Part shown: one piece after another, positions 1 to 64,000 of the stretch
How positions within the stretch are numbered: the first letter of the stretch is position 1
Layout of the letters: each line of letters starts with the position of its first letter
Origin: Nymphaea colorata
Taxonomy: Eukaryota; Streptophyta; Magnoliopsida; Nymphaeales; Nymphaeaceae
Reading direction: 5' to 3'
Length of the DNA: 64,000 nt
Assembly (NCBI RefSeq): GCF_008831285.2
Contig: NC_045145.1
Location: forward strand, 3,512,723 to 3,576,722
Program-made: the position numbers and the translations under genes
Notes under the pieces: generated by a model
Databases searched by the model: none
Told to the model about the DNA's origin: nothing
Seen by the model: the letters and a program-made list of their open reading frames with translations, nothing else

Positions 1-106
1 AATTCAATTGAGCTGCAGAATTGTTTGCGCAGCGATTAGAAGCTTACTGCATTTATCGTTTCCTGTATAGAACTCACGAGCTAATTAATTGAGTGTGATG
101 GATCAG

Positions 107-346
107 CATCTTTGCAGGGTTCAGAGAGTGGTGTTACTGGAATAGCAGAAAAAAAAACGAAGGAATTTAAAAGGTGGTGGTGGTGGTCGTGGTGGTGCCA
201 TGGGCATTGGCAGCAGAGGAGGTTTCAGGGGTGGAGGCATTGGTTATCATGCCAGGAGCGCTGCTGTTGCGCTTGATCACAGTTTGAGGACGACGATGTC
301 TGCCGTCTCAATGTCCAGCTTGATCATAATTGTCTTTCTGGTGTAG
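107..346 (+). pseudogene. Exon 2 of a Gly-rich secreted-peptide gene, frameshifted
   Basis: This is the counterpart of exon 2 of the intact gene at 18861-19377; its exon 1 lies left of the window. The acceptor AG at 105-106 is kept. A run of nine A after position 148 replaces the eight-base AAGTAAAA of the other copy. This one-base gain moves the Gly/Arg codons into a Trp-rich frame that soon stops. A further three bases are gained near 220. The original stop codon position (344-346) and the hydrophobic-tail codons remain visible in the lost frame. A homopolymer sequencing error could mimic the break, so call it a probable pseudogene. Confidence 0.7.
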
Positions 347-1499
347 GAAGGAACTTGGCATTCTGATAATCTTGTGATGTACCCATGGTTCCATGGAGAT
401 GAGATCGCCATCTGAATTTGCGACACTATGATATGGGCAATCCATTTATTAACATTGCAACAACGACCAATCAAGAAGCTCACGTAACAGGCTGGAGCAA
501 ATTAAAACATCAGTTTTATTACCTCAGGTGAGCATCAGATTTACAAAAATGTTAAAATTTCAAAGTTCAGAAAAATGGGTAGATCTTAAACACATTCCAC
601 ATTTTCCACTGCGTGCAGAAAAAAATAATTCCAGCAATCCTGCATGATAAACCTGTGAATTATGATACACTTCAGTTCAATCTGATAGAACACCCTTTTG
701 CGGATTTACTTTGATATACGAAGAACTTTAGTTGCTGAACCGGTGTCATGCTTCTGGATAGCAATTATACTGTCCATGTGCAAGACTGAATAACGTTCAT
801 AATCAATATGCTCCGCCAATCAAATTAACTTCACCTGTCGAGCAAGGTAAGGAAGCAGCAAAGCGAAGTCTTGCAACAGCAGAAATGGATCAGGAGAAAC
901 AAAAGGAAGATAGACAAGTATCCAGCGCTTGAAAACCCATCTGATATACGAACATATGTAGGACTTGTTCTGAGAAGGAAAGTACAATTGTAACCATTTG
1001 AAAAAAGTGCTAAGAAAACTACGGAAAATTGAAAGGGTCTCCCAGATCATGGTTTGATCTATTGTGATGAACGGTTGAAAGGAAAAAACTAACCTGCATT
1101 TTTATCATGTAGCATTAGTTTGACGGACCTTATGATTGAACTGAGTGAGTTTTGGTTAGCCAGAATCACCATTCACTCACTCCAACAGCCCAAGCCCAAG
1201 TAATTGTTTATTGTCAAGTCACACCACCTCCATAAACATCAACAAATTTTAACTCTTTGGTCACAGCTTACAAAGAATCCACAAGCTACCATCGCAGCAG
1301 TATATATGCAAGCCGGAAAGATGGAATTCTCAAGCAACAAGTGTTTGTGCATGCTACAACCATGGGCTAATGCAGCTCATAGACGAAGCACAAATCCCAC
1401 CAATAAAGCTAAATCATAATCACCAAAACAACCAGCAAATAAAGTTAGTGTCAGTAGCTCACCAATAAACGCATTTGCAAGTAGCTGCTCATAAATTAA

Positions 1500-1640
1500 C
1501 TGCAAATATACTAGCAAACTACCTAATATAGTCACCATCAATGTTCTCTGCAATGCAATCCAGAAGATATAATGTAGGTAACTTCTGTTCTTTACAATGC
1601 TAATCCAACATAACGTTATGATTGCGGCTAGCAGATGAAG
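1500..1640 (-). pseudogene. PCF11-like CID-domain fragment (first copy)
   Basis: On the minus strand one frame reads KEQKLPTLYLLDCIAENI followed by DGDYIR. This fits the core helix of the CTD-interacting domain (CID) of PCF11/PCFS-type pre-mRNA 3'-end processing factors, where KLPxLYLLDxIxxNI is characteristic. In-frame stops lie just before it (after HNVMLD) and just after it, so no functional protein is encoded. The identical fragment is in the second duplication copy near 20527-20667. The surrounding minus-strand sequence (1600-1880) stays open for 93 codons in both copies, but I do not recognise it. The call rests on one motif. Confidence 0.5.
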
Positions 1641-3029
1641 CAGTTGACATAAGGGCAGCAACACTAGTCAAAAAACCTGTTAAAGATTGAAAAGGTCTCT
1701 CTCTGAGGCAAAGACCTTTGGACCTTTGGAGATCCTTCAACAACCAGCAAAGAGAGAGGAGGCCTTCAGGGAGCCTTGTCAAGTGCACAGAAGAAAGATT
1801 GGTGAAAAGCTCTTCTATTTGGTTTCCTTTTGCAAAGATACTATCAATCGCTCCACATGGACTGAACTGCATTCTCACCATAGCCAGACCCAGCGACCCA
1901 TATTATGCTGGGATTTGGCATTAATACTCCAGCTAAAAATGCTAAATCCCTATTTTCTAGCGTGTATAGTGTCTGAAAAGAACAATGACGTGCCTACTGG
2001 TGAAGTGGTGCCAATTAGAACCATCGGCATCACTGCTTCAACGTTAAATTGTGCAGTAGCTATTTGAGTAGTGTAGGAAGATATAAAAAATGCCTGATAA
2101 GGTAGCATAGGTTAAAAAGGAACAGGCATCAGCATTCAGTACTAATCCATTTGGATGGGAGTCCCTTCTATTAGCAAAATAAATGTAAAAATGAGCCCTG
2201 CACAACTCTTGTACCCAAAAGCTCATCAGCATATCGTGAACCTAGCTAAACACATGCAACGAACTTAAGGATAAAACAACAATCAACAACCGCAAGGAAG
2301 GACTCACTTAGGCTGCTTCCTTCCAACAGGAAAAACAAGAGGGCATTTCAGGCTTTCAGCCTAACCAAGTGTCCTGTCAAGCTGTTGCAAAGGAGGTCCC
2401 TACAAAGTAATGTGATGAAATAAGAAACTTACTGCAAAACAAGTCTAGAAGGGACAACAAGGCTGCAAATAAGATTGACAACATAAAACAAATAAACCCA
2501 AATGTGCTGAAATAACAGAAACAAAATGTATTGATAGGAAAAATGTACAGAAATAACACGAACAACTTGACTATCTGAGAGAATATATTCTAGACATATT
2601 ATGAAAATACCACATCAACCACATTTAATGTGGTGATTGATATCATGAAACTAAGTACCTAAACATTGAATTAGAGTAGTGAACATCTAAAAGAGACACC
2701 CAAGCATGTTCCGGAACTACAAAATATGCATTCGGAACTACAAAATATGGATTCGAAGTCACTAAGCATGACAACAACAAATAAAAATAATGATCACAAA
2801 ATTTGGAAAAGAAGACGCGCAAAACTAAGTCAGGTGATATAGGATTGCTGCTGATTCAATTCAAATCAACCTGAATCTACTGAATCTGGAACTGGTTTTG
2901 ATAATGCAGGATTCCACAAAAAGAACAGTCCTTTGGGTTCTCTCTTCAGAAATTTGAGCGCCTACATCAATGGTTATTTCATCAATAAAAAGAGAGGTAA
3001 CAACAAAAGCCCAAGAGAAATTACAAACA

Positions 3030-4240
3030 GGAAACCACATTGCTCTATGCGGCCACTGTGTTCTAGCAGAGTGGTTTGCTGCCGCTGCTCGATCCCATAT
3101 GTACAGTAGGACATTAATTCCTCCACTGGCTAATTGCCAGCCTGAGATCCACCAGTTCAGTCCACAAGCTTCTTGGTCATGAGCACTATATTTGCCAATT
3201 AAAGATGAAACTATCTCTTCTACCACTTGCAAGGGATACGAGATTTCAGTAAAGAACACAAGCTAGTTACGCCTCCTCTTCCCAAAACTCCTCGTTCATA
3301 AAAAGCGTGTCCTACTTTAAGCCAAGAATTATTCTTATCACCCAACCAATCAAAAGGAAAACTTCATTCCTAAAAAATATCCAGGGGAACCAGTTGTTTC
3401 AAAAGATAGAAGCAAAAAGGTCCCTGAATCCTTTACTTTTTTTGTGCTGTTTTCTTCTCAATGGAGAACTCAAAATAGCGTTGCTTACTAGCAGAACACC
3501 ACATTGAAAACCCGAAGACGGCGAGCCAAACCTGCTTAGCTACTGATGCATGCCACAAGGAACTGCTGAATTGTTGAGAATTGAGACCAATAGCAATATG
3601 CCTGCCATGAGGAGCCCAACTGATGCTTATAAATAGGCCATTCTGGACATCAACTCAGGTGCGGTCCCATCTGATGCATTCCAGATAAATATGGAATGCC
3701 CAAAAGCAATTGTTACAATGTTGCTGCTGCTCCAGTCGAGAAGATTTAGACAGAAATCATCCAGAAGGTCGGTGCATCTAGAGTTTCTGCAGACTGAGCA
3801 ACTAAAACGAGGTAGGCCATCACCACTCCAAAAGGGAAATAATGGAACGAAAAAATGGCCCAAAACTCAATTAACCAAGAATGAACTACGTTAACATATA
3901 TTGAAACAAAGGCTAACCGCCTCGAGAATGCGTCTGGGAGGCTTCATGGAGCTAAAACTGCTGTGGAGACCAACACCAGACTTCCTTCAAGACGGTCTTC
4001 ACTGATTCCGAAGATGTGCTTCTAAGAGAAAGGATCCTGGTCTGGTTCGTCAGACATAACTCCGTAAGACGCCTTTGATATGCTTCTTGGGATGTACAAC
4101 TAATGACCAATGGCTTCTGCCTCTTTGAATCCACCATTAAATACTGAGAAAGTAGAGGACCATGGCACCTCTGTTCGGAATGAACCCGCCAGAATTAACA
4201 CAGCAAATCTATTTAGACTTCTCAGTCGAGGTTGTTGCAT
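3030..4240 (-). pseudogene. CDC20-like WD40 (APC/C activator) pseudogene, first copy
   Basis: Minus-strand translation gives CDC20 blocks in the expected order. RFIPNRGA is followed by SQEAYQRRLTE and TRILSLRSTSSES, then a KPPRRI segment. WD40 pieces follow: LLDDFCLNLLDWSSSNIV, WNASDGTAPEL, ISWAPHGRHIAIGLN and CGLNWWISGWQLASGG, then YIWDRAAAANHSARTQWP. In plants CDC20 activates the anaphase-promoting complex. This copy cannot make it: the frame breaks after RFIPNRGA, again at the LDAP motif (one base lost), and most C-terminal WD repeats are missing. The same breaks occur at 22080-23330, so the gene was dead before the segmental duplication. Confidence 0.75.
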
Positions 4241-4788
4241 TTTGGGAGAAAAGCAACATTGAGAAGGGAAAATAAAAGGACGAAGACGACAGAGGTTCCA
4301 GTTTTTCTCAATATTTCATGGAAATTGGGAAAACGAGACATAACCAAAGGAGAATCCCAGAATCCTGGTTGTACTGAAATTGATGTGAATATTACAAGAA
4401 ATGAGGAGAAGCTAGCGTTGAAATCTACGAAGAGAAACACCAGCACATTCAGGAAAACGGGAAACCTTGTGGAGAATTCCCCAAACAAACCGGAGAAATT
4501 CCTTCACTTCTGGACCAAACAACATTATCGGCCCATCAACAACATTATCGGCCCATCAACAAATATAACTCAAACAAAAGAAGGAAAAGAACCGAAATCA
4601 CCACGAACAGAGACAATCTGAAAGCACAAATTAGAACGGGCAGAAGTCAGGCAGATTATCGCACGTATTGCCTCCACGGCGGATTTCTGGGAGCCAGTCG
4701 CTGTTGAAGAATTGGGCGCTTAGATTCTCGGACGACGGCCATTCTCTTTTAAATTTAGGTATTTAAGATGACGACATTGGAGGGTTAA

Positions 4789-5209
4789 GGGCATGTTTGG
4801 TTGGAAGGAAAGGGAGGGAAAGGGAGGATTCAATCCATCCTGTGTTTGGTTGGCTAATTACAAAGGAGGGAAAGAGAGAAAGTCTGTTTGAATGGAAGGG
4901 GAGGGAAAGGAAAGAAAAGAAAAGGAAATGATTGTATAGTGTAAATTCAATCCCCTCCCAAAGAAAAGGGAGTAAGTACAAAAGTGTTGACTGCCCACAA
5001 TACCCTTCCACGTTTTTTTTCTCTCTGCCTCTCAACCTTTTGACTATTGAAGGTATTATTATAAATTGTATCGTTTTCTTTTCATTCCATTCACTTTTAT
5101 CCAAACAAGCTTTTATAATCACCTCTTTCCATTCCATTCCCTTCTCTTCTCTTTCTCTTCCCTTTCCATTCCTTTCCCTCCCTCCCTTTCCCTCCAACCA
5201 AACAGGACG
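4789..5209. mobile_element. PIF/Harbinger (Tourist-like) MITE, first copy
   Basis: A 421-bp element has inverted ends, GGGCATGTTTGGTTGG on the left and the complement of CGTCCTGTTTGGTTGG on the right. It is flanked on both sides by TAA (4786-4788 and 5210-5212), the three-base target site typical of PIF/Harbinger. The interior is purine-rich on the left arm and pyrimidine-rich on the right, so the transcript could fold into a long hairpin. It encodes no transposase. A homologous element with a lost right end is in the second copy (24316-24745). Confidence 0.75.
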
Positions 5210-5212
5210 TAA

Positions 5213-7084
5213 CTGTAATACGCCATCTGACGGATATTGCCACCGGCGGGCAACGGTATTTATAGTTTACGGTGTTTTTTAGTGGTATTAGGTATATTTT
5301 AATTGCTCCTTTTAATATGTCGATGGTTGTTAAAATATTTTTTAATATAAAATAAAATTTTTGAATAATAAAATGTATATCATTATTAAATAAAAATAAC
5401 AAAAAAATTAAAAAAATGTTAATCTGGCCGAATCGAGCCCATTGGAGGTAATTTAAGGGTGCTGTGTATCATTCAATATTCTTTCAAATTTTTTATATTT
5501 AAAAAAAAACAAAATATATTAATAGTATGGCAAAGAAATTTCAAAAATTTAATTTATTAAAATCTTTTTTTATAAAGCATAAAAGATTGAGACGAAATTG
5601 GTTGTTTTCATTTTCATACTTATTTCAAAAGATTTTGAATTCTCTTGTTTCCTTTTTTTCTTTTTTTTTTTTTACATCTTGATCCCTATCACAGTCCTTA
5701 TAATGTTAAAGTTATAAGCAAAGAGCTTTTCCTCTTCATCACTATGAGTCTATGTTAGTCTAATTCATCTTAGTAATGTTTTTTACTTTTAAACATAATC
5801 ATAAATAGAGTTTGAGAGAGGTTTTCTTCGATATAATACAACGAGCTTAAAAAAAAGAAAAATACAAAAAATAACTTTAAAAAAAAAACTAAAACTATCA
5901 GTACAAACATAAAAAAATAAGTATATTACAACAAAGTAAAAAAAAAGAATAAAAAAACTGATTGGCATTAAAAAAATGACAAAATTAAAAAAAAAATCAT
6001 GTGTTTTTCGTTTTTATTCTTTTTTAAAAAAATGTGTTTTTTATTTTAAACGAAATTTTTATTTATTACATTTTTTCATCTTTTTTTAAATGCAGTTTCA
6101 AAAAAAACCAAGTTTTTTGTGATTAAAAGCCTTTTAAGTATTCAAAATAGTAGATGCATGAAAAGACAAATTGAAAGCATGTTTCAAAAGAAATTGCCAC
6201 ACTTGCTACAACATTGATTGACTTGTCAATTGTCATTGACATTATATACTGGGACGCATAAAAATATGAAAAAATTAGTTTAATGAGTTTTTCATGCTCC
6301 TGTTGCTACTCTTTGGTTTCGCACCACACCTGGCTGGTGGTATGCTCGAGTAGCTTCGAGGGGACATAACATAATTGATTGGACTAATAGGTCAGTGCAA
6401 GTGATTAATATGGATGCTACTAGTTTGGATTGCAAACCTTAAGTAGCCCCAAAGGCCATATTATTATATTTGACTAGAGTAACAGGTTCGGTTGGATTAT
6501 TAGTTTATACTATAATTGTTCACCACTTAAGCCTCCAAGCAAACTCAAAACATGGTTACTTATAAGTAGAGTTCAAATTATTTGTTATCTTTTCAAAAAT
6601 CAAGTTTTGTCAAAATTGAGTTTTTTGAAACTCAGATTTGGTGTCGTCGTAGCAAAACAAAAAAACATTGATTTGAAGGCAAAAGCAACAGCGTTTCTGG
6701 AGTATCATTTATTATATAAAGATATAAAAAAAATAACTAGAAACTGGTTTCAAAACTAATTGATCATCGATAGAGGAAAGAAATTTGTGGGGAATCCAAA
6801 TTAGTGGACCAGTTTTAAAACCAAATTAAGTTTTAGTTAATGTATTGGTGTGCATTGGCTTGTGCCGACTGATACGGGCCAAGTTTTTTTTTTTTTTTGT
6901 CTAAACATCGGTCTTTAAATAAGTTGACTTTGACATGTCCAATTTCTATGCGTATTTTTTTTAATGTAAACGTCAGCCTTTAATTAAATTGGTTTTGACG
7001 TGTCCAATTTAATAAAAATGGAAAGCCATTAGGAATTTTAATTTAAGTATTAAACAGCGACGTCAACTGCACCCACTAGTTAAG
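5213..7084. other. AT-rich spacer, no gene seen
   Basis: Poly-A and poly-T tracts dominate. No open frame of credible length or recognisable motif appears on either strand. The stretch matches 24750-27265 in the second duplication copy, interrupted by small indels. I see no RNA gene in it. Confidence 0.6.
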
Positions 7085-7415
7085 GCTGGGCATCAGACAG
7101 ACTGGTACCCACTCGGGGTTGGGCTCCAACTAGAAAATTAGGTATTGCGTTGGTTTGATAAGTTGTTGGGCTGGCTCGGTTGGCTCGACTAGGCTTGAGT
7201 TGGTTCTGTGAGATATTTTTAATATTATTTGTATTGTTTATATATATAATTATATATATTTTATTATGATTAATTACATATATATTATTTTATATTTAAA
7301 AATATATTTTTTTAATTTTAATCGAACCCAACCCAAACTCGAGTTTCAAATATTGAGCCATACTTGAGCTGAAGTTTGGAGTGTTGAATTGGGCTCACCC
7401 CGATGCCCACCAGTA
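7085..7415. mobile_element. hAT-like non-autonomous element, first copy
   Basis: The left end GGCTGGGCATC and the right end GATGCCCACC are inverted relative to each other. They flank G/C-rich shoulders and a very AT-rich core around 7220-7320. This layout resembles the clear hAT MITE at 62758-63124. I could not identify a clean 8-bp target duplication. The same element lies at 27267-27610, so it predates the segmental duplication. Confidence 0.5.
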
Positions 7416-7855
7416 CAGTAACAGTGTAACAGTAAGCCTGTTCCTTTATAACATAAACGTTTCTTCCTAAGAATTTATTTTTCCTTGTTTGACATCAAAC
7501 AGTGATGGTATGGTGATTACGTCACAGCGTAGAAACCAGCGTCCTTTGGATCACGCGGTACACTTAATTGTAGAGCTTCGTTAATTTCATGTGAGCCGGC
7601 AAGAAATTTCCATCATACTTCTTAATATTCTCTGCTCGTTTCTTCGAATTGTCTTTGCCGATCATTTCTTTAGCTTTCTCTTGAATCTTTTGTTCACCAA
7701 ATGTTAAGATGGAAAATTGTCCACATAGTTTACATCAGAGATCTTGCCAAAAGTGATGACTCCTTTGATGGCAGTCTCGACCTCAATTTTCTTGACTTCT
7801 TCAACAAAATCTTGATCTAAATCAAAATTTCAAAAACATGTGATTATGAAAGAGT

Positions 7856-8788
7856 AAGCCTGGGCACTGGGCCGGGCCGTTGCCGGGTACCCAGGCTGAT
7901 CCGGGCTCGGGTTCCATTACGAACTAAATGGGTTTCAATCCAGCCCAGCCCGACAAATGTCGGGCTGGGCCCGGGTAGTAGCACTGACTACCCAGGGGCC
8001 CAATTGGCCCCATCACCCCCAACTTCAAGGACATCCACCAAAGCATCAACCCCAACTTCACCCCTTATGGTCTCGAGATTCATGTCACGGCAACGGGTGC
8101 GGAGAATAGGGGAGGAGGATCAGAGGGCGAGCTAGGAGTGGAGGTGAGCGTGGATCACCGGTTGCTGGGCGGCTATGTAGGAGGAGAGGGGTGAAGTCAG
8201 GGGCGATGCTGATCGCCGAATAGCTTCTTGCTAAAGGGGGTGGTCGATCAGGTGGATCACGCCCTGGGTTGTGACATTGGAGAAGACATGGTCAGAGAGG
8301 TTGACGTCGTGGATGAAGACCATAAAGCGGCCAAGGATGAAGTTGGCGGGGAGGCCAAGCGGGGAGGAGCAGGGCCATCTAGGCCGAGCGGGGAGGAGCA
8401 GGGCCATCTAGGCCGAGCGGGGAGAAGCAGGGCCATCTAGGCCTACTCCTCCCAAAACCTGGCAGGGTTCAACACCAAAGACGAGGCACTGCCAAGAACA
8501 ACAGCGTTAAGGCCTGCCCTAGAATGGACGATTTCTTCCTGGTGTAGATAACATGGTGGACAACGAAAAGCGGGAAGGCGACCAAGAGGAGGATGCCGAT
8601 GGTCCTCGTGATAAGCCGGGCCGGGCCGGGCCGGGCCATGGACTAAAGGATCATGGCCGGGTACCCGGGCCGGCCCAGCCCGTTTAAAGGTGGACCGGGT
8701 ACCGGGCTGCCCGTTAAGTGCTCCGATAGGAACTGGGCAGGTTTGTAGCGGGTCGGGCCGGCTCGGCCTGGACCGATACCTAGGCGTA
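7856..8788. mobile_element. hAT-like element carrying a captured gene scrap, first copy only
   Basis: About 933 bp have inverted ends (TAAGCCTGGGCAC against TACGCCTAGGTAT read from the other end) and GGCCGGG-rich shoulders of about 130 and 180 bp. The interior is unrelated. The corresponding place in the second duplication copy, near 28085-28105, lacks the segment. This marks it as an insertion in the first copy after duplication, or a precise loss from the second. No convincing 8-bp target duplication is left. The unit AGCGGGGAGGAGCAGGGCCA with its flank is repeated about three times at 8358-8440. Confidence 0.55.
8231..8356 (-). pseudogene. Fasciclin-like (FAS1) domain fragment inside hAT-like element
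   Basis: A 41-residue minus-strand frame includes NFILGRFMVFIHDVNLSDHV and then FSNVTTQGVIHLID before a stop. The ending, a short beta segment, an N-rich turn and GVIHLID, resembles the C-terminal part of FAS1 domains in fasciclin-like arabinogalactan proteins. GC content is far above the flanks, as expected of captured coding sequence. The fragment is too short to be a gene, and the family assignment is tentative. Confidence 0.3.
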
Positions 8789-9737
8789 GGCGTGAGTGGT
8801 GAACGGGAAAAGTATTTCATTTTACCACCCAACGAAAAAACCGAACCACCGCTTTTTCTCTGCATTTAGTCTAGGAGGTCATTGCGAAGAAATCTCTAAA
8901 AAAAAGGTTTTTGAGAGTTCGACAAACGGTCAAGGATGCTTTGGCCGCTCTCTAAGGATACTTTACCACTCTATATTCTCCTCACAATGTCCTTGCGGCC
9001 CACCCCACTTTTTCTCTCTACTTTGAATGTGCCCAAAAAGGGAATTCCCTTTCTCAAATTTTCTTATAATTTTAAAATAGCGCTTCCTTTTGACATGTTT
9101 CTAATAAGTCCTCCATTTCAATAAAAACTATCCAAAAAAGTGCTTGAAGTAAACTGTCATTAATATGCTAACCATTCTCTAAGATGATAAGAACGTAATT
9201 GAGTGATAATGGGTAAACTTTTTGGTTTTTAAGGCTGGCCATTGGCCAGGCCAGCTCAGCACAAGGCTTAACAAAGTCGGCCTAAGGTTGGTCCGAACCC
9301 TTGCTCGACGGCCTAAACCCAGCTCACTTAGTTATTAAATTGAGTATGATTATCAGCTTTATGCCTATTCAATACTCGATTTGATGATTATTTGTGTTTG
9401 AAACACCTAATATTTTATATTTTAATGTCTAAAAAAATTTTAACGACGTGTCAAGGGTTAATATGGGTACCATCGGCGACACATGATGACTTTTTAACAG
9501 TATCAATGTCATTGACGATGCACTAAGAGTTTGTAAGTGAATCAATATATATATATATATAAAAGCATAAATATGCTCGGAAATTGAAATTTGAGAAAAG
9601 AAGAGTTACTCGGCGATTGCCTTTGCTGAGGAAGGAAACCGCCGAGAAAGTGAGGATACAGACGATGGAAGCAACTGTTCTCCTCCTATCAGTAAACAAA
9701 TTGAGTCGCTGGTCCGCGTCTACCTACTCACTTTCGC
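8789..9737. other. Intergenic spacer and distal promoter
   Basis: There is no supported gene. Near 9230-9330 lies a short GGCTGGCC-type G/C-rich patch like the shoulders of hAT-like elements. From about 9570 the sequence matches the promoter region of the gene at 28634 (28390 onward). It includes a TTTATATA box at 9738-9745, the counterpart of 28564-28572. Confidence 0.5.
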
Positions 9738-9807
9738 TTTATATACGGCGTGGTCTCTATGTGTTCTGAAGTTGCAGAACTAATTCTAACCATCTGATCT
9801 TCCCTCA

Positions 9808-10095
9808 ATGGCAATTCGATGGGTCTTCTTCTTTGGTGTTCCATCTCGATTCAACTCTGGCGTCCGAGTGCCCGGCCATCTCACCAGGTATTACATGTTC
9901 TGCAAACCTTCTGCAAATTTTTGTGTTCTCTTTCATCTTTTGTGTGACTTTCTGTACAGGGCAGGGACACCACCACTGGAATAGCGCAGGCAAAGCCAAA
10001 GGAAATTGAAAGAGGTGGAGGCAGAGGAAGAGCCGTGGATTCTTTCCCCTCACCAGAGCTTATGGCAATAGTTCCGCGGCTCAGTACCCTTTAGT
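9808..10095 (+). pseudogene. Chimeric secreted-peptide pseudogene
   Basis: The promoter and exon 1 (9808-9887) match those of the intact gene at 28634. Exon 2 (from about 9949) instead matches the gene at 39034, giving GRDTTTGIAQAKP. Several breaks are visible. A deletion in the signal-peptide codons shifts the frame. The acceptor AG used in the paralogues has become GAC near 9948. One base is gained after the KP codons. The hydrophobic tail is missing, because coding sequence joins 3' flank at about 10093. The intron would be only about 60 bp, against 166-2092 bp in intact members. From 10090 to 10420 the flank resembles that of the gene at 14681. Confidence 0.75.
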
Positions 10096-10099
10096 GGAA

Positions 10100-10944
10100 T
10101 TCATCAATTCTTTTGCTTCATGATCACATTTCTTTGATCATATATGTTGGTGATGTGATTGGGTTGAACATTGGAGATTGTGTGTTAAAGGTGGTAGGTA
10201 ACATTGATCACGTACGGCAATCCAATCTGTGTTAACATGATTAATTTTAAAAAGGAAAAAGTGTGTAAGGAAACGATTGAAAATAACGATTTTAATTTCT
10301 TTTAAATAGTTAAATTTTGACATGCATGGGGCACTCTTGAATCAGCCATGGAATGAAATCAATTTGGTAATCAAATTAGCTGGCCGAGTCAGCCAACTTT
10401 TGAGAGACCGAGTTATGTGCGCCACTCCATGTACACAATGAATGTATGTCGAGGATGGACCCTATTATTATTATGTATATGTAACGTTTCAATATTGACT
10501 TTAGTGAATGAAAATGCACATGCACATTTTTTAATTGAATGTTTTTATAAGGTAGACCTTGCTACATATATGTAAAATTCCAATAATGACCTTTGTACTA
10601 GAAAAGGTACATGTACATAATTACTTAAATGTCCTTGCATTGCATGGATGCAACATACGTTCTTAACGTGCATTCTTTCACACCACATGCATGCTTTCAC
10701 GCAAAGAAAGAAGATGGACAGGAAAAAGAAAAAAAAATGAGAGAGAGGTTCCCGCTAAAGGAAGGAAGGAAGGAGAACTAGGTTGCTAGTAAAGAAAGCT
10801 TGGCCTTGAAGCAGAAATGGCGTGAATGACAACAGAAGGAAAGGAATGTCGTTGTGGTTTTTTGTTCATGGACATTAAATGACAATGGCAATGGTTTCTG
10901 CAGGTTTTTTTTTTTTTTTTATAGTTGGACATTCAAGGAAATCA
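10100..10944. other. Intergenic; 3' flank of the pseudogene
   Basis: Up to about 10420 this resembles 15480-15830, the 3' flank of the intact gene at 14681. The remainder has no supported gene, only short A/G-rich stretches and a T-run at 10905-10920. Confidence 0.5.
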
Positions 10945-11220
10945 CAGGAGCACTTCCTTAGGAAGTTAAGGCAAATGTAATGACAAAGCTGAAAAAGGAA
11001 GAAAATGTCGACGCAACAAGTATGGTGTCATATGAATCTTACAAACGAGACAATGAGTGCATTCCAATTCATGTGGTAGATTCTCAGGAGCACTTCCTTA
11101 GGAAGTTAAGGCAAATGTAATGACAAAGCTGAAAAAGGAAGAAAATGTCGACGCAACAAGTATGGTGTCATATGAATCTTACAAACGAGACAATGAGTGC
11201 ATTCCAATTCATGTGGTAGA
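10945..11220. repeat. Perfect 136-bp tandem duplication
   Basis: Positions 10945-11080 and 11085-11220 read the same throughout, separated by four bases (TTCT). The identity means either a very recent duplication or an assembly artefact. It lies just upstream of the FAR1-like pseudogene. Confidence 0.9.
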
Positions 11221-11614
11221 TAATGTTACGATGTAACGTGTTTGTGATAGTTTACATGAGAATGAGATAAGAAATTTGTGGCATAACAAATGCATGAGAC
11301 AAAGAATTCATGGGATAAGTTTATGTATCACAGCTTATGTCATTATTTCGTAGCCATTCTTCTAGTTATTAATCGACAGGAATGAGAGAAGACACATGTA
11401 CAAAGTAGGTGGTAAGTAAAAAAAGATGAAATAATGTGATCATGTAATGAAAGGAATGATTATGAAATAATGAGATAATGAGTATACCAAGAAGGCCAAG
11501 AATGGTAATGAGAGAAAGAGATAACAATGTTTATATAATGTGAGATAAAATTCATTATTGATCAACAGACTTTATAGTGAAATAATGTTGAATGTTATTT
11601 GATGGAATGTATTT

Positions 11615-12330
11615 GTGCATGAAATACATAATTCAGGAGATAATATTAAAATGATATTTGATCGATCAACTTTATGCACTGCAGACGACACAACATATGA
11701 AATATCTACATCATCGGATGGCAACAAACAAGAGATTGAGTCCCCGCATGAGGAAATGAATAATCTCGAAGAACATGCTCCTCCTATAGGAATGGACTTT
11801 TCTGCTCTATGAATGAAGTTTCATGTTGTATGAATGAAGTTAAAGAAGGAGGACACAACATACAATTTCTACAATTGTTATGCTTTTCACCACTGGTTCA
11901 TTGTAAGGAATGGTAGGATGAAGAGAAGCACACAAGATGTGGTTGTGAGAAGGTCATATGTTTGTTCGAAATAAAAATGGAAGAGATCAGTTTCATGTGT
12001 AACTAAGAACAACGGTTATGTTATCAATTTGAAGCTGAAAATGTGTCTTAATGCAAAATATTGTATTTGTGTAGTGATGATTGAACACAACCATTCATTG
12101 GCAGCTTCTCGCATGAACCATATGTTGAGGTTGCATCGCAAATTGTCATCATCGCAAGCTGTAATAAATGAGCTGGTTGATGGTGTAGATATACCACCAA
12201 CGAAAGAATATGACCCATTTGTTAAAGTAGATTGTGGTCCTGAGAATGTCCCATTCAGACACATGGACCATAAAAACCACTTGAGAAAAAAAGAGGACAA
12301 AATCGATGAAAGAAAGTGCTAATACTATGA
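11615..12330 (+). pseudogene. FAR1/FRS-like (MULE-derived) DNA-binding domain pseudogene
   Basis: Read across frames, the region gives PPIGMDFSAL, then FYNCYAFHHWFIVRNGR, RRSYVCS, CVVMIEHNHSLAASR, and a C-terminal stretch running to DHKNHLRKK. The order (P-x-x-GM-x-F, F-Y-x-x-Y-A, R-x-x-V-C-S, E-H-N-H) is that of the FAR1 zinc-binding domain, found in FAR1/FHY3 factors and Mutator-like transposases. Stops at 11810-11850 and frame changes near 11970-12010 break it. The catalytic transposase region is absent. It is a decayed fragment, from either a MULE or an FRS gene. Confidence 0.65.
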
Positions 12331-12339
12331 ACAAGACAA

Positions 12340-14370
12340 AAAACTAAAATGTTTTTTTATTGCTTAAAGGTGTATATTGGTCATAACGATATGCATATAC
12401 GGACTGACAAATTTTACCTTCATTGAATCTTCAAATCTTCTTTTAACGAATTTTTTTGGTTGCTTACAAAAGGTTTCTTTTTGTATTAATCATTTGCATT
12501 TTTTGTCTTTATTAGAATGACACATGAAATTTCATATATGGGGATAGCGTATATACTCTTGAACCTTAATTTATTTTTTGCCAACCAGAGGGTTCGACTT
12601 TGGACGTATGCAGCCATGGACGATTTCAAACTAACCTTTCGAGGTCTCTCTCAGTTTGTCCTAAAAAGTTATAGTGGTGAAAAACTTTTCGAGGGGTGTG
12701 TTGAACTTATTAGTTCTCCCTCTTTAAAATTTTGGGTCATCTCCTTCATCAATCCAATAAAGGATTGAACATTTGAGTTTCAAGTTGTTTGACAGTGGGG
12801 ACACTATGTAAGTGTTGCATGAATTTGCCCCAAAGATTGAGTCGGAATTATGAAAGGTTAGTTCTAACATTTCATGATTATATCTTAATATTTGTAATTG
12901 ATTCATAGGACACTCATAGAACTACTGTCTCTCTTGCCAAACGACCCCTAAAAAACTAGGCTTTCTAAGGTCAATTGATCAAAAAGACAAAATCTAGCAG
13001 CAAGCCAAGTCTTATTTTCAAACGGACCTGACATCCTTATCCACATGCAATCATTCTCAATTGAGGTGGAAGTGGAACCAGCAAAAACGTATAGAAAATT
13101 TCCATAGCCTCTACCTTATCAGCTCGATTCTGTTTCAATTCTTCATTCTTTGTCCATTTTGAAACAATTTAAACTCAAGGGTGAAGTCGACCAACTTGCA
13201 AGCTTGTCCAACCTCATCCCAATTCAAGTCAAGGATGTCAATGTATCTTATTGAATTGGATATAACCCTTTCTAAAAAATCTTATATATATAAAAAAATT
13301 AAGATCCTATTAAGAAATCAGATTGAATTCGAATTTAAGAAATTAGATCTGATTATATTCAGATTTGAATTCAAATTTAAAAAATTAGCTAAGCTGCATA
13401 TACCAAGCACGAGGAGTCTGTTTCAGTATATATAGGACTTTTACAAGGCGACAAGCAGGAGGATAACATGGGAGATCTTCACAACCTTCTTCTGCAACAT
13501 GTAAACATCCTCAACTAGAAAATTGTTTGAAAAAACATTTTCAAAATCAAATTGGTGAATATCCCATTTGAAGTGAGTAGCTAACGAGAGAACCATGCAT
13601 AGAGACTTGATGACGGGACTCGTAAAATCAACTCCAGCCTCTTTAGGATATCCATTGGCTACGAGTCATGCTTTCTGTCTCACAATAGTCTCGTCTGGTA
13701 TATTTCAATTTATAAACTCACTTTGAACTAAAAACATGAAACCGAATTTTGCTGAAGTGCATGAATTCTTTTGTCGATACCAAGTTGCTGATATATTGAT
13801 TGAAAGCCCTCGAGCGCAGTATGAGTAACACTGTTAAAATTTTGAAACTATAATTTAACTTCTCTTATAAAAAATTCTTGACTTTGTTCATGGGTAACTT
13901 CTCTTATAAAAAATTCTTGACTTTGTTCATGGGTAGGGCGTGAAGGAGACATGGTTTCAGTGGGAGTGGTGTTCAGATCAGAATGGTCGTGGCCGATGAT
14001 GGGAGAGAATAGTAGAGATGGAGGTGTTAAAAGAAGGTCTTTCCATATGGTTTAAAACCGTAGTGTTTATGTCTTTTTGTCATGTTGGGCAAATGAATAA
14101 GGACATATTTCATTATTGTTCCTTGGAACAGGTTAGGACATATGTTTCAATAGCAGTTGTTCCAATTATCATAACTAACAGACTTTTGAAAAAGAATGCC
14201 ACGTCCGAAAAGACGCGACACAAGTGCATATTATATTAAAGAAACCCGGATGCTTTCTCTCCTTCATTCTGCAGGTCCGTTACTATTACCAACCGATCTG
14301 CCAATGCGTTGGATATATCCAACTCTTGGATTGGACGTAAAAGTGTTTCGTCAAATGAAGGAGTTCCTTG
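12340..14370. other. Intergenic with duplicated segments
   Basis: I see no gene. Positions 12760-13620 recur inverted at 32230-33060, and 13020-13440 also resembles 16565-16960 in direct orientation. A 39-bp unit ending in TTGTTCATGGG is tandemly doubled at about 13856-13933. From about 14370 the sequence becomes the promoter shared with the gene at 39034. Confidence 0.6.
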
Positions 14371-14550
14371 ACTCTCAATCTTCAGAAAGAAGAGTTGAAA
14401 AAAAAGCAGAGCACTTGGTCAGAGGCGTGTTATCACACGCGTGCTTCGTTCAAAATTTTTTGCCCTTCTCTTCACAACGCAAGCGACGCGAAACTATCGA
14501 GTACCAACAAAGAAAGGTTCATCGGGACGCGTTGATGTCGACGCTCTGGA

Positions 14551-14558
14551 TATATAAA
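14551..14558 (+). promoter_or_regulatory. TATA box of the 14681 gene
   Basis: TATATAAA lies 130 bp before the start codon, followed by a CT-microsatellite leader (14623-14660). About 190 bp of upstream sequence ending in this box recurs inverted upstream of the gene at 39034, so promoter and gene were copied together. Confidence 0.7.
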
Positions 14559-14620
14559 GGAGGGAAGGCAGGACAATGAAGACCCATCAGAGCAACAAAG
14601 GTCCATCTCCTCCGATAGCA

Positions 14621-14659
<39 letters not shown>

Positions 14660-14680
14660 CTCTGAGCTTGCATCGCTAGC

Positions 14681-15410
14681 ATGGCAATGCGGTGCATCTT
14701 CATCGCTTTCTTGCTTTTATCTCTTCATCTCCGATCAACTCTAGCGGCCGCTTCTCCGGCTTCCTCCAACAAAATTTCTGCTTTATCACCAGGTATATAC
14801 CTTCTACATGTCCCGCCTCCCTTTTTTAAATCGTTGGTCTTTCTTGGTTGCTCCGCTGCTCTCAATCGAGCAGACTGAACCAACTGCCCTGTCTTGAAGC
14901 CGTAGCTGCTCGATTGCAGTCAGCACTCGTTTTAATAGAATGAGATAACAACACGGGATACTTTTACCACACCTGTTATTCGGCTTGTCCCGCTTATCCC
15001 AACAGAAATTAGGATAAGTTCGGCTGCGGTATTGTGCAGCTTCATATGATACAACACTGGTAGACATATAAAACGAAAAGTCTTGAGAACCGAATTTGCT
15101 GTATGCAGAATTAGTTATTAAGTTGTGCCGCACTTGCTCAGTTTCTGTGCAGGGCATGGATGTCACCACTGGAATAATCCAGGCAAATCCAAGGAAATTG
15201 GCAGGGGGAGGGGGAGGGAGAGGTGGAGGCGGGGGCGGAGGCAGAGGAGGAGGCGGAGGGAGGAGTGGCGGAGGGCGTGTCGTTCCCGGCACCGGAGCAT
15301 ATGGCAAGAGTTCTGCATCTCCAATGAATCACTGCTTGGGGATGACGACGCTCACAGTGTTGGCAACCAGCTTGATGATTATCCTTCCATTTAGGCCTTA
15401 TGATTTGTGA
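14681..15410 (+). CDS. Small secreted Gly-rich peptide, 126 aa (exons 14681-14792, 15142-15410)
   Basis: The family is not recognised. Exon 1 gives a signal peptide (MAMRCIFIAFLLLSLHL, likely cut near LAAASP) and ends in phase 1 at CAG|GTATAT. The acceptor AG at 15140-15141 keeps phase, and the total is 381 nt. Mature sequence: SVQGMDVTTGII and QANPRKL, then a tract of about 30 residues that is mostly Gly with scattered Arg. Next come TGAYGKSS, a Cys, and the hydrophobic segment GMTTLTVLATSLMIIL. Compared with the 39034 paralogue, one base is lost at the end. The old stop is skipped and PFRPYDL is added after the hydrophobic stretch, which would weaken any GPI-anchor signal. A second AG 11 nt downstream (exon from 15153) would switch the frame. 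Function unknown; secretion is inferred. Confidence 0.65.
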
Positions 15411-15829
15411 TATGTACAGGGACCGGTGCCAGTTCATGGTTCCATTGAAATGTTCGCCATCTGAATTTGAAACGTTCTACATGTGGTACAGTACCTTTTA
15501 GTGGAATTCGTCAATTCTTTCGCATATCTTTTCTTCAATCTCCATGATATTGAACATTGGAGATTGTGTGTAAAGGTGGTAGGTGCCGTGGATCACGGCA
15601 ATCCAATCTTTGTGTTGAGTTGTAAGATGATTAATTTTCATAAATATTCTGCCGAAAAAAATGTAGAAAGCGTGTAAGGAAACAATTTGAAAATAACAAG
15701 TTTAATTTCATTTAAATAGTTAAATATTGACATGCATGGGGCGCTCTTGAATCAGCGATGCAACGAAATATATCTATTTCCCAGTCAAATTAAATTATTA
15801 ATTAGCCGAATCAGGTGACTTTTGAGCCT

Positions 15830-16378
15830 TATTAATTTGCTTTTCGCCGTTAACATGCTTGACTTTGCACGTATGTCATCAATGTTTGATAGCCTGCTTG
15901 GGTGTTCAGAAGTGGTGGAGACATGTACTCTGGTGTGGGCAATTGCCCACAGCAACCCCACAAATTACTTTTATTTTTATTTTGCTGTCTTGGAATATCT
16001 TACTAATTATATACATTGGTGCCCCTCTAAGCATGAAACTTTTGAATTAATACCCTTCCAACCAAAATTTCTAACTCCACCACAGTCATAGTTTCGCAGC
16101 CATGGACTAGAGAGTGAGTTGCTTGCACCACAGGGCATCAAATGCACACCCTAAAAAAATAAGATAGAAGATAAGATATTTTGGTTTTTTTTTTAAATAC
16201 CATTTTTAATTTTTTAATTTTTTAATTCTTTTAGTACTATTTTTTGTTCTTATATTTTTTTTTACTGATTAAAGGTATTTTAGTCATTACAAACTCTGGT
16301 ACACCGAGGTGCATATAACCAGATTTTCATGAATGTGCTCTTTCTAACTTCTTGAGGTCTCTCCTAGTTTTGTCTTCA
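15830..16378. other. Intergenic, 3' flank of the 14681 gene
   Basis: No gene is supported. A patch at 15730-15840 recurs inverted at 33090-33200. The rest is AT-rich, with T-runs near 16180-16260. Confidence 0.5.
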
Positions 16379-16386
16379 GCAACATC

Positions 16387-16564
16387 CAGGGGCGGAGCTA
16401 TGGGGGCACATGGGCCTCGGCTCCACTTCAAAATTAAAAAAAAAATTACATGTAAATTTTAAAAAAGTTTAGTTGTCCTATATAAAAATTTTGAAAAAAG
16501 ATATTTCGGCCCATGTCAAAATTTAAAAACTTTAATTAAATTAAAAAAATTTTGCTATGCCTTG
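16387..16564. mobile_element. hAT-type MITE, CAGGGGCGGAGC family, member 1
   Basis: A 178-bp element begins CAGGGGCGGAGC; its right end read inverted starts CAAGGCATAGC. It is flanked by a perfect 8-bp target duplication GCAACATC (16379-16386, 16565-16572). The related sequence near 13030 lacks the insert and reads straight through, so a natural empty site is present in the window. Confidence 0.85.
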
Positions 16565-17392
16565 GCAACATCTTTATCCACATGCAGTCGTTCTCAATTC
16601 AAGTGGTCTATGTGGAACCAACGAAAAATATTTATGGAAATTTTCTGTGGCCTCTACGTTATCAGCTCAATTCCTTCTCAATTATTCATTCTCTCTCCGT
16701 TTTGAAACAACCTGAAGTCAAAATTGCCTCCTTGCTGTCGTTCAAATTAAGGGTGAAGTCAATCGACTTGCAAGCTGGTCCTAGGCTAATCAAAGTCCAA
16801 GTCATTGATGTTGATATATCTCATTTGGATTGAATATAGATTGTTCGTAAACTTCGGATGTCAGAAAAAAATTTAATATGCGATTAAAAAATCAAATCGA
16901 ATTTGGATTTAAGAAATTAAATCTGATCATATTCGGCTTGAACTCAAATACACATAAATATCTGATCATAATCGGATTCGGATTGAATTTAGTTTTACGT
17001 AATCACATATGAGTATTTTACGAGCCAATCTGAGTCTTGTCGCAACCATGCTCAGCTTAAGGTGCTATGTAATCCTCCTCCTTTGGATTGGTCACTCAGT
17101 CACCGTACTACTATATTTGTGCAAGAAAACTTACTTAATTTCTTTGAATTGGTCTTAATTAATATATCCACAATACTTTTGGCTTTACCAGCACAAGCAT
17201 TATCAATCGTTATGTTTCGTAAGTTGATTGTTTCGTCTAATTGAATCCCCAAATTCACGCTTGTCATTCGATTTGAACAAATCTGACCGCACCCATCCAA
17301 CCCAATTTGTAAAAAAATAACCTATTTCAAAAGTCAGACGATCACTAGAGGTCCCATATAATGGATAACAAAGTTTTAGCGCACAAGATCTA

Positions 17393-17760
17393 GGGATGTC
17401 AACAGATCGGATATGCCCTTAGTCTTTTCAGATATTTACATATTCTGATTCAAATACAAATGAAGAAAATTTATATCTGAATTCGTATCAAAAATCTGAT
17501 TGTACAGTTTGAATCCAATTTGAATCTAATTTTTATATTCATTTCAGAATTTGAATTTTGAACTGAATTTTGCTAATTTTCAAAATATAAGAGCATTAGA
17601 TATAGGTTATTGTTTTAAAATAAATCTGATTGGATATTTATGTATATCCGAATCTGGATAACCAACCAGATGTCCTTTTTTTTTAAGTCTCAATCTCAGG
17701 ATATTAAATATTTTTCCATTTCGGTCAGATATCCATTCAAATAGGATATATTAACATCCC
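17393..17760. mobile_element. hAT-type MITE, GGGATGTCAA family
   Basis: A 368-bp AT-rich element has inverted ends GGGATGTCAA and TTAACATCCC. Its flanks AAGATCTA (17385-17392) and AAGATCAT (17761-17768) agree in six of eight bases, as expected of an aged 8-bp target duplication. There is no coding content. Confidence 0.65.
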
Positions 17761-17949
17761 AAGATCATCCCTTATATTCTAAGCCCTCCATTCATCACAT
17801 ATTCTTCTCAAATAAGAAGATGGGGATCGTATGTAAAGGGGAATACATGGTTCATACATATCTGTCTAAAAACCGAATGGTCCAGTCATATCTCTTGTAT
17901 CCTTTTAAGTAGAACACACATGAAATGGATTACAACACAAAGATGGCAT

Positions 17950-18132
17950 CAGGGGCGGAGGCAGGGGGGCCGCCTAGGCCATGGCCTTACCTCAGCTAAT
18001 TGAAAAAAAAAATTACATTAAAAGAATTGAAAATTTTTAGTTGCATAATGTATTTTTTAGATTCGGATTTAGTTTGGTCCTACTTGAATAAGTTTTGGCC
18101 CGCCCCTAAAAAAAATTTCCGCTCCACCCTTG
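17950..18132. mobile_element. hAT-type MITE, CAGGGGCGGAGC family, member 2
   Basis: A 183-bp element has ends CAGGGGCGGAGGC and, inverted, CAAGGGTGGAGCGG. The flanking octamers GATGGCAT (17942-17949) and GATGACAT (18133-18140) differ at one base. It belongs with the elements at 16387 and 31543. Confidence 0.8.
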
Positions 18133-18720
18133 GATGACATCTATTGCTTAATGTAACTGGTGACTCCGATTTGCTGTGATTATGCATGGTTGTAGTTATC
18201 TCTAACAAGCCCTGCCTCCAATGATGCATTACATTTCGTATTATTTTATTGAGGAAATCTCTGGTTGCCTCTGTGTCCAAATCGTTGGAGGCAACTTGGT
18301 GATTTATTATATATAATAAATGTCTGTGTTTTCAATGGAATCGATTACAGTTTCCTTCTAGCAAGAAGTGTGAAGCGTTAGAGAAAGATCCCTGAAAATC
18401 AGGGATCCCAATCACTTGCCCTGCATGCACAGAATGAAGAGAAGGAAGAATAAGATAACCAAATCTGTCAAACCAGAACTTCGGCCACTAGCAGATCTGC
18501 TTGTCAAAGGTTCTTTTCCACTCATGATTTTCTATTGCAACAAAAACCATTAAAGTTTATCATACAAAAACTTTATATCCAACTCACCGGAGACAAATAA
18601 TATAGAAAATTCATATTCAATTTCTTTCTTCGTGCCCAATTCATAAAACCCACGTACGATCAGATCTATCAAAGGCAGATCCGAAAAGGACTAACGATGC
18701 GCAAGCTTCAACCGCCCCAC

Positions 18721-18728
18721 TATATGTA
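18721..18728 (+). promoter_or_regulatory. TATA box of the 18861 gene
   Basis: TATATGTA lies 140 bp before the start codon. A CT-rich leader (18818-18841) follows, the same layout as the 14681 gene. Confidence 0.55.
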
Positions 18729-18860
18729 GACTGCAATTATACGTCGGCAACAAATCCACGCTTAAATCGAAAAATTCTAAGAAATCTCCACAAAGCTATC
18801 ACCTCTCCTTCCCTGCTTCCCTCTCTCTCTCTCCCTCTCTCAAAACACGCACTGCCATCC

Positions 18861-19377
18861 ATGGCAATAACCCGACGCGCCTTCAACACTTTCTTGGTCT
18901 CCTTTCTTCTTCTCCAACTTGCTCTTGCAGCAGCGACACCAGCGTCCTCCCGCAAAATCTCTGCTTTCCCACTTGGTACGCTTCTCATACCCAGCTTGCC
19001 ATCTCAATTTGGTACTTTATTTCCGTTCTCTGTTTGCCTCAATTGAGCTGCAGAATTGTTTGCACAGCGATTAGAAGTTTACTGCATTTATTGTTTCCTG
19101 TATAGAACTCACGAGCTAATTGATTAAATGTGATGGATCAGCATCTTTGCAGGGTTCAGAGAGTGGTGTTACTGGAATTGCAGAAGTAAAACGAAGGAAT
19201 TTAAAAGGTGGTGGTGGTGGTCGTGGTGGTGCCATGGGCATTGGCAGCAGAGGTTTCAGGGGTGGAGGCATTGGTTATCATGCCAGGAGCGCTGCTGTTG
19301 CGCTTGATCACAGTTTGAGGACGACGACGTCTGCAGTCTCAGTGTCCAGCTTGATCATAATTGTCTTTCTGGTGTAG
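18861..19377 (+). CDS. Small secreted Gly-rich peptide, 116 aa (exons 18861-18975, 19142-19377)
   Basis: This is an unrecognised family member with an intact frame (351 nt spliced). Exon 1 encodes a basic start MAITRRAFNTFLVS, a hydrophobic core and LALAAATPASS, a likely signal-peptidase site. It ends in phase 1 at CTTG|GTACGC. Exon 2 is joined at the AG of 19140-19141. It gives SLQGSESGVTGIAEVKRRNL, then KGGGGGRGG, a second Gly/Arg block with GSRGFRGGGIGYH, and a hydrophobic end SAVSVSSLIIIVFLV. The tail could be a GPI-attachment signal or a membrane anchor; this is inference. A second AG 11 nt later would shift the frame into an early stop. Its duplicate at 107-346 is frameshifted, so this copy is the one likely to be functional. 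Confidence 0.65.
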
Positions 19378-20526
19378 GAAGGAACTTGGCCTTTTGATAA
19401 TCTTGTGATGTACCCATGGTTCCATGGAGATGAGATCGCCATCTGAATTTGCGACACTATGATATGGACAATCCGTTTATTAACCTTGCAACAACGACCA
19501 ATCAAGAAGCGCACGTAACAGGCTGGAGCAAATTAAAACATCAGTTATATTACCTCAGGTGAGCATCAGATTTACAAAAAAGTTAAAATTTCGAAGTTCA
19601 GAAAAATGGGTAGATCTTAAACAACATTTTCCACTGCGTGCAGAAAAAAATAATTCCAGCAATCCTGCATGATAAACCTGTGAATTATGATACACTTCAG
19701 TTCAATCTGATAGAACACCCTTTTGCGGATTTACTTTGATATACGAAGAACTTTAGTTGCTGGCCCGGTGTCATGCTTCTGGATAGCAATTATACTGTCC
19801 ATGTGCAAGACTGAATAACGTTCATAATCAATATGCTCCGCCAATCAAATTAACTTCACCTGTCGAGCAAGGTAAGGAAGCAGCAAAGCGAACTCTTGCA
19901 ACAGCAGAAATGGATCAGGAGAAACAAAAGGAAGATAGACAAGTATCCAGCGCTTGAAAACCCATCTGATATACGAACATATGTAGGACTTGTTCTGAGA
20001 AGGAAAAGTACAATTGTAACCATTTGAAAAAAAGTGCTAAGAAAACTACGGAAAATTGAAAGAGTCGCCCAGATCATGGTTTGATCTATTGTGATGAACG
20101 GTTGAAAGGAAACAAGTAATATGCATTTTTATCATGTAGCGTTAGTTTGACGGACCTTATGAGTGAACTGAGTGATTTTTGGTTAGCCAGAATCACCATT
20201 CACTCACTCCAACAGCCCAAGCACAAGTAATTGTTTAATGTCAAGTCACACCACCTCCATAAACATCAACAAATTTTAACTCTTTGGTCACAGCTTACAA
20301 AGAATCCACAAGCTACCATCGCAGCAGTATATATGCAAGCCGGAAAGATGTAATTCTCAAGCAACAAGTGTTTGTGCATGCCACAACCATGGGCTAATGC
20401 AGCTCATAGACGAAGCACAAATCCCACCAATAAAGCTAAAACATAATGACCAAAACAACCAGCAAATAAAGTTAGTGTCAGTAGCTCACCAATAAACGCA
20501 TTTGCAAGTAGCTGCTCATAAATTAA

Positions 20527-20667
20527 CTGCAAATATACTAGCAAACTACCTAATATAGTCACCATCAATGTTCTCTGCAATGCAATCCAGAAGATATAAT
20601 GTAGGTAACTTCTGTTCTTTACAATGCTAATCCAACATAACGTTATGATTGCGGCTAGCAGATGACG
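20527..20667 (-). pseudogene. PCF11-like CID-domain fragment (second copy)
   Basis: The motif KEQKLPTLYLLDCIAENI with flanking in-frame stops is the same as at 1500-1640. Preservation of the same stops in both copies shows that the fragment was already non-coding when the segment duplicated. It sits on the same strand as the CDC20-like remnant about 1.4 kb away. Confidence 0.5.
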
Positions 20668-22079
20668 CAGTTGACATAAGGGCAGCAACACTAGTCAAAA
20701 AACCTGTTAAAGAGTGAAAAGGTTTCTCTCTGAGGCAAAGACCTTTGGACCTTTGGTGATCCTTCAACAACCAGCAAAGAGAGAGGAGGCCTTCAGGGAG
20801 CCTTGTCAAGTCCACAGAAGACAGATTGGTGAAAAGCTCTTCTATTTGGTTTCTTTTTGCAAAGATACTATCAATCGCTCCACATGCACTGAACTGCATT
20901 CTCACCATAGCCAGACCCAACGACCCATATTATGCGGGATTTGGCACTAACACTCCAGCTAAAAATGCTAAATCCCTATTTTCTAGCGTGTATAGTGTCT
21001 GAAAAGAACAATGACGTGCCTACTGGTGAAGTTGTGCCAATTAGAACCATCGGCATCAATTCTTCAACTTTAAATTGTGCAGTAGCTATTTGAGTAGTGT
21101 AGGAAGATACAAAAATTGCCTGATAAGGTAGCATAGGTTAATAAGGAACAGGAATCAACATTCAGTACTAATCCATTTGGATGGGAGTCCGTTCTATTAA
21201 CAAAATAAATGTAAAAATGAGCACTGCACAACTCTCGTACCCAAAAGCTCATCAGCATATCATGAACCTAGCTAAACACCTGCAACGAACTTAAGGATAA
21301 AACAACAATCAACAACCACAAGGAAGGACTCACTTAGGCTGCTTCCTTCCAACAGGAAAAACAAGAGGGCATTTCAGGCTTTCAGCCTAACCAAGTGTCC
21401 TGTCAAGCTGTTGAAAGAGAGGTCCCTACAAAAGTTATGTGGTGAAATAAACTTACTGCAAAACAAGTCTAGAAGGCACAACAAGGCTGCAAAATAAGAT
21501 TGACAGCATGAAACAAATAAACCCAAATGTGCTGAAATAACAGAAACAAAATGTATTGATAGGCAAAATGTACAGAAATAACACAAAGAAAAACTTGACT
21601 ATCTGAGAGAATATATGCTAGACATGTTATAAAAATACCGGATCAACCACATTTAATGTGGCGATTGATATCATGAAACTAAATACCTAAACATTGAATT
21701 AGAGCAGTGAACATCTAAAAGAGATACCTAAGCATGTTACGGAACTACAAAATATGCATTTGAAGTCACTAAGCATGACAATAACAAATAAAAAATTTGG
21801 AAAAGAAGACACACAAAACTAAGTCAGGTGATATAGGATTGCTGCTGATGCAATTCAAATCAACCTGAATCTACTGAATCTGGAACTGGTTTTGATAATG
21901 CAGGCTTCCACAAAAAGAACAGTCCTTTGGCTTCTCTCTTCAGAAATTTTAGCGCCTACTTCAATAGTTATTTCATCAATAAAAAGAGAGGTAACAACAA
22001 AAGCCCAAGAGAAATTACAAACAGGAAACCACATTGCAATACGCAGCCACTGTGTTCTAGCACAGCGGTTTGCTGCCGC

Positions 22080-23330
22080 TGCTCGATCATATGGCAGTAG
22101 GACATCATCTGCACCAATGGCTAATTGCCAGCTTGAAATCGACCAGTTCAGTCCACAAACTTCTTAGTCATGGGCACCATATTTGCCAATTAAAGATTAA
22201 ACTATCTCTTCTACCACTTGCCAGAATATGAATATTGCAAGCAAGTGAGCCAACTCTTGACTGATGACCACGGAGAGTTCTCAACTGCAGAAGACATGAA
22301 AAGGGATACAAGATTTCAGTAAAGAACACAAGCTAGTTACGCCTCCTCCTTCCAAAACTCTTCGTTCACAAAAAGCGAGTCCTGAACTCTAAGCCAAGAA
22401 TTATTCTTATTAACCAACCAACCAAAAGTAAAACTTCATTCGTAAAAAATATCCACGGGAACCAGTTGTTTGAAATCCACATGATAGAAGCAAAAAGGTC
22501 CCTGAATCCTCTACTTTTTTTTTGTGCTGTTTTTTTCTCAATGGAGAACTCAAAATACCCTTGCTTACTAGCAGAACACCACATCGAAAACCCGGAGGAG
22601 GCGTCAAGGCAAGAGGCAAACCTGTTTAGCTGCTGATGCATACCACGATTGAACTGCTTAATTGTTGAGACCAATAGCAAAATGCCGGCATGAGGAGCCC
22701 AACTGGCGCTTATAAATAGCCATTCTGGACATCAACTTAGATGCGGTCCCATCTGATGCATTCCAGATAAATATGGAATGCCCAAAAGCAATTGTTACAA
22801 TGTTGCTGCTGCTCCAGTCGAGAAGATTTAGACAGAAATCATCCAGAAGGTCGGTGCATCGAGAGTTCTTTCTACAGTCTGAGCAACTAAAACGAGGTAG
22901 GCCATCACCACTCCAAAAGGGAAATAATGGAACGAAAAAATGGCCCAAAACTCAATTAACCAAGAATGAACTACGTTAACATATATTGAAAGTTGAAACA
23001 AAGGCTAACCGCATCGAGAATGCGTCTGGGAGGCTTCACGGAGCTAAAATTGCTGTGGAGACCAACACCAGACTTCCTTCAAGAGGGTCTTCACTGATTC
23101 CGAAGATATGCTTCTAAAAGAAAGGATCCTGGTGTGGTTCTTCAGACATGGCTCCGTAAGACGCCTTTGATATGCTTCTTGGGATGGACAACTAATGACC
23201 AATGGCTTCTGCGTCTTTGAATCCTCCATTAAGTACCGAGAAAGTAGAGGTCCAGGGCACCTCTGTTCGGAATGAACCTGCCAGAATGAACACAGCAAAT
23301 CTATTTAGACTTCTCAGTCGAGGTTGTTGC
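22080..23330 (-). pseudogene. CDC20-like WD40 pseudogene, second copy
   Basis: The same CDC20 blocks appear on the minus strand as in the first copy: GRFIPNRGALDLYFL, SQEAYQRRLTEPCLKNHTR, LLDDFCLNLLDWSSSNIV, FAIGLNN and EVCGLNWSISSWQLAIG. It shares the frame break after RFIPNRGA and the lost base at the LDAP motif with 3030-4240. The IWD of the WD repeat has additionally decayed to PYD. It is a non-functional relic of an APC/C activator gene. Confidence 0.7.
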
Positions 23331-23794
23331 ATTTTGGGAGAAAAACAACATTGAGAAAGGAAAATGAAAGGACGAAGACGACAGAGATTCCAGTTTTTCT
23401 CAACATTGCATGGAAATTGGGAAAACGAGACATAACCAAAGGAGAATCCCAGAATCCTGGTTGTACTGAAATTTATGTGAATATTACAGGAAATCAGGAG
23501 AAGCTAGCGTTGAAATCTACGAAGAGAAAAACAAGCACATTCAGGAAAACGGGAAACCTTGTGGAGAATTCCCCAAACAAACCGGAGAAATTCCTTCAGT
23601 TCTGGACCAAACAACGTTATTGGCCCATGAACAAATGTAACTCAAACAAAAGAAGGAAAAGAACCGAAATCACCACGAACGGAGACAATCTGAAAGCACA
23701 AATTAGAACGGGCAGAAGTCAGGCAGATTATCGCACGTATTGCCTCCACGGCGGATTTCTGGGAGCCAGTCGCTGTTCAAGAATTGGGCGCTTA

Positions 23795-24270
23795 GGGCTG
23801 TTTGGTAGGAGGAAAAGAAAATGAAAGAAGGAAAAGGTGTGTTTGGCTGCAAAGAAAAATGGAGGAAAAGAAATTGCAGGAAAAGAAGCAAAAGGTGTGT
23901 TTGGCTGCAAAGAAAAATGGAGGAAAAGAAGCAAAAGGTGTTTGGCTGCAAGGAGAGGAGAAGAAAAAGGAGCGATTGCCTAGTGTAAATCTCTTTCCAT
24001 CTAAATTGAACGGATTGGAAAGAAAATGAAAGAAATGTAAGGGAAAGAGTTTTATATTCTCACACTATTCCTCATTTTCTTTTCCTCCTTTTTAAATCTA
24101 TGTGCTATTTAGTTTTTTTTTTCATTTCATTTCTTTCAATTTCCTTTTTATTCAAACAAACTTTTTAATCAACTCTTTCCATTCATTTCCCTTCCTTTTC
24201 TCTTTTCTTCCCTTCCCTTCTCATTCCCTTTCTTTTCATCTGTTTCCTTTCCCTCCAACCAAACAAAGCC
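23795..24270. mobile_element. PIF/Harbinger MITE present only in the second copy
   Basis: A 476-bp element has ends GGGCTGTTTGGTAGGAGG and, inverted, GGCTTTGTTTGGTTGGAGGG. It is flanked by TTA on both sides (23792-23794, 24271-24273). The first duplication copy reads GCGCTTAGATTCTCGG straight through at 4715-4730, an exact empty site apart from one extra T. The purine-rich unit near GTGTTTGGCTGCAAAGAAAA is repeated two to three times at 23835-23955. Confidence 0.85.
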
Positions 24271-24315
24271 TTATGATTCTCGGACGACGGCCATTCTCTC
24301 ATTAGGATATTGTGG

Positions 24316-24745
24316 TTAAGGGCCTGTGTTTGGTAGGAAGGAATGAGAGGGATTGAGCAATTCCTCTTTTGTTTGGTGGGCTAATTAGAAATTAAAGAAA
24401 AAAAAGAAAAAGAACAAAAGGTGTTTAACTGCAAAGGGAAGGAAGGGAAATGAAATGAAAGTGAGGGATTGTTTAGTGTAAATCTCTTTCCTCCCAAATC
24501 GAATGAATTGTAAAGGAAAAAAAAGAAAAGTAAGTGAAAGAGTTTTTTATTCTCACACTACCCCTCATTTTCTTTTCCTCTTTTTTAAATCCATGTGTTA
24601 TTTAGTCTTTTTTTTCGTTCCATTCATTTCCCTTTCATTTCTATCTAAACAAACCTTTTAATCAATTATTTCTATTCCTTTTCATTCCATTCATTTCCTT
24701 TCCATTTTCATTCCATTCATTTTCCTTCCCTGCCCTTTTCTTCCT
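24316..24745. mobile_element. PIF/Harbinger MITE with a lost right end
   Basis: The left end GGGCCTGTGTTTGGTAGGAAGG and the purine-rich left arm correspond to 4789-5209. The right terminal repeat (CCAACCAAACAGGAC in the first copy) is absent. The arm instead ends in CCCTTTTCTTCC next to the shared sequence at about 24750. It was present before the segmental duplication and trimmed afterwards. Confidence 0.6.
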
Positions 24746-24749
24746 AATA

Positions 24750-27700
24750 TGCCGGCTGACGGATATTGCGACTGGCGAGCAACGGTATTTATAGTTTAGG
24801 GTGTTTTTTTAGTGGCATTAGGCATTCCTTAGTTGTTCCTTTTAATATGTCGATGGTTGTTAAAATTTTTAAAAACGATTAAAAATAATAAAATTGATAA
24901 TAACCACGACGAAGATTTATGATAATTATAGAGACTATTTTATGGACCTTTTGACGATAAATTAATAAATTTTATTCACCTAACACGGCCATTGACTTTT
25001 CATTTGTTTATTATGTTTGTAGTCATATATTTTAGTTATTTAGTCATCCTGATTTTTATGAGTTTAGGAACTAAATTTTAAATGATACCAAGTCAACTGG
25101 GCAGAGTGGAAACCATGGCAAGTGGGCTCAACTTAGATTTGGGCAACAGTCCGACGTATCGTACCTGAGTTCGGGCCCGGTTTCGATATACGATACTCAA
25201 GTTTGGGCTCCACTTAGCTTTATTAAAATAAAAAAAATAATATAAAATAATTTTTTTAGTATAAAATATATTTTTAATAATAAAAAATATATTATTATTA
25301 AATAAAAAAATAAAAAAAAAATAAAAAATTGGGACGAATTGAGTCCATTGGGGGTAATTTAAGGTGCTATGTATCATTCTCTTATTGTTTGTAAAATATG
25401 CTTTCAAATTTTTTATATTTAGAAAAACAAAACATATTAGTACTATGGCAAAGAAATTTCAAAAATTTAATTTATTAAAATCATTTTTTGTTTCATTTTG
25501 ATACTTATTTCAAAATATTTTGAATTTTCTTGTTTCCTTTTTTCTTTTTTTTTTTTAACATTTTTTAGAACATGTTGATCCCTATCACAGTTCTTCAAGT
25601 TTGATAATGTTAAAAGTTATAGGCAAAGAGCTCTTCTGTTGATCACTACGCTAGTCTTGAATTCATCTTAGTTATGTCTTTTGCTTTTAAACATATTCAC
25701 AAATCACGTTTCAAGAGGTTCACAAATCAGGTTTCAGAGAGGTTTTCTTGGATATAATACAACTATCTTGAAAAAAAAGAAAGAAAAATACAAAAAAAAA
25801 CTTTAAAAATAAAAAAAACTAAAACTAGCAATGCAAACATAAAAAAATAAGTATATTACAACAAAGTAAAAAAAAAGAATAAAAAAACAGTTTGGCATTA
25901 AAAAAATGACAAAATGAAAAAAAACATCTAAAAAAAACATATGTTCGTTTCGTTTTTATTCTTTAAAAAAAACGTGTTTTTTTATTTTAAACGAAATTTT
26001 TTATTTATTACATTTTTTCATCTTTTTCTAAATGCTTTTTCAAAGAAAAAAAGACCAAGGTTTTTGTGATTAAAAGCCTTTTAAATATTCAAAATAGTAG
26101 ATGCATGAAAAGACAAATTGAAAGCATGTTTCAAAAGAAATTGCCACACTTGCATTTATGATTGTACAACATTCATCCAAAAATGGCACAACATTGATTG
26201 ACTTGTCATTGACAATATATACTGGCACACATGAAAATATGAACAAAATTTACGAACATAAATTACCAGCAGAAGAAAAAAAAAAAAGAAAAAAAGCCAA
26301 AATCTTGAACACCAAGTCTTAAACACCCCAAATAATGGTAGGAGGGCATCTAGATAACACCCCTTTTTAACCATTTTTCACCAAGTCTTAAACATCCCAC
26401 TCCTTGGTTTTGTATGTGGCTAGCGGTGTGCTCGGGTAGCTCTGAGGGGCATCCTGTAATTGGTTGAACTAATAGGTCAATGAAAGTTTGATCGTCAGTT
26501 TGATTACTACAACAGATGGTACTAATTTAAATTGCAAATGCTGAGTAGCCCAAAGAGCCGCAGCATATTTGTCTGGAGTAATAGGTTAGTGACAGTTTGG
26601 CTATGAGTTTGAATTTTGTAGATGCTATTAATTTAGACTATAAATTGTAGATATATAACACTTTAGTTAGCAGGTACCACGTTCACCACTCAGGCTCTAA
26701 AGCAAACTTGAATCCTAAGAATAAAGGAAAAGGAAAATGGACTATAACCTGTTCATGATTTCTTTACTTTGGTTGTGTATTCCAGTGACACACTCAAAAC
26801 CCAAACTTTTTGTGAATAAGTAGTATTCAGATTATTCGCTCTCTTTTGAAAAACCAGGTTTTGTGAAAATCTAGTTTTTCTCAAACCCAATTTTGATGTA
26901 GTCATCTCGCAATCCAAAAACGCTGAATTGGAGGCAAAAACAATAGCGTTTCCGGGGTATCATCTATTATATAAACCTCTAAAAAAAAAAAATATAAACT
27001 GGTCTCAAAACTAATTGATCATCGATAGAGGAAAGAAATTTGTGGGGAATCCAAATTAAAGAAGCAGTGATTTTTTTTTTTTATCTAAACATCAGTCTTT
27101 AATTAAATTGACTTTGACATTTGTAATTTCTATGTGTATTTTTTTATGTAACCATCAGGTTTTAATTAAATTGACTTTGACGTGTCCAATTTCATAAAAA
27201 TGGAAAGCGATTAGGAGTTTTAATTTAAGTAAGAAGCTGCAATGTCAATTTTGCTCATTAGTTAAGGGTGGGCATCCGACTGGGTATCGAGTAAGGCTTG
27301 GGCTCCAGCTTGAAAATTAGGTGCTCTAAGATGTTGGGTCGGCTCGAGCTAGCCCGGGCTATGCTTAAGTTGGTTCGATGAGCTAGTTTTAATATTATTT
27401 GTATTGTTTATATATAATTATATATACTTTATTATATATATGTTATTTTATATTAAAAATATTTTTAAATTTTAATGAAGCTCAACCCATACTCGAGTTT
27501 AAGGCATTGAGCGGGGCTTGAGCTCGAGTTTCGAGTGTTGAGTTGGGCTCGGGCCACCACCTTGACACCGCAAGAGCCCAACCCCCTTATCAAGCCAGCC
27601 CGATGCCCAAACCTACCTATATATCATAAGCGTTACTTCCTAAGAATTTCTTTTTTCCTTGTTTGACATCAAGAGTGATGGTATAATGATTCCGTCACAG

Positions 27701-28390
27701 CTAAGAATTTCTTTTTTCCTTGTTTGACATCAAGAGTGATGGTATAATGATTCCGTCACAGCGTAGAAGCATTTAATTATAAAACTTGGTTAATTTCATG
27801 TGAACCGGCAAGAAATTTCCTTCATACTTCGTCTTAATATTGTCTATTAGCCCAACGATGCTCGTTCAGCCTTGGCATTGTCATTGTCTATGCCGGATAG
27901 CTTTCTCTTCAATCTTTTGTTGACCAAACGTTAAGATGGAAACTTCTCTACATAGTTTAGATCAGAGATCTTGCTAAAAGTGATAACTCCTTTGATGGCA
28001 GTCTGAACCTTAATTTTCATGACTTCTTCAACGAAATCCTGATCTTAGTCAAGATTTTGGAAAGATGTGACCATGGAAGATTCAATATGCTAGCTCACTC
28101 ACGGTGAATCGGATGAGTATTTCATTTTACCATTCAACGGAAAAGCCGAAGCCTTTTCCCTTTGCATTTGGTCTAAGAGGTCATTTGCTAAGAAGTCTCT
28201 AAAAAAAAAAATTTGAAAGTTTGATGGAAGAAAACTTTAGCGGACTCCCTGTTCTTATCGCAACTTCCTTCCGGCCCACCCCACTTTTTCTCTTTGCTTT
28301 GAATATGCTCAAAAAGGGAATTCCCTTTCTCAAACTCTCAGTGAAAAGTGTGTGCTTATTAAGAAATTGCAGTAAAGTGTTTTTCTTGAA
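24750..28390. other. AT-rich spacer, second copy, no gene seen
   Basis: This matches 5213-9060 apart from indels. It contains a G/C-patch element near 25120-25340 and a hAT-like element at 27267-27610. A TAAGAATTTC...CACAGC unit of about 62 bp is doubled at 27639-27762 (single at 7468-7528 in the first copy). I see no open frame of note. Confidence 0.6.
27267..27610. mobile_element. hAT-like non-autonomous element, second copy
   Basis: This is the counterpart of 7085-7415, with GGTGGGCATC on the left, GATGCCC on the right, G/C-rich shoulders and an AT-rich core. No clean target duplication is visible. Confidence 0.5.
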
Positions 28391-28563
28391 TTATAAGCAT
28401 AAATATGCTCGAAAATTGAAAGTTGAGAAAAGACGCTGAGAGTTACTCGGCGATTGCCTTTGCTGAGGAAGGAAACCGCAGAGAAAGTGAGGATGCCAAA
28501 TTGCAGAACTAATTCACTTTCGCTTTCGCTTTCGCTGGTCCGCGTCTACCTACTCACTTTCGC

Positions 28564-28572
28564 TTTATATAT
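28564..28572 (+). promoter_or_regulatory. TATA box of the 28634 gene
   Basis: TTTATATAT lies about 65 bp before the start codon. The repeated CGCTTT motif upstream (28519-28565) is expanded relative to the first copy at 9730. Confidence 0.6.
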
Positions 28573-28633
28573 GGCGTGATCTCTCTGTGTTCTGAAGTTG
28601 CAGAACTAATTCTAACCATCTGATCTTCCCTCA

Positions 28634-31055
28634 ATGGCAATTCGATGCTTCTTCTTCTTCTTCTTCTTTTGCTGGTTACTGCTCATGTTGCATCTTGATT
28701 CGACCCTGGCCTCCGACTCCCCGGCCAACTCACCAGGTATTACATGTTCTACAAACCTTCTGCAAATTTCTGGGTTCCCTTTCATGTTTCGTGTATCTTT
28801 TTAGAAATGAAAAGAGAAAACGAGGAACTCTACCCCAAAGATCACTTGGCAAGTGATGGCATTATCGCTCCTTCCAAATAACAAGTTGTTACTGTTTTAC
28901 GAATTACTCCAAAAATTAAAACCGATTTATAAAACATGGTTTCAATTTTTAAGATAAGATAAATTCATGAGATAGTTTTCTAAATTTATAAAACACTTTA
29001 GTCACAGAAGCAAAGATAGAAATTTTTCATGATTAAAGTTTCTAAATTTTGACTGGGCCAAAATAATTATTTTTCAAAATTTTTATGTATTACAAATGAA
29101 AATTTTTAAAATTTATATGTAATTTTTTTTTTTTAAATTTTGAGGTAGAACAAGGGTGAGGTCGATTAAAGTTTCTAAATTTTGACGGACCAAAATAATT
29201 ATTTTTCAAAATTTTTATGTATGACAAATGAAAATTTTTAAAATTTACATGTAATTTTTTTTTTAAAAAAAGTTTGAGGTAGAACAAGGGCCCATGCGAA
29301 CCCACCTTTGAATCTGTCTCTGCTTAGTATTATATTCGATTTTTAAGGTAAATTCATGAGACACTAAAAGTAATAGTCTTGTGTTGCTTTTGTCAAACGG
29401 GCTTTACAATCCAATATCCCATTGCAAACAATTTTTTTGGTTGGAAAAATAAGTTTTCAGTTTTCTGAAATTTGATATTGTTTTGTTTTTATCAATGTTT
29501 CAGAACGAATCTAAAACTAAAATTTTTATTTTTTGTTTTTATTATTTATTTTTTTCAAATTTTCGAGAATTACTGGGCGTTTTGATTATTTCATATCCTA
29601 ACTGGATCCAGAAACCTGATTTAACTTTAACCAGGATAGATCTAACAACTCATGACCGGATTCAGATCAAACCGTTACGCATCGAATTCCTTGAATCTCA
29701 AGTCAAACAAGACCTACAATATTTATGAATTCCAAGATGCAAGACCTACAATTTCATCAAATAATCCTCACATCTATCAAACGTAAGATTTCATAGTCTT
29801 ATAAAAAAGATCACTTGAGATCCAATATCCAAAGTTGTTAAACCCCAACTTGAGAGAATTTTCTTAATCCAAACTCGCGTTTCCCTCTTACCGTGGGTCC
29901 TCTTTGTCCCAACCTGTCGTGGAATGCTTAGTTTCATGCATGTTTTGACTATAATGTGAGGAGCATGTGAGCTTGTGTAGGCAGTTGCCTACCCAGTCCC
30001 ACAAATTTGATTTATTTGCATAGAAGTTTTTGGCGCTGTATTTACATGTTTTATACATTGGTATTTCCTATCGGGTGTTTGAGAACACCGATCAAGGTAG
30101 AGCCAGATTTTTTTTATGAGGTAGGCGGAATTATAGTTTCATATTTTTGACAACAAAAAACATATAATTTAATTTTTATATAGAATAAATATATTTTCAA
30201 AGATGACTGCCTAGTGGCGCCGAGCCCACTAGGATTGCTTATCAATAGAAAAGGACCCGCTTGTACGGACTTGACAGCTTCCGCGTACAAGGACCCGGGC
30301 GGAGACCAGAACATAGAACACATCAGTCTCGAGAAGGGACCAGGACTCCTCTTGGCCCCCCATCTGTTGGGTCCGTCTTTCAATGTGACTATTTCTTGTA
30401 TATATTTCAAAAAATAAGATAGATTCATGAAACACTTTAAAAGTTGCTTTATGAATATGCGGCAATTTTTTTTAGTAGATACACCAAATGACCCCTTAAT
30501 CATTTGCTTATGTTTATATGACACCCATTAATCATTTTACTGGACTTTCTAAAATTTTTGAACTAGTTCTCTTTAACAAAAAATTTCCTATATAGCTGAT
30601 TTAGTACTACTAAATTTTCATTTTTTTTTATCATTTGTAGAGATGCCAATATATTTGATTTGGTGTGGGTTATCCCACGAAACGGTTTTGAAAAAAGTCA
30701 GATGTGAAAAAAAAATTGATACCCAATCTAGAAAGATTGGGAATACATAAATATAAGATCGGATTTAGATTTCGATTAAGATCACATTTAGTTTTAAATA
30801 GATATTCTATATTCTTGCATTTTCTCAGCCTCAATGGTGGTGGAGGTGGAGAGGAGCACGGTGACACCAGAACCAAGATCAAGAAAACTAAGAGGGGCCG
30901 CAGTGAGGACTGCAGCTGCAGTTGGCATGCGAAGCTCAAGTGCCGGCGGTCGTCGCGCCGGCGTGGCGAATTCAGGCGGCCTTAGCTACTTCAGGATTAA
31001 TATGGGGCCTCCAATCTTAGCGATCAGCTTGCTGGCTTCCCTGATCCTGCTGTAA
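28634..31055 (+). CDS. Small secreted basic/Ala-Gly peptide, 109 aa (exons 28634-28736, 30829-31055)
   Basis: This is a divergent, unrecognised family member with an intact frame (330 nt spliced). Exon 1 starts MAIRC, then seven Phe from a TTC repeat and WLLLMLHLDSTLASDSPANS, a signal peptide. It ends in phase 1 at CCAG|GTATTA. The intron is about 2.1 kb, and the acceptor is TTTCTCAG (30827-30828). Exon 2 keeps the basic motif as STVTPEPRSRKLRG. It replaces the Gly tract with AAVRTAAAVGMRSSSAGGRR and ends in ILAISLLASLILL, alignable with LTVLTASLMVTLLL of the 39034 protein. Another open frame (30704-30985) reads GGGGG but lacks the hydrophobic end; I prefer the frame with conserved ends. Function unknown. 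Confidence 0.55.
28940..29325. repeat. Tandem AT-rich repeat in intron
   Basis: A unit of about 127 bp, running from GTTTCTAAATTTTGAC to GGTAGAACAAGGG, occurs twice in succession (29038-29163 and 29171-29292). Its wording resembles the interior of CAGGGG-type MITEs. It lies within the long intron of the 28634 gene. Confidence 0.6.
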
Positions 31056-31542
31056 AACTGCTCCTGCTGTTATACTTCCATTCTTTTAACTTAATTCTTT
31101 TTGTCTTTCACCTTCTCGATCGAGAAAGGAAGAAGAACAATGAACCACTTTAATTCTCAAAGTCATGTTTCTTCATAAACACTGCCAAATACAAGCATGA
31201 ATCTCTTGATCTTACCCTTTTCAAATATTGTGATCTATTATAAATGGATGGGAGAGAAGAAATTAATGTAAAATTTTAATTTCCTCAAGCCGAACCCGCC
31301 GATTCAGGCAATGCCGGTCTGAGACTTCTAAGATTCCATTGCATGTCGGTCAATGCTTTCCTTGGCACTTATCCCATCGAAATGAAGTAAATTTTCTTGC
31401 ATTAATTACTAATTCTGCATACAGCAAATTCGTTTCTGTGTTGTATCATATGAAGCTGCACAATACGGCATACTCAACTTATCCACCTTTCTGTTGGGAT
31501 AAATGGAGATAAACAGATGTGGTAAAAGCATTCCGTGTTATC

Positions 31543-31712
31543 AGGGGTGGAGCCTTGATTTTTTTCAGGGGACCGCCAAATCATCTGTAGGTTGGAACAA
31601 GAGGAGCGATGGGCCGAACCAAATTAAAAAAAAATTTGATTTTTTTAATATAATTGTTTTTTTTTTCCTGCACTCACCTTGGCCCAGGCGGCCCCCGCTC
31701 CCTCCGCCCCTG
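31543..31712. mobile_element. hAT-type MITE, CAGGGGCGGAGC family, member 3
   Basis: A 170-bp element with ends CAGGGGTGGAGCC and, inverted, CAGGGGCGGAGGG is flanked by CGTGTTAT (31535-31542) and CATGTTAT (31713-31720). It sits in the inverted copy of the 14681 gene's intron. The original intron at about 14948-14962 lacks it and keeps an unbroken target. Confidence 0.85.
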
Positions 31713-31897
31713 CATGTTATCTCATTCTATTAAAACGAGTGCTGACTGCAATCGAACAACTACAGATTAAGACAGGGTAATTGGTTCAGTTGGACAAGCC
31801 ATTGTATGCGGCAGTTTGCTCAATTGAGAGCAGCGGAGCAACCAAGAAAGACCAACGATTTAAAAAGGGGAGGTGGGACATGTAGAAGAATATATAC

Positions 31898-32009
31898 CTG
31901 GTGATAAGGCAGAAATTTCGTTGGAAGAAACCGGAGAAGCGGCCGCTGGGGTTGATCGGAGAAGAAGAGATAAAAGCAAGAAATCGATGAAGATGCACCG
32001 CATGGCCAT
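31898..32009 (-). pseudogene. Orphan exon 1 of a secreted-peptide gene
   Basis: The 112-nt exon 1 has an open frame beginning MAMRCIFIDFLLLSLLLRST and a good CCAG|GTATAT donor, the same length and phase as the 14681 and 39034 genes. No exon 2 follows on this strand, because homology stops at about 31395. No TATA box precedes it, because homology stops near 32100 within the CT/AG-rich leader. It is a gene fragment left by inversion. Confidence 0.75.
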
Positions 32010-33225
32010 GGTAGGGATGCAAGCTCAAAGAAAGAGAGAGAGAGAGAGAGAAAGAGATGCTATCGGGGGTGGGGGTGGTGGAGGAGATAGACGTTAGTTG
32101 GTTGCTTTTTGGGTTTTCATTGAAGACAACCTTTTAAAAGAGATTCAAGGAAAAGGTCAAAACAAGATAAATCAAAATTAATATTAAGTTTTTTCTTTTA
32201 CATTGTGTAACAAGTCTCAAATGAAAATAGTCTTTTTCACTGCATTTTATTGAGTCCTGTCATCAAGTCTGTGTGCATGGTTCTCTCGTAGCTACTCACT
32301 TCAAATGAGACCTTCACCAGTTTGATTGTGATAATGTTTTTTCAAAAAATTTTCTAGTTGAGGAGGTTTACATGTTGCAGCAGAAGGCTGTGAAGGTCTT
32401 CAATGTCCCCATCTTGTTTGTTGCCCTGCCATAGTCTTATATAATATTGAAACAGGCTATGCATGCTTGGCATATGCCGCTTAGCTAATTTTTTAAATCT
32501 GAATTCAAATATGAATATGATCGGATCTAATTTCTTAAATTCAAATTCAATCTGATTTCTTAATTGGACATTATTTTCTTTTCTATACCTGATTTTTTCA
32601 AAACAGGTATATCCAATCCAAATAAGATACATTGACATCGTTTTGGGATGATCCTAGACAAGCCTGCAAGTTGATCGACTTCACCCTTAAGTTTAGGTTG
32701 TTTCAAAATGGAGAGAGAATGAAGAATCGAGCTGATAGGGTAGTCCCACTTCCACCTCTATTGAGAATGATTGTATGTGGATGAGGATGTTGGTCCTTTT
32801 GAAAATGAGACTGGTTTGCTGCTAGATTTTGTCTCTTTGGTCATTTGACCTTAGAAAGCCTAGTTTTTTAAGTTTCATTTGGCAACAGAGACACTAGTTC
32901 TATGAGTATCCTATGAATTTATTACAAATATTAAGGTATAATCACAGAACGTTAAAACTAACCTTCCATAAATATGACTCAATCATTGTGGCAAATTCAT
33001 GCAACACTCACATAGTGTCCCCACTGTCAAACGACATGAAACTCAAACGTTCAATGTTGTTGCTATTTTGATTGGGAAATAATTAATAATTTAATTTGGC
33101 TAATTAATTAAGGCTCAAAAGGCACCTGATTCGGCTAATTAATAATTTAATTTGATTGGGAAATAGATCTTTTTGGTTGCATCGCTGATGCAAGAGCACC
33201 CCATGCACCAACAACATTTATTTCT

Positions 33226-33975
33226 CTTAAGTATTTGTACCACTCATAATTTTCTTTTCATTTTGTAAAACAAGAAATTGACAAAAGTTTTATTTGCAAA
33301 TGTTACTTATTATCCTCCAATTGTTATGTACCAAGATCACTATAGCAATAGGTTTCTTCATTTTGTGAAACAAGAAATTTGACAAGCAAATGTTACTTAT
33401 TATTCTTTAATTGTGATGTACCAAGATCACTATAGCCATAGGAAAAGAAGAGCTAAGAGATGAAAAAATAGTCATAGGAAAAGAGGAGCTAAGAGATGAA
33501 AAAGGAGACATGATTGAAAGTTTTTCAGCGTTGTAGCATTAAAGCTAACATTCTCAATGTCTGTTAACTCTAATGCTACAACGCTTATAAACTGTCTGTC
33601 ATGCTCTGAATGAAACATGTTCATTTCACTCTTTATAAGGGAATGGAGGTTCTTCTCCGTCTTCGATACAGGACTATAAATTCTCACTTTTCTTTCATGT
33701 TACAACACTATTATTCACACCAACATTAGGCCCCACAACTACAATGACAATGACCAATTGCCATGCTGACTAAAGTGTCCTTGAAGCCTAACTTTCCATA
33801 TGCTAGAAAAGACAAATTGCACCAAACCTTCATCAGAAATGACAGCACAAATAACAATTCAAAATGTTAGACATAACACAAGCAAGTTAAACTGAATCAT
33901 GACTCCATTTTTTCTCACTATATCTAGGGACATCAAACTCAAACTGTCCATCAACAGAGATGGATGTCAGTGAAT
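33226..33975. repeat. Direct repeat of about 0.75 kb, first unit
   Basis: This matches 38073-38795 closely, with a unit spacing of about 4.85 kb that brackets the 34537 gene. Inside, the phrase GTACCAAGATCACTATAGC is itself doubled, and a strong hairpin lies at 33528-33584. A 71-codon minus-strand frame (33472-33687) is open in both units, but I do not recognise it. Confidence 0.85.
33528..33584. repeat. Near-perfect 23-bp hairpin, unit 1
   Basis: Arms 33528-33550 (GCGTTGTAGCATTAAAGCTA...) and 33562-33584 are inverted with two mismatches around an 11-nt loop. The copy at 38377-38433 has one mismatch. Confidence 0.8.
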
Positions 33976-34536
33976 ATTTTTTAGTTCAAAAAACTTTTTG
34001 TAGGCACGGTGGACATAACTTTCTCTTTTGCTCATCCTGTTCTTGTCTGCCTGCCGACGTTTCCGAATCTCACGTTGCGAGTGCCGATTCGTCGCACATT
34101 GCACGCCAGATCACGTGAACCTTTTGCCCTGCCTCTTTTTCTTGTGTAGTCTCTCGTTCGAGTTCACATAATTCAGCAAATTTATATTGATGTACCCAAA
34201 CTTTTTTGGATGCAGATCGGATCCCACTGGCTCCGCCTATTTCAGTCGAGTGGGCAATTGCCGTGAAGCTCCCAGACAGCATCTTGTGAATGGAAAACTT
34301 TTGCGATCCAAAGCCGGAAGGTGCCCTTACCTGCCCCTTTTCTGTCGCTGTGTTAATAAGCAATTCAGAATAGAGGACGGTGAGAGCGAGCAGAGAAGCA
34401 AAGGCCGTCGTCCTCACTCGGTTGACATCGGAGGTGGAGCTACAGCTTGAAATAAGGAGGTCGGACGGAGATGAGAGACGGCAGAGATCCCTTCAGACCG
34501 CCAGCAACCGGTGGTGGCGAAAACAAGAAGGCGGTG

Positions 34537-36340
34537 ATGGCCGGGAGAGGCGTCATAATAAGGGCAGCCTTCTTCCTCTTCCTCTTCCTCTTCCTCTTCC
34601 TCTTCTTCTCCCCAAGACCTTGCTTCTGTTTATCAGCAGGGCCTGCTGCTGGCCCTTCATCATTCTCCGCAGGTCTCCCTCTTTCTATCTCTCTTTCTGT
34701 TTTTATTAATACCAAAGTGGATATACAGTGTAGATTATGTGTTCCTTCTTCCTTCCACAGCCTATCGTTTTATTTGGCGTTGTTTTCTTTGATGAAAAGA
34801 AAGTTGCAGATACCAAATTAAGGGTTTGCAGGATATCTTCTGCTGTTGATCGTCTTCTACCTAACGAAAAAATATGCGTTTTCTTTTTTAACGTATAGGT
34901 AAAAGATGAGTCGAGATTCAGGGACTATTATGGGGAAAAGCTACTTTAACTACGCTCATTTGGATGATTTTGAGGATCAAAAATCGTTGGAACTTGGAAG
35001 AAGCTTCTTTTGACACAAAATTGAGTTTACTAACATGTTTTATCATAATCTAATGTCCAAAGAGGCCATTGCTACTGTATTCAATTGTTAACCTTTTGAG
35101 GAAGTTAGGATTCAATAGCTAGAGCTTGAGGTTAAATTGTATCATTTCTATTAAACTACAAGCTTGTTTTTACCGAAGGCATGTAATGATCAGAATAATC
35201 TTGGTTTGCCCCAATATAATGACAAAAAAGAAGTAAAGAAGTTAAAACTCTAATTTTTTTTTTGAAAAATAACCAAATATTCCAACTTTCCTGTTCTTTT
35301 ATTTTGGGTGTATACTCGTTGTTCACTCTCATGGAAAATTAAAAAGTATTTGTTTTTTACCTCATTTGATGCACTACTCGTTGTTCACTCTCATGGAAAA
35401 CTAAAAAGTATTTGTTTTTTACCTTATTTGATGTGACTGAGCTTGTAGTGCATGCTGACTAAAAGATGATAATACATGTTAGTCCCCGTGTCATTAAGTT
35501 CAACTAATTTGATGGGAAAAAGGAATGTTCTATTCACACAACAAATATAGACTGTTCAAAAAAAAAAGGTGGGTTAGCGTATTTTATAACTTTATAAGTC
35601 TTTTTACTTTTTTCAATCTCATTTTTATCTTTTTCAAAACCTTCATTTTTCACTTTATTACCACCCCATGTGCATGTGCAGTAATGAGTTGCTTTTGACA
35701 ACTGGGTTTTTTAGTCATAGGGCACTTGCATTAGTGACACAAATTTGGTGTGAACGCTGCATATAATTTTCAAGTCATAACAATGTAATTTTGAGAGAAT
35801 ATAATGTGATTTTTAATGGGCTGGTGTGGGCAGTAGCCCACCCTAGACAACAAGTATCTCTCTACTTCTCTTTGGATAGTATATACCAAGAGGGATATAA
35901 ATGTATACGGTAATTAATAACCCGGAAGTAAGCAGGAGTCCAAGAGAATTTTTCTAAAGTTTCTATAGCTTATTTGAGGTGATCATTTGCTCATTGAGGA
36001 CGAATATGCAGGTGGAGGAGCAGTTGATCAGATCGGCCAATTAAGGGCACATCATACTGCAATTAAGAGGCAAGTTATTAGTGGAGGTGAACCTGGAGTT
36101 TCAAGAAGAAGTAGTTCCACCAGTGGTAGAGGCACATCGGCCAGGGGCCGTGGCGGTGGACAACGGCCCCATGGTACTTCGCTAGTTCCTGGTCTCTACG
36201 GTGCTGCGGCAGGCGCCACCACCAGCACTGCCGCCAGATCCGGCCAAGACAAATCCCACAAGAGTTCCTCAGTCAGCAATCACTCGGACCTTTTCTTGGC
36301 TGGTTGGGCAGCATTTAGTTGTCTCTTGATGTGGAAGTGA
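34537..36340 (+). CDS. Small secreted Gly/Ser-rich peptide, divergent subfamily, 154 aa (exons 34537-34672, 36012-36340)
   Basis: Unrecognised, but with the family layout and an intact 465-nt frame. The start MAGRGVIIRAAFF is chosen over an upstream in-frame ATG at 34471 because it begins at a signal peptide and aligns with the 40360 relative. The hydrophobic core (FLFLFLFLFLFF) is written by a CTTCCT hexamer microsatellite. Exon 1 ends in phase 1 at CGCAG|GTCTCC. Exon 2 (acceptor ATATGCAG) gives GGGAVDQIGQLRAHHTAIKR, QVISGG, a Ser/Gly/Arg region (SGRGTSARGRGGG), an Ala/Thr stretch, a basic-Ser patch and the end LFLAGWAAFSCLLMWK. The final Lys argues against a classical GPI signal. The intron holds a 55-bp tandem duplication (35320-35432). 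Confidence 0.6.
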
Positions 36341-38072
36341 ATAGTATAATGGAGATGAATACAATCTGTTGGGGAGGCCAAAGTAGTTGAGCAGGTCCAG
36401 GTTTCCGTCTTCATAGTTGTCTATGTTGTAAAAAAAGAAACATATGAGAGAAAGTTATAACACATATGTACATGCCCTTATGCATCATATCATGTATGCC
36501 CTTATGCCACTCAAGCCAATAACATACTAGCAATTGTCCCTCCAAACTCCTTGGGCTCGACGCTACTATAGAGAGGGGCTTATAGAAAAGGAGTTGTTAC
36601 GTGATTGGTTGTCTTAGTTTTTAAGTTTTTAACTAAAACTGCTAAGGAATGGATTGTAATCTGTCGCCACATCGTTACAATTATGTGACAGGTAGATAGA
36701 TGCTGCATCATTGGAGCATTCAATCCCTAGCCCTGTAGCTGGTTATGCCACCCAAAAAACAAAGAGTTTGGTACATAAAAAGACCTCATATGAACTACAA
36801 GACTGTTCCTGATTTTATTTTCATACAGAAGCCCAACCACAAAGAGTTATTAATTGATCACCCACACAATTGCTATGGATCCAAGTTATATTTTTCATAC
36901 TCAATCTCTCACTATTGCCAAATAGACTCTTAGTTCTATAAAAATGTGTGTGTTTTTTTTCAGATTTCTACATCATTAACGTTGCCACATTCTAAATATG
37001 AAGCTGCCGAAAGAAAATCGCTATAGAAGTAAATGCCGTTGATAAGGCTGGATATTATAGTCTTGTAATGTTTTTTTTTTTTTTGGGTTAGGAGACTCAA
37101 AACTTAACCGGGATTATTTTTTTCCATACCTATCAAGCACTCGAAAAAAATTCTAGAAATATTTTTACTGATACATGGATTTTTACTGATATGGGTGGAG
37201 AAAAAAAAAAACCTGCCTCTCACCTTATTGTAGAAATATTTTTACTGATACATGGATTTTTTTTTTCTATGGAGATCAAATGCATTGATTCTGTTGGGGC
37301 ATCTGGCAATAGAAACATCAACCCACTAATGCACTATTCTATAAATTTACCTTTATGTTCGGGATAAATTGATGAAAAACTAAGTTAAATTCTTATTGTC
37401 AAACACCTCCTATGACTATTTAATTTTAATACTCATAGAACCTTGCTTTTGATTTTGACAAAATTATATTGACTTGTTGGTTTTTGATATTTTCTTTTCT
37501 GGTGCAAATCTATTGGGAGGTAGAAGTCCTTTCCCTTTTTAATTATTACCAAAACATAGGGGGAGGTGCAAGGAAACCGATAATTTAACTTCATTTATGC
37601 AAATAAGTTTTACCTTTTAGTAGTTTCTAAAAATAAAACACCCATATTCATGAAACATAAGAATATTCACACAACTCACAAACTCACAAGGGAGGAGGCA
37701 TATTTCATGCCTTTCCCTGTTAACCTGAGTATATTATATCCTCCTTTGCAAAAGTATGTTTTCTATATGTATAAAAAGAAGGTTTGAGCATGTTTTCGTG
37801 GTACACTAAAAAATTGGGTTTTTTTTTTCCCTAGTTCATGTTCTACTCCTTCTGTTCGGCAAGTTAGAAGAAAAATATTCTCTTCAAACCTTTTCATACA
37901 AATTTATAGGAACTGATTGATCTTTATGTGATTAATTGACATTGAATACCTTTCCCCAAATTTACCACACTTTATAATATAGATTCCTAATTACCAAGAA
38001 AAACGGTTTTCTTTCTAAAATTTGGTTTTAAATTATTGATTGAGGTACTGTTCAACAACATTCAATTCTTCT
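36341..38072. other. Intergenic, no gene seen
   Basis: This is AT-rich sequence with short internal repeats, for example TAGAAATATTTTTACTGATA at 37150 and 37232. Neither strand shows a credible coding region. Confidence 0.5.
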
Positions 38073-38795
38073 TTTAAGTATTTGTACCACTCTTAATTTT
38101 CTTTTCATTTTGTAAAACATGAAATCTGACAAAAGTTTTTATTTGCAAATGTTACTTATTATCCTCCAATTGTTATGTACCAAGATCACTATAGCAATAG
38201 GTTTCTTCATTTTGTGAAACAAGAAATTTGACAAGCAAATGTTACTTATTATTCTTTAATTGTGATGTACCAAGATCACTATAGCCATAGGAAAAGAGGA
38301 GCTAAGAGATGAAAAAATAGTCATAGGAAAAGAGGAGCTAAGAGATGAAAAAGGAGACATGATTGAAAGTTTTTCAGCGTTGTAGCATTAGAGCTAACAT
38401 TCTCAATGTCTGTTAACTCTAATGCTACAACGCTTATAAACTGTATGTCATGCTCTTGATGAAACATGTTCATTCCACTCTTTATAAGGGAATGAAGGTT
38501 CTTCTCTATCTTCGATACAGGACTATAATTTCTCACTTTTCTTTCATGTTACAACACTATTATTTACACGAGCATTAGGCCCCACAACTACAATGACAAT
38601 GACCAATTGCCATGCTGACTAAAGTGTCCTTGAAGCCTAACTTTCCATATGCTAGAAAAGACAAATTGCACCAAACCTTCAATGTGAAATAAAAAATGAC
38701 AGTACAATTGAAAATTCAAAATGTTAGACATAACAAAAGCAAGTTAAACTGAATCGTGACTCTTGTCCATCAAAAGAGATGGATGTCAGGTAAAT
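38073..38795. repeat. Direct repeat of about 0.75 kb, second unit
   Basis: This is the partner of 33226-33975. It ends about 240 bp before the 3' end of the minus-strand gene at 39034. It carries the hairpin at 38377-38433 and the second copy of the 71-codon frame (38321-38536, minus). Confidence 0.85.
38377..38433. repeat. Near-perfect 23-bp hairpin, unit 2
   Basis: Arms 38377-38399 and 38411-38433 pair with one mismatch across an 11-nt loop (TTCTCAATGTC). The arm sequence is shared with 33528-33584, where it has drifted by one further base. Confidence 0.8.
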
Positions 38796-39033
38796 ATTTT
38801 TTTTTGTTTCCTGCAAGGAGGAAGTGGGAGACAGGTTCCTCCCGCCCCCTCTCACCAACATATATGATCAAAGAAATGTGACCATGAATCAAAAGAATTG
38901 ATGAATTTCACTAAAGAGTACTGTACCATCTGTGGAACGTTTCAAATTCAGTTGAAGAGGATTTCAAATGGAACCAGACGAACTGCCATCGGCCAGCCCC
39001 TATACATCACAGGTCAGAAGGCGTAAATGCTTC

Positions 39034-39706
39034 CTATAGGAGAAGGGTAACCATCAAGCTGGCTGTCAACACCGTGAGCGTCGTCATCCCCAAGCAGTTT
39101 CTTCTTTGAGCCGCAGAACTATTGCCATAAGCTCCGGTGCGGCGAAAGAATCCACGCCGTCCAATACTCCTCCCTCTGCCTCCACCTCTCCCTCCACCCC
39201 CTTTCAATTTCCTTGGCTTTGCCTGCGCTATTCCAGTGGCGGTGTCCCTGCCCTGCACAGAAACTGAGCGAGCGCTGCACAACTTAATTACTGGTTCTGT
39301 ACACTGCAAATCGAACTCGTTTCGCATGACTTTTCATTCTATCTGCCAGTGCAGTGTTATCCTATGAAGCTGCACAATACCGCATACTGAACTTATCCTA
39401 CTTTCTGTTGGAATAAGCGGGATAATACAAGAAATTGAAATTATAAAAATATCCCGCCTTTCTCATTGTATTGAAACCAGTGCTGACTGCAATCGAACAG
39501 CCTATGGCTTCAAGACAGAGTGGTCAGTGCAAAACCAAGAAAGACCAAAGATTTGAAAAGGGGAGGCGGGCGGGACAATATGGTAGATGTATACCTGGGG
39601 ATAAAGGAGAAATTTTGTTGGAGGAAGACGGAGAAGCGGCTGCTAGAGTTGATAGGAGATGAAGAGATAAAAGCAAGAAAGCGGTGAAGATGCACCGAAT
39701 CGCCAT
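39034..39706 (-). CDS. Small secreted Gly-rich peptide, 113 aa (exons 39706-39595, 39263-39034)
   Basis: Closest relative of the 14681 gene, on the opposite strand; intact at 342 nt. The start MAIRCIFTAFLLLSLHL matches the paralogues; an ATG three codons upstream (39715) is also in frame. Exon 1 (112 nt) ends in phase 1 at CCCCAG|GTATAC. Exon 2 joins at the AG of 39265-39264 and reads SVQGRDTATGIAQAKPRKL, then KGGGGRGGGRGRS, GRRGFFRRTGAYGNSS, one Cys, and GMTTLTVLTASLMVTLLL as the final residues. Signal peptide plus a hydrophobic end with no polar residues after it fits a GPI-anchored wall or membrane peptide; this is inference. The promoter is shared with the 14681 gene. Confidence 0.65.
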
Positions 39707-39753
39707 GGTAGCCATGCAAGCGCGGAGAGACCTTCATTGTTCTGCCTTCCTCC

Positions 39754-39761
39754 TTTATATA
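39754..39761 (-). promoter_or_regulatory. TATA box of the 39034 gene
   Basis: On the minus strand TATATAAA sits about 48 bp before the start codon, in the same GGATATATAAAGGAGG context as at 14548-14563. The CT-rich leader of the 14681 gene is missing here. Confidence 0.65.
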
Positions 39762-40359
39762 TCCAGAGCATCGATGCCAACTCGTACTGATGAGCCTTTC
39801 TTTGTTGGTACTCGGCAGTTTCGCGTCGCTTGTGTTCTGAAGAGAGCAGCCAAAAAAGTTGTGAGCGCACGGGCGTATGGTCCATGTGATCAACTCTTCT
39901 TTCTGAAGATTGCCAGACTTTAATTATATATATATACCATGCAGAGCATATTCAAACTGTGAGATACCAAAATGTAGTGGGCTAAGAATATGGTGCAGGA
40001 AGTTTTCGATCCAACGGAAAGGTCGGAAGTGCCGCGTCCTTCTCTTTTTGCCTTTTTCTTTTTGCCTAACAAGCAATTTAGAACATCGAGCCGATCACGT
40101 CTCGCGCTCATGCATGCGAGGCAGCTTCTATGTGGCTTGCTTTCTTCTCTCTATGTGGCTTGCTTTCTTGTCTCTGTGGATTGAAAATTTGAAATATATA
40201 GAGGCGCAGGAGAGAGCAAATCAATTAAGAACTAGCAGAGGCTATCGTGTTCACTCAGAAGCTGCAACTTGAGAAGAGGGCAGCGGAGATTAATCAAGAG
40301 GGCACAGGTCCGTTCAGTCCTCCAGCAACCAGGGATGGCAACAAAACAAGACGACGGTG

Positions 40360-40485
40360 ATGATCATCGCCAGCAAAAGAGTGATCGCAATACGGGCAGC
40401 CTTCATCCTCTTACTCTTTTTCTCCTCAAATCCTTACTTCTGCTTATCAGCACGGCCTGTTTCTGGCCCTATCTTTTTCTTCTGG

Positions 40486-40516
<31 letters not shown>

Positions 40517-41440
40517 CCTCCTCCGGCTGCACAGGGGCGGGCGACCTCCTCCGGCTGTACAGGGGCGACCTCCACCGGCTCCCCCGCTCCTCCGGCTCCC
40601 TCTCCGCTCCTCCGGCCTCCTCTGCTCCTCCGGCTCTCTCTCGCTCGGGCGGGCGGTCTCCTCCCGTCAGGCGGTCTCTCTGGGCTCGGGCAGGCGACCT
40701 CCTCCGGCTGTACAGGGGCGACCTCCACCGGCTCTCTCTCGCTCGGGCGGGCGGTCTCCTCCCGATAGGCGGTCTCCTCCGGCCTCCTCCGCTCCTCCGG
40801 CTCTCTCTTGCTCGAGGGGGCGGTCTCCTCCCGTCAGGCGGTCTCTCTGGGCTCGGGCGGGCGACCTCCTCCGGCTGTACAGGGGCGAACTACTCCGGCT
40901 CTCTCTCGCTCGGGAGGGCGGTCTTCCTTTTTACTTCTTGTCCTTTTTTACACCGACTGTACAGGGTCCACCTTTTTTACTTTTTGTCCTTTTTCTCTAG
41001 TGTCCTTGCTCCTACCTAGCTTTTCCTTGTTGGTAGTCTTCCAAACCCACTATCCATTCGTTTTCTTTTTCTCTTTTGTCATTTCCCCCATCTGACTGCT
41101 TCCTGGGATTATGTCTGGAGGTTGAGACTCATTTCAGCTTGGTGGTGCATTTGAGAGGAGCGCAACAACAGAGTCTTTAAGGACACATTCTCTTCGCCAG
41201 ATTCTATGGCTCGTCTCATGTAAGGGGATGTCCAGTTCGCCATTCGGATGAAGCGTCGCTGTCCATCTACGGCTGGGTGACTGTGCCGCTCCATCTTTCA
41301 TCTCTCTCTTGCTTTTCTGTGCATTGTATTGTATATTTTCTCATTCCTCCTTCTGTTTTTGCGGTTTGTTTTTACGGATTGTTTTTATACCTAGGGGACC
41401 CCTTGTCCTCAAATTTTGTTATATATTCACATTTTATCGG

Positions 41441-41474
<34 letters not shown>

Positions 41475-42487
41475 TTCTTCTACCAAATATCAAATAGATG
41501 ATTTATGATGCTCGAAGGTTGAAATACAGTGTACTTTATGCCCTTCTTCTTCCTTCCTTGCCCATTTGTTTTATTTGGTCTTGTTTTTTTCAAAGTTTTT
41601 TGCAGGGAATAATTTGTTCTTTTGTGTACGGCAACTTCTTACTTTTGTAAGTAATGGCCTCAAGAAAAATAGCCTTATAGCAATGGAAAGCATATATGCC
41701 CAATCTAACTCTTCCATCGGTTATCTTCTTTGTCTTCTCTACGGTTTTCCATCATCTTGTGCAAGAAAATAAATTCTTATCATCCTCCAAACATCTTGCA
41801 CACACACATATATATATACCTTCAATATTATTTAATTATCATTGTGCTATGTCCAAAGAGGCCATTATTCTATCTCTCTAAACACGCTTTTTACCGGTCG
41901 AGAAGTGTTTGTTCATTGATCTACAGCAAGAACAAAAAGCACCAATTAATTTGTATCTCATTTGATCAGACCGGGTTTCTAATAGGAGAAGATAATACAG
42001 TTCCCTGTGTCTTGAAATTCAGCACTGATATATAACCAAAAAAAAAAAAGAAAGGATGGCATATATCAAAAGATGCCTTAAGTTTAGGATATACAATAAT
42101 CCAAACGTAAAAAAAGACAATTTACATGCACCACTTTATTTGATATGATTGCTGATGTAATCATTTAAGATGAATATGCAGGTGAAGGAGCAGTTGGGAC
42201 CGGCCAAGTAATAGCAAGTCATACTTCCATTAGAAGAGAAGTTATTGTCAGGAGCAAAGCACGTCGTAACAGGCGGTGCTGCCAGGGGCGGAGGCAGAGC
42301 AGCCGGGGTCAGCGGGGGTGAGGAAGAGCTCCACCGTACTTCGCTAGTTCCTGTTATGTATATTGGTGCCGCCGCGGCCGGTGCCGCCATGGCCGGTGCT
42401 GCCGCCAGATCTAACGAAGCCAAACTCCATATGAGCTCTTCAGGCAACAACTACTGCCATGGTGCGGACCTTCTCTTGACAAGCTAG
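40360..42487 (+). pseudogene. Decayed relative of the 34537 peptide gene
   Basis: Exon 1 (40360-40484) gives MIIASKRVIAIRAAFILLLF with a signal-peptide look, and aligns with the 34537 gene. Exon 2 (from 42182, acceptor ATATGCAG) aligns from its first codons (GEGAVGTGQVIASHTSIRRE). Two frame changes spoil it. Exon 1 is two bases shorter at the donor, so the spliced join reads TGG then a stop. Exon 2 gains one base near 42247, after which the old frame continues (GAKHVVTGGAARGGGRAAG) to a stop at 42487. Lost hydrophobic tail codons also argue for decay. The 1.7-kb intron contains a G/C-rich minisatellite. Alternative splicing could rescue a product; I think it unlikely. Confidence 0.6.
40485..40930. 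repeat. G/C-rich CT minisatellite in the intron
   Basis: After a (CT)n run (40484-40513), a complex unit of about 160 bp recurs, anchored by CGACCTCCTCCGGCTGTACA at about 40539, 40698 and 40862. It mixes CTCTCTCTCGCTCGGGCGGG and CCGTCAGGCGGTCTCTCTGG. Base composition is unlike anything else nearby. The long frames through it (for example 40269-41000) are repeat artefacts. Confidence 0.85.
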
Positions 42488-42489
42488 CT

Positions 42490-44180
42490 AACATGGCCAG
42501 AAAAAATAAAAGAGAAAAAAAAAACACATATATTTGCTCTCACATAAAGTACATATCTAATGTTTGCTTAATTAAAAAGATTTGCACTAAGTGGTGACTC
42601 AGCCTAGGTAGTTGGCATAATTGATGTAGAATGTATACGTGCTGCTCTGTTACATTGTTCAATATTTGATTTCTTGCCTTGTATTTAGGACTACATAATG
42701 AATCGAGCCAGCTCAGGTTCGACTTGAATTCGCTCATGAAAACTTGACTCGAGCTCAGAGTTCATATATATGCTTGAAATGTTAAACGGGTCGAGTTTAA
42801 ATTGTAAGAACTCCACTCGTTTAGACTTAACTCGGCTCAACTACATAACAAAAACCAAAATATAATGACAAAATAGTTATACGAGTATCAATGAAATGAG
42901 TTAAACGAAACCAGACAGACTTAATTGAAGCGAGCTAAATGAGTGAAACGAGTCAAGCCCAAGCAGGATGCTGTATTGTCTTGTCGAGCTCGAGCTTGTT
43001 TTATGAAAGTTGATTTGAGTTCGAGCTCAAGTTTTTGCAAATAAGCCTTCAAACAGCCACATTTTAACTTAGAAGCCTTCAAACCCTTTTATCTAAATTT
43101 GCATTCTTGGAGGCCTCAAACTACCCTTTTAGGTCCACATTTATTTTATGCGAAAATCCCTTACCCAATGATACATCTGGAATTTGAGTTCCTCTGCATA
43201 TTATACTTTGATGACTGAAAATGTTACAAACTTTGGAGTGTTTGATTACTTTAGGTTTGAAATTCATAGATCTGATGTGGATCTGACGTGGTATATTTTT
43301 ACTTATATGACAAATGATCAGTGATAAAATTCATGATTCATTAAACAAGCATTTAAGATCCTTATTTTGCTTATTGGCATTGAAAGGTGTCAGATTTAAG
43401 ATTAGAGGGAAATGTTTTAATTTTGAATCCACAGTTTTTAGTTCCTGAATATCTCAAGTCCGAGTCTATCGAAGCACACATTTTACATAAACTTCGGATC
43501 CTACGCTAATTAGTTGTGATGTCAATTTTAAAACGCATTTGATCTATATTCAAATGCAAATCTGGATCTAATTGCATATCATCCAGTTGATTGGCGTTTT
43601 ATAAAAACCGTCATGCACCAAATCCAAACAAGTTTACCTTGGGAACCGCTAGCGGATTTATGCAATTTTGAGACAGGGTTCAGTAGATGCATGAGGTGCA
43701 CTTATATATAAGTCAGGCTGGACATGGGACCCAAGCTCCATGATTAAAATTAAATAATATATATATTAATAAACATAATATATAAATATATTTAATCATA
43801 ATAAAATATTTATATAATTATATATAAAAAAACAAAATAATATTAATATTAAATGTAAGTTCTCAGGTCGAATCGAACTGAATGAAGATGATCGAGTTCG
43901 ATCAGACAACTTATCGAATCGCTGCACCCAATTTTTTAAGACCGAACTCGAATCGAACTTACTGGAGCAGCAACGCATTCAAGCAGATGATCACCTGATC
44001 TAAGCCCCAAACTTGGAGGGCCCATCTGTTGCTATACTCCCCCCACGTGGTTTTCTGCCAAGCAATAGGAACTAACTCGATCATTTCATTTTCATGGCTC
44101 TGATACCTCAGAAAAATTTGCTAATCTGTGTGCTGCAGAGAGAGAGAGAGAGAGAGACCATCCACGTGTGTCAACGGTGC
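42490..44180. other. Intergenic with GAGCTCGAG-rich and AT-rich patches
   Basis: No gene is supported. At 42690-43030 the phrases CTCGAGCTCAGAG and GTCGAGCTCGAGC face each other around an AT-rich middle. A similar patch is at 43840-43970. These look like remnants of non-autonomous DNA elements, but ends and target duplications are not clear. An (AG)n run lies at 44138-44157, just before the next gene. Confidence 0.45.
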
Positions 44181-44278
44181 CCATGAACGGCAATGGCTAA
44201 ATCGAGCTGCCCAGAGCACCAGAGAGAAGTGACTGAGATTGAGAGAGTAGCCCGCTTCTTAGCTGATAGCCGGCGAAA

Positions 44279-47200
44279 ATGGTGGCAGCCGCTGCCATAG
44301 CAGCTCCTTCTCTTTCCCTCCCCAAATCCGATTTCCTGCAGAATGCTGCCTTCGTCAACAACCCCTCTTCCCAGTTCCTGGTTGGCGTCTCGAAGAATGG
44401 TCCTTTGCATCCCAAGGTAAGCTCGAAAAGGAGAGAAGGTGTAAACGTAGTCGTTGCCGCAGCAAGTAGCAACACCAGCAGCAGATTCTACCTCAACTTC
44501 ACGGGGTTTCCTTTTCCCTTAGGCCCTTTCCTCAATCGAAGAACAATAAGGAGTGAGGTATGCAAGAATCACAATTACGAAATTCTGTACGTTCTTTTTC
44601 ATCTTTCTGGCTTCTATAACGAACGTTGGTTTGGTGGCGTTGGTAAGGTTTAACCTATGATGCTTCAACCATTTACCGGAAGGCTTTGAAGGCATTAAAG
44701 TTGTTCCGATGTGGAATTTGGTATTTGGGTTCCTTGTATCACTGCTTACTTCTTGTTCGTACTTGGTTTAGCTCTTCATCTCCTTGTGGATTACCTCTAT
44801 AACATACAGAGAGTAACCAGCAGTTATTCTTTCCTTTCTCTGCGGGTGTACTTCTATTATCAATTTTCTTTTCAATTTCCATGTATATTTTTCTAGATTT
44901 CAATATGTGGATTACTAGGCTATCTTAATCAGGGATCTGGCTTGCAAATCCTTGTTCACATAGTCTTACAATTCACTTCAAACAAAAAAGAAATTGATTC
45001 GATTTTAATTCTTTTGGTTGTCTTATCTCGTGGATTTGATGCCTATGGAATAGGCTGAAAGAAGCAATACTTCTTTTTTAAATGCTTAAACTTTGGGGGC
45101 CTGAATAATTTCTTTAGTCGTCGCCACTTCCAAATTGGAGGAAATTTGTTTGATATGTTGTATCTTTCATTCTCTCTCTCTAGGGACACCGAAGTGTTTT
45201 TCCAATGGAAGCTTTAGTAATACGAAAATCATGCTTGTTTGAAAATTTATATACAATATATACGGAACGTGACAAGTCCTGGACGGTTCTCGTCTCTTAT
45301 GCAATTGTTTATTTGCACGTTAGGTTGTCAAGGGATGCATATGGACATTTGAGCAGGAGCAAGCATTAGGTTTCAGCAGTGTCTCTACGAATATCCGAAT
45401 GACAGCCATCAAGCTTAAGTCTGGAGGGTTATGGATACACGCTCCTATCGCCCCAACTAAAGAATGCATTGAGGTTTTCTCCTTTTCTTTTATTTGCTTT
45501 CGTATTAGACCATGAGTTCTTTCCTATGACTGATGTTTACCGTTTTCCTGGTTATCCTTTGAATTAAAAATCCAAAGAAATAGAGATGTTTCATGTTTTT
45601 CCAATGTTTCTTCACTCTCCAAACTAGTATTTTCTCTATTAAGCATGCATTTCTCTCATAGCTTGAAATAGTTGTCGCTCATAGGATTTTTTATGTCGTA
45701 TATGGCTTCCAGAGTGAAGATCATCAGGCATGAATATCTGGTCTAGTGGATGCAAAATATCTGTTTTCATTAATAAAATTCTTCATAATTTTTGGGAAAT
45801 GATCACTTGTGATATGGGAATATGTTATACAACTAAGATTGGTAGCTGACTTGAAATTATTCACCTGGAACTAAAACTGAGCTCAAACTTCAGTAAGTGC
45901 ATTCCTGTGAGAAGCACTATAGGTTTTTTCCCAATAAGATCTTGTTAATGGGATATCAATTTTGTCCTTCTACACTATGTTGCTATAGCGCTTTGTAGCT
46001 GCAAAAACACCATAAAGACTGTTGAGGCAATGCATGATTTGGATGTTCTTTTTTAGATGCTTTATTTTTGCTATAGAGCATTTTGATTTACTTTATATTT
46101 GTGTTCTTTCTGTCTTATCCTTTTGCATGAATTTGATGTAGCTTGTAAAGGACTTGGGTGCTCCTGTAGAATACATTGTTCTCCCAACATTTGCTTATGA
46201 ACATAAAATCTTTGTGGGGCCATTTTCTAGAAAGTTTCCCAAAGCAAAAGTGTGGGTTGCTCCAAGGCAGTGGAGCTGGCCAATCAACTTGCCACTTCAG
46301 TTCTTTGGGATATTTGGTGCCAAAACCCTACAGGATGAGGACATGTCCACACCTTGGTCTGAAGAGATTGAGCAGAAGGTTCTGAGCTCCCCTGAAGTAG
46401 GTATGGTGAAACAAAGTTGCCTTTTCCATTAGATATAGTAAAAGTTTGGGTTGCATCCTGGCACTATGCCAAATCAACTTGGTGATATTGGGAAATCTTT
46501 CTTTTGCTCACTGTTTTACCAATTAAGAGATATCCCAATTCTCCGAGAAACTCAAATTTCAGAAGAAAATGATCACAAATTGAAGATTGGTCTTCCTATT
46601 GGATGGGTAGAAAGTTTGATCTGAAGTACATAATTTATTACTGGTGAACTGATAAACCACATTTTCTTTTTCCTAGGGATTGGTCCTTATGTGGAGGTAG
46701 CATTTTATCACAAACGTTCAAGGACGCTTCTTGTGACTGATGCTGTAATTTTTGTACCAAGACAGCCTCCTGAATGCATTAGTACAGAATCACTTTTGGA
46801 ATCTGCAAAGAATGGTCTAGCTGTGAAGCTCCTCAGCAAAGGAAAAGATGTACCCGATGAACCCATAGTGGACAATAATTTAAATAGACAAAAAGGTCAG
46901 TTTCTTTCCTGATATCTATTAGATGTTCTCTCGCAAATTTCAGTCATAGTTTCAATTTCTTTCTCAGATGGAAGATGATGAAAATTCTTCTTCTAGTGAG
47001 GTAGTTGCTAGAGATAACCACTGTGTTCATGAAGAGATACTTGAATTTCTTACAGCAAATAGTTGATCTTCTTCTTTTTCTCATCAGTTGCTGTATAGTT
47101 TTCAGAAAGCTTACACACTTTCTATTCCCATTAAGGCTTCCCATTTCCTAGAACTACGTGCAGAACTATTTTTTCATTACAAGACTGTTGTAAATTCACA

Positions 47201-48448
47201 CATATAATGGTAGTTTCTCAGTGGGAAGACATTTGCTATTTTGGAGTCCTTCCATTGTTTTTTCTTTTTTCTTTTCCATTCCTGATTTGGTGACAACTTA
47301 CAATACAGGCAGTTATACTTTTAAAGAAATTGCTTTCAGTTGCACAATGATCTTATAAACTTACAACATGCTGATGGAAGTCTTATTTTCAGGATGGGAA
47401 CGAATGGTTCTTCAGATATTGTTCTTAGGACCTTCCAACCTGTTGGAGCCAAATGCGACATTTGCCCAAATGTCCCAAAAGCTGATAGTTTCACCAATCG
47501 TGAAAACCTTAGTTTTCAGTAAAGTTCCAGAGAAGGTCTCTCCATAACAAAATTTTTTTATCCTGCTTCGTTTACTGTAGTTATGTTGGCTCATATCTTT
47601 GACCATGTTTTTTATTTTAGATTTCATGTCTCTCTCTCTCTCTCTCTCTAACAGATTTTCCTTATTCTGCTTCAATTACTGTAATTATGTTTGCCCACAT
47701 GTATGATCACATTTTTTAATTTTAATTCTCATATCCCACATTCATTCCATTGCCTTTTGGTATCTATGAATATGCTTTAACTCATTATGCAGCTTTGTTT
47801 CTTTATCCTGCTTCAACTACTGTAACTATGTTTGCTCGTACTGCGGCCATGTTTCTTGTTTTAGTTTTCATCTCTCTCCCTCTCTTCCTCTACAGAACAG
47901 TTTTTCCTTATCCTGCTTCAATTACTGTGATTATATTTGCTTCAATTACTGTGATTATATTTGCTTGTGTCCGTGACCACATTTCTTTATTTCAGTTTCA
48001 TATTTCCCACACATTCATTCTGTTGCTTTTTGGTGCCTATGAAAATGCTATTGAAAAATTATCCAGCTTTGCTGTCTCGTTTGATCTTTTCTGTTTCCAT
48101 GGGCATATTTGTTGAGTAGGTAGTTTACTCAGATTTGTTTGACATTTTCAGGTCCGAGATTGGATTGACCGCATTGTTAGAGATTGGCAGTTTAAAAGAA
48201 TAATCCCTGCCCATTTTGCTGCTCCCGTTAATGTGGGCAGGTCAGATTTGTTGGCGGCATTTGCATTCCTTGATGATCTTTTGGGTGAACGTTACGTAAC
48301 AAGGCCATCCTTGTCTTTACTTTTTACATCTCTGATGGGCAGAGCAGCTAGTTATTTTCCTCCTGATGATATGAAGACTTTATCTTCTCTCGATGGGTTT
48401 TTGGTTTCTGTTGGAGCTGTGAAGAAGACCGTTTCTGGCAGGAAGTAG
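44279..48448 (+). CDS. Plastid-type DUF4336 protein, 448 aa, six exons
   Basis: Exons: 44279-44557, 45324-45473, 46142-46400, 46677-46895, 47393-47535, 48152-48448. Phases agree throughout and the total is 1347 nt. Residues 1-65 are rich in Ala/Ser, poor in acidic residues and end near VAAASS, as in a chloroplast transit peptide. The DUF4336 region starts around FTGFPFPLGPFLNRRTIR and continues with EQEQALGFSSVSTNIRM, HAPIAPTKECIE, LGAPVEYIVLPTFAYEHKIF, VAPRQWSWP and GPYVEVAFYHKRSRTLLVTD. The HAPIAPT and FAYEHKIFVGPF blocks recall a metallo-beta-lactamase-like layout known for this family. The biochemical role is unknown. The 5' leader has an (AG)n tract. A tempting donor inside exon 1 (AAG|GTAAGC at 44414-44417) is not used in this model, because the frame and homology run through it. 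Confidence 0.9.
47550..48030. repeat. Degenerate repeats in the last intron of the DUF4336 gene
   Basis: A phrase close to TTATCCTGCTTCAATTACTG, followed by a variable TATGTTTGC-type tail, recurs at about 47557, 47659, 47807, 47908 and, shortened, 47938. Associated CT-rich and polypyrimidine pieces repeat too. The intron seems to have grown by local duplication. Confidence 0.7.
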
Positions 48449-50828
48449 TAGACTGCAGTTTGTACATTCATTTGTAATCTAGGTAAAATATGTAAAGCTT
48501 ATCTCTTCTTCTGTCACTCTTCATTCCTTGATGATTGTAGGACTTGTTAGAATCCACTCATATGCAAGACATTTTATTCCGGATATTGCAATGGGTTGGA
48601 AGCTTGAATGAATGAAAATCCTGTTTCAGCATGTCCATGCCCACAGGCTACTACTTTTGGTCAGATGCACTTATAAGAAAATATATGGTAGCATATTTTT
48701 GCATACGCACAAGCTTTTTGACAAGTTACATGAGCACAGGTTCCTCAGTGTCAGCTGAGATAAATCACAATTGTTGCAATTTATGTACCAATCAAATGGT
48801 TCATTGGTTTAATGAGTTTGTCTTTTTCCCAATTTGTGGTTGGCCCAAAGACAAATCTGTAATGCTACAGCACTTGAACAAAACCAACGTCTCTGCGGAG
48901 CATCAACACTTTGAGGTGGGGATCTTTCATTTGGTCATGTGCGTTAAATGATTTTCCCCTTGAAATGTCCACGTCTTTATTAAAGCCCAAAGGGTAGAGC
49001 TGCAGTTGCCATCTCCTGCTTCGATTGCTTCATCCATGAATTCGTCATTGGTGGTTTTATCTGTGCTTCGTGAGGCACTTTCCAATCAAGAAGAGTTGTC
49101 GTAAGCTCCAAACTTGCCACTACAAAAGTACAGCATCCATGATTTTACAGTTTAACTAAGGTGATCATAACTTAGTCATCTTCAGAAGAGTCCGCTGTTA
49201 ACATATATGTGACACGATTTCGCTCGCAATACAGCTCAAATGAGGTGATTTGCCAATGGGCAACCTGGTAAGCGAGCAACATTGTCCGGCCCATGCATTG
49301 GGTGTGCTCTTAGCAGTACCTGAAGTTGCTCTGCTATCAGCAGCAATGTCATCAATTCAGATGCATATGCAGTTCTCGAATATCGGTCCATGTCGGGCAG
49401 ATTTGAGCCATGGCAGCTGATACAGGCTGATTTAGCCAAGCTGATTCAGCCATGTAAATTAAATAATGGTAAAAAGTTTAAAGTTCAATTTTCAAATTCG
49501 AACATTAATTTAAAACGGCTATCAGTTTAACTGCAAACCCCTAAGCTGAAAGGGAAGGGGAGGATAGTAGTACTCCTGAGCTATATAAGATGGTTAGTTT
49601 TGCTATTTCGCTTTGATCAGTCTATTCTTTACCCCTTATATGGTGTGTTGATCTCAAAAAACTCCCATCTATATCACTTGGTAACGAAGGGTTATAAACT
49701 TACAAGACAATCTGTTTTTGCAGATAGCGAAGGGTTTTTGCAGTATAAAAACCAGAAATTATTCCAAAAAGACCTACTTAACTTTTGATGATCAATGAAG
49801 TTACAAACATTAAAAGCTTATATTTTCCATATCTTTTTTTCTGAATTGAGAGTAAGCCTCCAAGACTAAGTCTTATCAGGGGCTCTTTGTCCAGGTGCCG
49901 TGCTGTGTGTTCGGACTCTTATATATTCTACCCACTCTCATGACCTCTCATCAGCCGGTTCAGCTCCATGAGAAACCTGATTTTCCCTTGTCATTGGCAG
50001 AACGCTTTCTTTATTTCCCTCTTTCTGGTGACGGTGTCATATTACCGGTTAGTCTTTTTAGTTTAGTCATCTCATGTTGGGGCCTGACCATATGATCATT
50101 TTTGCCCCTTAGCAGTTTACACACATCACTCGAGGTTTTCAGCATGTCTGTGCTTCCAAACTTGCTACCTTGAAGATCATCTCACGCTGGTAGACCTAGA
50201 AGGGTTGGTGCAGAGGTCCATGGATCTAAAGGCGTTTGGTTACTTCTGACCTTAATTTCATGAATCCGATACAACAAGAATTACACTAAATCTAGCTATG
50301 ATTCAAGATCTTAAATCAGATCTCACGTGCACAACTGAAGTCAATGGAGAAGGACCAATTAACTTTATGAATCTGTCAACTTGAAAATCTCATGTCAAAC
50401 AGAATCAGTGATAATCAAACGTCACGGCTTCGTTCGTAAGGCTGCACTCGAAGAGGGTCACAGTCCAAATCTTCTTTTTTACTTGTTCAAGAATCTACCA
50501 CCATAGTAAAATTTGAGCAAGAATTTCCTGTTCATCTTTGTGTTGTGACCCACTTCTTCAGTTTCTTTCTTAATAGCTGCTCCTTTTGTTTGGTCCTCAC
50601 CGCCATTAGTGGAGTTCATGATGCTTTTGTGTCTCCCATGGACGAAACCTTCCAATCCTTCCTACCCACTGAGGCTCAAATCCTGCTCCTGTCTGTGGCA
50701 AATGACATTTCCGAGATCTCTCTGTCAACGAAATGATAGACATTGACAAGCAATCTCCATCAGATTAGGGCGACCCAGTTCTTCTTTTTTCCATTTCTAA
50801 TGACATGAAAAGCCAAGACGCAACTAAC

Positions 50829-51072
50829 TAAGGGTGGGCAACTGGTGGGTACCGGATGGGCAGGTACATGGCCCGTAATGGGCCGTGTTTGAGCTGGACA
50901 TTTGACAACTGGGCTAACCCGATTAAAAAAATTTGCCAGGCCACACTGCACCGAGTCGGGTATTAGGAGCCTCACCCAGCCTGATCCCTACTTTGTGGCC
51001 CCTAGTAAGGACTTTGGGTCATCTTGAGCCCGACTTTGTAAAGCTTTGTGCCGGCCCGATGTCCAGCCTTAA
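50829..51072. mobile_element. Candidate hAT-like MITE
   Basis: TAAGGGTGGGCAACTGG on the left faces GTCCAGCCTTA on the right (inverted: TAAGGCTGGAC). The G/C-rich interior has GGCCCGTAATGGGCC and GCCGGCCCGATG. The motif ACGCAAC occurs just outside both ends, which could be a target-duplication remnant. Confidence 0.45.
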
Positions 51073-53197
51073 ACACGCAACAGAATGCTTGCTTGTCAAG
51101 GTAGGCGTGTGCTTTTGGTTCTTTACAAAAAAGGCACCTAAGTCTCAATTGAAATATTAGAAGCACGCTTATGTGCCAAAAATGTAATTTGAATGCTTAT
51201 TCTGTGTATATATATACACATTGATTCAAGAAGCTAACAGTGAAATTTCAATCGCACATGAGAATGTTCGTGTAAGCCGCTCACAAAAAAGCATGTTTTT
51301 GTGAAAAATTATGAATTATCTCCTTTTAGGATTCTGAAATCTCATAGGGCAATAATGGATCTTCATCAGGTTTAAGATCCATAAACCTAACTTCCCCTTA
51401 ACAATGTGGATTTGGTAGGTGTACTTGCCAGATAATTAACTCAGAGGCAGATACACCAGTTTTCTGCACAAGGTCTGAACATCAATTTTTTCCAGCTTCT
51501 GTTCATATCAATTTCAATTAGATAAGAAAATGGGGGTTGTTGTTAGATTGTCAACAAGAAAATTAACCATGTGAAAGAGGCATATCTTGGATTTGCTACT
51601 AGAAATTGTTCAGTGTGATCTTTTCTTACTAATCAAGAAGGAGGGAGTTAAGAAGAATCCTTTCGTGCCTTTTGTGTTGCTTTTGTCTTTCTTTAACTAA
51701 AAGATCCTGGGTCTAACTTTGCAGTCAGGTGGTGTATTTGATCATCTTGGCTTTTGTTATGAGGAAAATTTTTAGTTGGTATTAGGTAAACAAGTGGCCA
51801 GCTAGTTGCACTTTGTTTAGTCACTATGTCAAAAGATGTTCTTCATCATACCAACTGGTCAAGGGCTCCCTAGAGTTGATGATTGCTTACAAAGATTGTT
51901 CACCTTTCGCTGCATGCCCAGCCCATCGATGTTGGTGGGATCCCCACCTGCCCTTTACCTAATCAATCCTATATCCACTAAAGCATATACTTGTGGCCCA
52001 CTTATCATTGTTTCCCAAACCATGCCCCCATGAAAGTTTATAAGTTTATATATATATATATATAGGAGGCATTTAAGAAAAAAATAAAAAAAAGGAGGAG
52101 AAGGCAACGTTTTTCATCCCTATCATTTTTCCGGCCAAAGCCAAAACTCTTAAGAAGCATGTTGGGATCTACCAAACAGAGACCTAAGCCCAAAAGTGGG
52201 TTGTTCAAATGGTGTTGGAAGAACCAAAACCGAGTAATCAAGGTTTGATTTCCTTCCATCACTGGCCCTCTTCAACAGCTTCTGAAGGAGGTTTTAGGGA
52301 TATTTATTATTGGAAATTATATTTGATACGATTTGGGTAGGAGCAATCATGTTATGGCTTGGTCCTCTCTTCTCTCTCATACTTAGTGGAGCTCCATTGC
52401 ATGGATTTCATTGGGGATTTAGTGCCAGCTTTCATTACCTTTTTACTATCTTTTGTCTTTTCCTTTTTAATTTTCTTCTCTTTCTTCATCGTTTTTGGAG
52501 TTTTGAAACTTTTTTATCTTCATCGTTTCCAATTTCCTACCTTCATGTCAGTTCCCCATTTCCTTTGTCACTGTTTTTTTGGTTTAACGTTATTTTCTTT
52601 CTTCTTTTACCCTTGAATTTTTTTCCCACTCTTCGTTGTTTGGACCATTTTCTAGTTTCATTCTTTCTCGTTTCGTTTTCATTAATGTTTTTATGCCTCT
52701 ATGCTCAGGGGCTATTTTCCGAATTTTTATTCTTTTGCTTTCACTTTTCTATTTTCAATTCATTTTATTTTCTTTCTTTTTTTTCTTTGTTAATTGGTTG
52801 TTCATGTGATTTGGGTCATTCCTCCACCAATCAAACTTTTTCATGAATCACTGACATGGAACAGTTAGTACTGGGTGCGTATTTAGTCTCGAGTGATGTA
52901 TCAGTGTTCTTATACGCCAATTTATAAAAGTACTTCATGGTTCAAATCTGGATTGGATCCAAAATCTATCTCACTTTTGTTGTAAAAAAGTTTCGATTAG
53001 ACCTCTAAAACTTGCTAGTTTCTACCTCTGTGGCCCGAGTGTCATTTCTTCTATTTTGTACAGTAAAACCGTCGTAAAAAGGTTTATTTCATCGTTGAAA
53101 ACCGTGACCAAACAACTAACCATTGAAGATGCACCTTTTAAAATCTGTTTAACTCAAGAAAAAAAAAGCCATTCAGTCATAGAAGTAGACGGCTGAT

Positions 53198-53259
<62 letters not shown>
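53198..53259. repeat. Compound (CA)n(TA)n microsatellite
   Basis: About 12 CA units are followed directly by about 19 TA units, uninterrupted. The length is likely polymorphic. Confidence 0.95.
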
Positions 53260-53264
<5 letters not shown>

Positions 53265-55199
53265 GTGAGAGTACATATACGCAGTGAGGATTTGAAAATG
53301 TGACCAGGTGGCCTGCACCCTGGTTGCCAATTCATAAATTAGAAGCCGCTTTCATGGCTCAAAACTAACAAATCAACTATTAAATGAGTTTAGTGGGTAT
53401 GCAGATAAGATTTAGTAATCTGCAATATTTCAGAAACTTTAGCTTGTCTGTCTTTCGCATCTTGTAAGGTCTTGCTAATGTAGAGAAGAAATGTATATTT
53501 TAGATCAAAGATCACACTTATGAGCTTCAAAGTTTCAAACTGTAGCTTAAGACTTAATTACACTGCACAGGTTCTGTTCTAGAATCGAACAATACGATGA
53601 ACTTTTGGGTTCAGTTGCCTGTCCCATAAACATGGCAGCAACATCTGAGAATTAAAGGGAACCGCACATGATCCTTTCTAGGAGAACTCATTTAACAAAA
53701 ACAAGTAATGAACCATATATCTTAAGAAAAGAAGGAACAGTTGTTCATCCTTTCAGCTCTCTTTCTTTCTGACATGATGACATCAAGGGAGAATTAATTA
53801 AAGCATGAATGAGCTCGGCTGCTTCACATGGGCAGTGCAAGGGATATCTGTAATCGTGCTGCCCTGCATTTTGACTTGGGGAGGAGCGCCTCTCTGTTAA
53901 TTTTCTTTTTGTGCATACCAGGCGTTTAATGGCAATCAATTCCCTAGAAAACTGTTTGTTCTGTGGGACCCCAATCTTCCTTCCTTTCAGCAGTTAACTT
54001 TTGATGATTCCCTGCGCATCAGCGGCTCCACCGCGAGTAGAAACCTCCTAAGTGCCCCCCTCAACAGGTTCAAATTTCAAACTTCTGCAACTGATTAGAA
54101 AAATCCATATGCTTAGTTTCCTGTGAATTCTATCACAATTACCATACTGTCCAATCTCTCTCTCTCTCTGTGGACGATGCTTGGTTTCTTTTTAATTTTT
54201 TTCTGTAATGAGGAATGGAATTGACTTCTTATGGCCCTGGTGGTGATGCTCATACGTTGAAATCGAGCTACTTATTTTGCATCTCTCACCGTCTCACGTT
54301 GGGTTGGTTTGACTCTCAAAATAGCTAAAGACAACATCATTTAAATAATTAGAACGTTTCTAACTATTCCAAATCTATTGAAGTACATTCAACTCCAAGA
54401 CATGGTTTTCTTTTTGTAGTTTCATGACGGCAACATCAATGTGTGCGGTGCACAAATTTATCAACCCCACGGGTCAGATGCTTAACTATTAAAAGCTAGA
54501 GAGAGGGGGAGAGGGAGAGTAATAAATAAGGAAATTAGTTTGTAGAGTTACTTATAGATGTCAGAACCATATGACTAAAAGGTCAAAATATGAACAGAAG
54601 AAAACCTCCTTTTCTGGGCACGATCTGCGTCGATCATTGTAATTGGTTTCTTGCAAGAAATGTGGCATCATAAATATTCAGTATCAGAAAGCACTGTAGT
54701 CTGTTCCAGAAAGAAATCACTTTCAAGCAGTAATGCCATTTACTGTAGGTTCAGTTTTGACCCATCTTTAAATCGATTTACAGATTACAACAGAAGGAAT
54801 TTTCCTGCATGAGTTCGGAACAGTAATACAGAGCATGCCCTTTTGCTACCAAGGATCTTAAATATGAAATTCAAAACAGGAGTCCCAAGAATTTCCCAAA
54901 TTGGGCTTACTTAACTCAGAAGTTCACCATGGAAGGAAGATCTGCTCCTTGGTCCTATTTTGGAAACCGTGGATTCCGGGTGATAATAGTGACGAAGCCT
55001 TCGAGGCTTCCCACGCCATATATCAGATTCCCCCATGACTCGGTGAGAGAGCGAGCGAGCGGAGAGGCCATGTTGGTCATTTCCTTATAAGCACAGAAGA
55101 AAGGTGGAAAGAGAGTAAAGAAATGTCCATATTTAACGTTCAAAAGTAAATGGCAGTTATTGTTGGTAAGCTTCCGACGTCCAACCAACGCGGCGGTGC

Positions 55200-56737
55200 T
55201 GCCACACACAAAGCTTGAAACCTAAGCAAAGATCCATCCTTGGATCGACCGCTGTTGCTTGCACGACCATTCTCGATAAACCAATCGAGATTGGTTCACT
55301 CTCTGTTTCCTCTCCCAATCTTTCGATACAGAGTATTGACTTTTTGATGAGGTATGGTTCTCAGAGCTGCTCCGGTTCCATGGACCAAATTTTGCAATCT
55401 CTGTTTTCGAGTTTCTGCAACTATTTTCGAATTCTAGGATGATGATCCTTGATGGGTTTGATCTGTTTTTGCATTTATTTTGTTTTCAATAGATTTTTGT
55501 GGGTGGTTTGATCTCGGAATGCTGCTTAAGAACTTGGTGAAGGTGGGCAGCAGGATTGGTAAGTTTCAGATGGTTGCTTGAAGATTAATGAAGTTCTCTC
55601 TTGAAGAGAGATTGTTGACGGAGTTCTATCATTGGTTGTTATGCTGGTTTGTTGGTCGGTCTCAAGTCTCAACACCATCCTGTCTTTTTCATGGCCGAAG
55701 TTTGAGATTTTGGATGTTAATTAATGTTATGAAAAGTATGGAGATTTTATGTATGTCGGTGGGATTTTTCTGCCAACTTTTTCTTGTTTTTGTACTTGCT
55801 AGTGCCTTTCCTGTTTCATTTTCATGGTGAAAAGTCTTTTCTTTTCTCAAGACCATCTTCCAAGAAGAAAAATTCTTTGCTTTGCGCGGATGGTTAGCTT
55901 AAGCGCATTTGGTGTTCCCACTTCCCAGAGGCAAGTATTTCTTTGAGTACAAGGCCGGAAGGCAACTCCTTGAGAAATTGTTTCTGTAGAAATAGTCAAG
56001 TTTTCTCTTGGCTACATCTATATTAGGATTGGTGATTGGACTGGTGTCCAGCTTTTGTTGCGTGCCTGAGAGTGAAAGCAAAAGGAAGGAAAAAAAAATT
56101 TCATTAACTGGTGTTCTGATCTGTTGACGCCTTAAGAACAGTACGATACGAAGTTGCGCATCAATTCCTTGGACATTTTTCTCACCTACGTGATGTCTGG
56201 ATTCTGGGTAAAGTTTCCATGCTCTATTTCCTGATAAGAATTTGAATCGTGTTTTTGCAGATTGCTGTGAGTTGTGATTTTTTGTCTGCGTGCTTCGTTC
56301 ATTGTTTTACCAAAACGCCTTCGAGGGATTCAAAGCAGGAACGTTCTCTTTGAAGGTACAGGTTTTTATTTCCTTCACTTCTTTTTTTATTTTCTTTCTG
56401 GGTATTGTAGATAATGGCTGTTCGGTTTCCTTGATAAGTCCTGATTAAAATGTCACTTTTATGTTCTCTTTTGTTTGTTTTGGTGTCCAGAAAGTTATTC
56501 AAATTTGGCTTTATAAAGCTTTTAACTGCTATAGGTTCTGAACGCTCCCAATTAATTAGAAGTTTTTTTTTTGGGCTGTTATATTCAAGTTGTGAATTTC
56601 TTCTTGGAAAAACCGACAGAAATCTCAAATAGTTGTTTGATGATGGGTTTAACCACTCTAGCTTATGCGTATTAAAAATCCTGTAGTTTACCCATTCAGA
56701 TTGCTGTACGACTTATAGAACTACAAGAAGTTTGGAG
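55200..56737 (+). promoter_or_regulatory. Probable spliced 5' leader of the calmodulin-binding protein gene
   Basis: Candidate leader exons are bounded by good junctions: donors GATGAG|GTATGG (55351), GATTG|GTAAGT (55559) and GAAG|GTACAG (56356), with acceptors TTCAATAG (55491), TTTGCAG (56260) and CATTCAG (56699). Several short upstream frames interrupt each other, which argues for UTR rather than coding sequence. The exact exon chain is a guess. Confidence 0.4.
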
Positions 56738-58726
56738 ATGGCAGAAATGCAAAGCATAGAAAAAAGTTCGGGGGGATTGGGTTCTGAGGATAAAATAACA
56801 AATATGGGCATCTTGAGGAGGAGGTCCACAGGAGACGTTATCAGGAAACCTGCATCATCCCCTGTTTCAAGTGAAGAAAAAGTCGTTTCCCGTTATCTTA
56901 GAGCCTCTACGAGCTCCTGTCATGATGTCTGCAAATATGGAGGAAGACATGCTTTTGAATCAAAAGAAAAGAAGCCTGTTTCTCTTTTATTTCGGCAAAA
57001 ACGCAGTGCAGGAAAACGAATGGACAAAAAAGATGCATCCAGTGGCAAGGACAGAAAACAGAAATCAGATGCCAAATTCGTGAAATCAGCACCGAACTTG
57101 GAAACTGGCTTTTCTCTAAAAATGGTATGTGGTTCCAGCCAAAAGGATTTGATGGAAAATTCTCCTGTGGTATCTGATTCTGTCCAAAACTATTCGATGG
57201 ACAATTTTCCTGTAGCTGGTTGTCCAGGAGACTCAGGGGACATAGCTGATAAGCTAATAGCAACAACTGTATTAGAAACCACAGATGATAACGAGGCTAA
57301 ACAATCAGGTTCCTCAGCTCCCTTCAAGTCTCCTGCACAGGGAAATGGGGACTTGAGAGTACAGAAAGACAGGAGTAAAATTTGTGCAGCTTCGAAACCT
57401 CCAGGGGCGGTCCAGTCACCTCAAAAACAAGTATGGGACTCAAAACAAGAACTTCCAACAGAATCTGCATTCCCACATGTTTCAAGAGATTTAGGTGGCG
57501 TAGCTGATGGAGGGACAAAATTTAAGGACAATGAAGTATCAGAAACTAAAGAGTTAAAAGAAGCAGAATTGAATGCTTTGTCCTTGCACAGTCAGGACCG
57601 TGGAGCTGCAGTGTTGAAATCAAAGAAGCATCAAGCAAAAAATCCTTCATCACCAAGGAAACGTGAATCACATTCCAAGTCATTGCTGGCTCCAAACCGA
57701 AAACCTTTGGCTACAAAAACTTCATTACCACCCTCCCAGTCATTGCTGGCTTCAAACCGAAAACCTTTGGCTGCAAAAGCTCCATTATCAAACCTTTCCA
57801 ACAATTCTGGTGGCATACCCAACGGGCATAAGAAAGCAAATGATGCAACAAAAGTGAAAGGGAAAAGAGAAGTCAGGTCATCAGCTCCTTCATCTTTCAA
57901 CTCTCCTGCTCCTAGAGTTGCACACCCAGGCTCGAAGAAGCATCACAAAAATAGTTCACCTTCACCATCGTCTCTTGTGAATGGAGGGTCAGGCTTAAAG
58001 ACCACAAAGTACTTGGAGAAGAAGCACACCGTTCCTGAGAAGAAGACAGGGACCGATGTTCTATCTACTGTTGATGTTAGTTGCACCGAGACAGAAAACA
58101 AAATTGTCAACATTGGTGACGTTTGTGCTAGTGAATCGAAGAAACTGTCACCAGAATTGTCACCTGGTTCAGTTCCACCATCTTCACCATTACCATCATC
58201 ATTGACATCATTAGAAGAGGACCAAGAATCTCAATTAACGGGTAGCACATATGAAGATGTTGGCACTGAAACTGAAAATGCAGCAAAAATTTCAAGTCAG
58301 GAGAAGCAAATGTCTACGAGGGGTTGTGGAGTTCAGATTCAAGGTAAAGAACAAATGCCACATAAATTGATATTTAAGTCAGGAAAGGTAATTGATAATC
58401 AGTCTGAGAGCGATGGCCCCAGAAGGCTAAAATTCAGACAGAGCAGGGTGATCGAGAACAAAGATGGGACAGATGAAATAGGGAGAAGGACTTTCAGGAA
58501 GAAGAGAAGCCCCTCCGCCAATAATGGGGGAAATGCTCATGTTGGTCCAGCTGTGGTGTTGAGACATCAAGATGTTCAGGCTAAACAAGATGCTCAAGAC
58601 TTTAATCAAGTTATTGAAGAAACTGCAAATAAGCTTGTGAAAAGCAGAAAGAGCAAGGTGAAAGCTCTGGTTGGTGCCTTTGAAACAGTCATTTCCCTCC
58701 AGGAAACTAAATCCGTTGTCAGTTAA
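56738..58726 (+). CDS. Plant calmodulin-binding domain protein, 662 aa
   Basis: One uninterrupted frame starts at ATG 56738 (MAEMQSIEKSSGG) in a leader preceded by splice acceptors. The N-terminus has the conserved GILRRRSTGDVIRKPASS and SRYLRASTSSCHDVCKYGG blocks of this family. The middle (about residues 60-530) is Ser/Pro/Lys-rich and presumably disordered. It includes a duplicated unit, LLAPNRKPLATK and LLASNRKPLAAK, near residues 325-350. Residues from about 545 form the plant calmodulin-binding domain: LIFKSGKVI, GPRRLKFRQSRVIENK, GRRTFRKKRSP, VVLRHQDVQAKQDAQ, FNQVIEETANKLVKSRKSKV and KALVGAFETVISLQE. The basic amphipathic C-terminal helix would bind Ca2+/calmodulin. A nuclear or cytoplasmic signalling role is inferred from the family; the specific pathway is unknown. 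Confidence 0.9.
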   Translation: MAEMQSIEKSSGGLGSEDKITNMGILRRRSTGDVIRKPASSPVSSEEKVVSRYLRASTSSCHDVCKYGGRHAFESKEKKPVSLLFRQKRSAGKRMDKKDASSGKDRKQKSDAKFVKSAPNLETGFSLKMVCGSSQKDLMENSPVVSDSVQNYSMDNFPVAGCPGDSGDIADKLIATTVLETTDDNEAKQSGSSAPFKSPAQGNGDLRVQKDRSKICAASKPPGAVQSPQKQVWDSKQELPTESAFPHVSRDLGGVADGGTKFKDNEVSETKELKEAELNALSLHSQDRGAAVLKSKKHQAKNPSSPRKRESHSKSLLAPNRKPLATKTSLPPSQSLLASNRKPLAAKAPLSNLSNNSGGIPNGHKKANDATKVKGKREVRSSAPSSFNSPAPRVAHPGSKKHHKNSSPSPSSLVNGGSGLKTTKYLEKKHTVPEKKTGTDVLSTVDVSCTETENKIVNIGDVCASESKKLSPELSPGSVPPSSPLPSSLTSLEEDQESQLTGSTYEDVGTETENAAKISSQEKQMSTRGCGVQIQGKEQMPHKLIFKSGKVIDNQSESDGPRRLKFRQSRVIENKDGTDEIGRRTFRKKRSPSANNGGNAHVGPAVVLRHQDVQAKQDAQDFNQVIEETANKLVKSRKSKVKALVGAFETVISLQETKSVVS

Positions 58727-61700
58727 CAAGTGGAACAGGTCCTGTTCCCTGCTTTCTGATACATATACATATAATCAAAGCGGTATTATACATGAATGAG
58801 TGAAATGCTTGAGGTATTCTAATACAGATTATAAAAGGTTAAGCTGAAGTGAGTTTCATTCAAGAATCAAAATGAGTTTTGCTTCTTTTCTGTGAATAAT
58901 CAGTTTGTAAATTTACTTGCATGCTGTAATTTTTACATGATACCTGCGAATTTTCCTGGAGATTTGCTAATGACATGCACATGCATGCACGTGCTTGCAT
59001 CTGCTACTTGTTTCCTGATTGGAGATACAAAGGCAAAATTATACATTTCTGTGTTTCTTTTGTATCTCATGATGATCCTGTTGTATGGCAATCCATTACT
59101 ATAATTCGCTCTTTGACATGGATAACCAACCTAACAATCTATTCTCAGATGATTCATCCATGCGAATCAATTTAAAAACTAAGAATACTTCAAAAAGAAT
59201 TGTTGATGAATATTTAGTCAAATTCAAATATTCAAAGTGGAACCCAAGAACCGAATGACTGAGCTCTTGCTTTTCTCGTAGTGTTTCTTTATAGTAGAAC
59301 TGCATTAAATCAGAAACATCTTGTTTTCCATCGAGAGCTGCACACTAGTTCTGCTGCCATCCAAGAAATTGCTGTGCAAAATAAGCAAGGGAAATTGATT
59401 TTTAGGTAAAACCAAAACCACAGTTGCCAATGTGTGAAACAGCCAAAATTGGTTTACTGACGAAAACCAGCAACCGGTCATTTTGAAATCTTTTGATTGT
59501 CTCAGAAGCATATAGAATTCTGATTGACAAACAAAATTGAAGGCCATAAAATGTCATGGGAACTGGTGTTGACCTGATTGCGTGCTTGGGTATGGGAGGG
59601 AGAATGATCATGGAAGAGTTGGATAAGAGAGTCAATTATAATAAATTAATGAAAGTGCAGTGGAAACTTTTTAAGAAATGAATGAAGAAATAGTCCAGAA
59701 CTAACTTCGAAGGGCTATATCAATTGAAAATCTCATGGAAATGGTGCTTCCATGATCGAAAGAGGATCTAAATCTGTGAACTGAAATTCTTGGCTCGTTC
59801 TGTTTCCTGCTTCCTGTGCTATTACTCCATGATTCTTCCTTTAAAGTTCTTTTACCAACCATGAACTAGCGATCATCGAGAATATCAGTTAAATACTTAC
59901 TCTGCTTAAAGACACATGTGGTTCTGATGTAGCACTTAACCGATGCCACCATGGGGAATGCTAGTGATGAGGTGCACTTCAAGAGCCAGATCACTTAATA
60001 GGCTAGATTGCTAAGAGGTAAAAGTCTGGGTGATCTCCAACCACCGTTGTGCCTTACTAGGACATCATTCATTAACACATTAAACCTCACCTCAAGTCTC
60101 ATAGTTTGTCAGTGGAGTTTACCCACATCCCATTTTTCCGCTTCTGTGGATATCAAACATTGTTAAGTTTGTAATCTTAGAAATTTCCGTGAGTTTAACT
60201 ACAATCAAGCTCTAATGCTGTACAATGGTTTGTCAGTTCTTAAATCTGAGGGAATAAAAGATTGTCCAAACAAGCTTTGAACAATAAACAGTCATTAGAT
60301 CTAATTAGTAATTACTCCATTTTAATCAATAGGCTTTGAGTTCCTTTCAGTTCCTTGAAGGCCTTACCGTTTCATGAAAAAACGAGCTTCAATTCGATGA
60401 GGACTAGCAATGCATTAGTGGATGCTTATTCAGTTGCATCTCATCCTATCATGATGCAATGCAAGAAATTTTTTAGAAGCAAGTACAGAGACATGCTTTT
60501 CTCAACTAAATTTTTGAATCAAGAAAGTCGACAAGTTAATCAAAAGAAACTGCCAACCTATTTGTCATGAATTGATGAGTCACAAATTGCAGTCCATGAA
60601 AATGAAAAAGGATCACTACTGGAAATTTGGCACTTCGTCCAAAGCAGAATTAAATTGCAAGGTTGGAAAATATCAGAGTAAAGGCCACTTTTTTCTAAGG
60701 TATAATCTTTTTTTACAGTTTATAATTTTTCTTTTTGAGCTATTTTTCACTTTATCTGAATTATCTTCCTTCTTTTCTATATTTATTATAAATTGGCATT
60801 TTCAAGATATTTCTAAAATATAAAGAAAGTATTATGTTAGGATTTACTTCAATAGTTTTTCTCATCAAGAATCCCATGGAATTGGTTAAGGGCAAAAGAT
60901 CACACTTAATGAACAGCAAACTCTTCCTCCAGGTTTTTTAAATTTTTTTCACAGAAAAAACATATTCTTGTGAACAGCTGAAAACTGATAAGGTCAGGGT
61001 CTAAATAGCATTCAAGAGAAGCAATATCGATGCTATCATGTTTCAGAAACTATGAGTGCAAATGCATTATATGTTTCTCCTTTTTATCAGCTTCCTTCTG
61101 ATTTGCTCCAATAGAGCAAAGGTCTACAAATGAAGAACATTGGTCACCCATATGAAGATGAAAGAATTCTCAAAAGATTAGGGACTACCAGACATTTACA
61201 GAACCGAACCAAATCTGGTTATATACACGGCACCATGGCTGATCAGGAATTTCAGGGAGAATTTAAGAACTTGTGCAATGAAAATGATGAAAGCTAAGCC
61301 AAATTTCACACTATTTCTATCCACTTTATTTTTGTAGCGCTTGAAGTCCAGTGGGCCTGTCTTAACTAGGGGTGTCTCCGGATTAGATGGTAGCTGGAGT
61401 TCATTCCCTATCCAATTCTGATTTTTCAGTTCCACTTAACCACACTGATCTGCTAAAAACAAATTTGAATTCAGTTGGTGTCTAGCTTCCAGTTTGGATT
61501 GAATAGATGCAGTGATATTTAGGTACCCGTATCCAGGCACATGCTTGTATTGCATATCTGGTTAGTCTGTGTTGTTCAGTTATGAATCTGATGTAGTGAT
61601 GTTATAAAGGATTGGCAAAATCTATAAAGGAATGGAGGTTAATCCCTATAGTAAGAAGTGGAAGTTCAAGATCAGCAAAATAAAAAGAACCATTCATTTA

Positions 61701-62757
61701 ATTTCTAGTCCGTGTACACAAGTTGACTTCATCTCGGTTCCGTGTAAGTCCCAGATTTCCACATTAATGACGGCCACCACCGGATAATCCGATCCCTTCT
61801 CATCTTCAACTTAATTATAAGCAAATTAAGACCAATGGCCAAACGTCGCTTTATGTTGAATTTCCGCCGTCGCCGTCACGCATGTGCCAGAACGGAATCA
61901 TTCCGCCTCACATGGAAAACGTAGATACATTGGACGGAGACAGTCCAGCGCGATCTCTCTTCAATTTTCGAGCACCTGCCAAGTTGGATAACAGGTCAAC
62001 TTGGCAAACAACATTGTCAACCGGCTGGCCGAACGATCTCATTTTCTCATAAAACAGAGTTGAAAAAGAAGAGGAATGATGGGGAAATGCTAAGCAAGCA
62101 AGTCAGAGAACCTAGGGTCTTAGCATGGTCTCCAATTTGTTGATCATCTCGTGGCCATTAATAAGTATTTCATATGGTTTATGCACAACCCAAAATTTCT
62201 TAACATTTTCCGGCACAGTTCTGTAAAATCAAGCAAAAACAAGTAACTGGAACAATAATGATGGACACTTACCTCCATCCATTTCCAAGATCCATTGCAT
62301 CTCCAAGGGCTGAACAATGACTTTCTTCTTTGTATCTTCTTCTCTTCTCACATTTTATCTCATCTTCTTTACACTCTTTTTGTATGCTCACGTGCCTTAT
62401 GATAAAGAAGAAGCGATCCCCAAGCTGGTTGACACAACAGGATTGAGTGGAGGTTGGTAGATAAGCTTGGGCATGGGCAGGCCGGACTTGATAAGGAGCC
62501 GGACTCTGACAGCCCAACACTTAAAACCTTAGTCTCATCCGGGCCCAATCCGATTAAATATATATAATAAAATACTATAATTATATACAAATCAATAAAA
62601 ATATATATTAAAAAATTACTATCATGCCCACCCGGGCTTAATCGAGGTACCCAGTGTCCTTTTTTTTAGGTCAGAGTCAAGACCGTCGAGCACTCGGCCT
62701 GAAACCCAGCCCTATACAAGGGGTCACCGACATTCAAATTGAACGGTGGCCTTGTAC
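58727..62757. other. Intergenic, no gene seen
   Basis: The 3' flank of the calmodulin-binding protein gene is followed by about 4 kb of moderately AT-rich sequence without credible coding regions. A short G/C-rich patch at 62460-62660 (GGGCATGGGCAGGCC facing CATGCCCACCCGGGC around an AT-rich core) looks like another hAT-type remnant. Confidence 0.5.
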
Positions 62758-63124
62758 TAGACCTGGGCAACGGGCCGAGTGGGATCGGGCCGGCCCGATA
62801 AAACCCGGCCCGGGTTGGCCCGTCGGGCCTGAACCCGGCCCGATAGACCGGATCCCAGCCTCGACCCAGCCCGTTTGGTAATAAAAAAATATTTTTTAAT
62901 TATAAAATAAATTTTTAGTAATATAAAATATATTTTTACTAATAAAATACATATTATTAAATTTTTAAAAATTAAAAAAATTATTTTTTAATTTACAAAC
63001 GGGCCGGGCCGGGCCGACCCGGGCCGCACATCAGGCCCAGCCCACCGGGTCATTTTCTCGGCCCAAACCCGGACCCGACCGGGCCCAAGTACCGAGTACC
63101 TGACTGGCCCATTGCCCAGGTCTA
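62758..63124. mobile_element. hAT MITE with perfect target duplication
   Basis: A 367-bp element has inverted ends TAGACCTGGGCAACGGGCC and TAGACCTGGGCAATGGGCC (one mismatch over 19 bp). It is flanked on both sides by CCTTGTAC (62750-62757 and 63125-63132), an exact 8-bp target duplication diagnostic of hAT. GGCCCG-rich shoulders enclose an AT-rich core (62880-62998). No transposase is encoded. It is the clearest model for the other G/C-shouldered elements in this window. Confidence 0.9.
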
Positions 63125-63132
63125 CCTTGTAC

Positions 63133-64000
63133 CCCAAAAGAATTGAGATTGAGTGGAGATTTCAGCTTTTTTTATAGTAAAAAGGAAATGGGAGGGTTAA
63201 TAACTTTAACCACTCCTCTCCTCATGTGTGTCTGGATCCTGCCTATCATAGGTGGACCCAAGATCCAAAAACCCAACACAATTTATATTAATTCAAGGGT
63301 TGATTCTCCATGTACAAAATATATCTATCCATCTATATATATATATGAAGCCAAAGTTGTTCATGGCTAGTTGCAAGTGGAGAGCCATCAATCTATCTCA
63401 AACAAAAGAGCAGGTCGCTACAATTGAAAGAAATCCCCACGTATATTGCTTCCTAGTGTTCTGATTCGGCAGACGAAAATGACATGTATCGACTAACAAC
63501 TTTCATTCACAAATAAATCTTTGAAACATTTACAAAAAGCACCTCATTTTTAATGAAAAAAAATTCATTTGACCGCTTATTTTGTTTGAGATTTAGTCTA
63601 ATTCAAATTGTAAAATGCAGAGTGTCGAAAAAATGTGTGTTTCCGTGAAAAAACATTGGATGATAGCAACTAGACATCGCAAAATGCATTCACGTTTCAT
63701 AAGATGAGCATTGTGCATGCATGGTGTTGTCTACTTCAAGGTATTTACGACAAAGACCACATCAAAAGCAGACAGACCCGTCTCCTCTGGATCAGAACTT
63801 TCTGGGGGAGTGTCCATATGATATCGTTTATGATTCCCAGCTTCTTGCAGAATAGATAGAGAGAGAGAGATGGAGGAGTTGAAATCCTCCAGCCATGTCC
63901 AGGGGAATCCACAAGCATCGTATATATATCAGTGATATAAAATGCGTTTTTCCAAAAAAACGCAAAAAATGTAATAAATTAAATGGCCATTTAAAACGAA
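63133..64000. other. Intergenic to window end
   Basis: No supported gene. Small features are an (AT)-type run near 63332-63347, an (AG)n run at 63858-63870 and AT-rich sequence to the last base. Confidence 0.5.

Follow-up and report, generated by a model that had tools for sequence, protein, structure and literature searches.

We show here that a core group of loci on this Nymphaea colorata chromosome is protein-coding and follows a two-exon plan, in which a signal-peptide exon and a phase-1 intron precede an exon 2 that encodes TGI...RxL, then a Gly/Arg tract and finally a hydrophobic C-terminus. Its 13 copies - 12 across about 91 kb of this chromosome and one on contig C7 - divide into seven intact and six broken ones, and the clustering and turnover noticed in a first-pass annotation hold up: the core is a locally expanded set of genes with high turnover that carry a phase-1 intron and encode small, secreted-looking, Gly-rich proteins. 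These core genes are real and fast-evolving.

Within the window, i.e. the whole 64,000-nucleotide stretch analysed, we located all nine loci counted previously, five intact models and four broken ones (Table 1), with A7 and A8 lying outside the coordinates of the first-pass annotation. As had been claimed, each of the five intact models has a spliced length that is a multiple of three, across phase-1 introns of 166-2092 bp, which is weak evidence because model choice was itself frame-based. The proposal of one plan shared by all nine survives in part: the two-exon phase-1 layout stands for the core, while kinship of exon 2 does not extend to M3 and M5, whose second exons have no detectable similarity to it. 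TGI...RxL, the Gly/Arg tract and the hydrophobic C-terminus characterise the core (M1, M2, M6). A single family of nine is rejected, since M3 exon 2 and M5/M7 fall outside a core that comprises, within the window, M1, M2 and M6 plus the wrecks A7, A8 and M4 (a search for exon 2 of M4 gave none); M5 and M7 form a separate group B.

Table 1. Positions and features of the loci (window coordinates unless a contig is named)
Locus	Position	Strand	Features
M1 exon 1	14681..14792	+	predicted signal peptide and AASPASSNKISALSP; donor G|GTATAT, phase 1
M1 exon 2	15142..15410	+	VSVQGMDVTTGIIQANPRKL, Gly/Arg tract, hydrophobic C-terminus; acceptor CTCAG
M2 exon 1	18861..18975	+	most divergent of the intact core members
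M2 exon 2	19142..19377	+	ASLQGSESGVTGIAEVKRRNL, Gly tract, hydrophobic tail; intron 166 bp
M6 exon 1	39595..39706	-	further in-frame ATG at 39715
M6 exon 2	39034..39263	-	VSVQGRDTATGIAQAKPRKL, Gly/Arg tract, LLL-ending tail; intron 331 bp
M4 (broken)	31898..32009	-	core exon 1 only, GT donor present
A7 (broken), exon 2	106..343	+	M2-like, frameshifted
A7 exon 1	C8:3512542-3512655		just beyond window edge
A8 (broken)	9833..10084	+	core remnant: acceptor AG lost, frameshift, tail absent
M3 exon 1	28634..28736	+	core-type; surrounding DNA A8-like
M3 exon 2	30829..31055	+	from a different lineage
M5 exon 1	34537..34672	+	group B; alternative start 34471
M5 exon 2	36012..36340	+	group B
M7 (broken)	about 40360..42487 (ends approximate)	+	group B, M5 relative; exon 2 frameshifted

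That the core encodes proteins is supported by gap frame, codon position 3, neutral simulation and dN/dS, stronger tests that back the core only. Among four intact copies (A1, M1, M6, C7A) all ten pairwise gaps in exon 2 have a length divisible by three, as against 3/39 in the intron, 6/25 upstream and 6/19 downstream of the same copies, these counts coming from six pairs that share events. M2 and M6 are separated by a dS of 1.19 and a dN of 0.395 (dN/dS 0.33), and their ps/pn of 2.07 lies beyond the maximum of neutral simulations (1.79), so that the contrast was reached in none of 150. Moreover, in a nucleotide-only alignment, position 3 of the codon is richest in mismatches in each of the four pairs that involve M2. 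M2-M6 dN/dS, position-3 excess and in-frame gaps support the modelled reading frame of the core, which is under purifying selection between old core branches.

Judged from its sequence, M3 is a chimera in which a core promoter and exon 1 are fused to an unrelated, unconstrained exon 2. This exon was rejected as a core exon 2 (hhalign probability 0.9%), and its dN/dS amounts to 0.72 against a sister copy on C7 and to 1.21 against one on C8, with sister versus sister at 1.09. Where M3 has the acceptor CTCAG, both sister copies compared (out of three, the one at 3493 kb being left out) read CTCAC and have no AG acceptor. Upstream of these two sisters, a hydropathy scan turned up no exon 1 candidate that ends in a phase-1 donor. 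M3 exemplifies how a promoter-plus-signal-peptide exon joins a new exon via a phase-1 intron. M5 and M7 were rejected as core members, too, as they match it only in the signal region: M5 aligns to the core profile over 16 columns of that region (E 0.00034, probability 38%). With the second exon of the core, that of M5 yields an hhalign probability of 0.2%. Mismatches between M5 and M7 number 10, 7 and 8 by codon position (about 27 columns each) with no third-position excess, and in-frame gaps in their exon 1 are uninformative because these sit in a TTCCTC repeat; the two show no coding constraint.

Second exons free of constraint in M3 and M5, together with the six broken core copies, would suit a scenario that sees most of these loci as relaxed or dying duplicates of an old secreted gene, multiplied by segmental duplication, and the intact copies as merely young. 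So would recent core pairs, which are nearly unconstrained with a dN/dS of 0.57-1.21 (a range that omits A3-A4 and M6-A4, the latter with two differences) and therefore indicate weak constraint or dominant turnover, as well as the single difference between A3 and A4, which is synonymous. Strong constraint between M2 and the remaining core, however, and exon-2 gaps that stay in frame even among recent copies make this scenario unlikely.

As for the proteins themselves, a hydropathy measure (not SignalP) finds a hydrophobic N-terminal stretch in each of the five core proteins tested, and hydrophobic N- and C-termini were jointly matched in 0, 0, 0, 2 and 0 of 2000 shuffles (M1, M2, M6, A1 and C7A, respectively), showing, by composition only, a signal-like N-terminus and a hydrophobic C-terminal tail. 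This tail is the protein end in M2, M6, A1 and C7A; M1 has residues beyond it, ending in LPFRPYDL where other core copies have LLL or similar, and these may spoil a GPI signal. Between the termini, the core domain looked disordered; in the same five proteins it has a pI of 11.3-12.0 and 15-31% glycine, with 8-15 K+R versus 1-3 D+E and at most two Cys. TGI and RxL are invariant in all five aligned core exon 2s, the latter realised as RKL or RNL. RxL motifs, however, are so short that they arise easily.

Consistent with the earlier statement that the family matches none described, no Pfam family reached cut-off for any of the five window models. PF07172, the Pfam GRP family with a cut-off of 30 bits, scored 12.4 (M1) and 13.2 (M2) at E 0.15-0.26, M6, M3 and M5 not being listed. 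DUF1180, hit by M2 below cut-off (Pfam E 0.0098), was judged a composition match of signal and tail. A profile search of solved structures gave four matches, all at E 0.13 or worse, and the prokaryote library NCBIfam nothing for M6 and M2. Among the papers listed on Nymphaea glycine-rich and GPI proteins, none describes the core family in its title or at the start of its abstract.

Nonetheless, the core resembles known kinds of plant cell-surface proteins. At1g07135, At3g04640 and At4g15460 are glycine-rich entries among Arabidopsis GPI-anchored proteins (PMC6726743), At3g04640 with an 8.1-fold induction by B. cinerea (PMC4416716). By description only, the core is comparable to these three, having a signal-like N-terminus, a Gly tract and a GPI-like tail. 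AtGRP-3 is described as a small secreted glycine-rich protein of the wall and, in part, the plasma membrane (PMC4783359). The core shares its small, secreted-looking and glycine-rich make-up with this apoplastic WAK1 partner. AtGRP-3 differs in having a C-terminal domain rich in Cys, as well as a GGxxxGG motif, where the core has at most two Cys and a hydrophobic tail.

Another comparison concerns phytocytokines, i.e. PROSCOOP-like precursors in which an RxL cut of the secreted prepropeptide frees a short peptide read by a receptor kinase. PROSCOOPs are described as tandemly clustered genes of two or three exons that encode small secreted precursors (PMC6382344, PMC13082318), and small size, tandem clustering, two exons, a predicted signal peptide and an RxLx site all recur in the core. 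PROSCOOP12 is cleaved at TGRRLM|GSGASG and RALF23 at INRRIL|ATRRY, RxLx/RxxL sites of a type present in many, not all, PROSCOOPs (PMC13082318). The core's invariant RxL resembles this kind of subtilase site and, with TGI, would fit such a role. The conserved C-terminal peptide motif of PROSCOOPs is SxS. Unlike these short motif-bearing ends, the core closes with a Gly/Arg tract of variable length and a hydrophobic tail, leaving no short fixed peptide after RxL; by eye, SxS follows RxL in three of five core proteins (M1, C7A, M2) at differing places and is absent from M6 and A1, hence not conserved. Precursors of this type are improbable. That the core instead supplies the apoplast with antimicrobial peptides, cationic and rich in Gly and Arg, is very unlikely: basic charge, clustering and turnover speak for it, but at most two Cys, no Pfam family at cut-off and a probable membrane-anchor signal speak against it.

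At about even weight, we read the core proteins in full as small secreted, probably GPI-anchored cell-surface Gly/Arg-rich preproproteins, perhaps RxL-cleaved. Their signal peptide would be removed near ...LAA|A, and around the small residues SSA/SAA a GPI anchor would take the place of the C-terminal signal. At RxL, an SBT6.1/SBT3.5-type subtilase may then cleave, parting an N-terminal piece (SPASSNKIS...TGI..) from the basic Gly/Arg-rich domain (pI above 11), which would be retained at plasma membrane and wall as a glycine-rich protein of structural or receptor-modulating function, plausibly in stress or defence. With copies often duplicating locally, genes dying and exons being shuffled, copy number would stay in flux. 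A bolder and most unlikely version may be envisaged as a surface-tethered signal family, in which a subtilase cut at RxL frees the conserved N-terminal piece SPASSNKIS...TGI..RxL as a mobile ligand, the Gly/Arg domain is left as a GPI-anchored wall binder and new versions arise when the promoter-plus-signal exon is shuffled to other exons; if true, this would be new in an early-branching flowering plant.

Plants are already known to have Gly-rich GPI-anchored proteins as well as secreted peptides encoded in clusters, so specialists may be only moderately surprised. If expressed, these loci would supply small surface proteins that are expanding locally and may bear a protease site, and their cluster would offer an entry to the origin of secreted peptide families in a plant that probably diverged close to the angiosperm base.

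As the first-pass annotation had it, the window, C8:3512723-3576722, holds nine loci. Three-frame reading and location of splice sites recovered five of them as intact models with two exons and the other four as broken loci, and each intact model leaves exon 1 in phase 1. The span given for them, 14681..42487, misses the broken copies A7 and A8. Their grouping into a single family was too broad, however: exon 2 of M3 and exon 2 of M5 were each considered as a core exon 2 and rejected, similarity to the core being undetectable. The core thus delimited comprises M1, M2, M6 and the broken A7, A8 and M4 in the window, plus A1-A6 and C7A elsewhere; M3 is a chimera and M5/M7 form a separate group.

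The core family is protein-coding. In nucleotide-only alignments of A1, M1, M6 and C7A (six pairs, M2 being outside this set), exon 1 is gap-free and 10/10 exon-2 gaps are multiples of three, albeit as non-independent counts because pairs share events; in the same four copies such gaps make up 3/39 in the intron, 6/25 upstream and 6/19 downstream. Pairs with M2, aligned under another setting, also have gaps in multiples of three, save 2/5 in M2-A1, and these two exceptions (8 and 4) adjoin in the list. M2 and M6 differ by a dS of 1.19 and a dN of 0.395, and their ps/pn of 2.07 exceeds the neutral simulations (mean 1.22, maximum 1.79; n=150, kappa 3). Mismatches between the two fall 46/37/61 over codon positions 1/2/3 (114 each), and position 3 also ranks top for M2 against M1, C7A and A1. 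By blastn, the M2 gene matches M6 in part of exon 1 and part of exon 2 only, while against M1 the match covers exon 1 and its upstream edge, plus 37 bases that lie downstream of exon 2, exon 2 itself going unmatched. Recent core pairs, two near-identical ones excluded, have dN/dS of 0.57-1.21, so young copies are barely constrained, which counts against strong constraint.

Core proteins share one order: a signal-like N-terminus, a conserved exon-1 end, xSxQ...TGI......RxL and a Gly/Arg tract, followed by GAYG-like residues, small residues and a hydrophobic tail. The TGI-KL motif proposed earlier survives as a few fixed residues, TGI and RxL being invariant in the 5/5 proteins aligned, but not as a conserved block, since VSVQ...RKL (44% in M2 versus the others) is no better kept than the whole signal peptide (48%). 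The best-kept stretch outside the Gly tract is the exon-1 end, AxPASSxKIS.., at 55% identity in that comparison. In the five core proteins examined, the core domain has a pI > 11. Their paired hydrophobic termini, equalled in 0-2 of 2000 shuffles, exceed what composition alone gives.

Whole-genome protein searches (queries M6, M5, M3 and M2; 407.8 Mb in 783 contigs) placed all listed matches with E < 0.1 at C8 3461-3609 kb or C7 16114-16122 kb, although such searches score best candidates only and distant members can escape. With tblastn over C8:3450001-3586600 and C7:16107001-16127000 we count 12 core copies on C8 (A1-A8, M1, M2, M4, M6), to which C7 adds a single copy, C7A; 7/13 are intact (A1, A3, A4, M1, M2, M6, C7A). 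Counting M3, the GT donor is kept in 12/13 loci with a donor displayed, and AG at the homologous acceptor place in 12/13 with exon 2 displayed. As stretches of the C7 block resemble C8 at up to 94% identity over kilobases, intergenic DNA included, we take the block for a recent inter-chromosomal duplicate. The near-identical A3/A4 blocks, about 11.5 kb apart and outside the window, each carry one M5-type and one M3-type copy and represent either a recent segmental or an assembly duplication.

Coordinates and states of the features (bare positions are window coordinates)
Feature	Position	Strand	Description
M1			intron 349 bp
M2			intron 166 bp
M3	28634-31055		intron 2092 bp
M5			intron 1339 bp
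M6			intron 331 bp
M4			broken; lacks exon 2
A2			broken; donor gone, exon 2 interrupted
A5			broken; stop in exon 2
A6			broken; frameshift
A7	106-343		broken; frameshift
A8	9833-10084		broken; acceptor gone, frameshift
Orphan core-type exon 1	C8:3608647-3608757	minus	GT donor; no exon 2 recognised within 2.6 kb downstream
A3/A4 blocks	C8:3475304-3475973; C8:3486843-3487512		near-identical
M3-type exon-2 sisters (n=3)	C7; C8 3481 kb; C8 3493 kb		
Repeats inside M7 intron	40269-41000		low-complexity CTCCTCCGGCT-type repeats giving a 243-codon open frame; no gene evidence
Direct repeats, 300 nt	33283-33582; 38132-38431		99% identical, within a longer duplicated stretch; perhaps a transposable element remnant
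ORF, 664 codons	56732-58726		plant calmodulin-binding domain PF07839 (E 7.3e-31)
ORF	2861-3259	minus	partial CDC20/Fizzy WD40 match (E 3.3e-07, under cut-off); possibly a gene fragment

Because the DNA surrounding its exon 1 matches the A8 region and homology to other M3-type exon-2 copies starts 20 bases 5' of its exon 2, M3 looks like a fusion within the phase-1 intron that joined a core promoter and signal exon to another exon. Of its three sisters, the two that were inspected, on C7 and at C8 3481 kb, carry CTCAC in place of the CTCAG of M3; no exon 1 was recognised for either, and M3 exon 2 has dN/dS of 0.72 and 1.21 against them, respectively. M5 occurs in three C8 copies with identical exon proteins and has a frameshifted C7 relative; M7-type copies are disrupted in 3/3 cases.

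None of the five window models reached the cut-off of a Pfam model, and two tried against NCBIfam, a prokaryote library, gave zero matches. Literature searches on Nymphaea with glycine-rich, GPI and secreted-peptide topics listed no paper that, judged by title and abstract opening, deals with the family. Secretion of the core proteins is supported by composition, and GPI anchoring is plausible. The subtilases SBT6.1 and SBT3.5 are described as cleaving at RxxL/RxLx (PMC13082318), and a cut at the core RxL is inferred from these sites. By analogy, the core proteins would serve at the cell surface as Gly-rich structural components or modulators of receptors, comparable to the GRP-3 and WAK1 pair (PMC4783359) and to Gly-rich GPI-anchored proteins of Arabidopsis (PMC6726743), among which At3g04640 is listed as B. 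cinerea-induced (PMC4416716) and At1g07135 as lowered by the IDL7 peptide (PMC5853212). The core is a real, high-turnover family of small secreted Gly/Arg-rich proteins, probably GPI-anchored, and belongs to an already known kind of plant protein.
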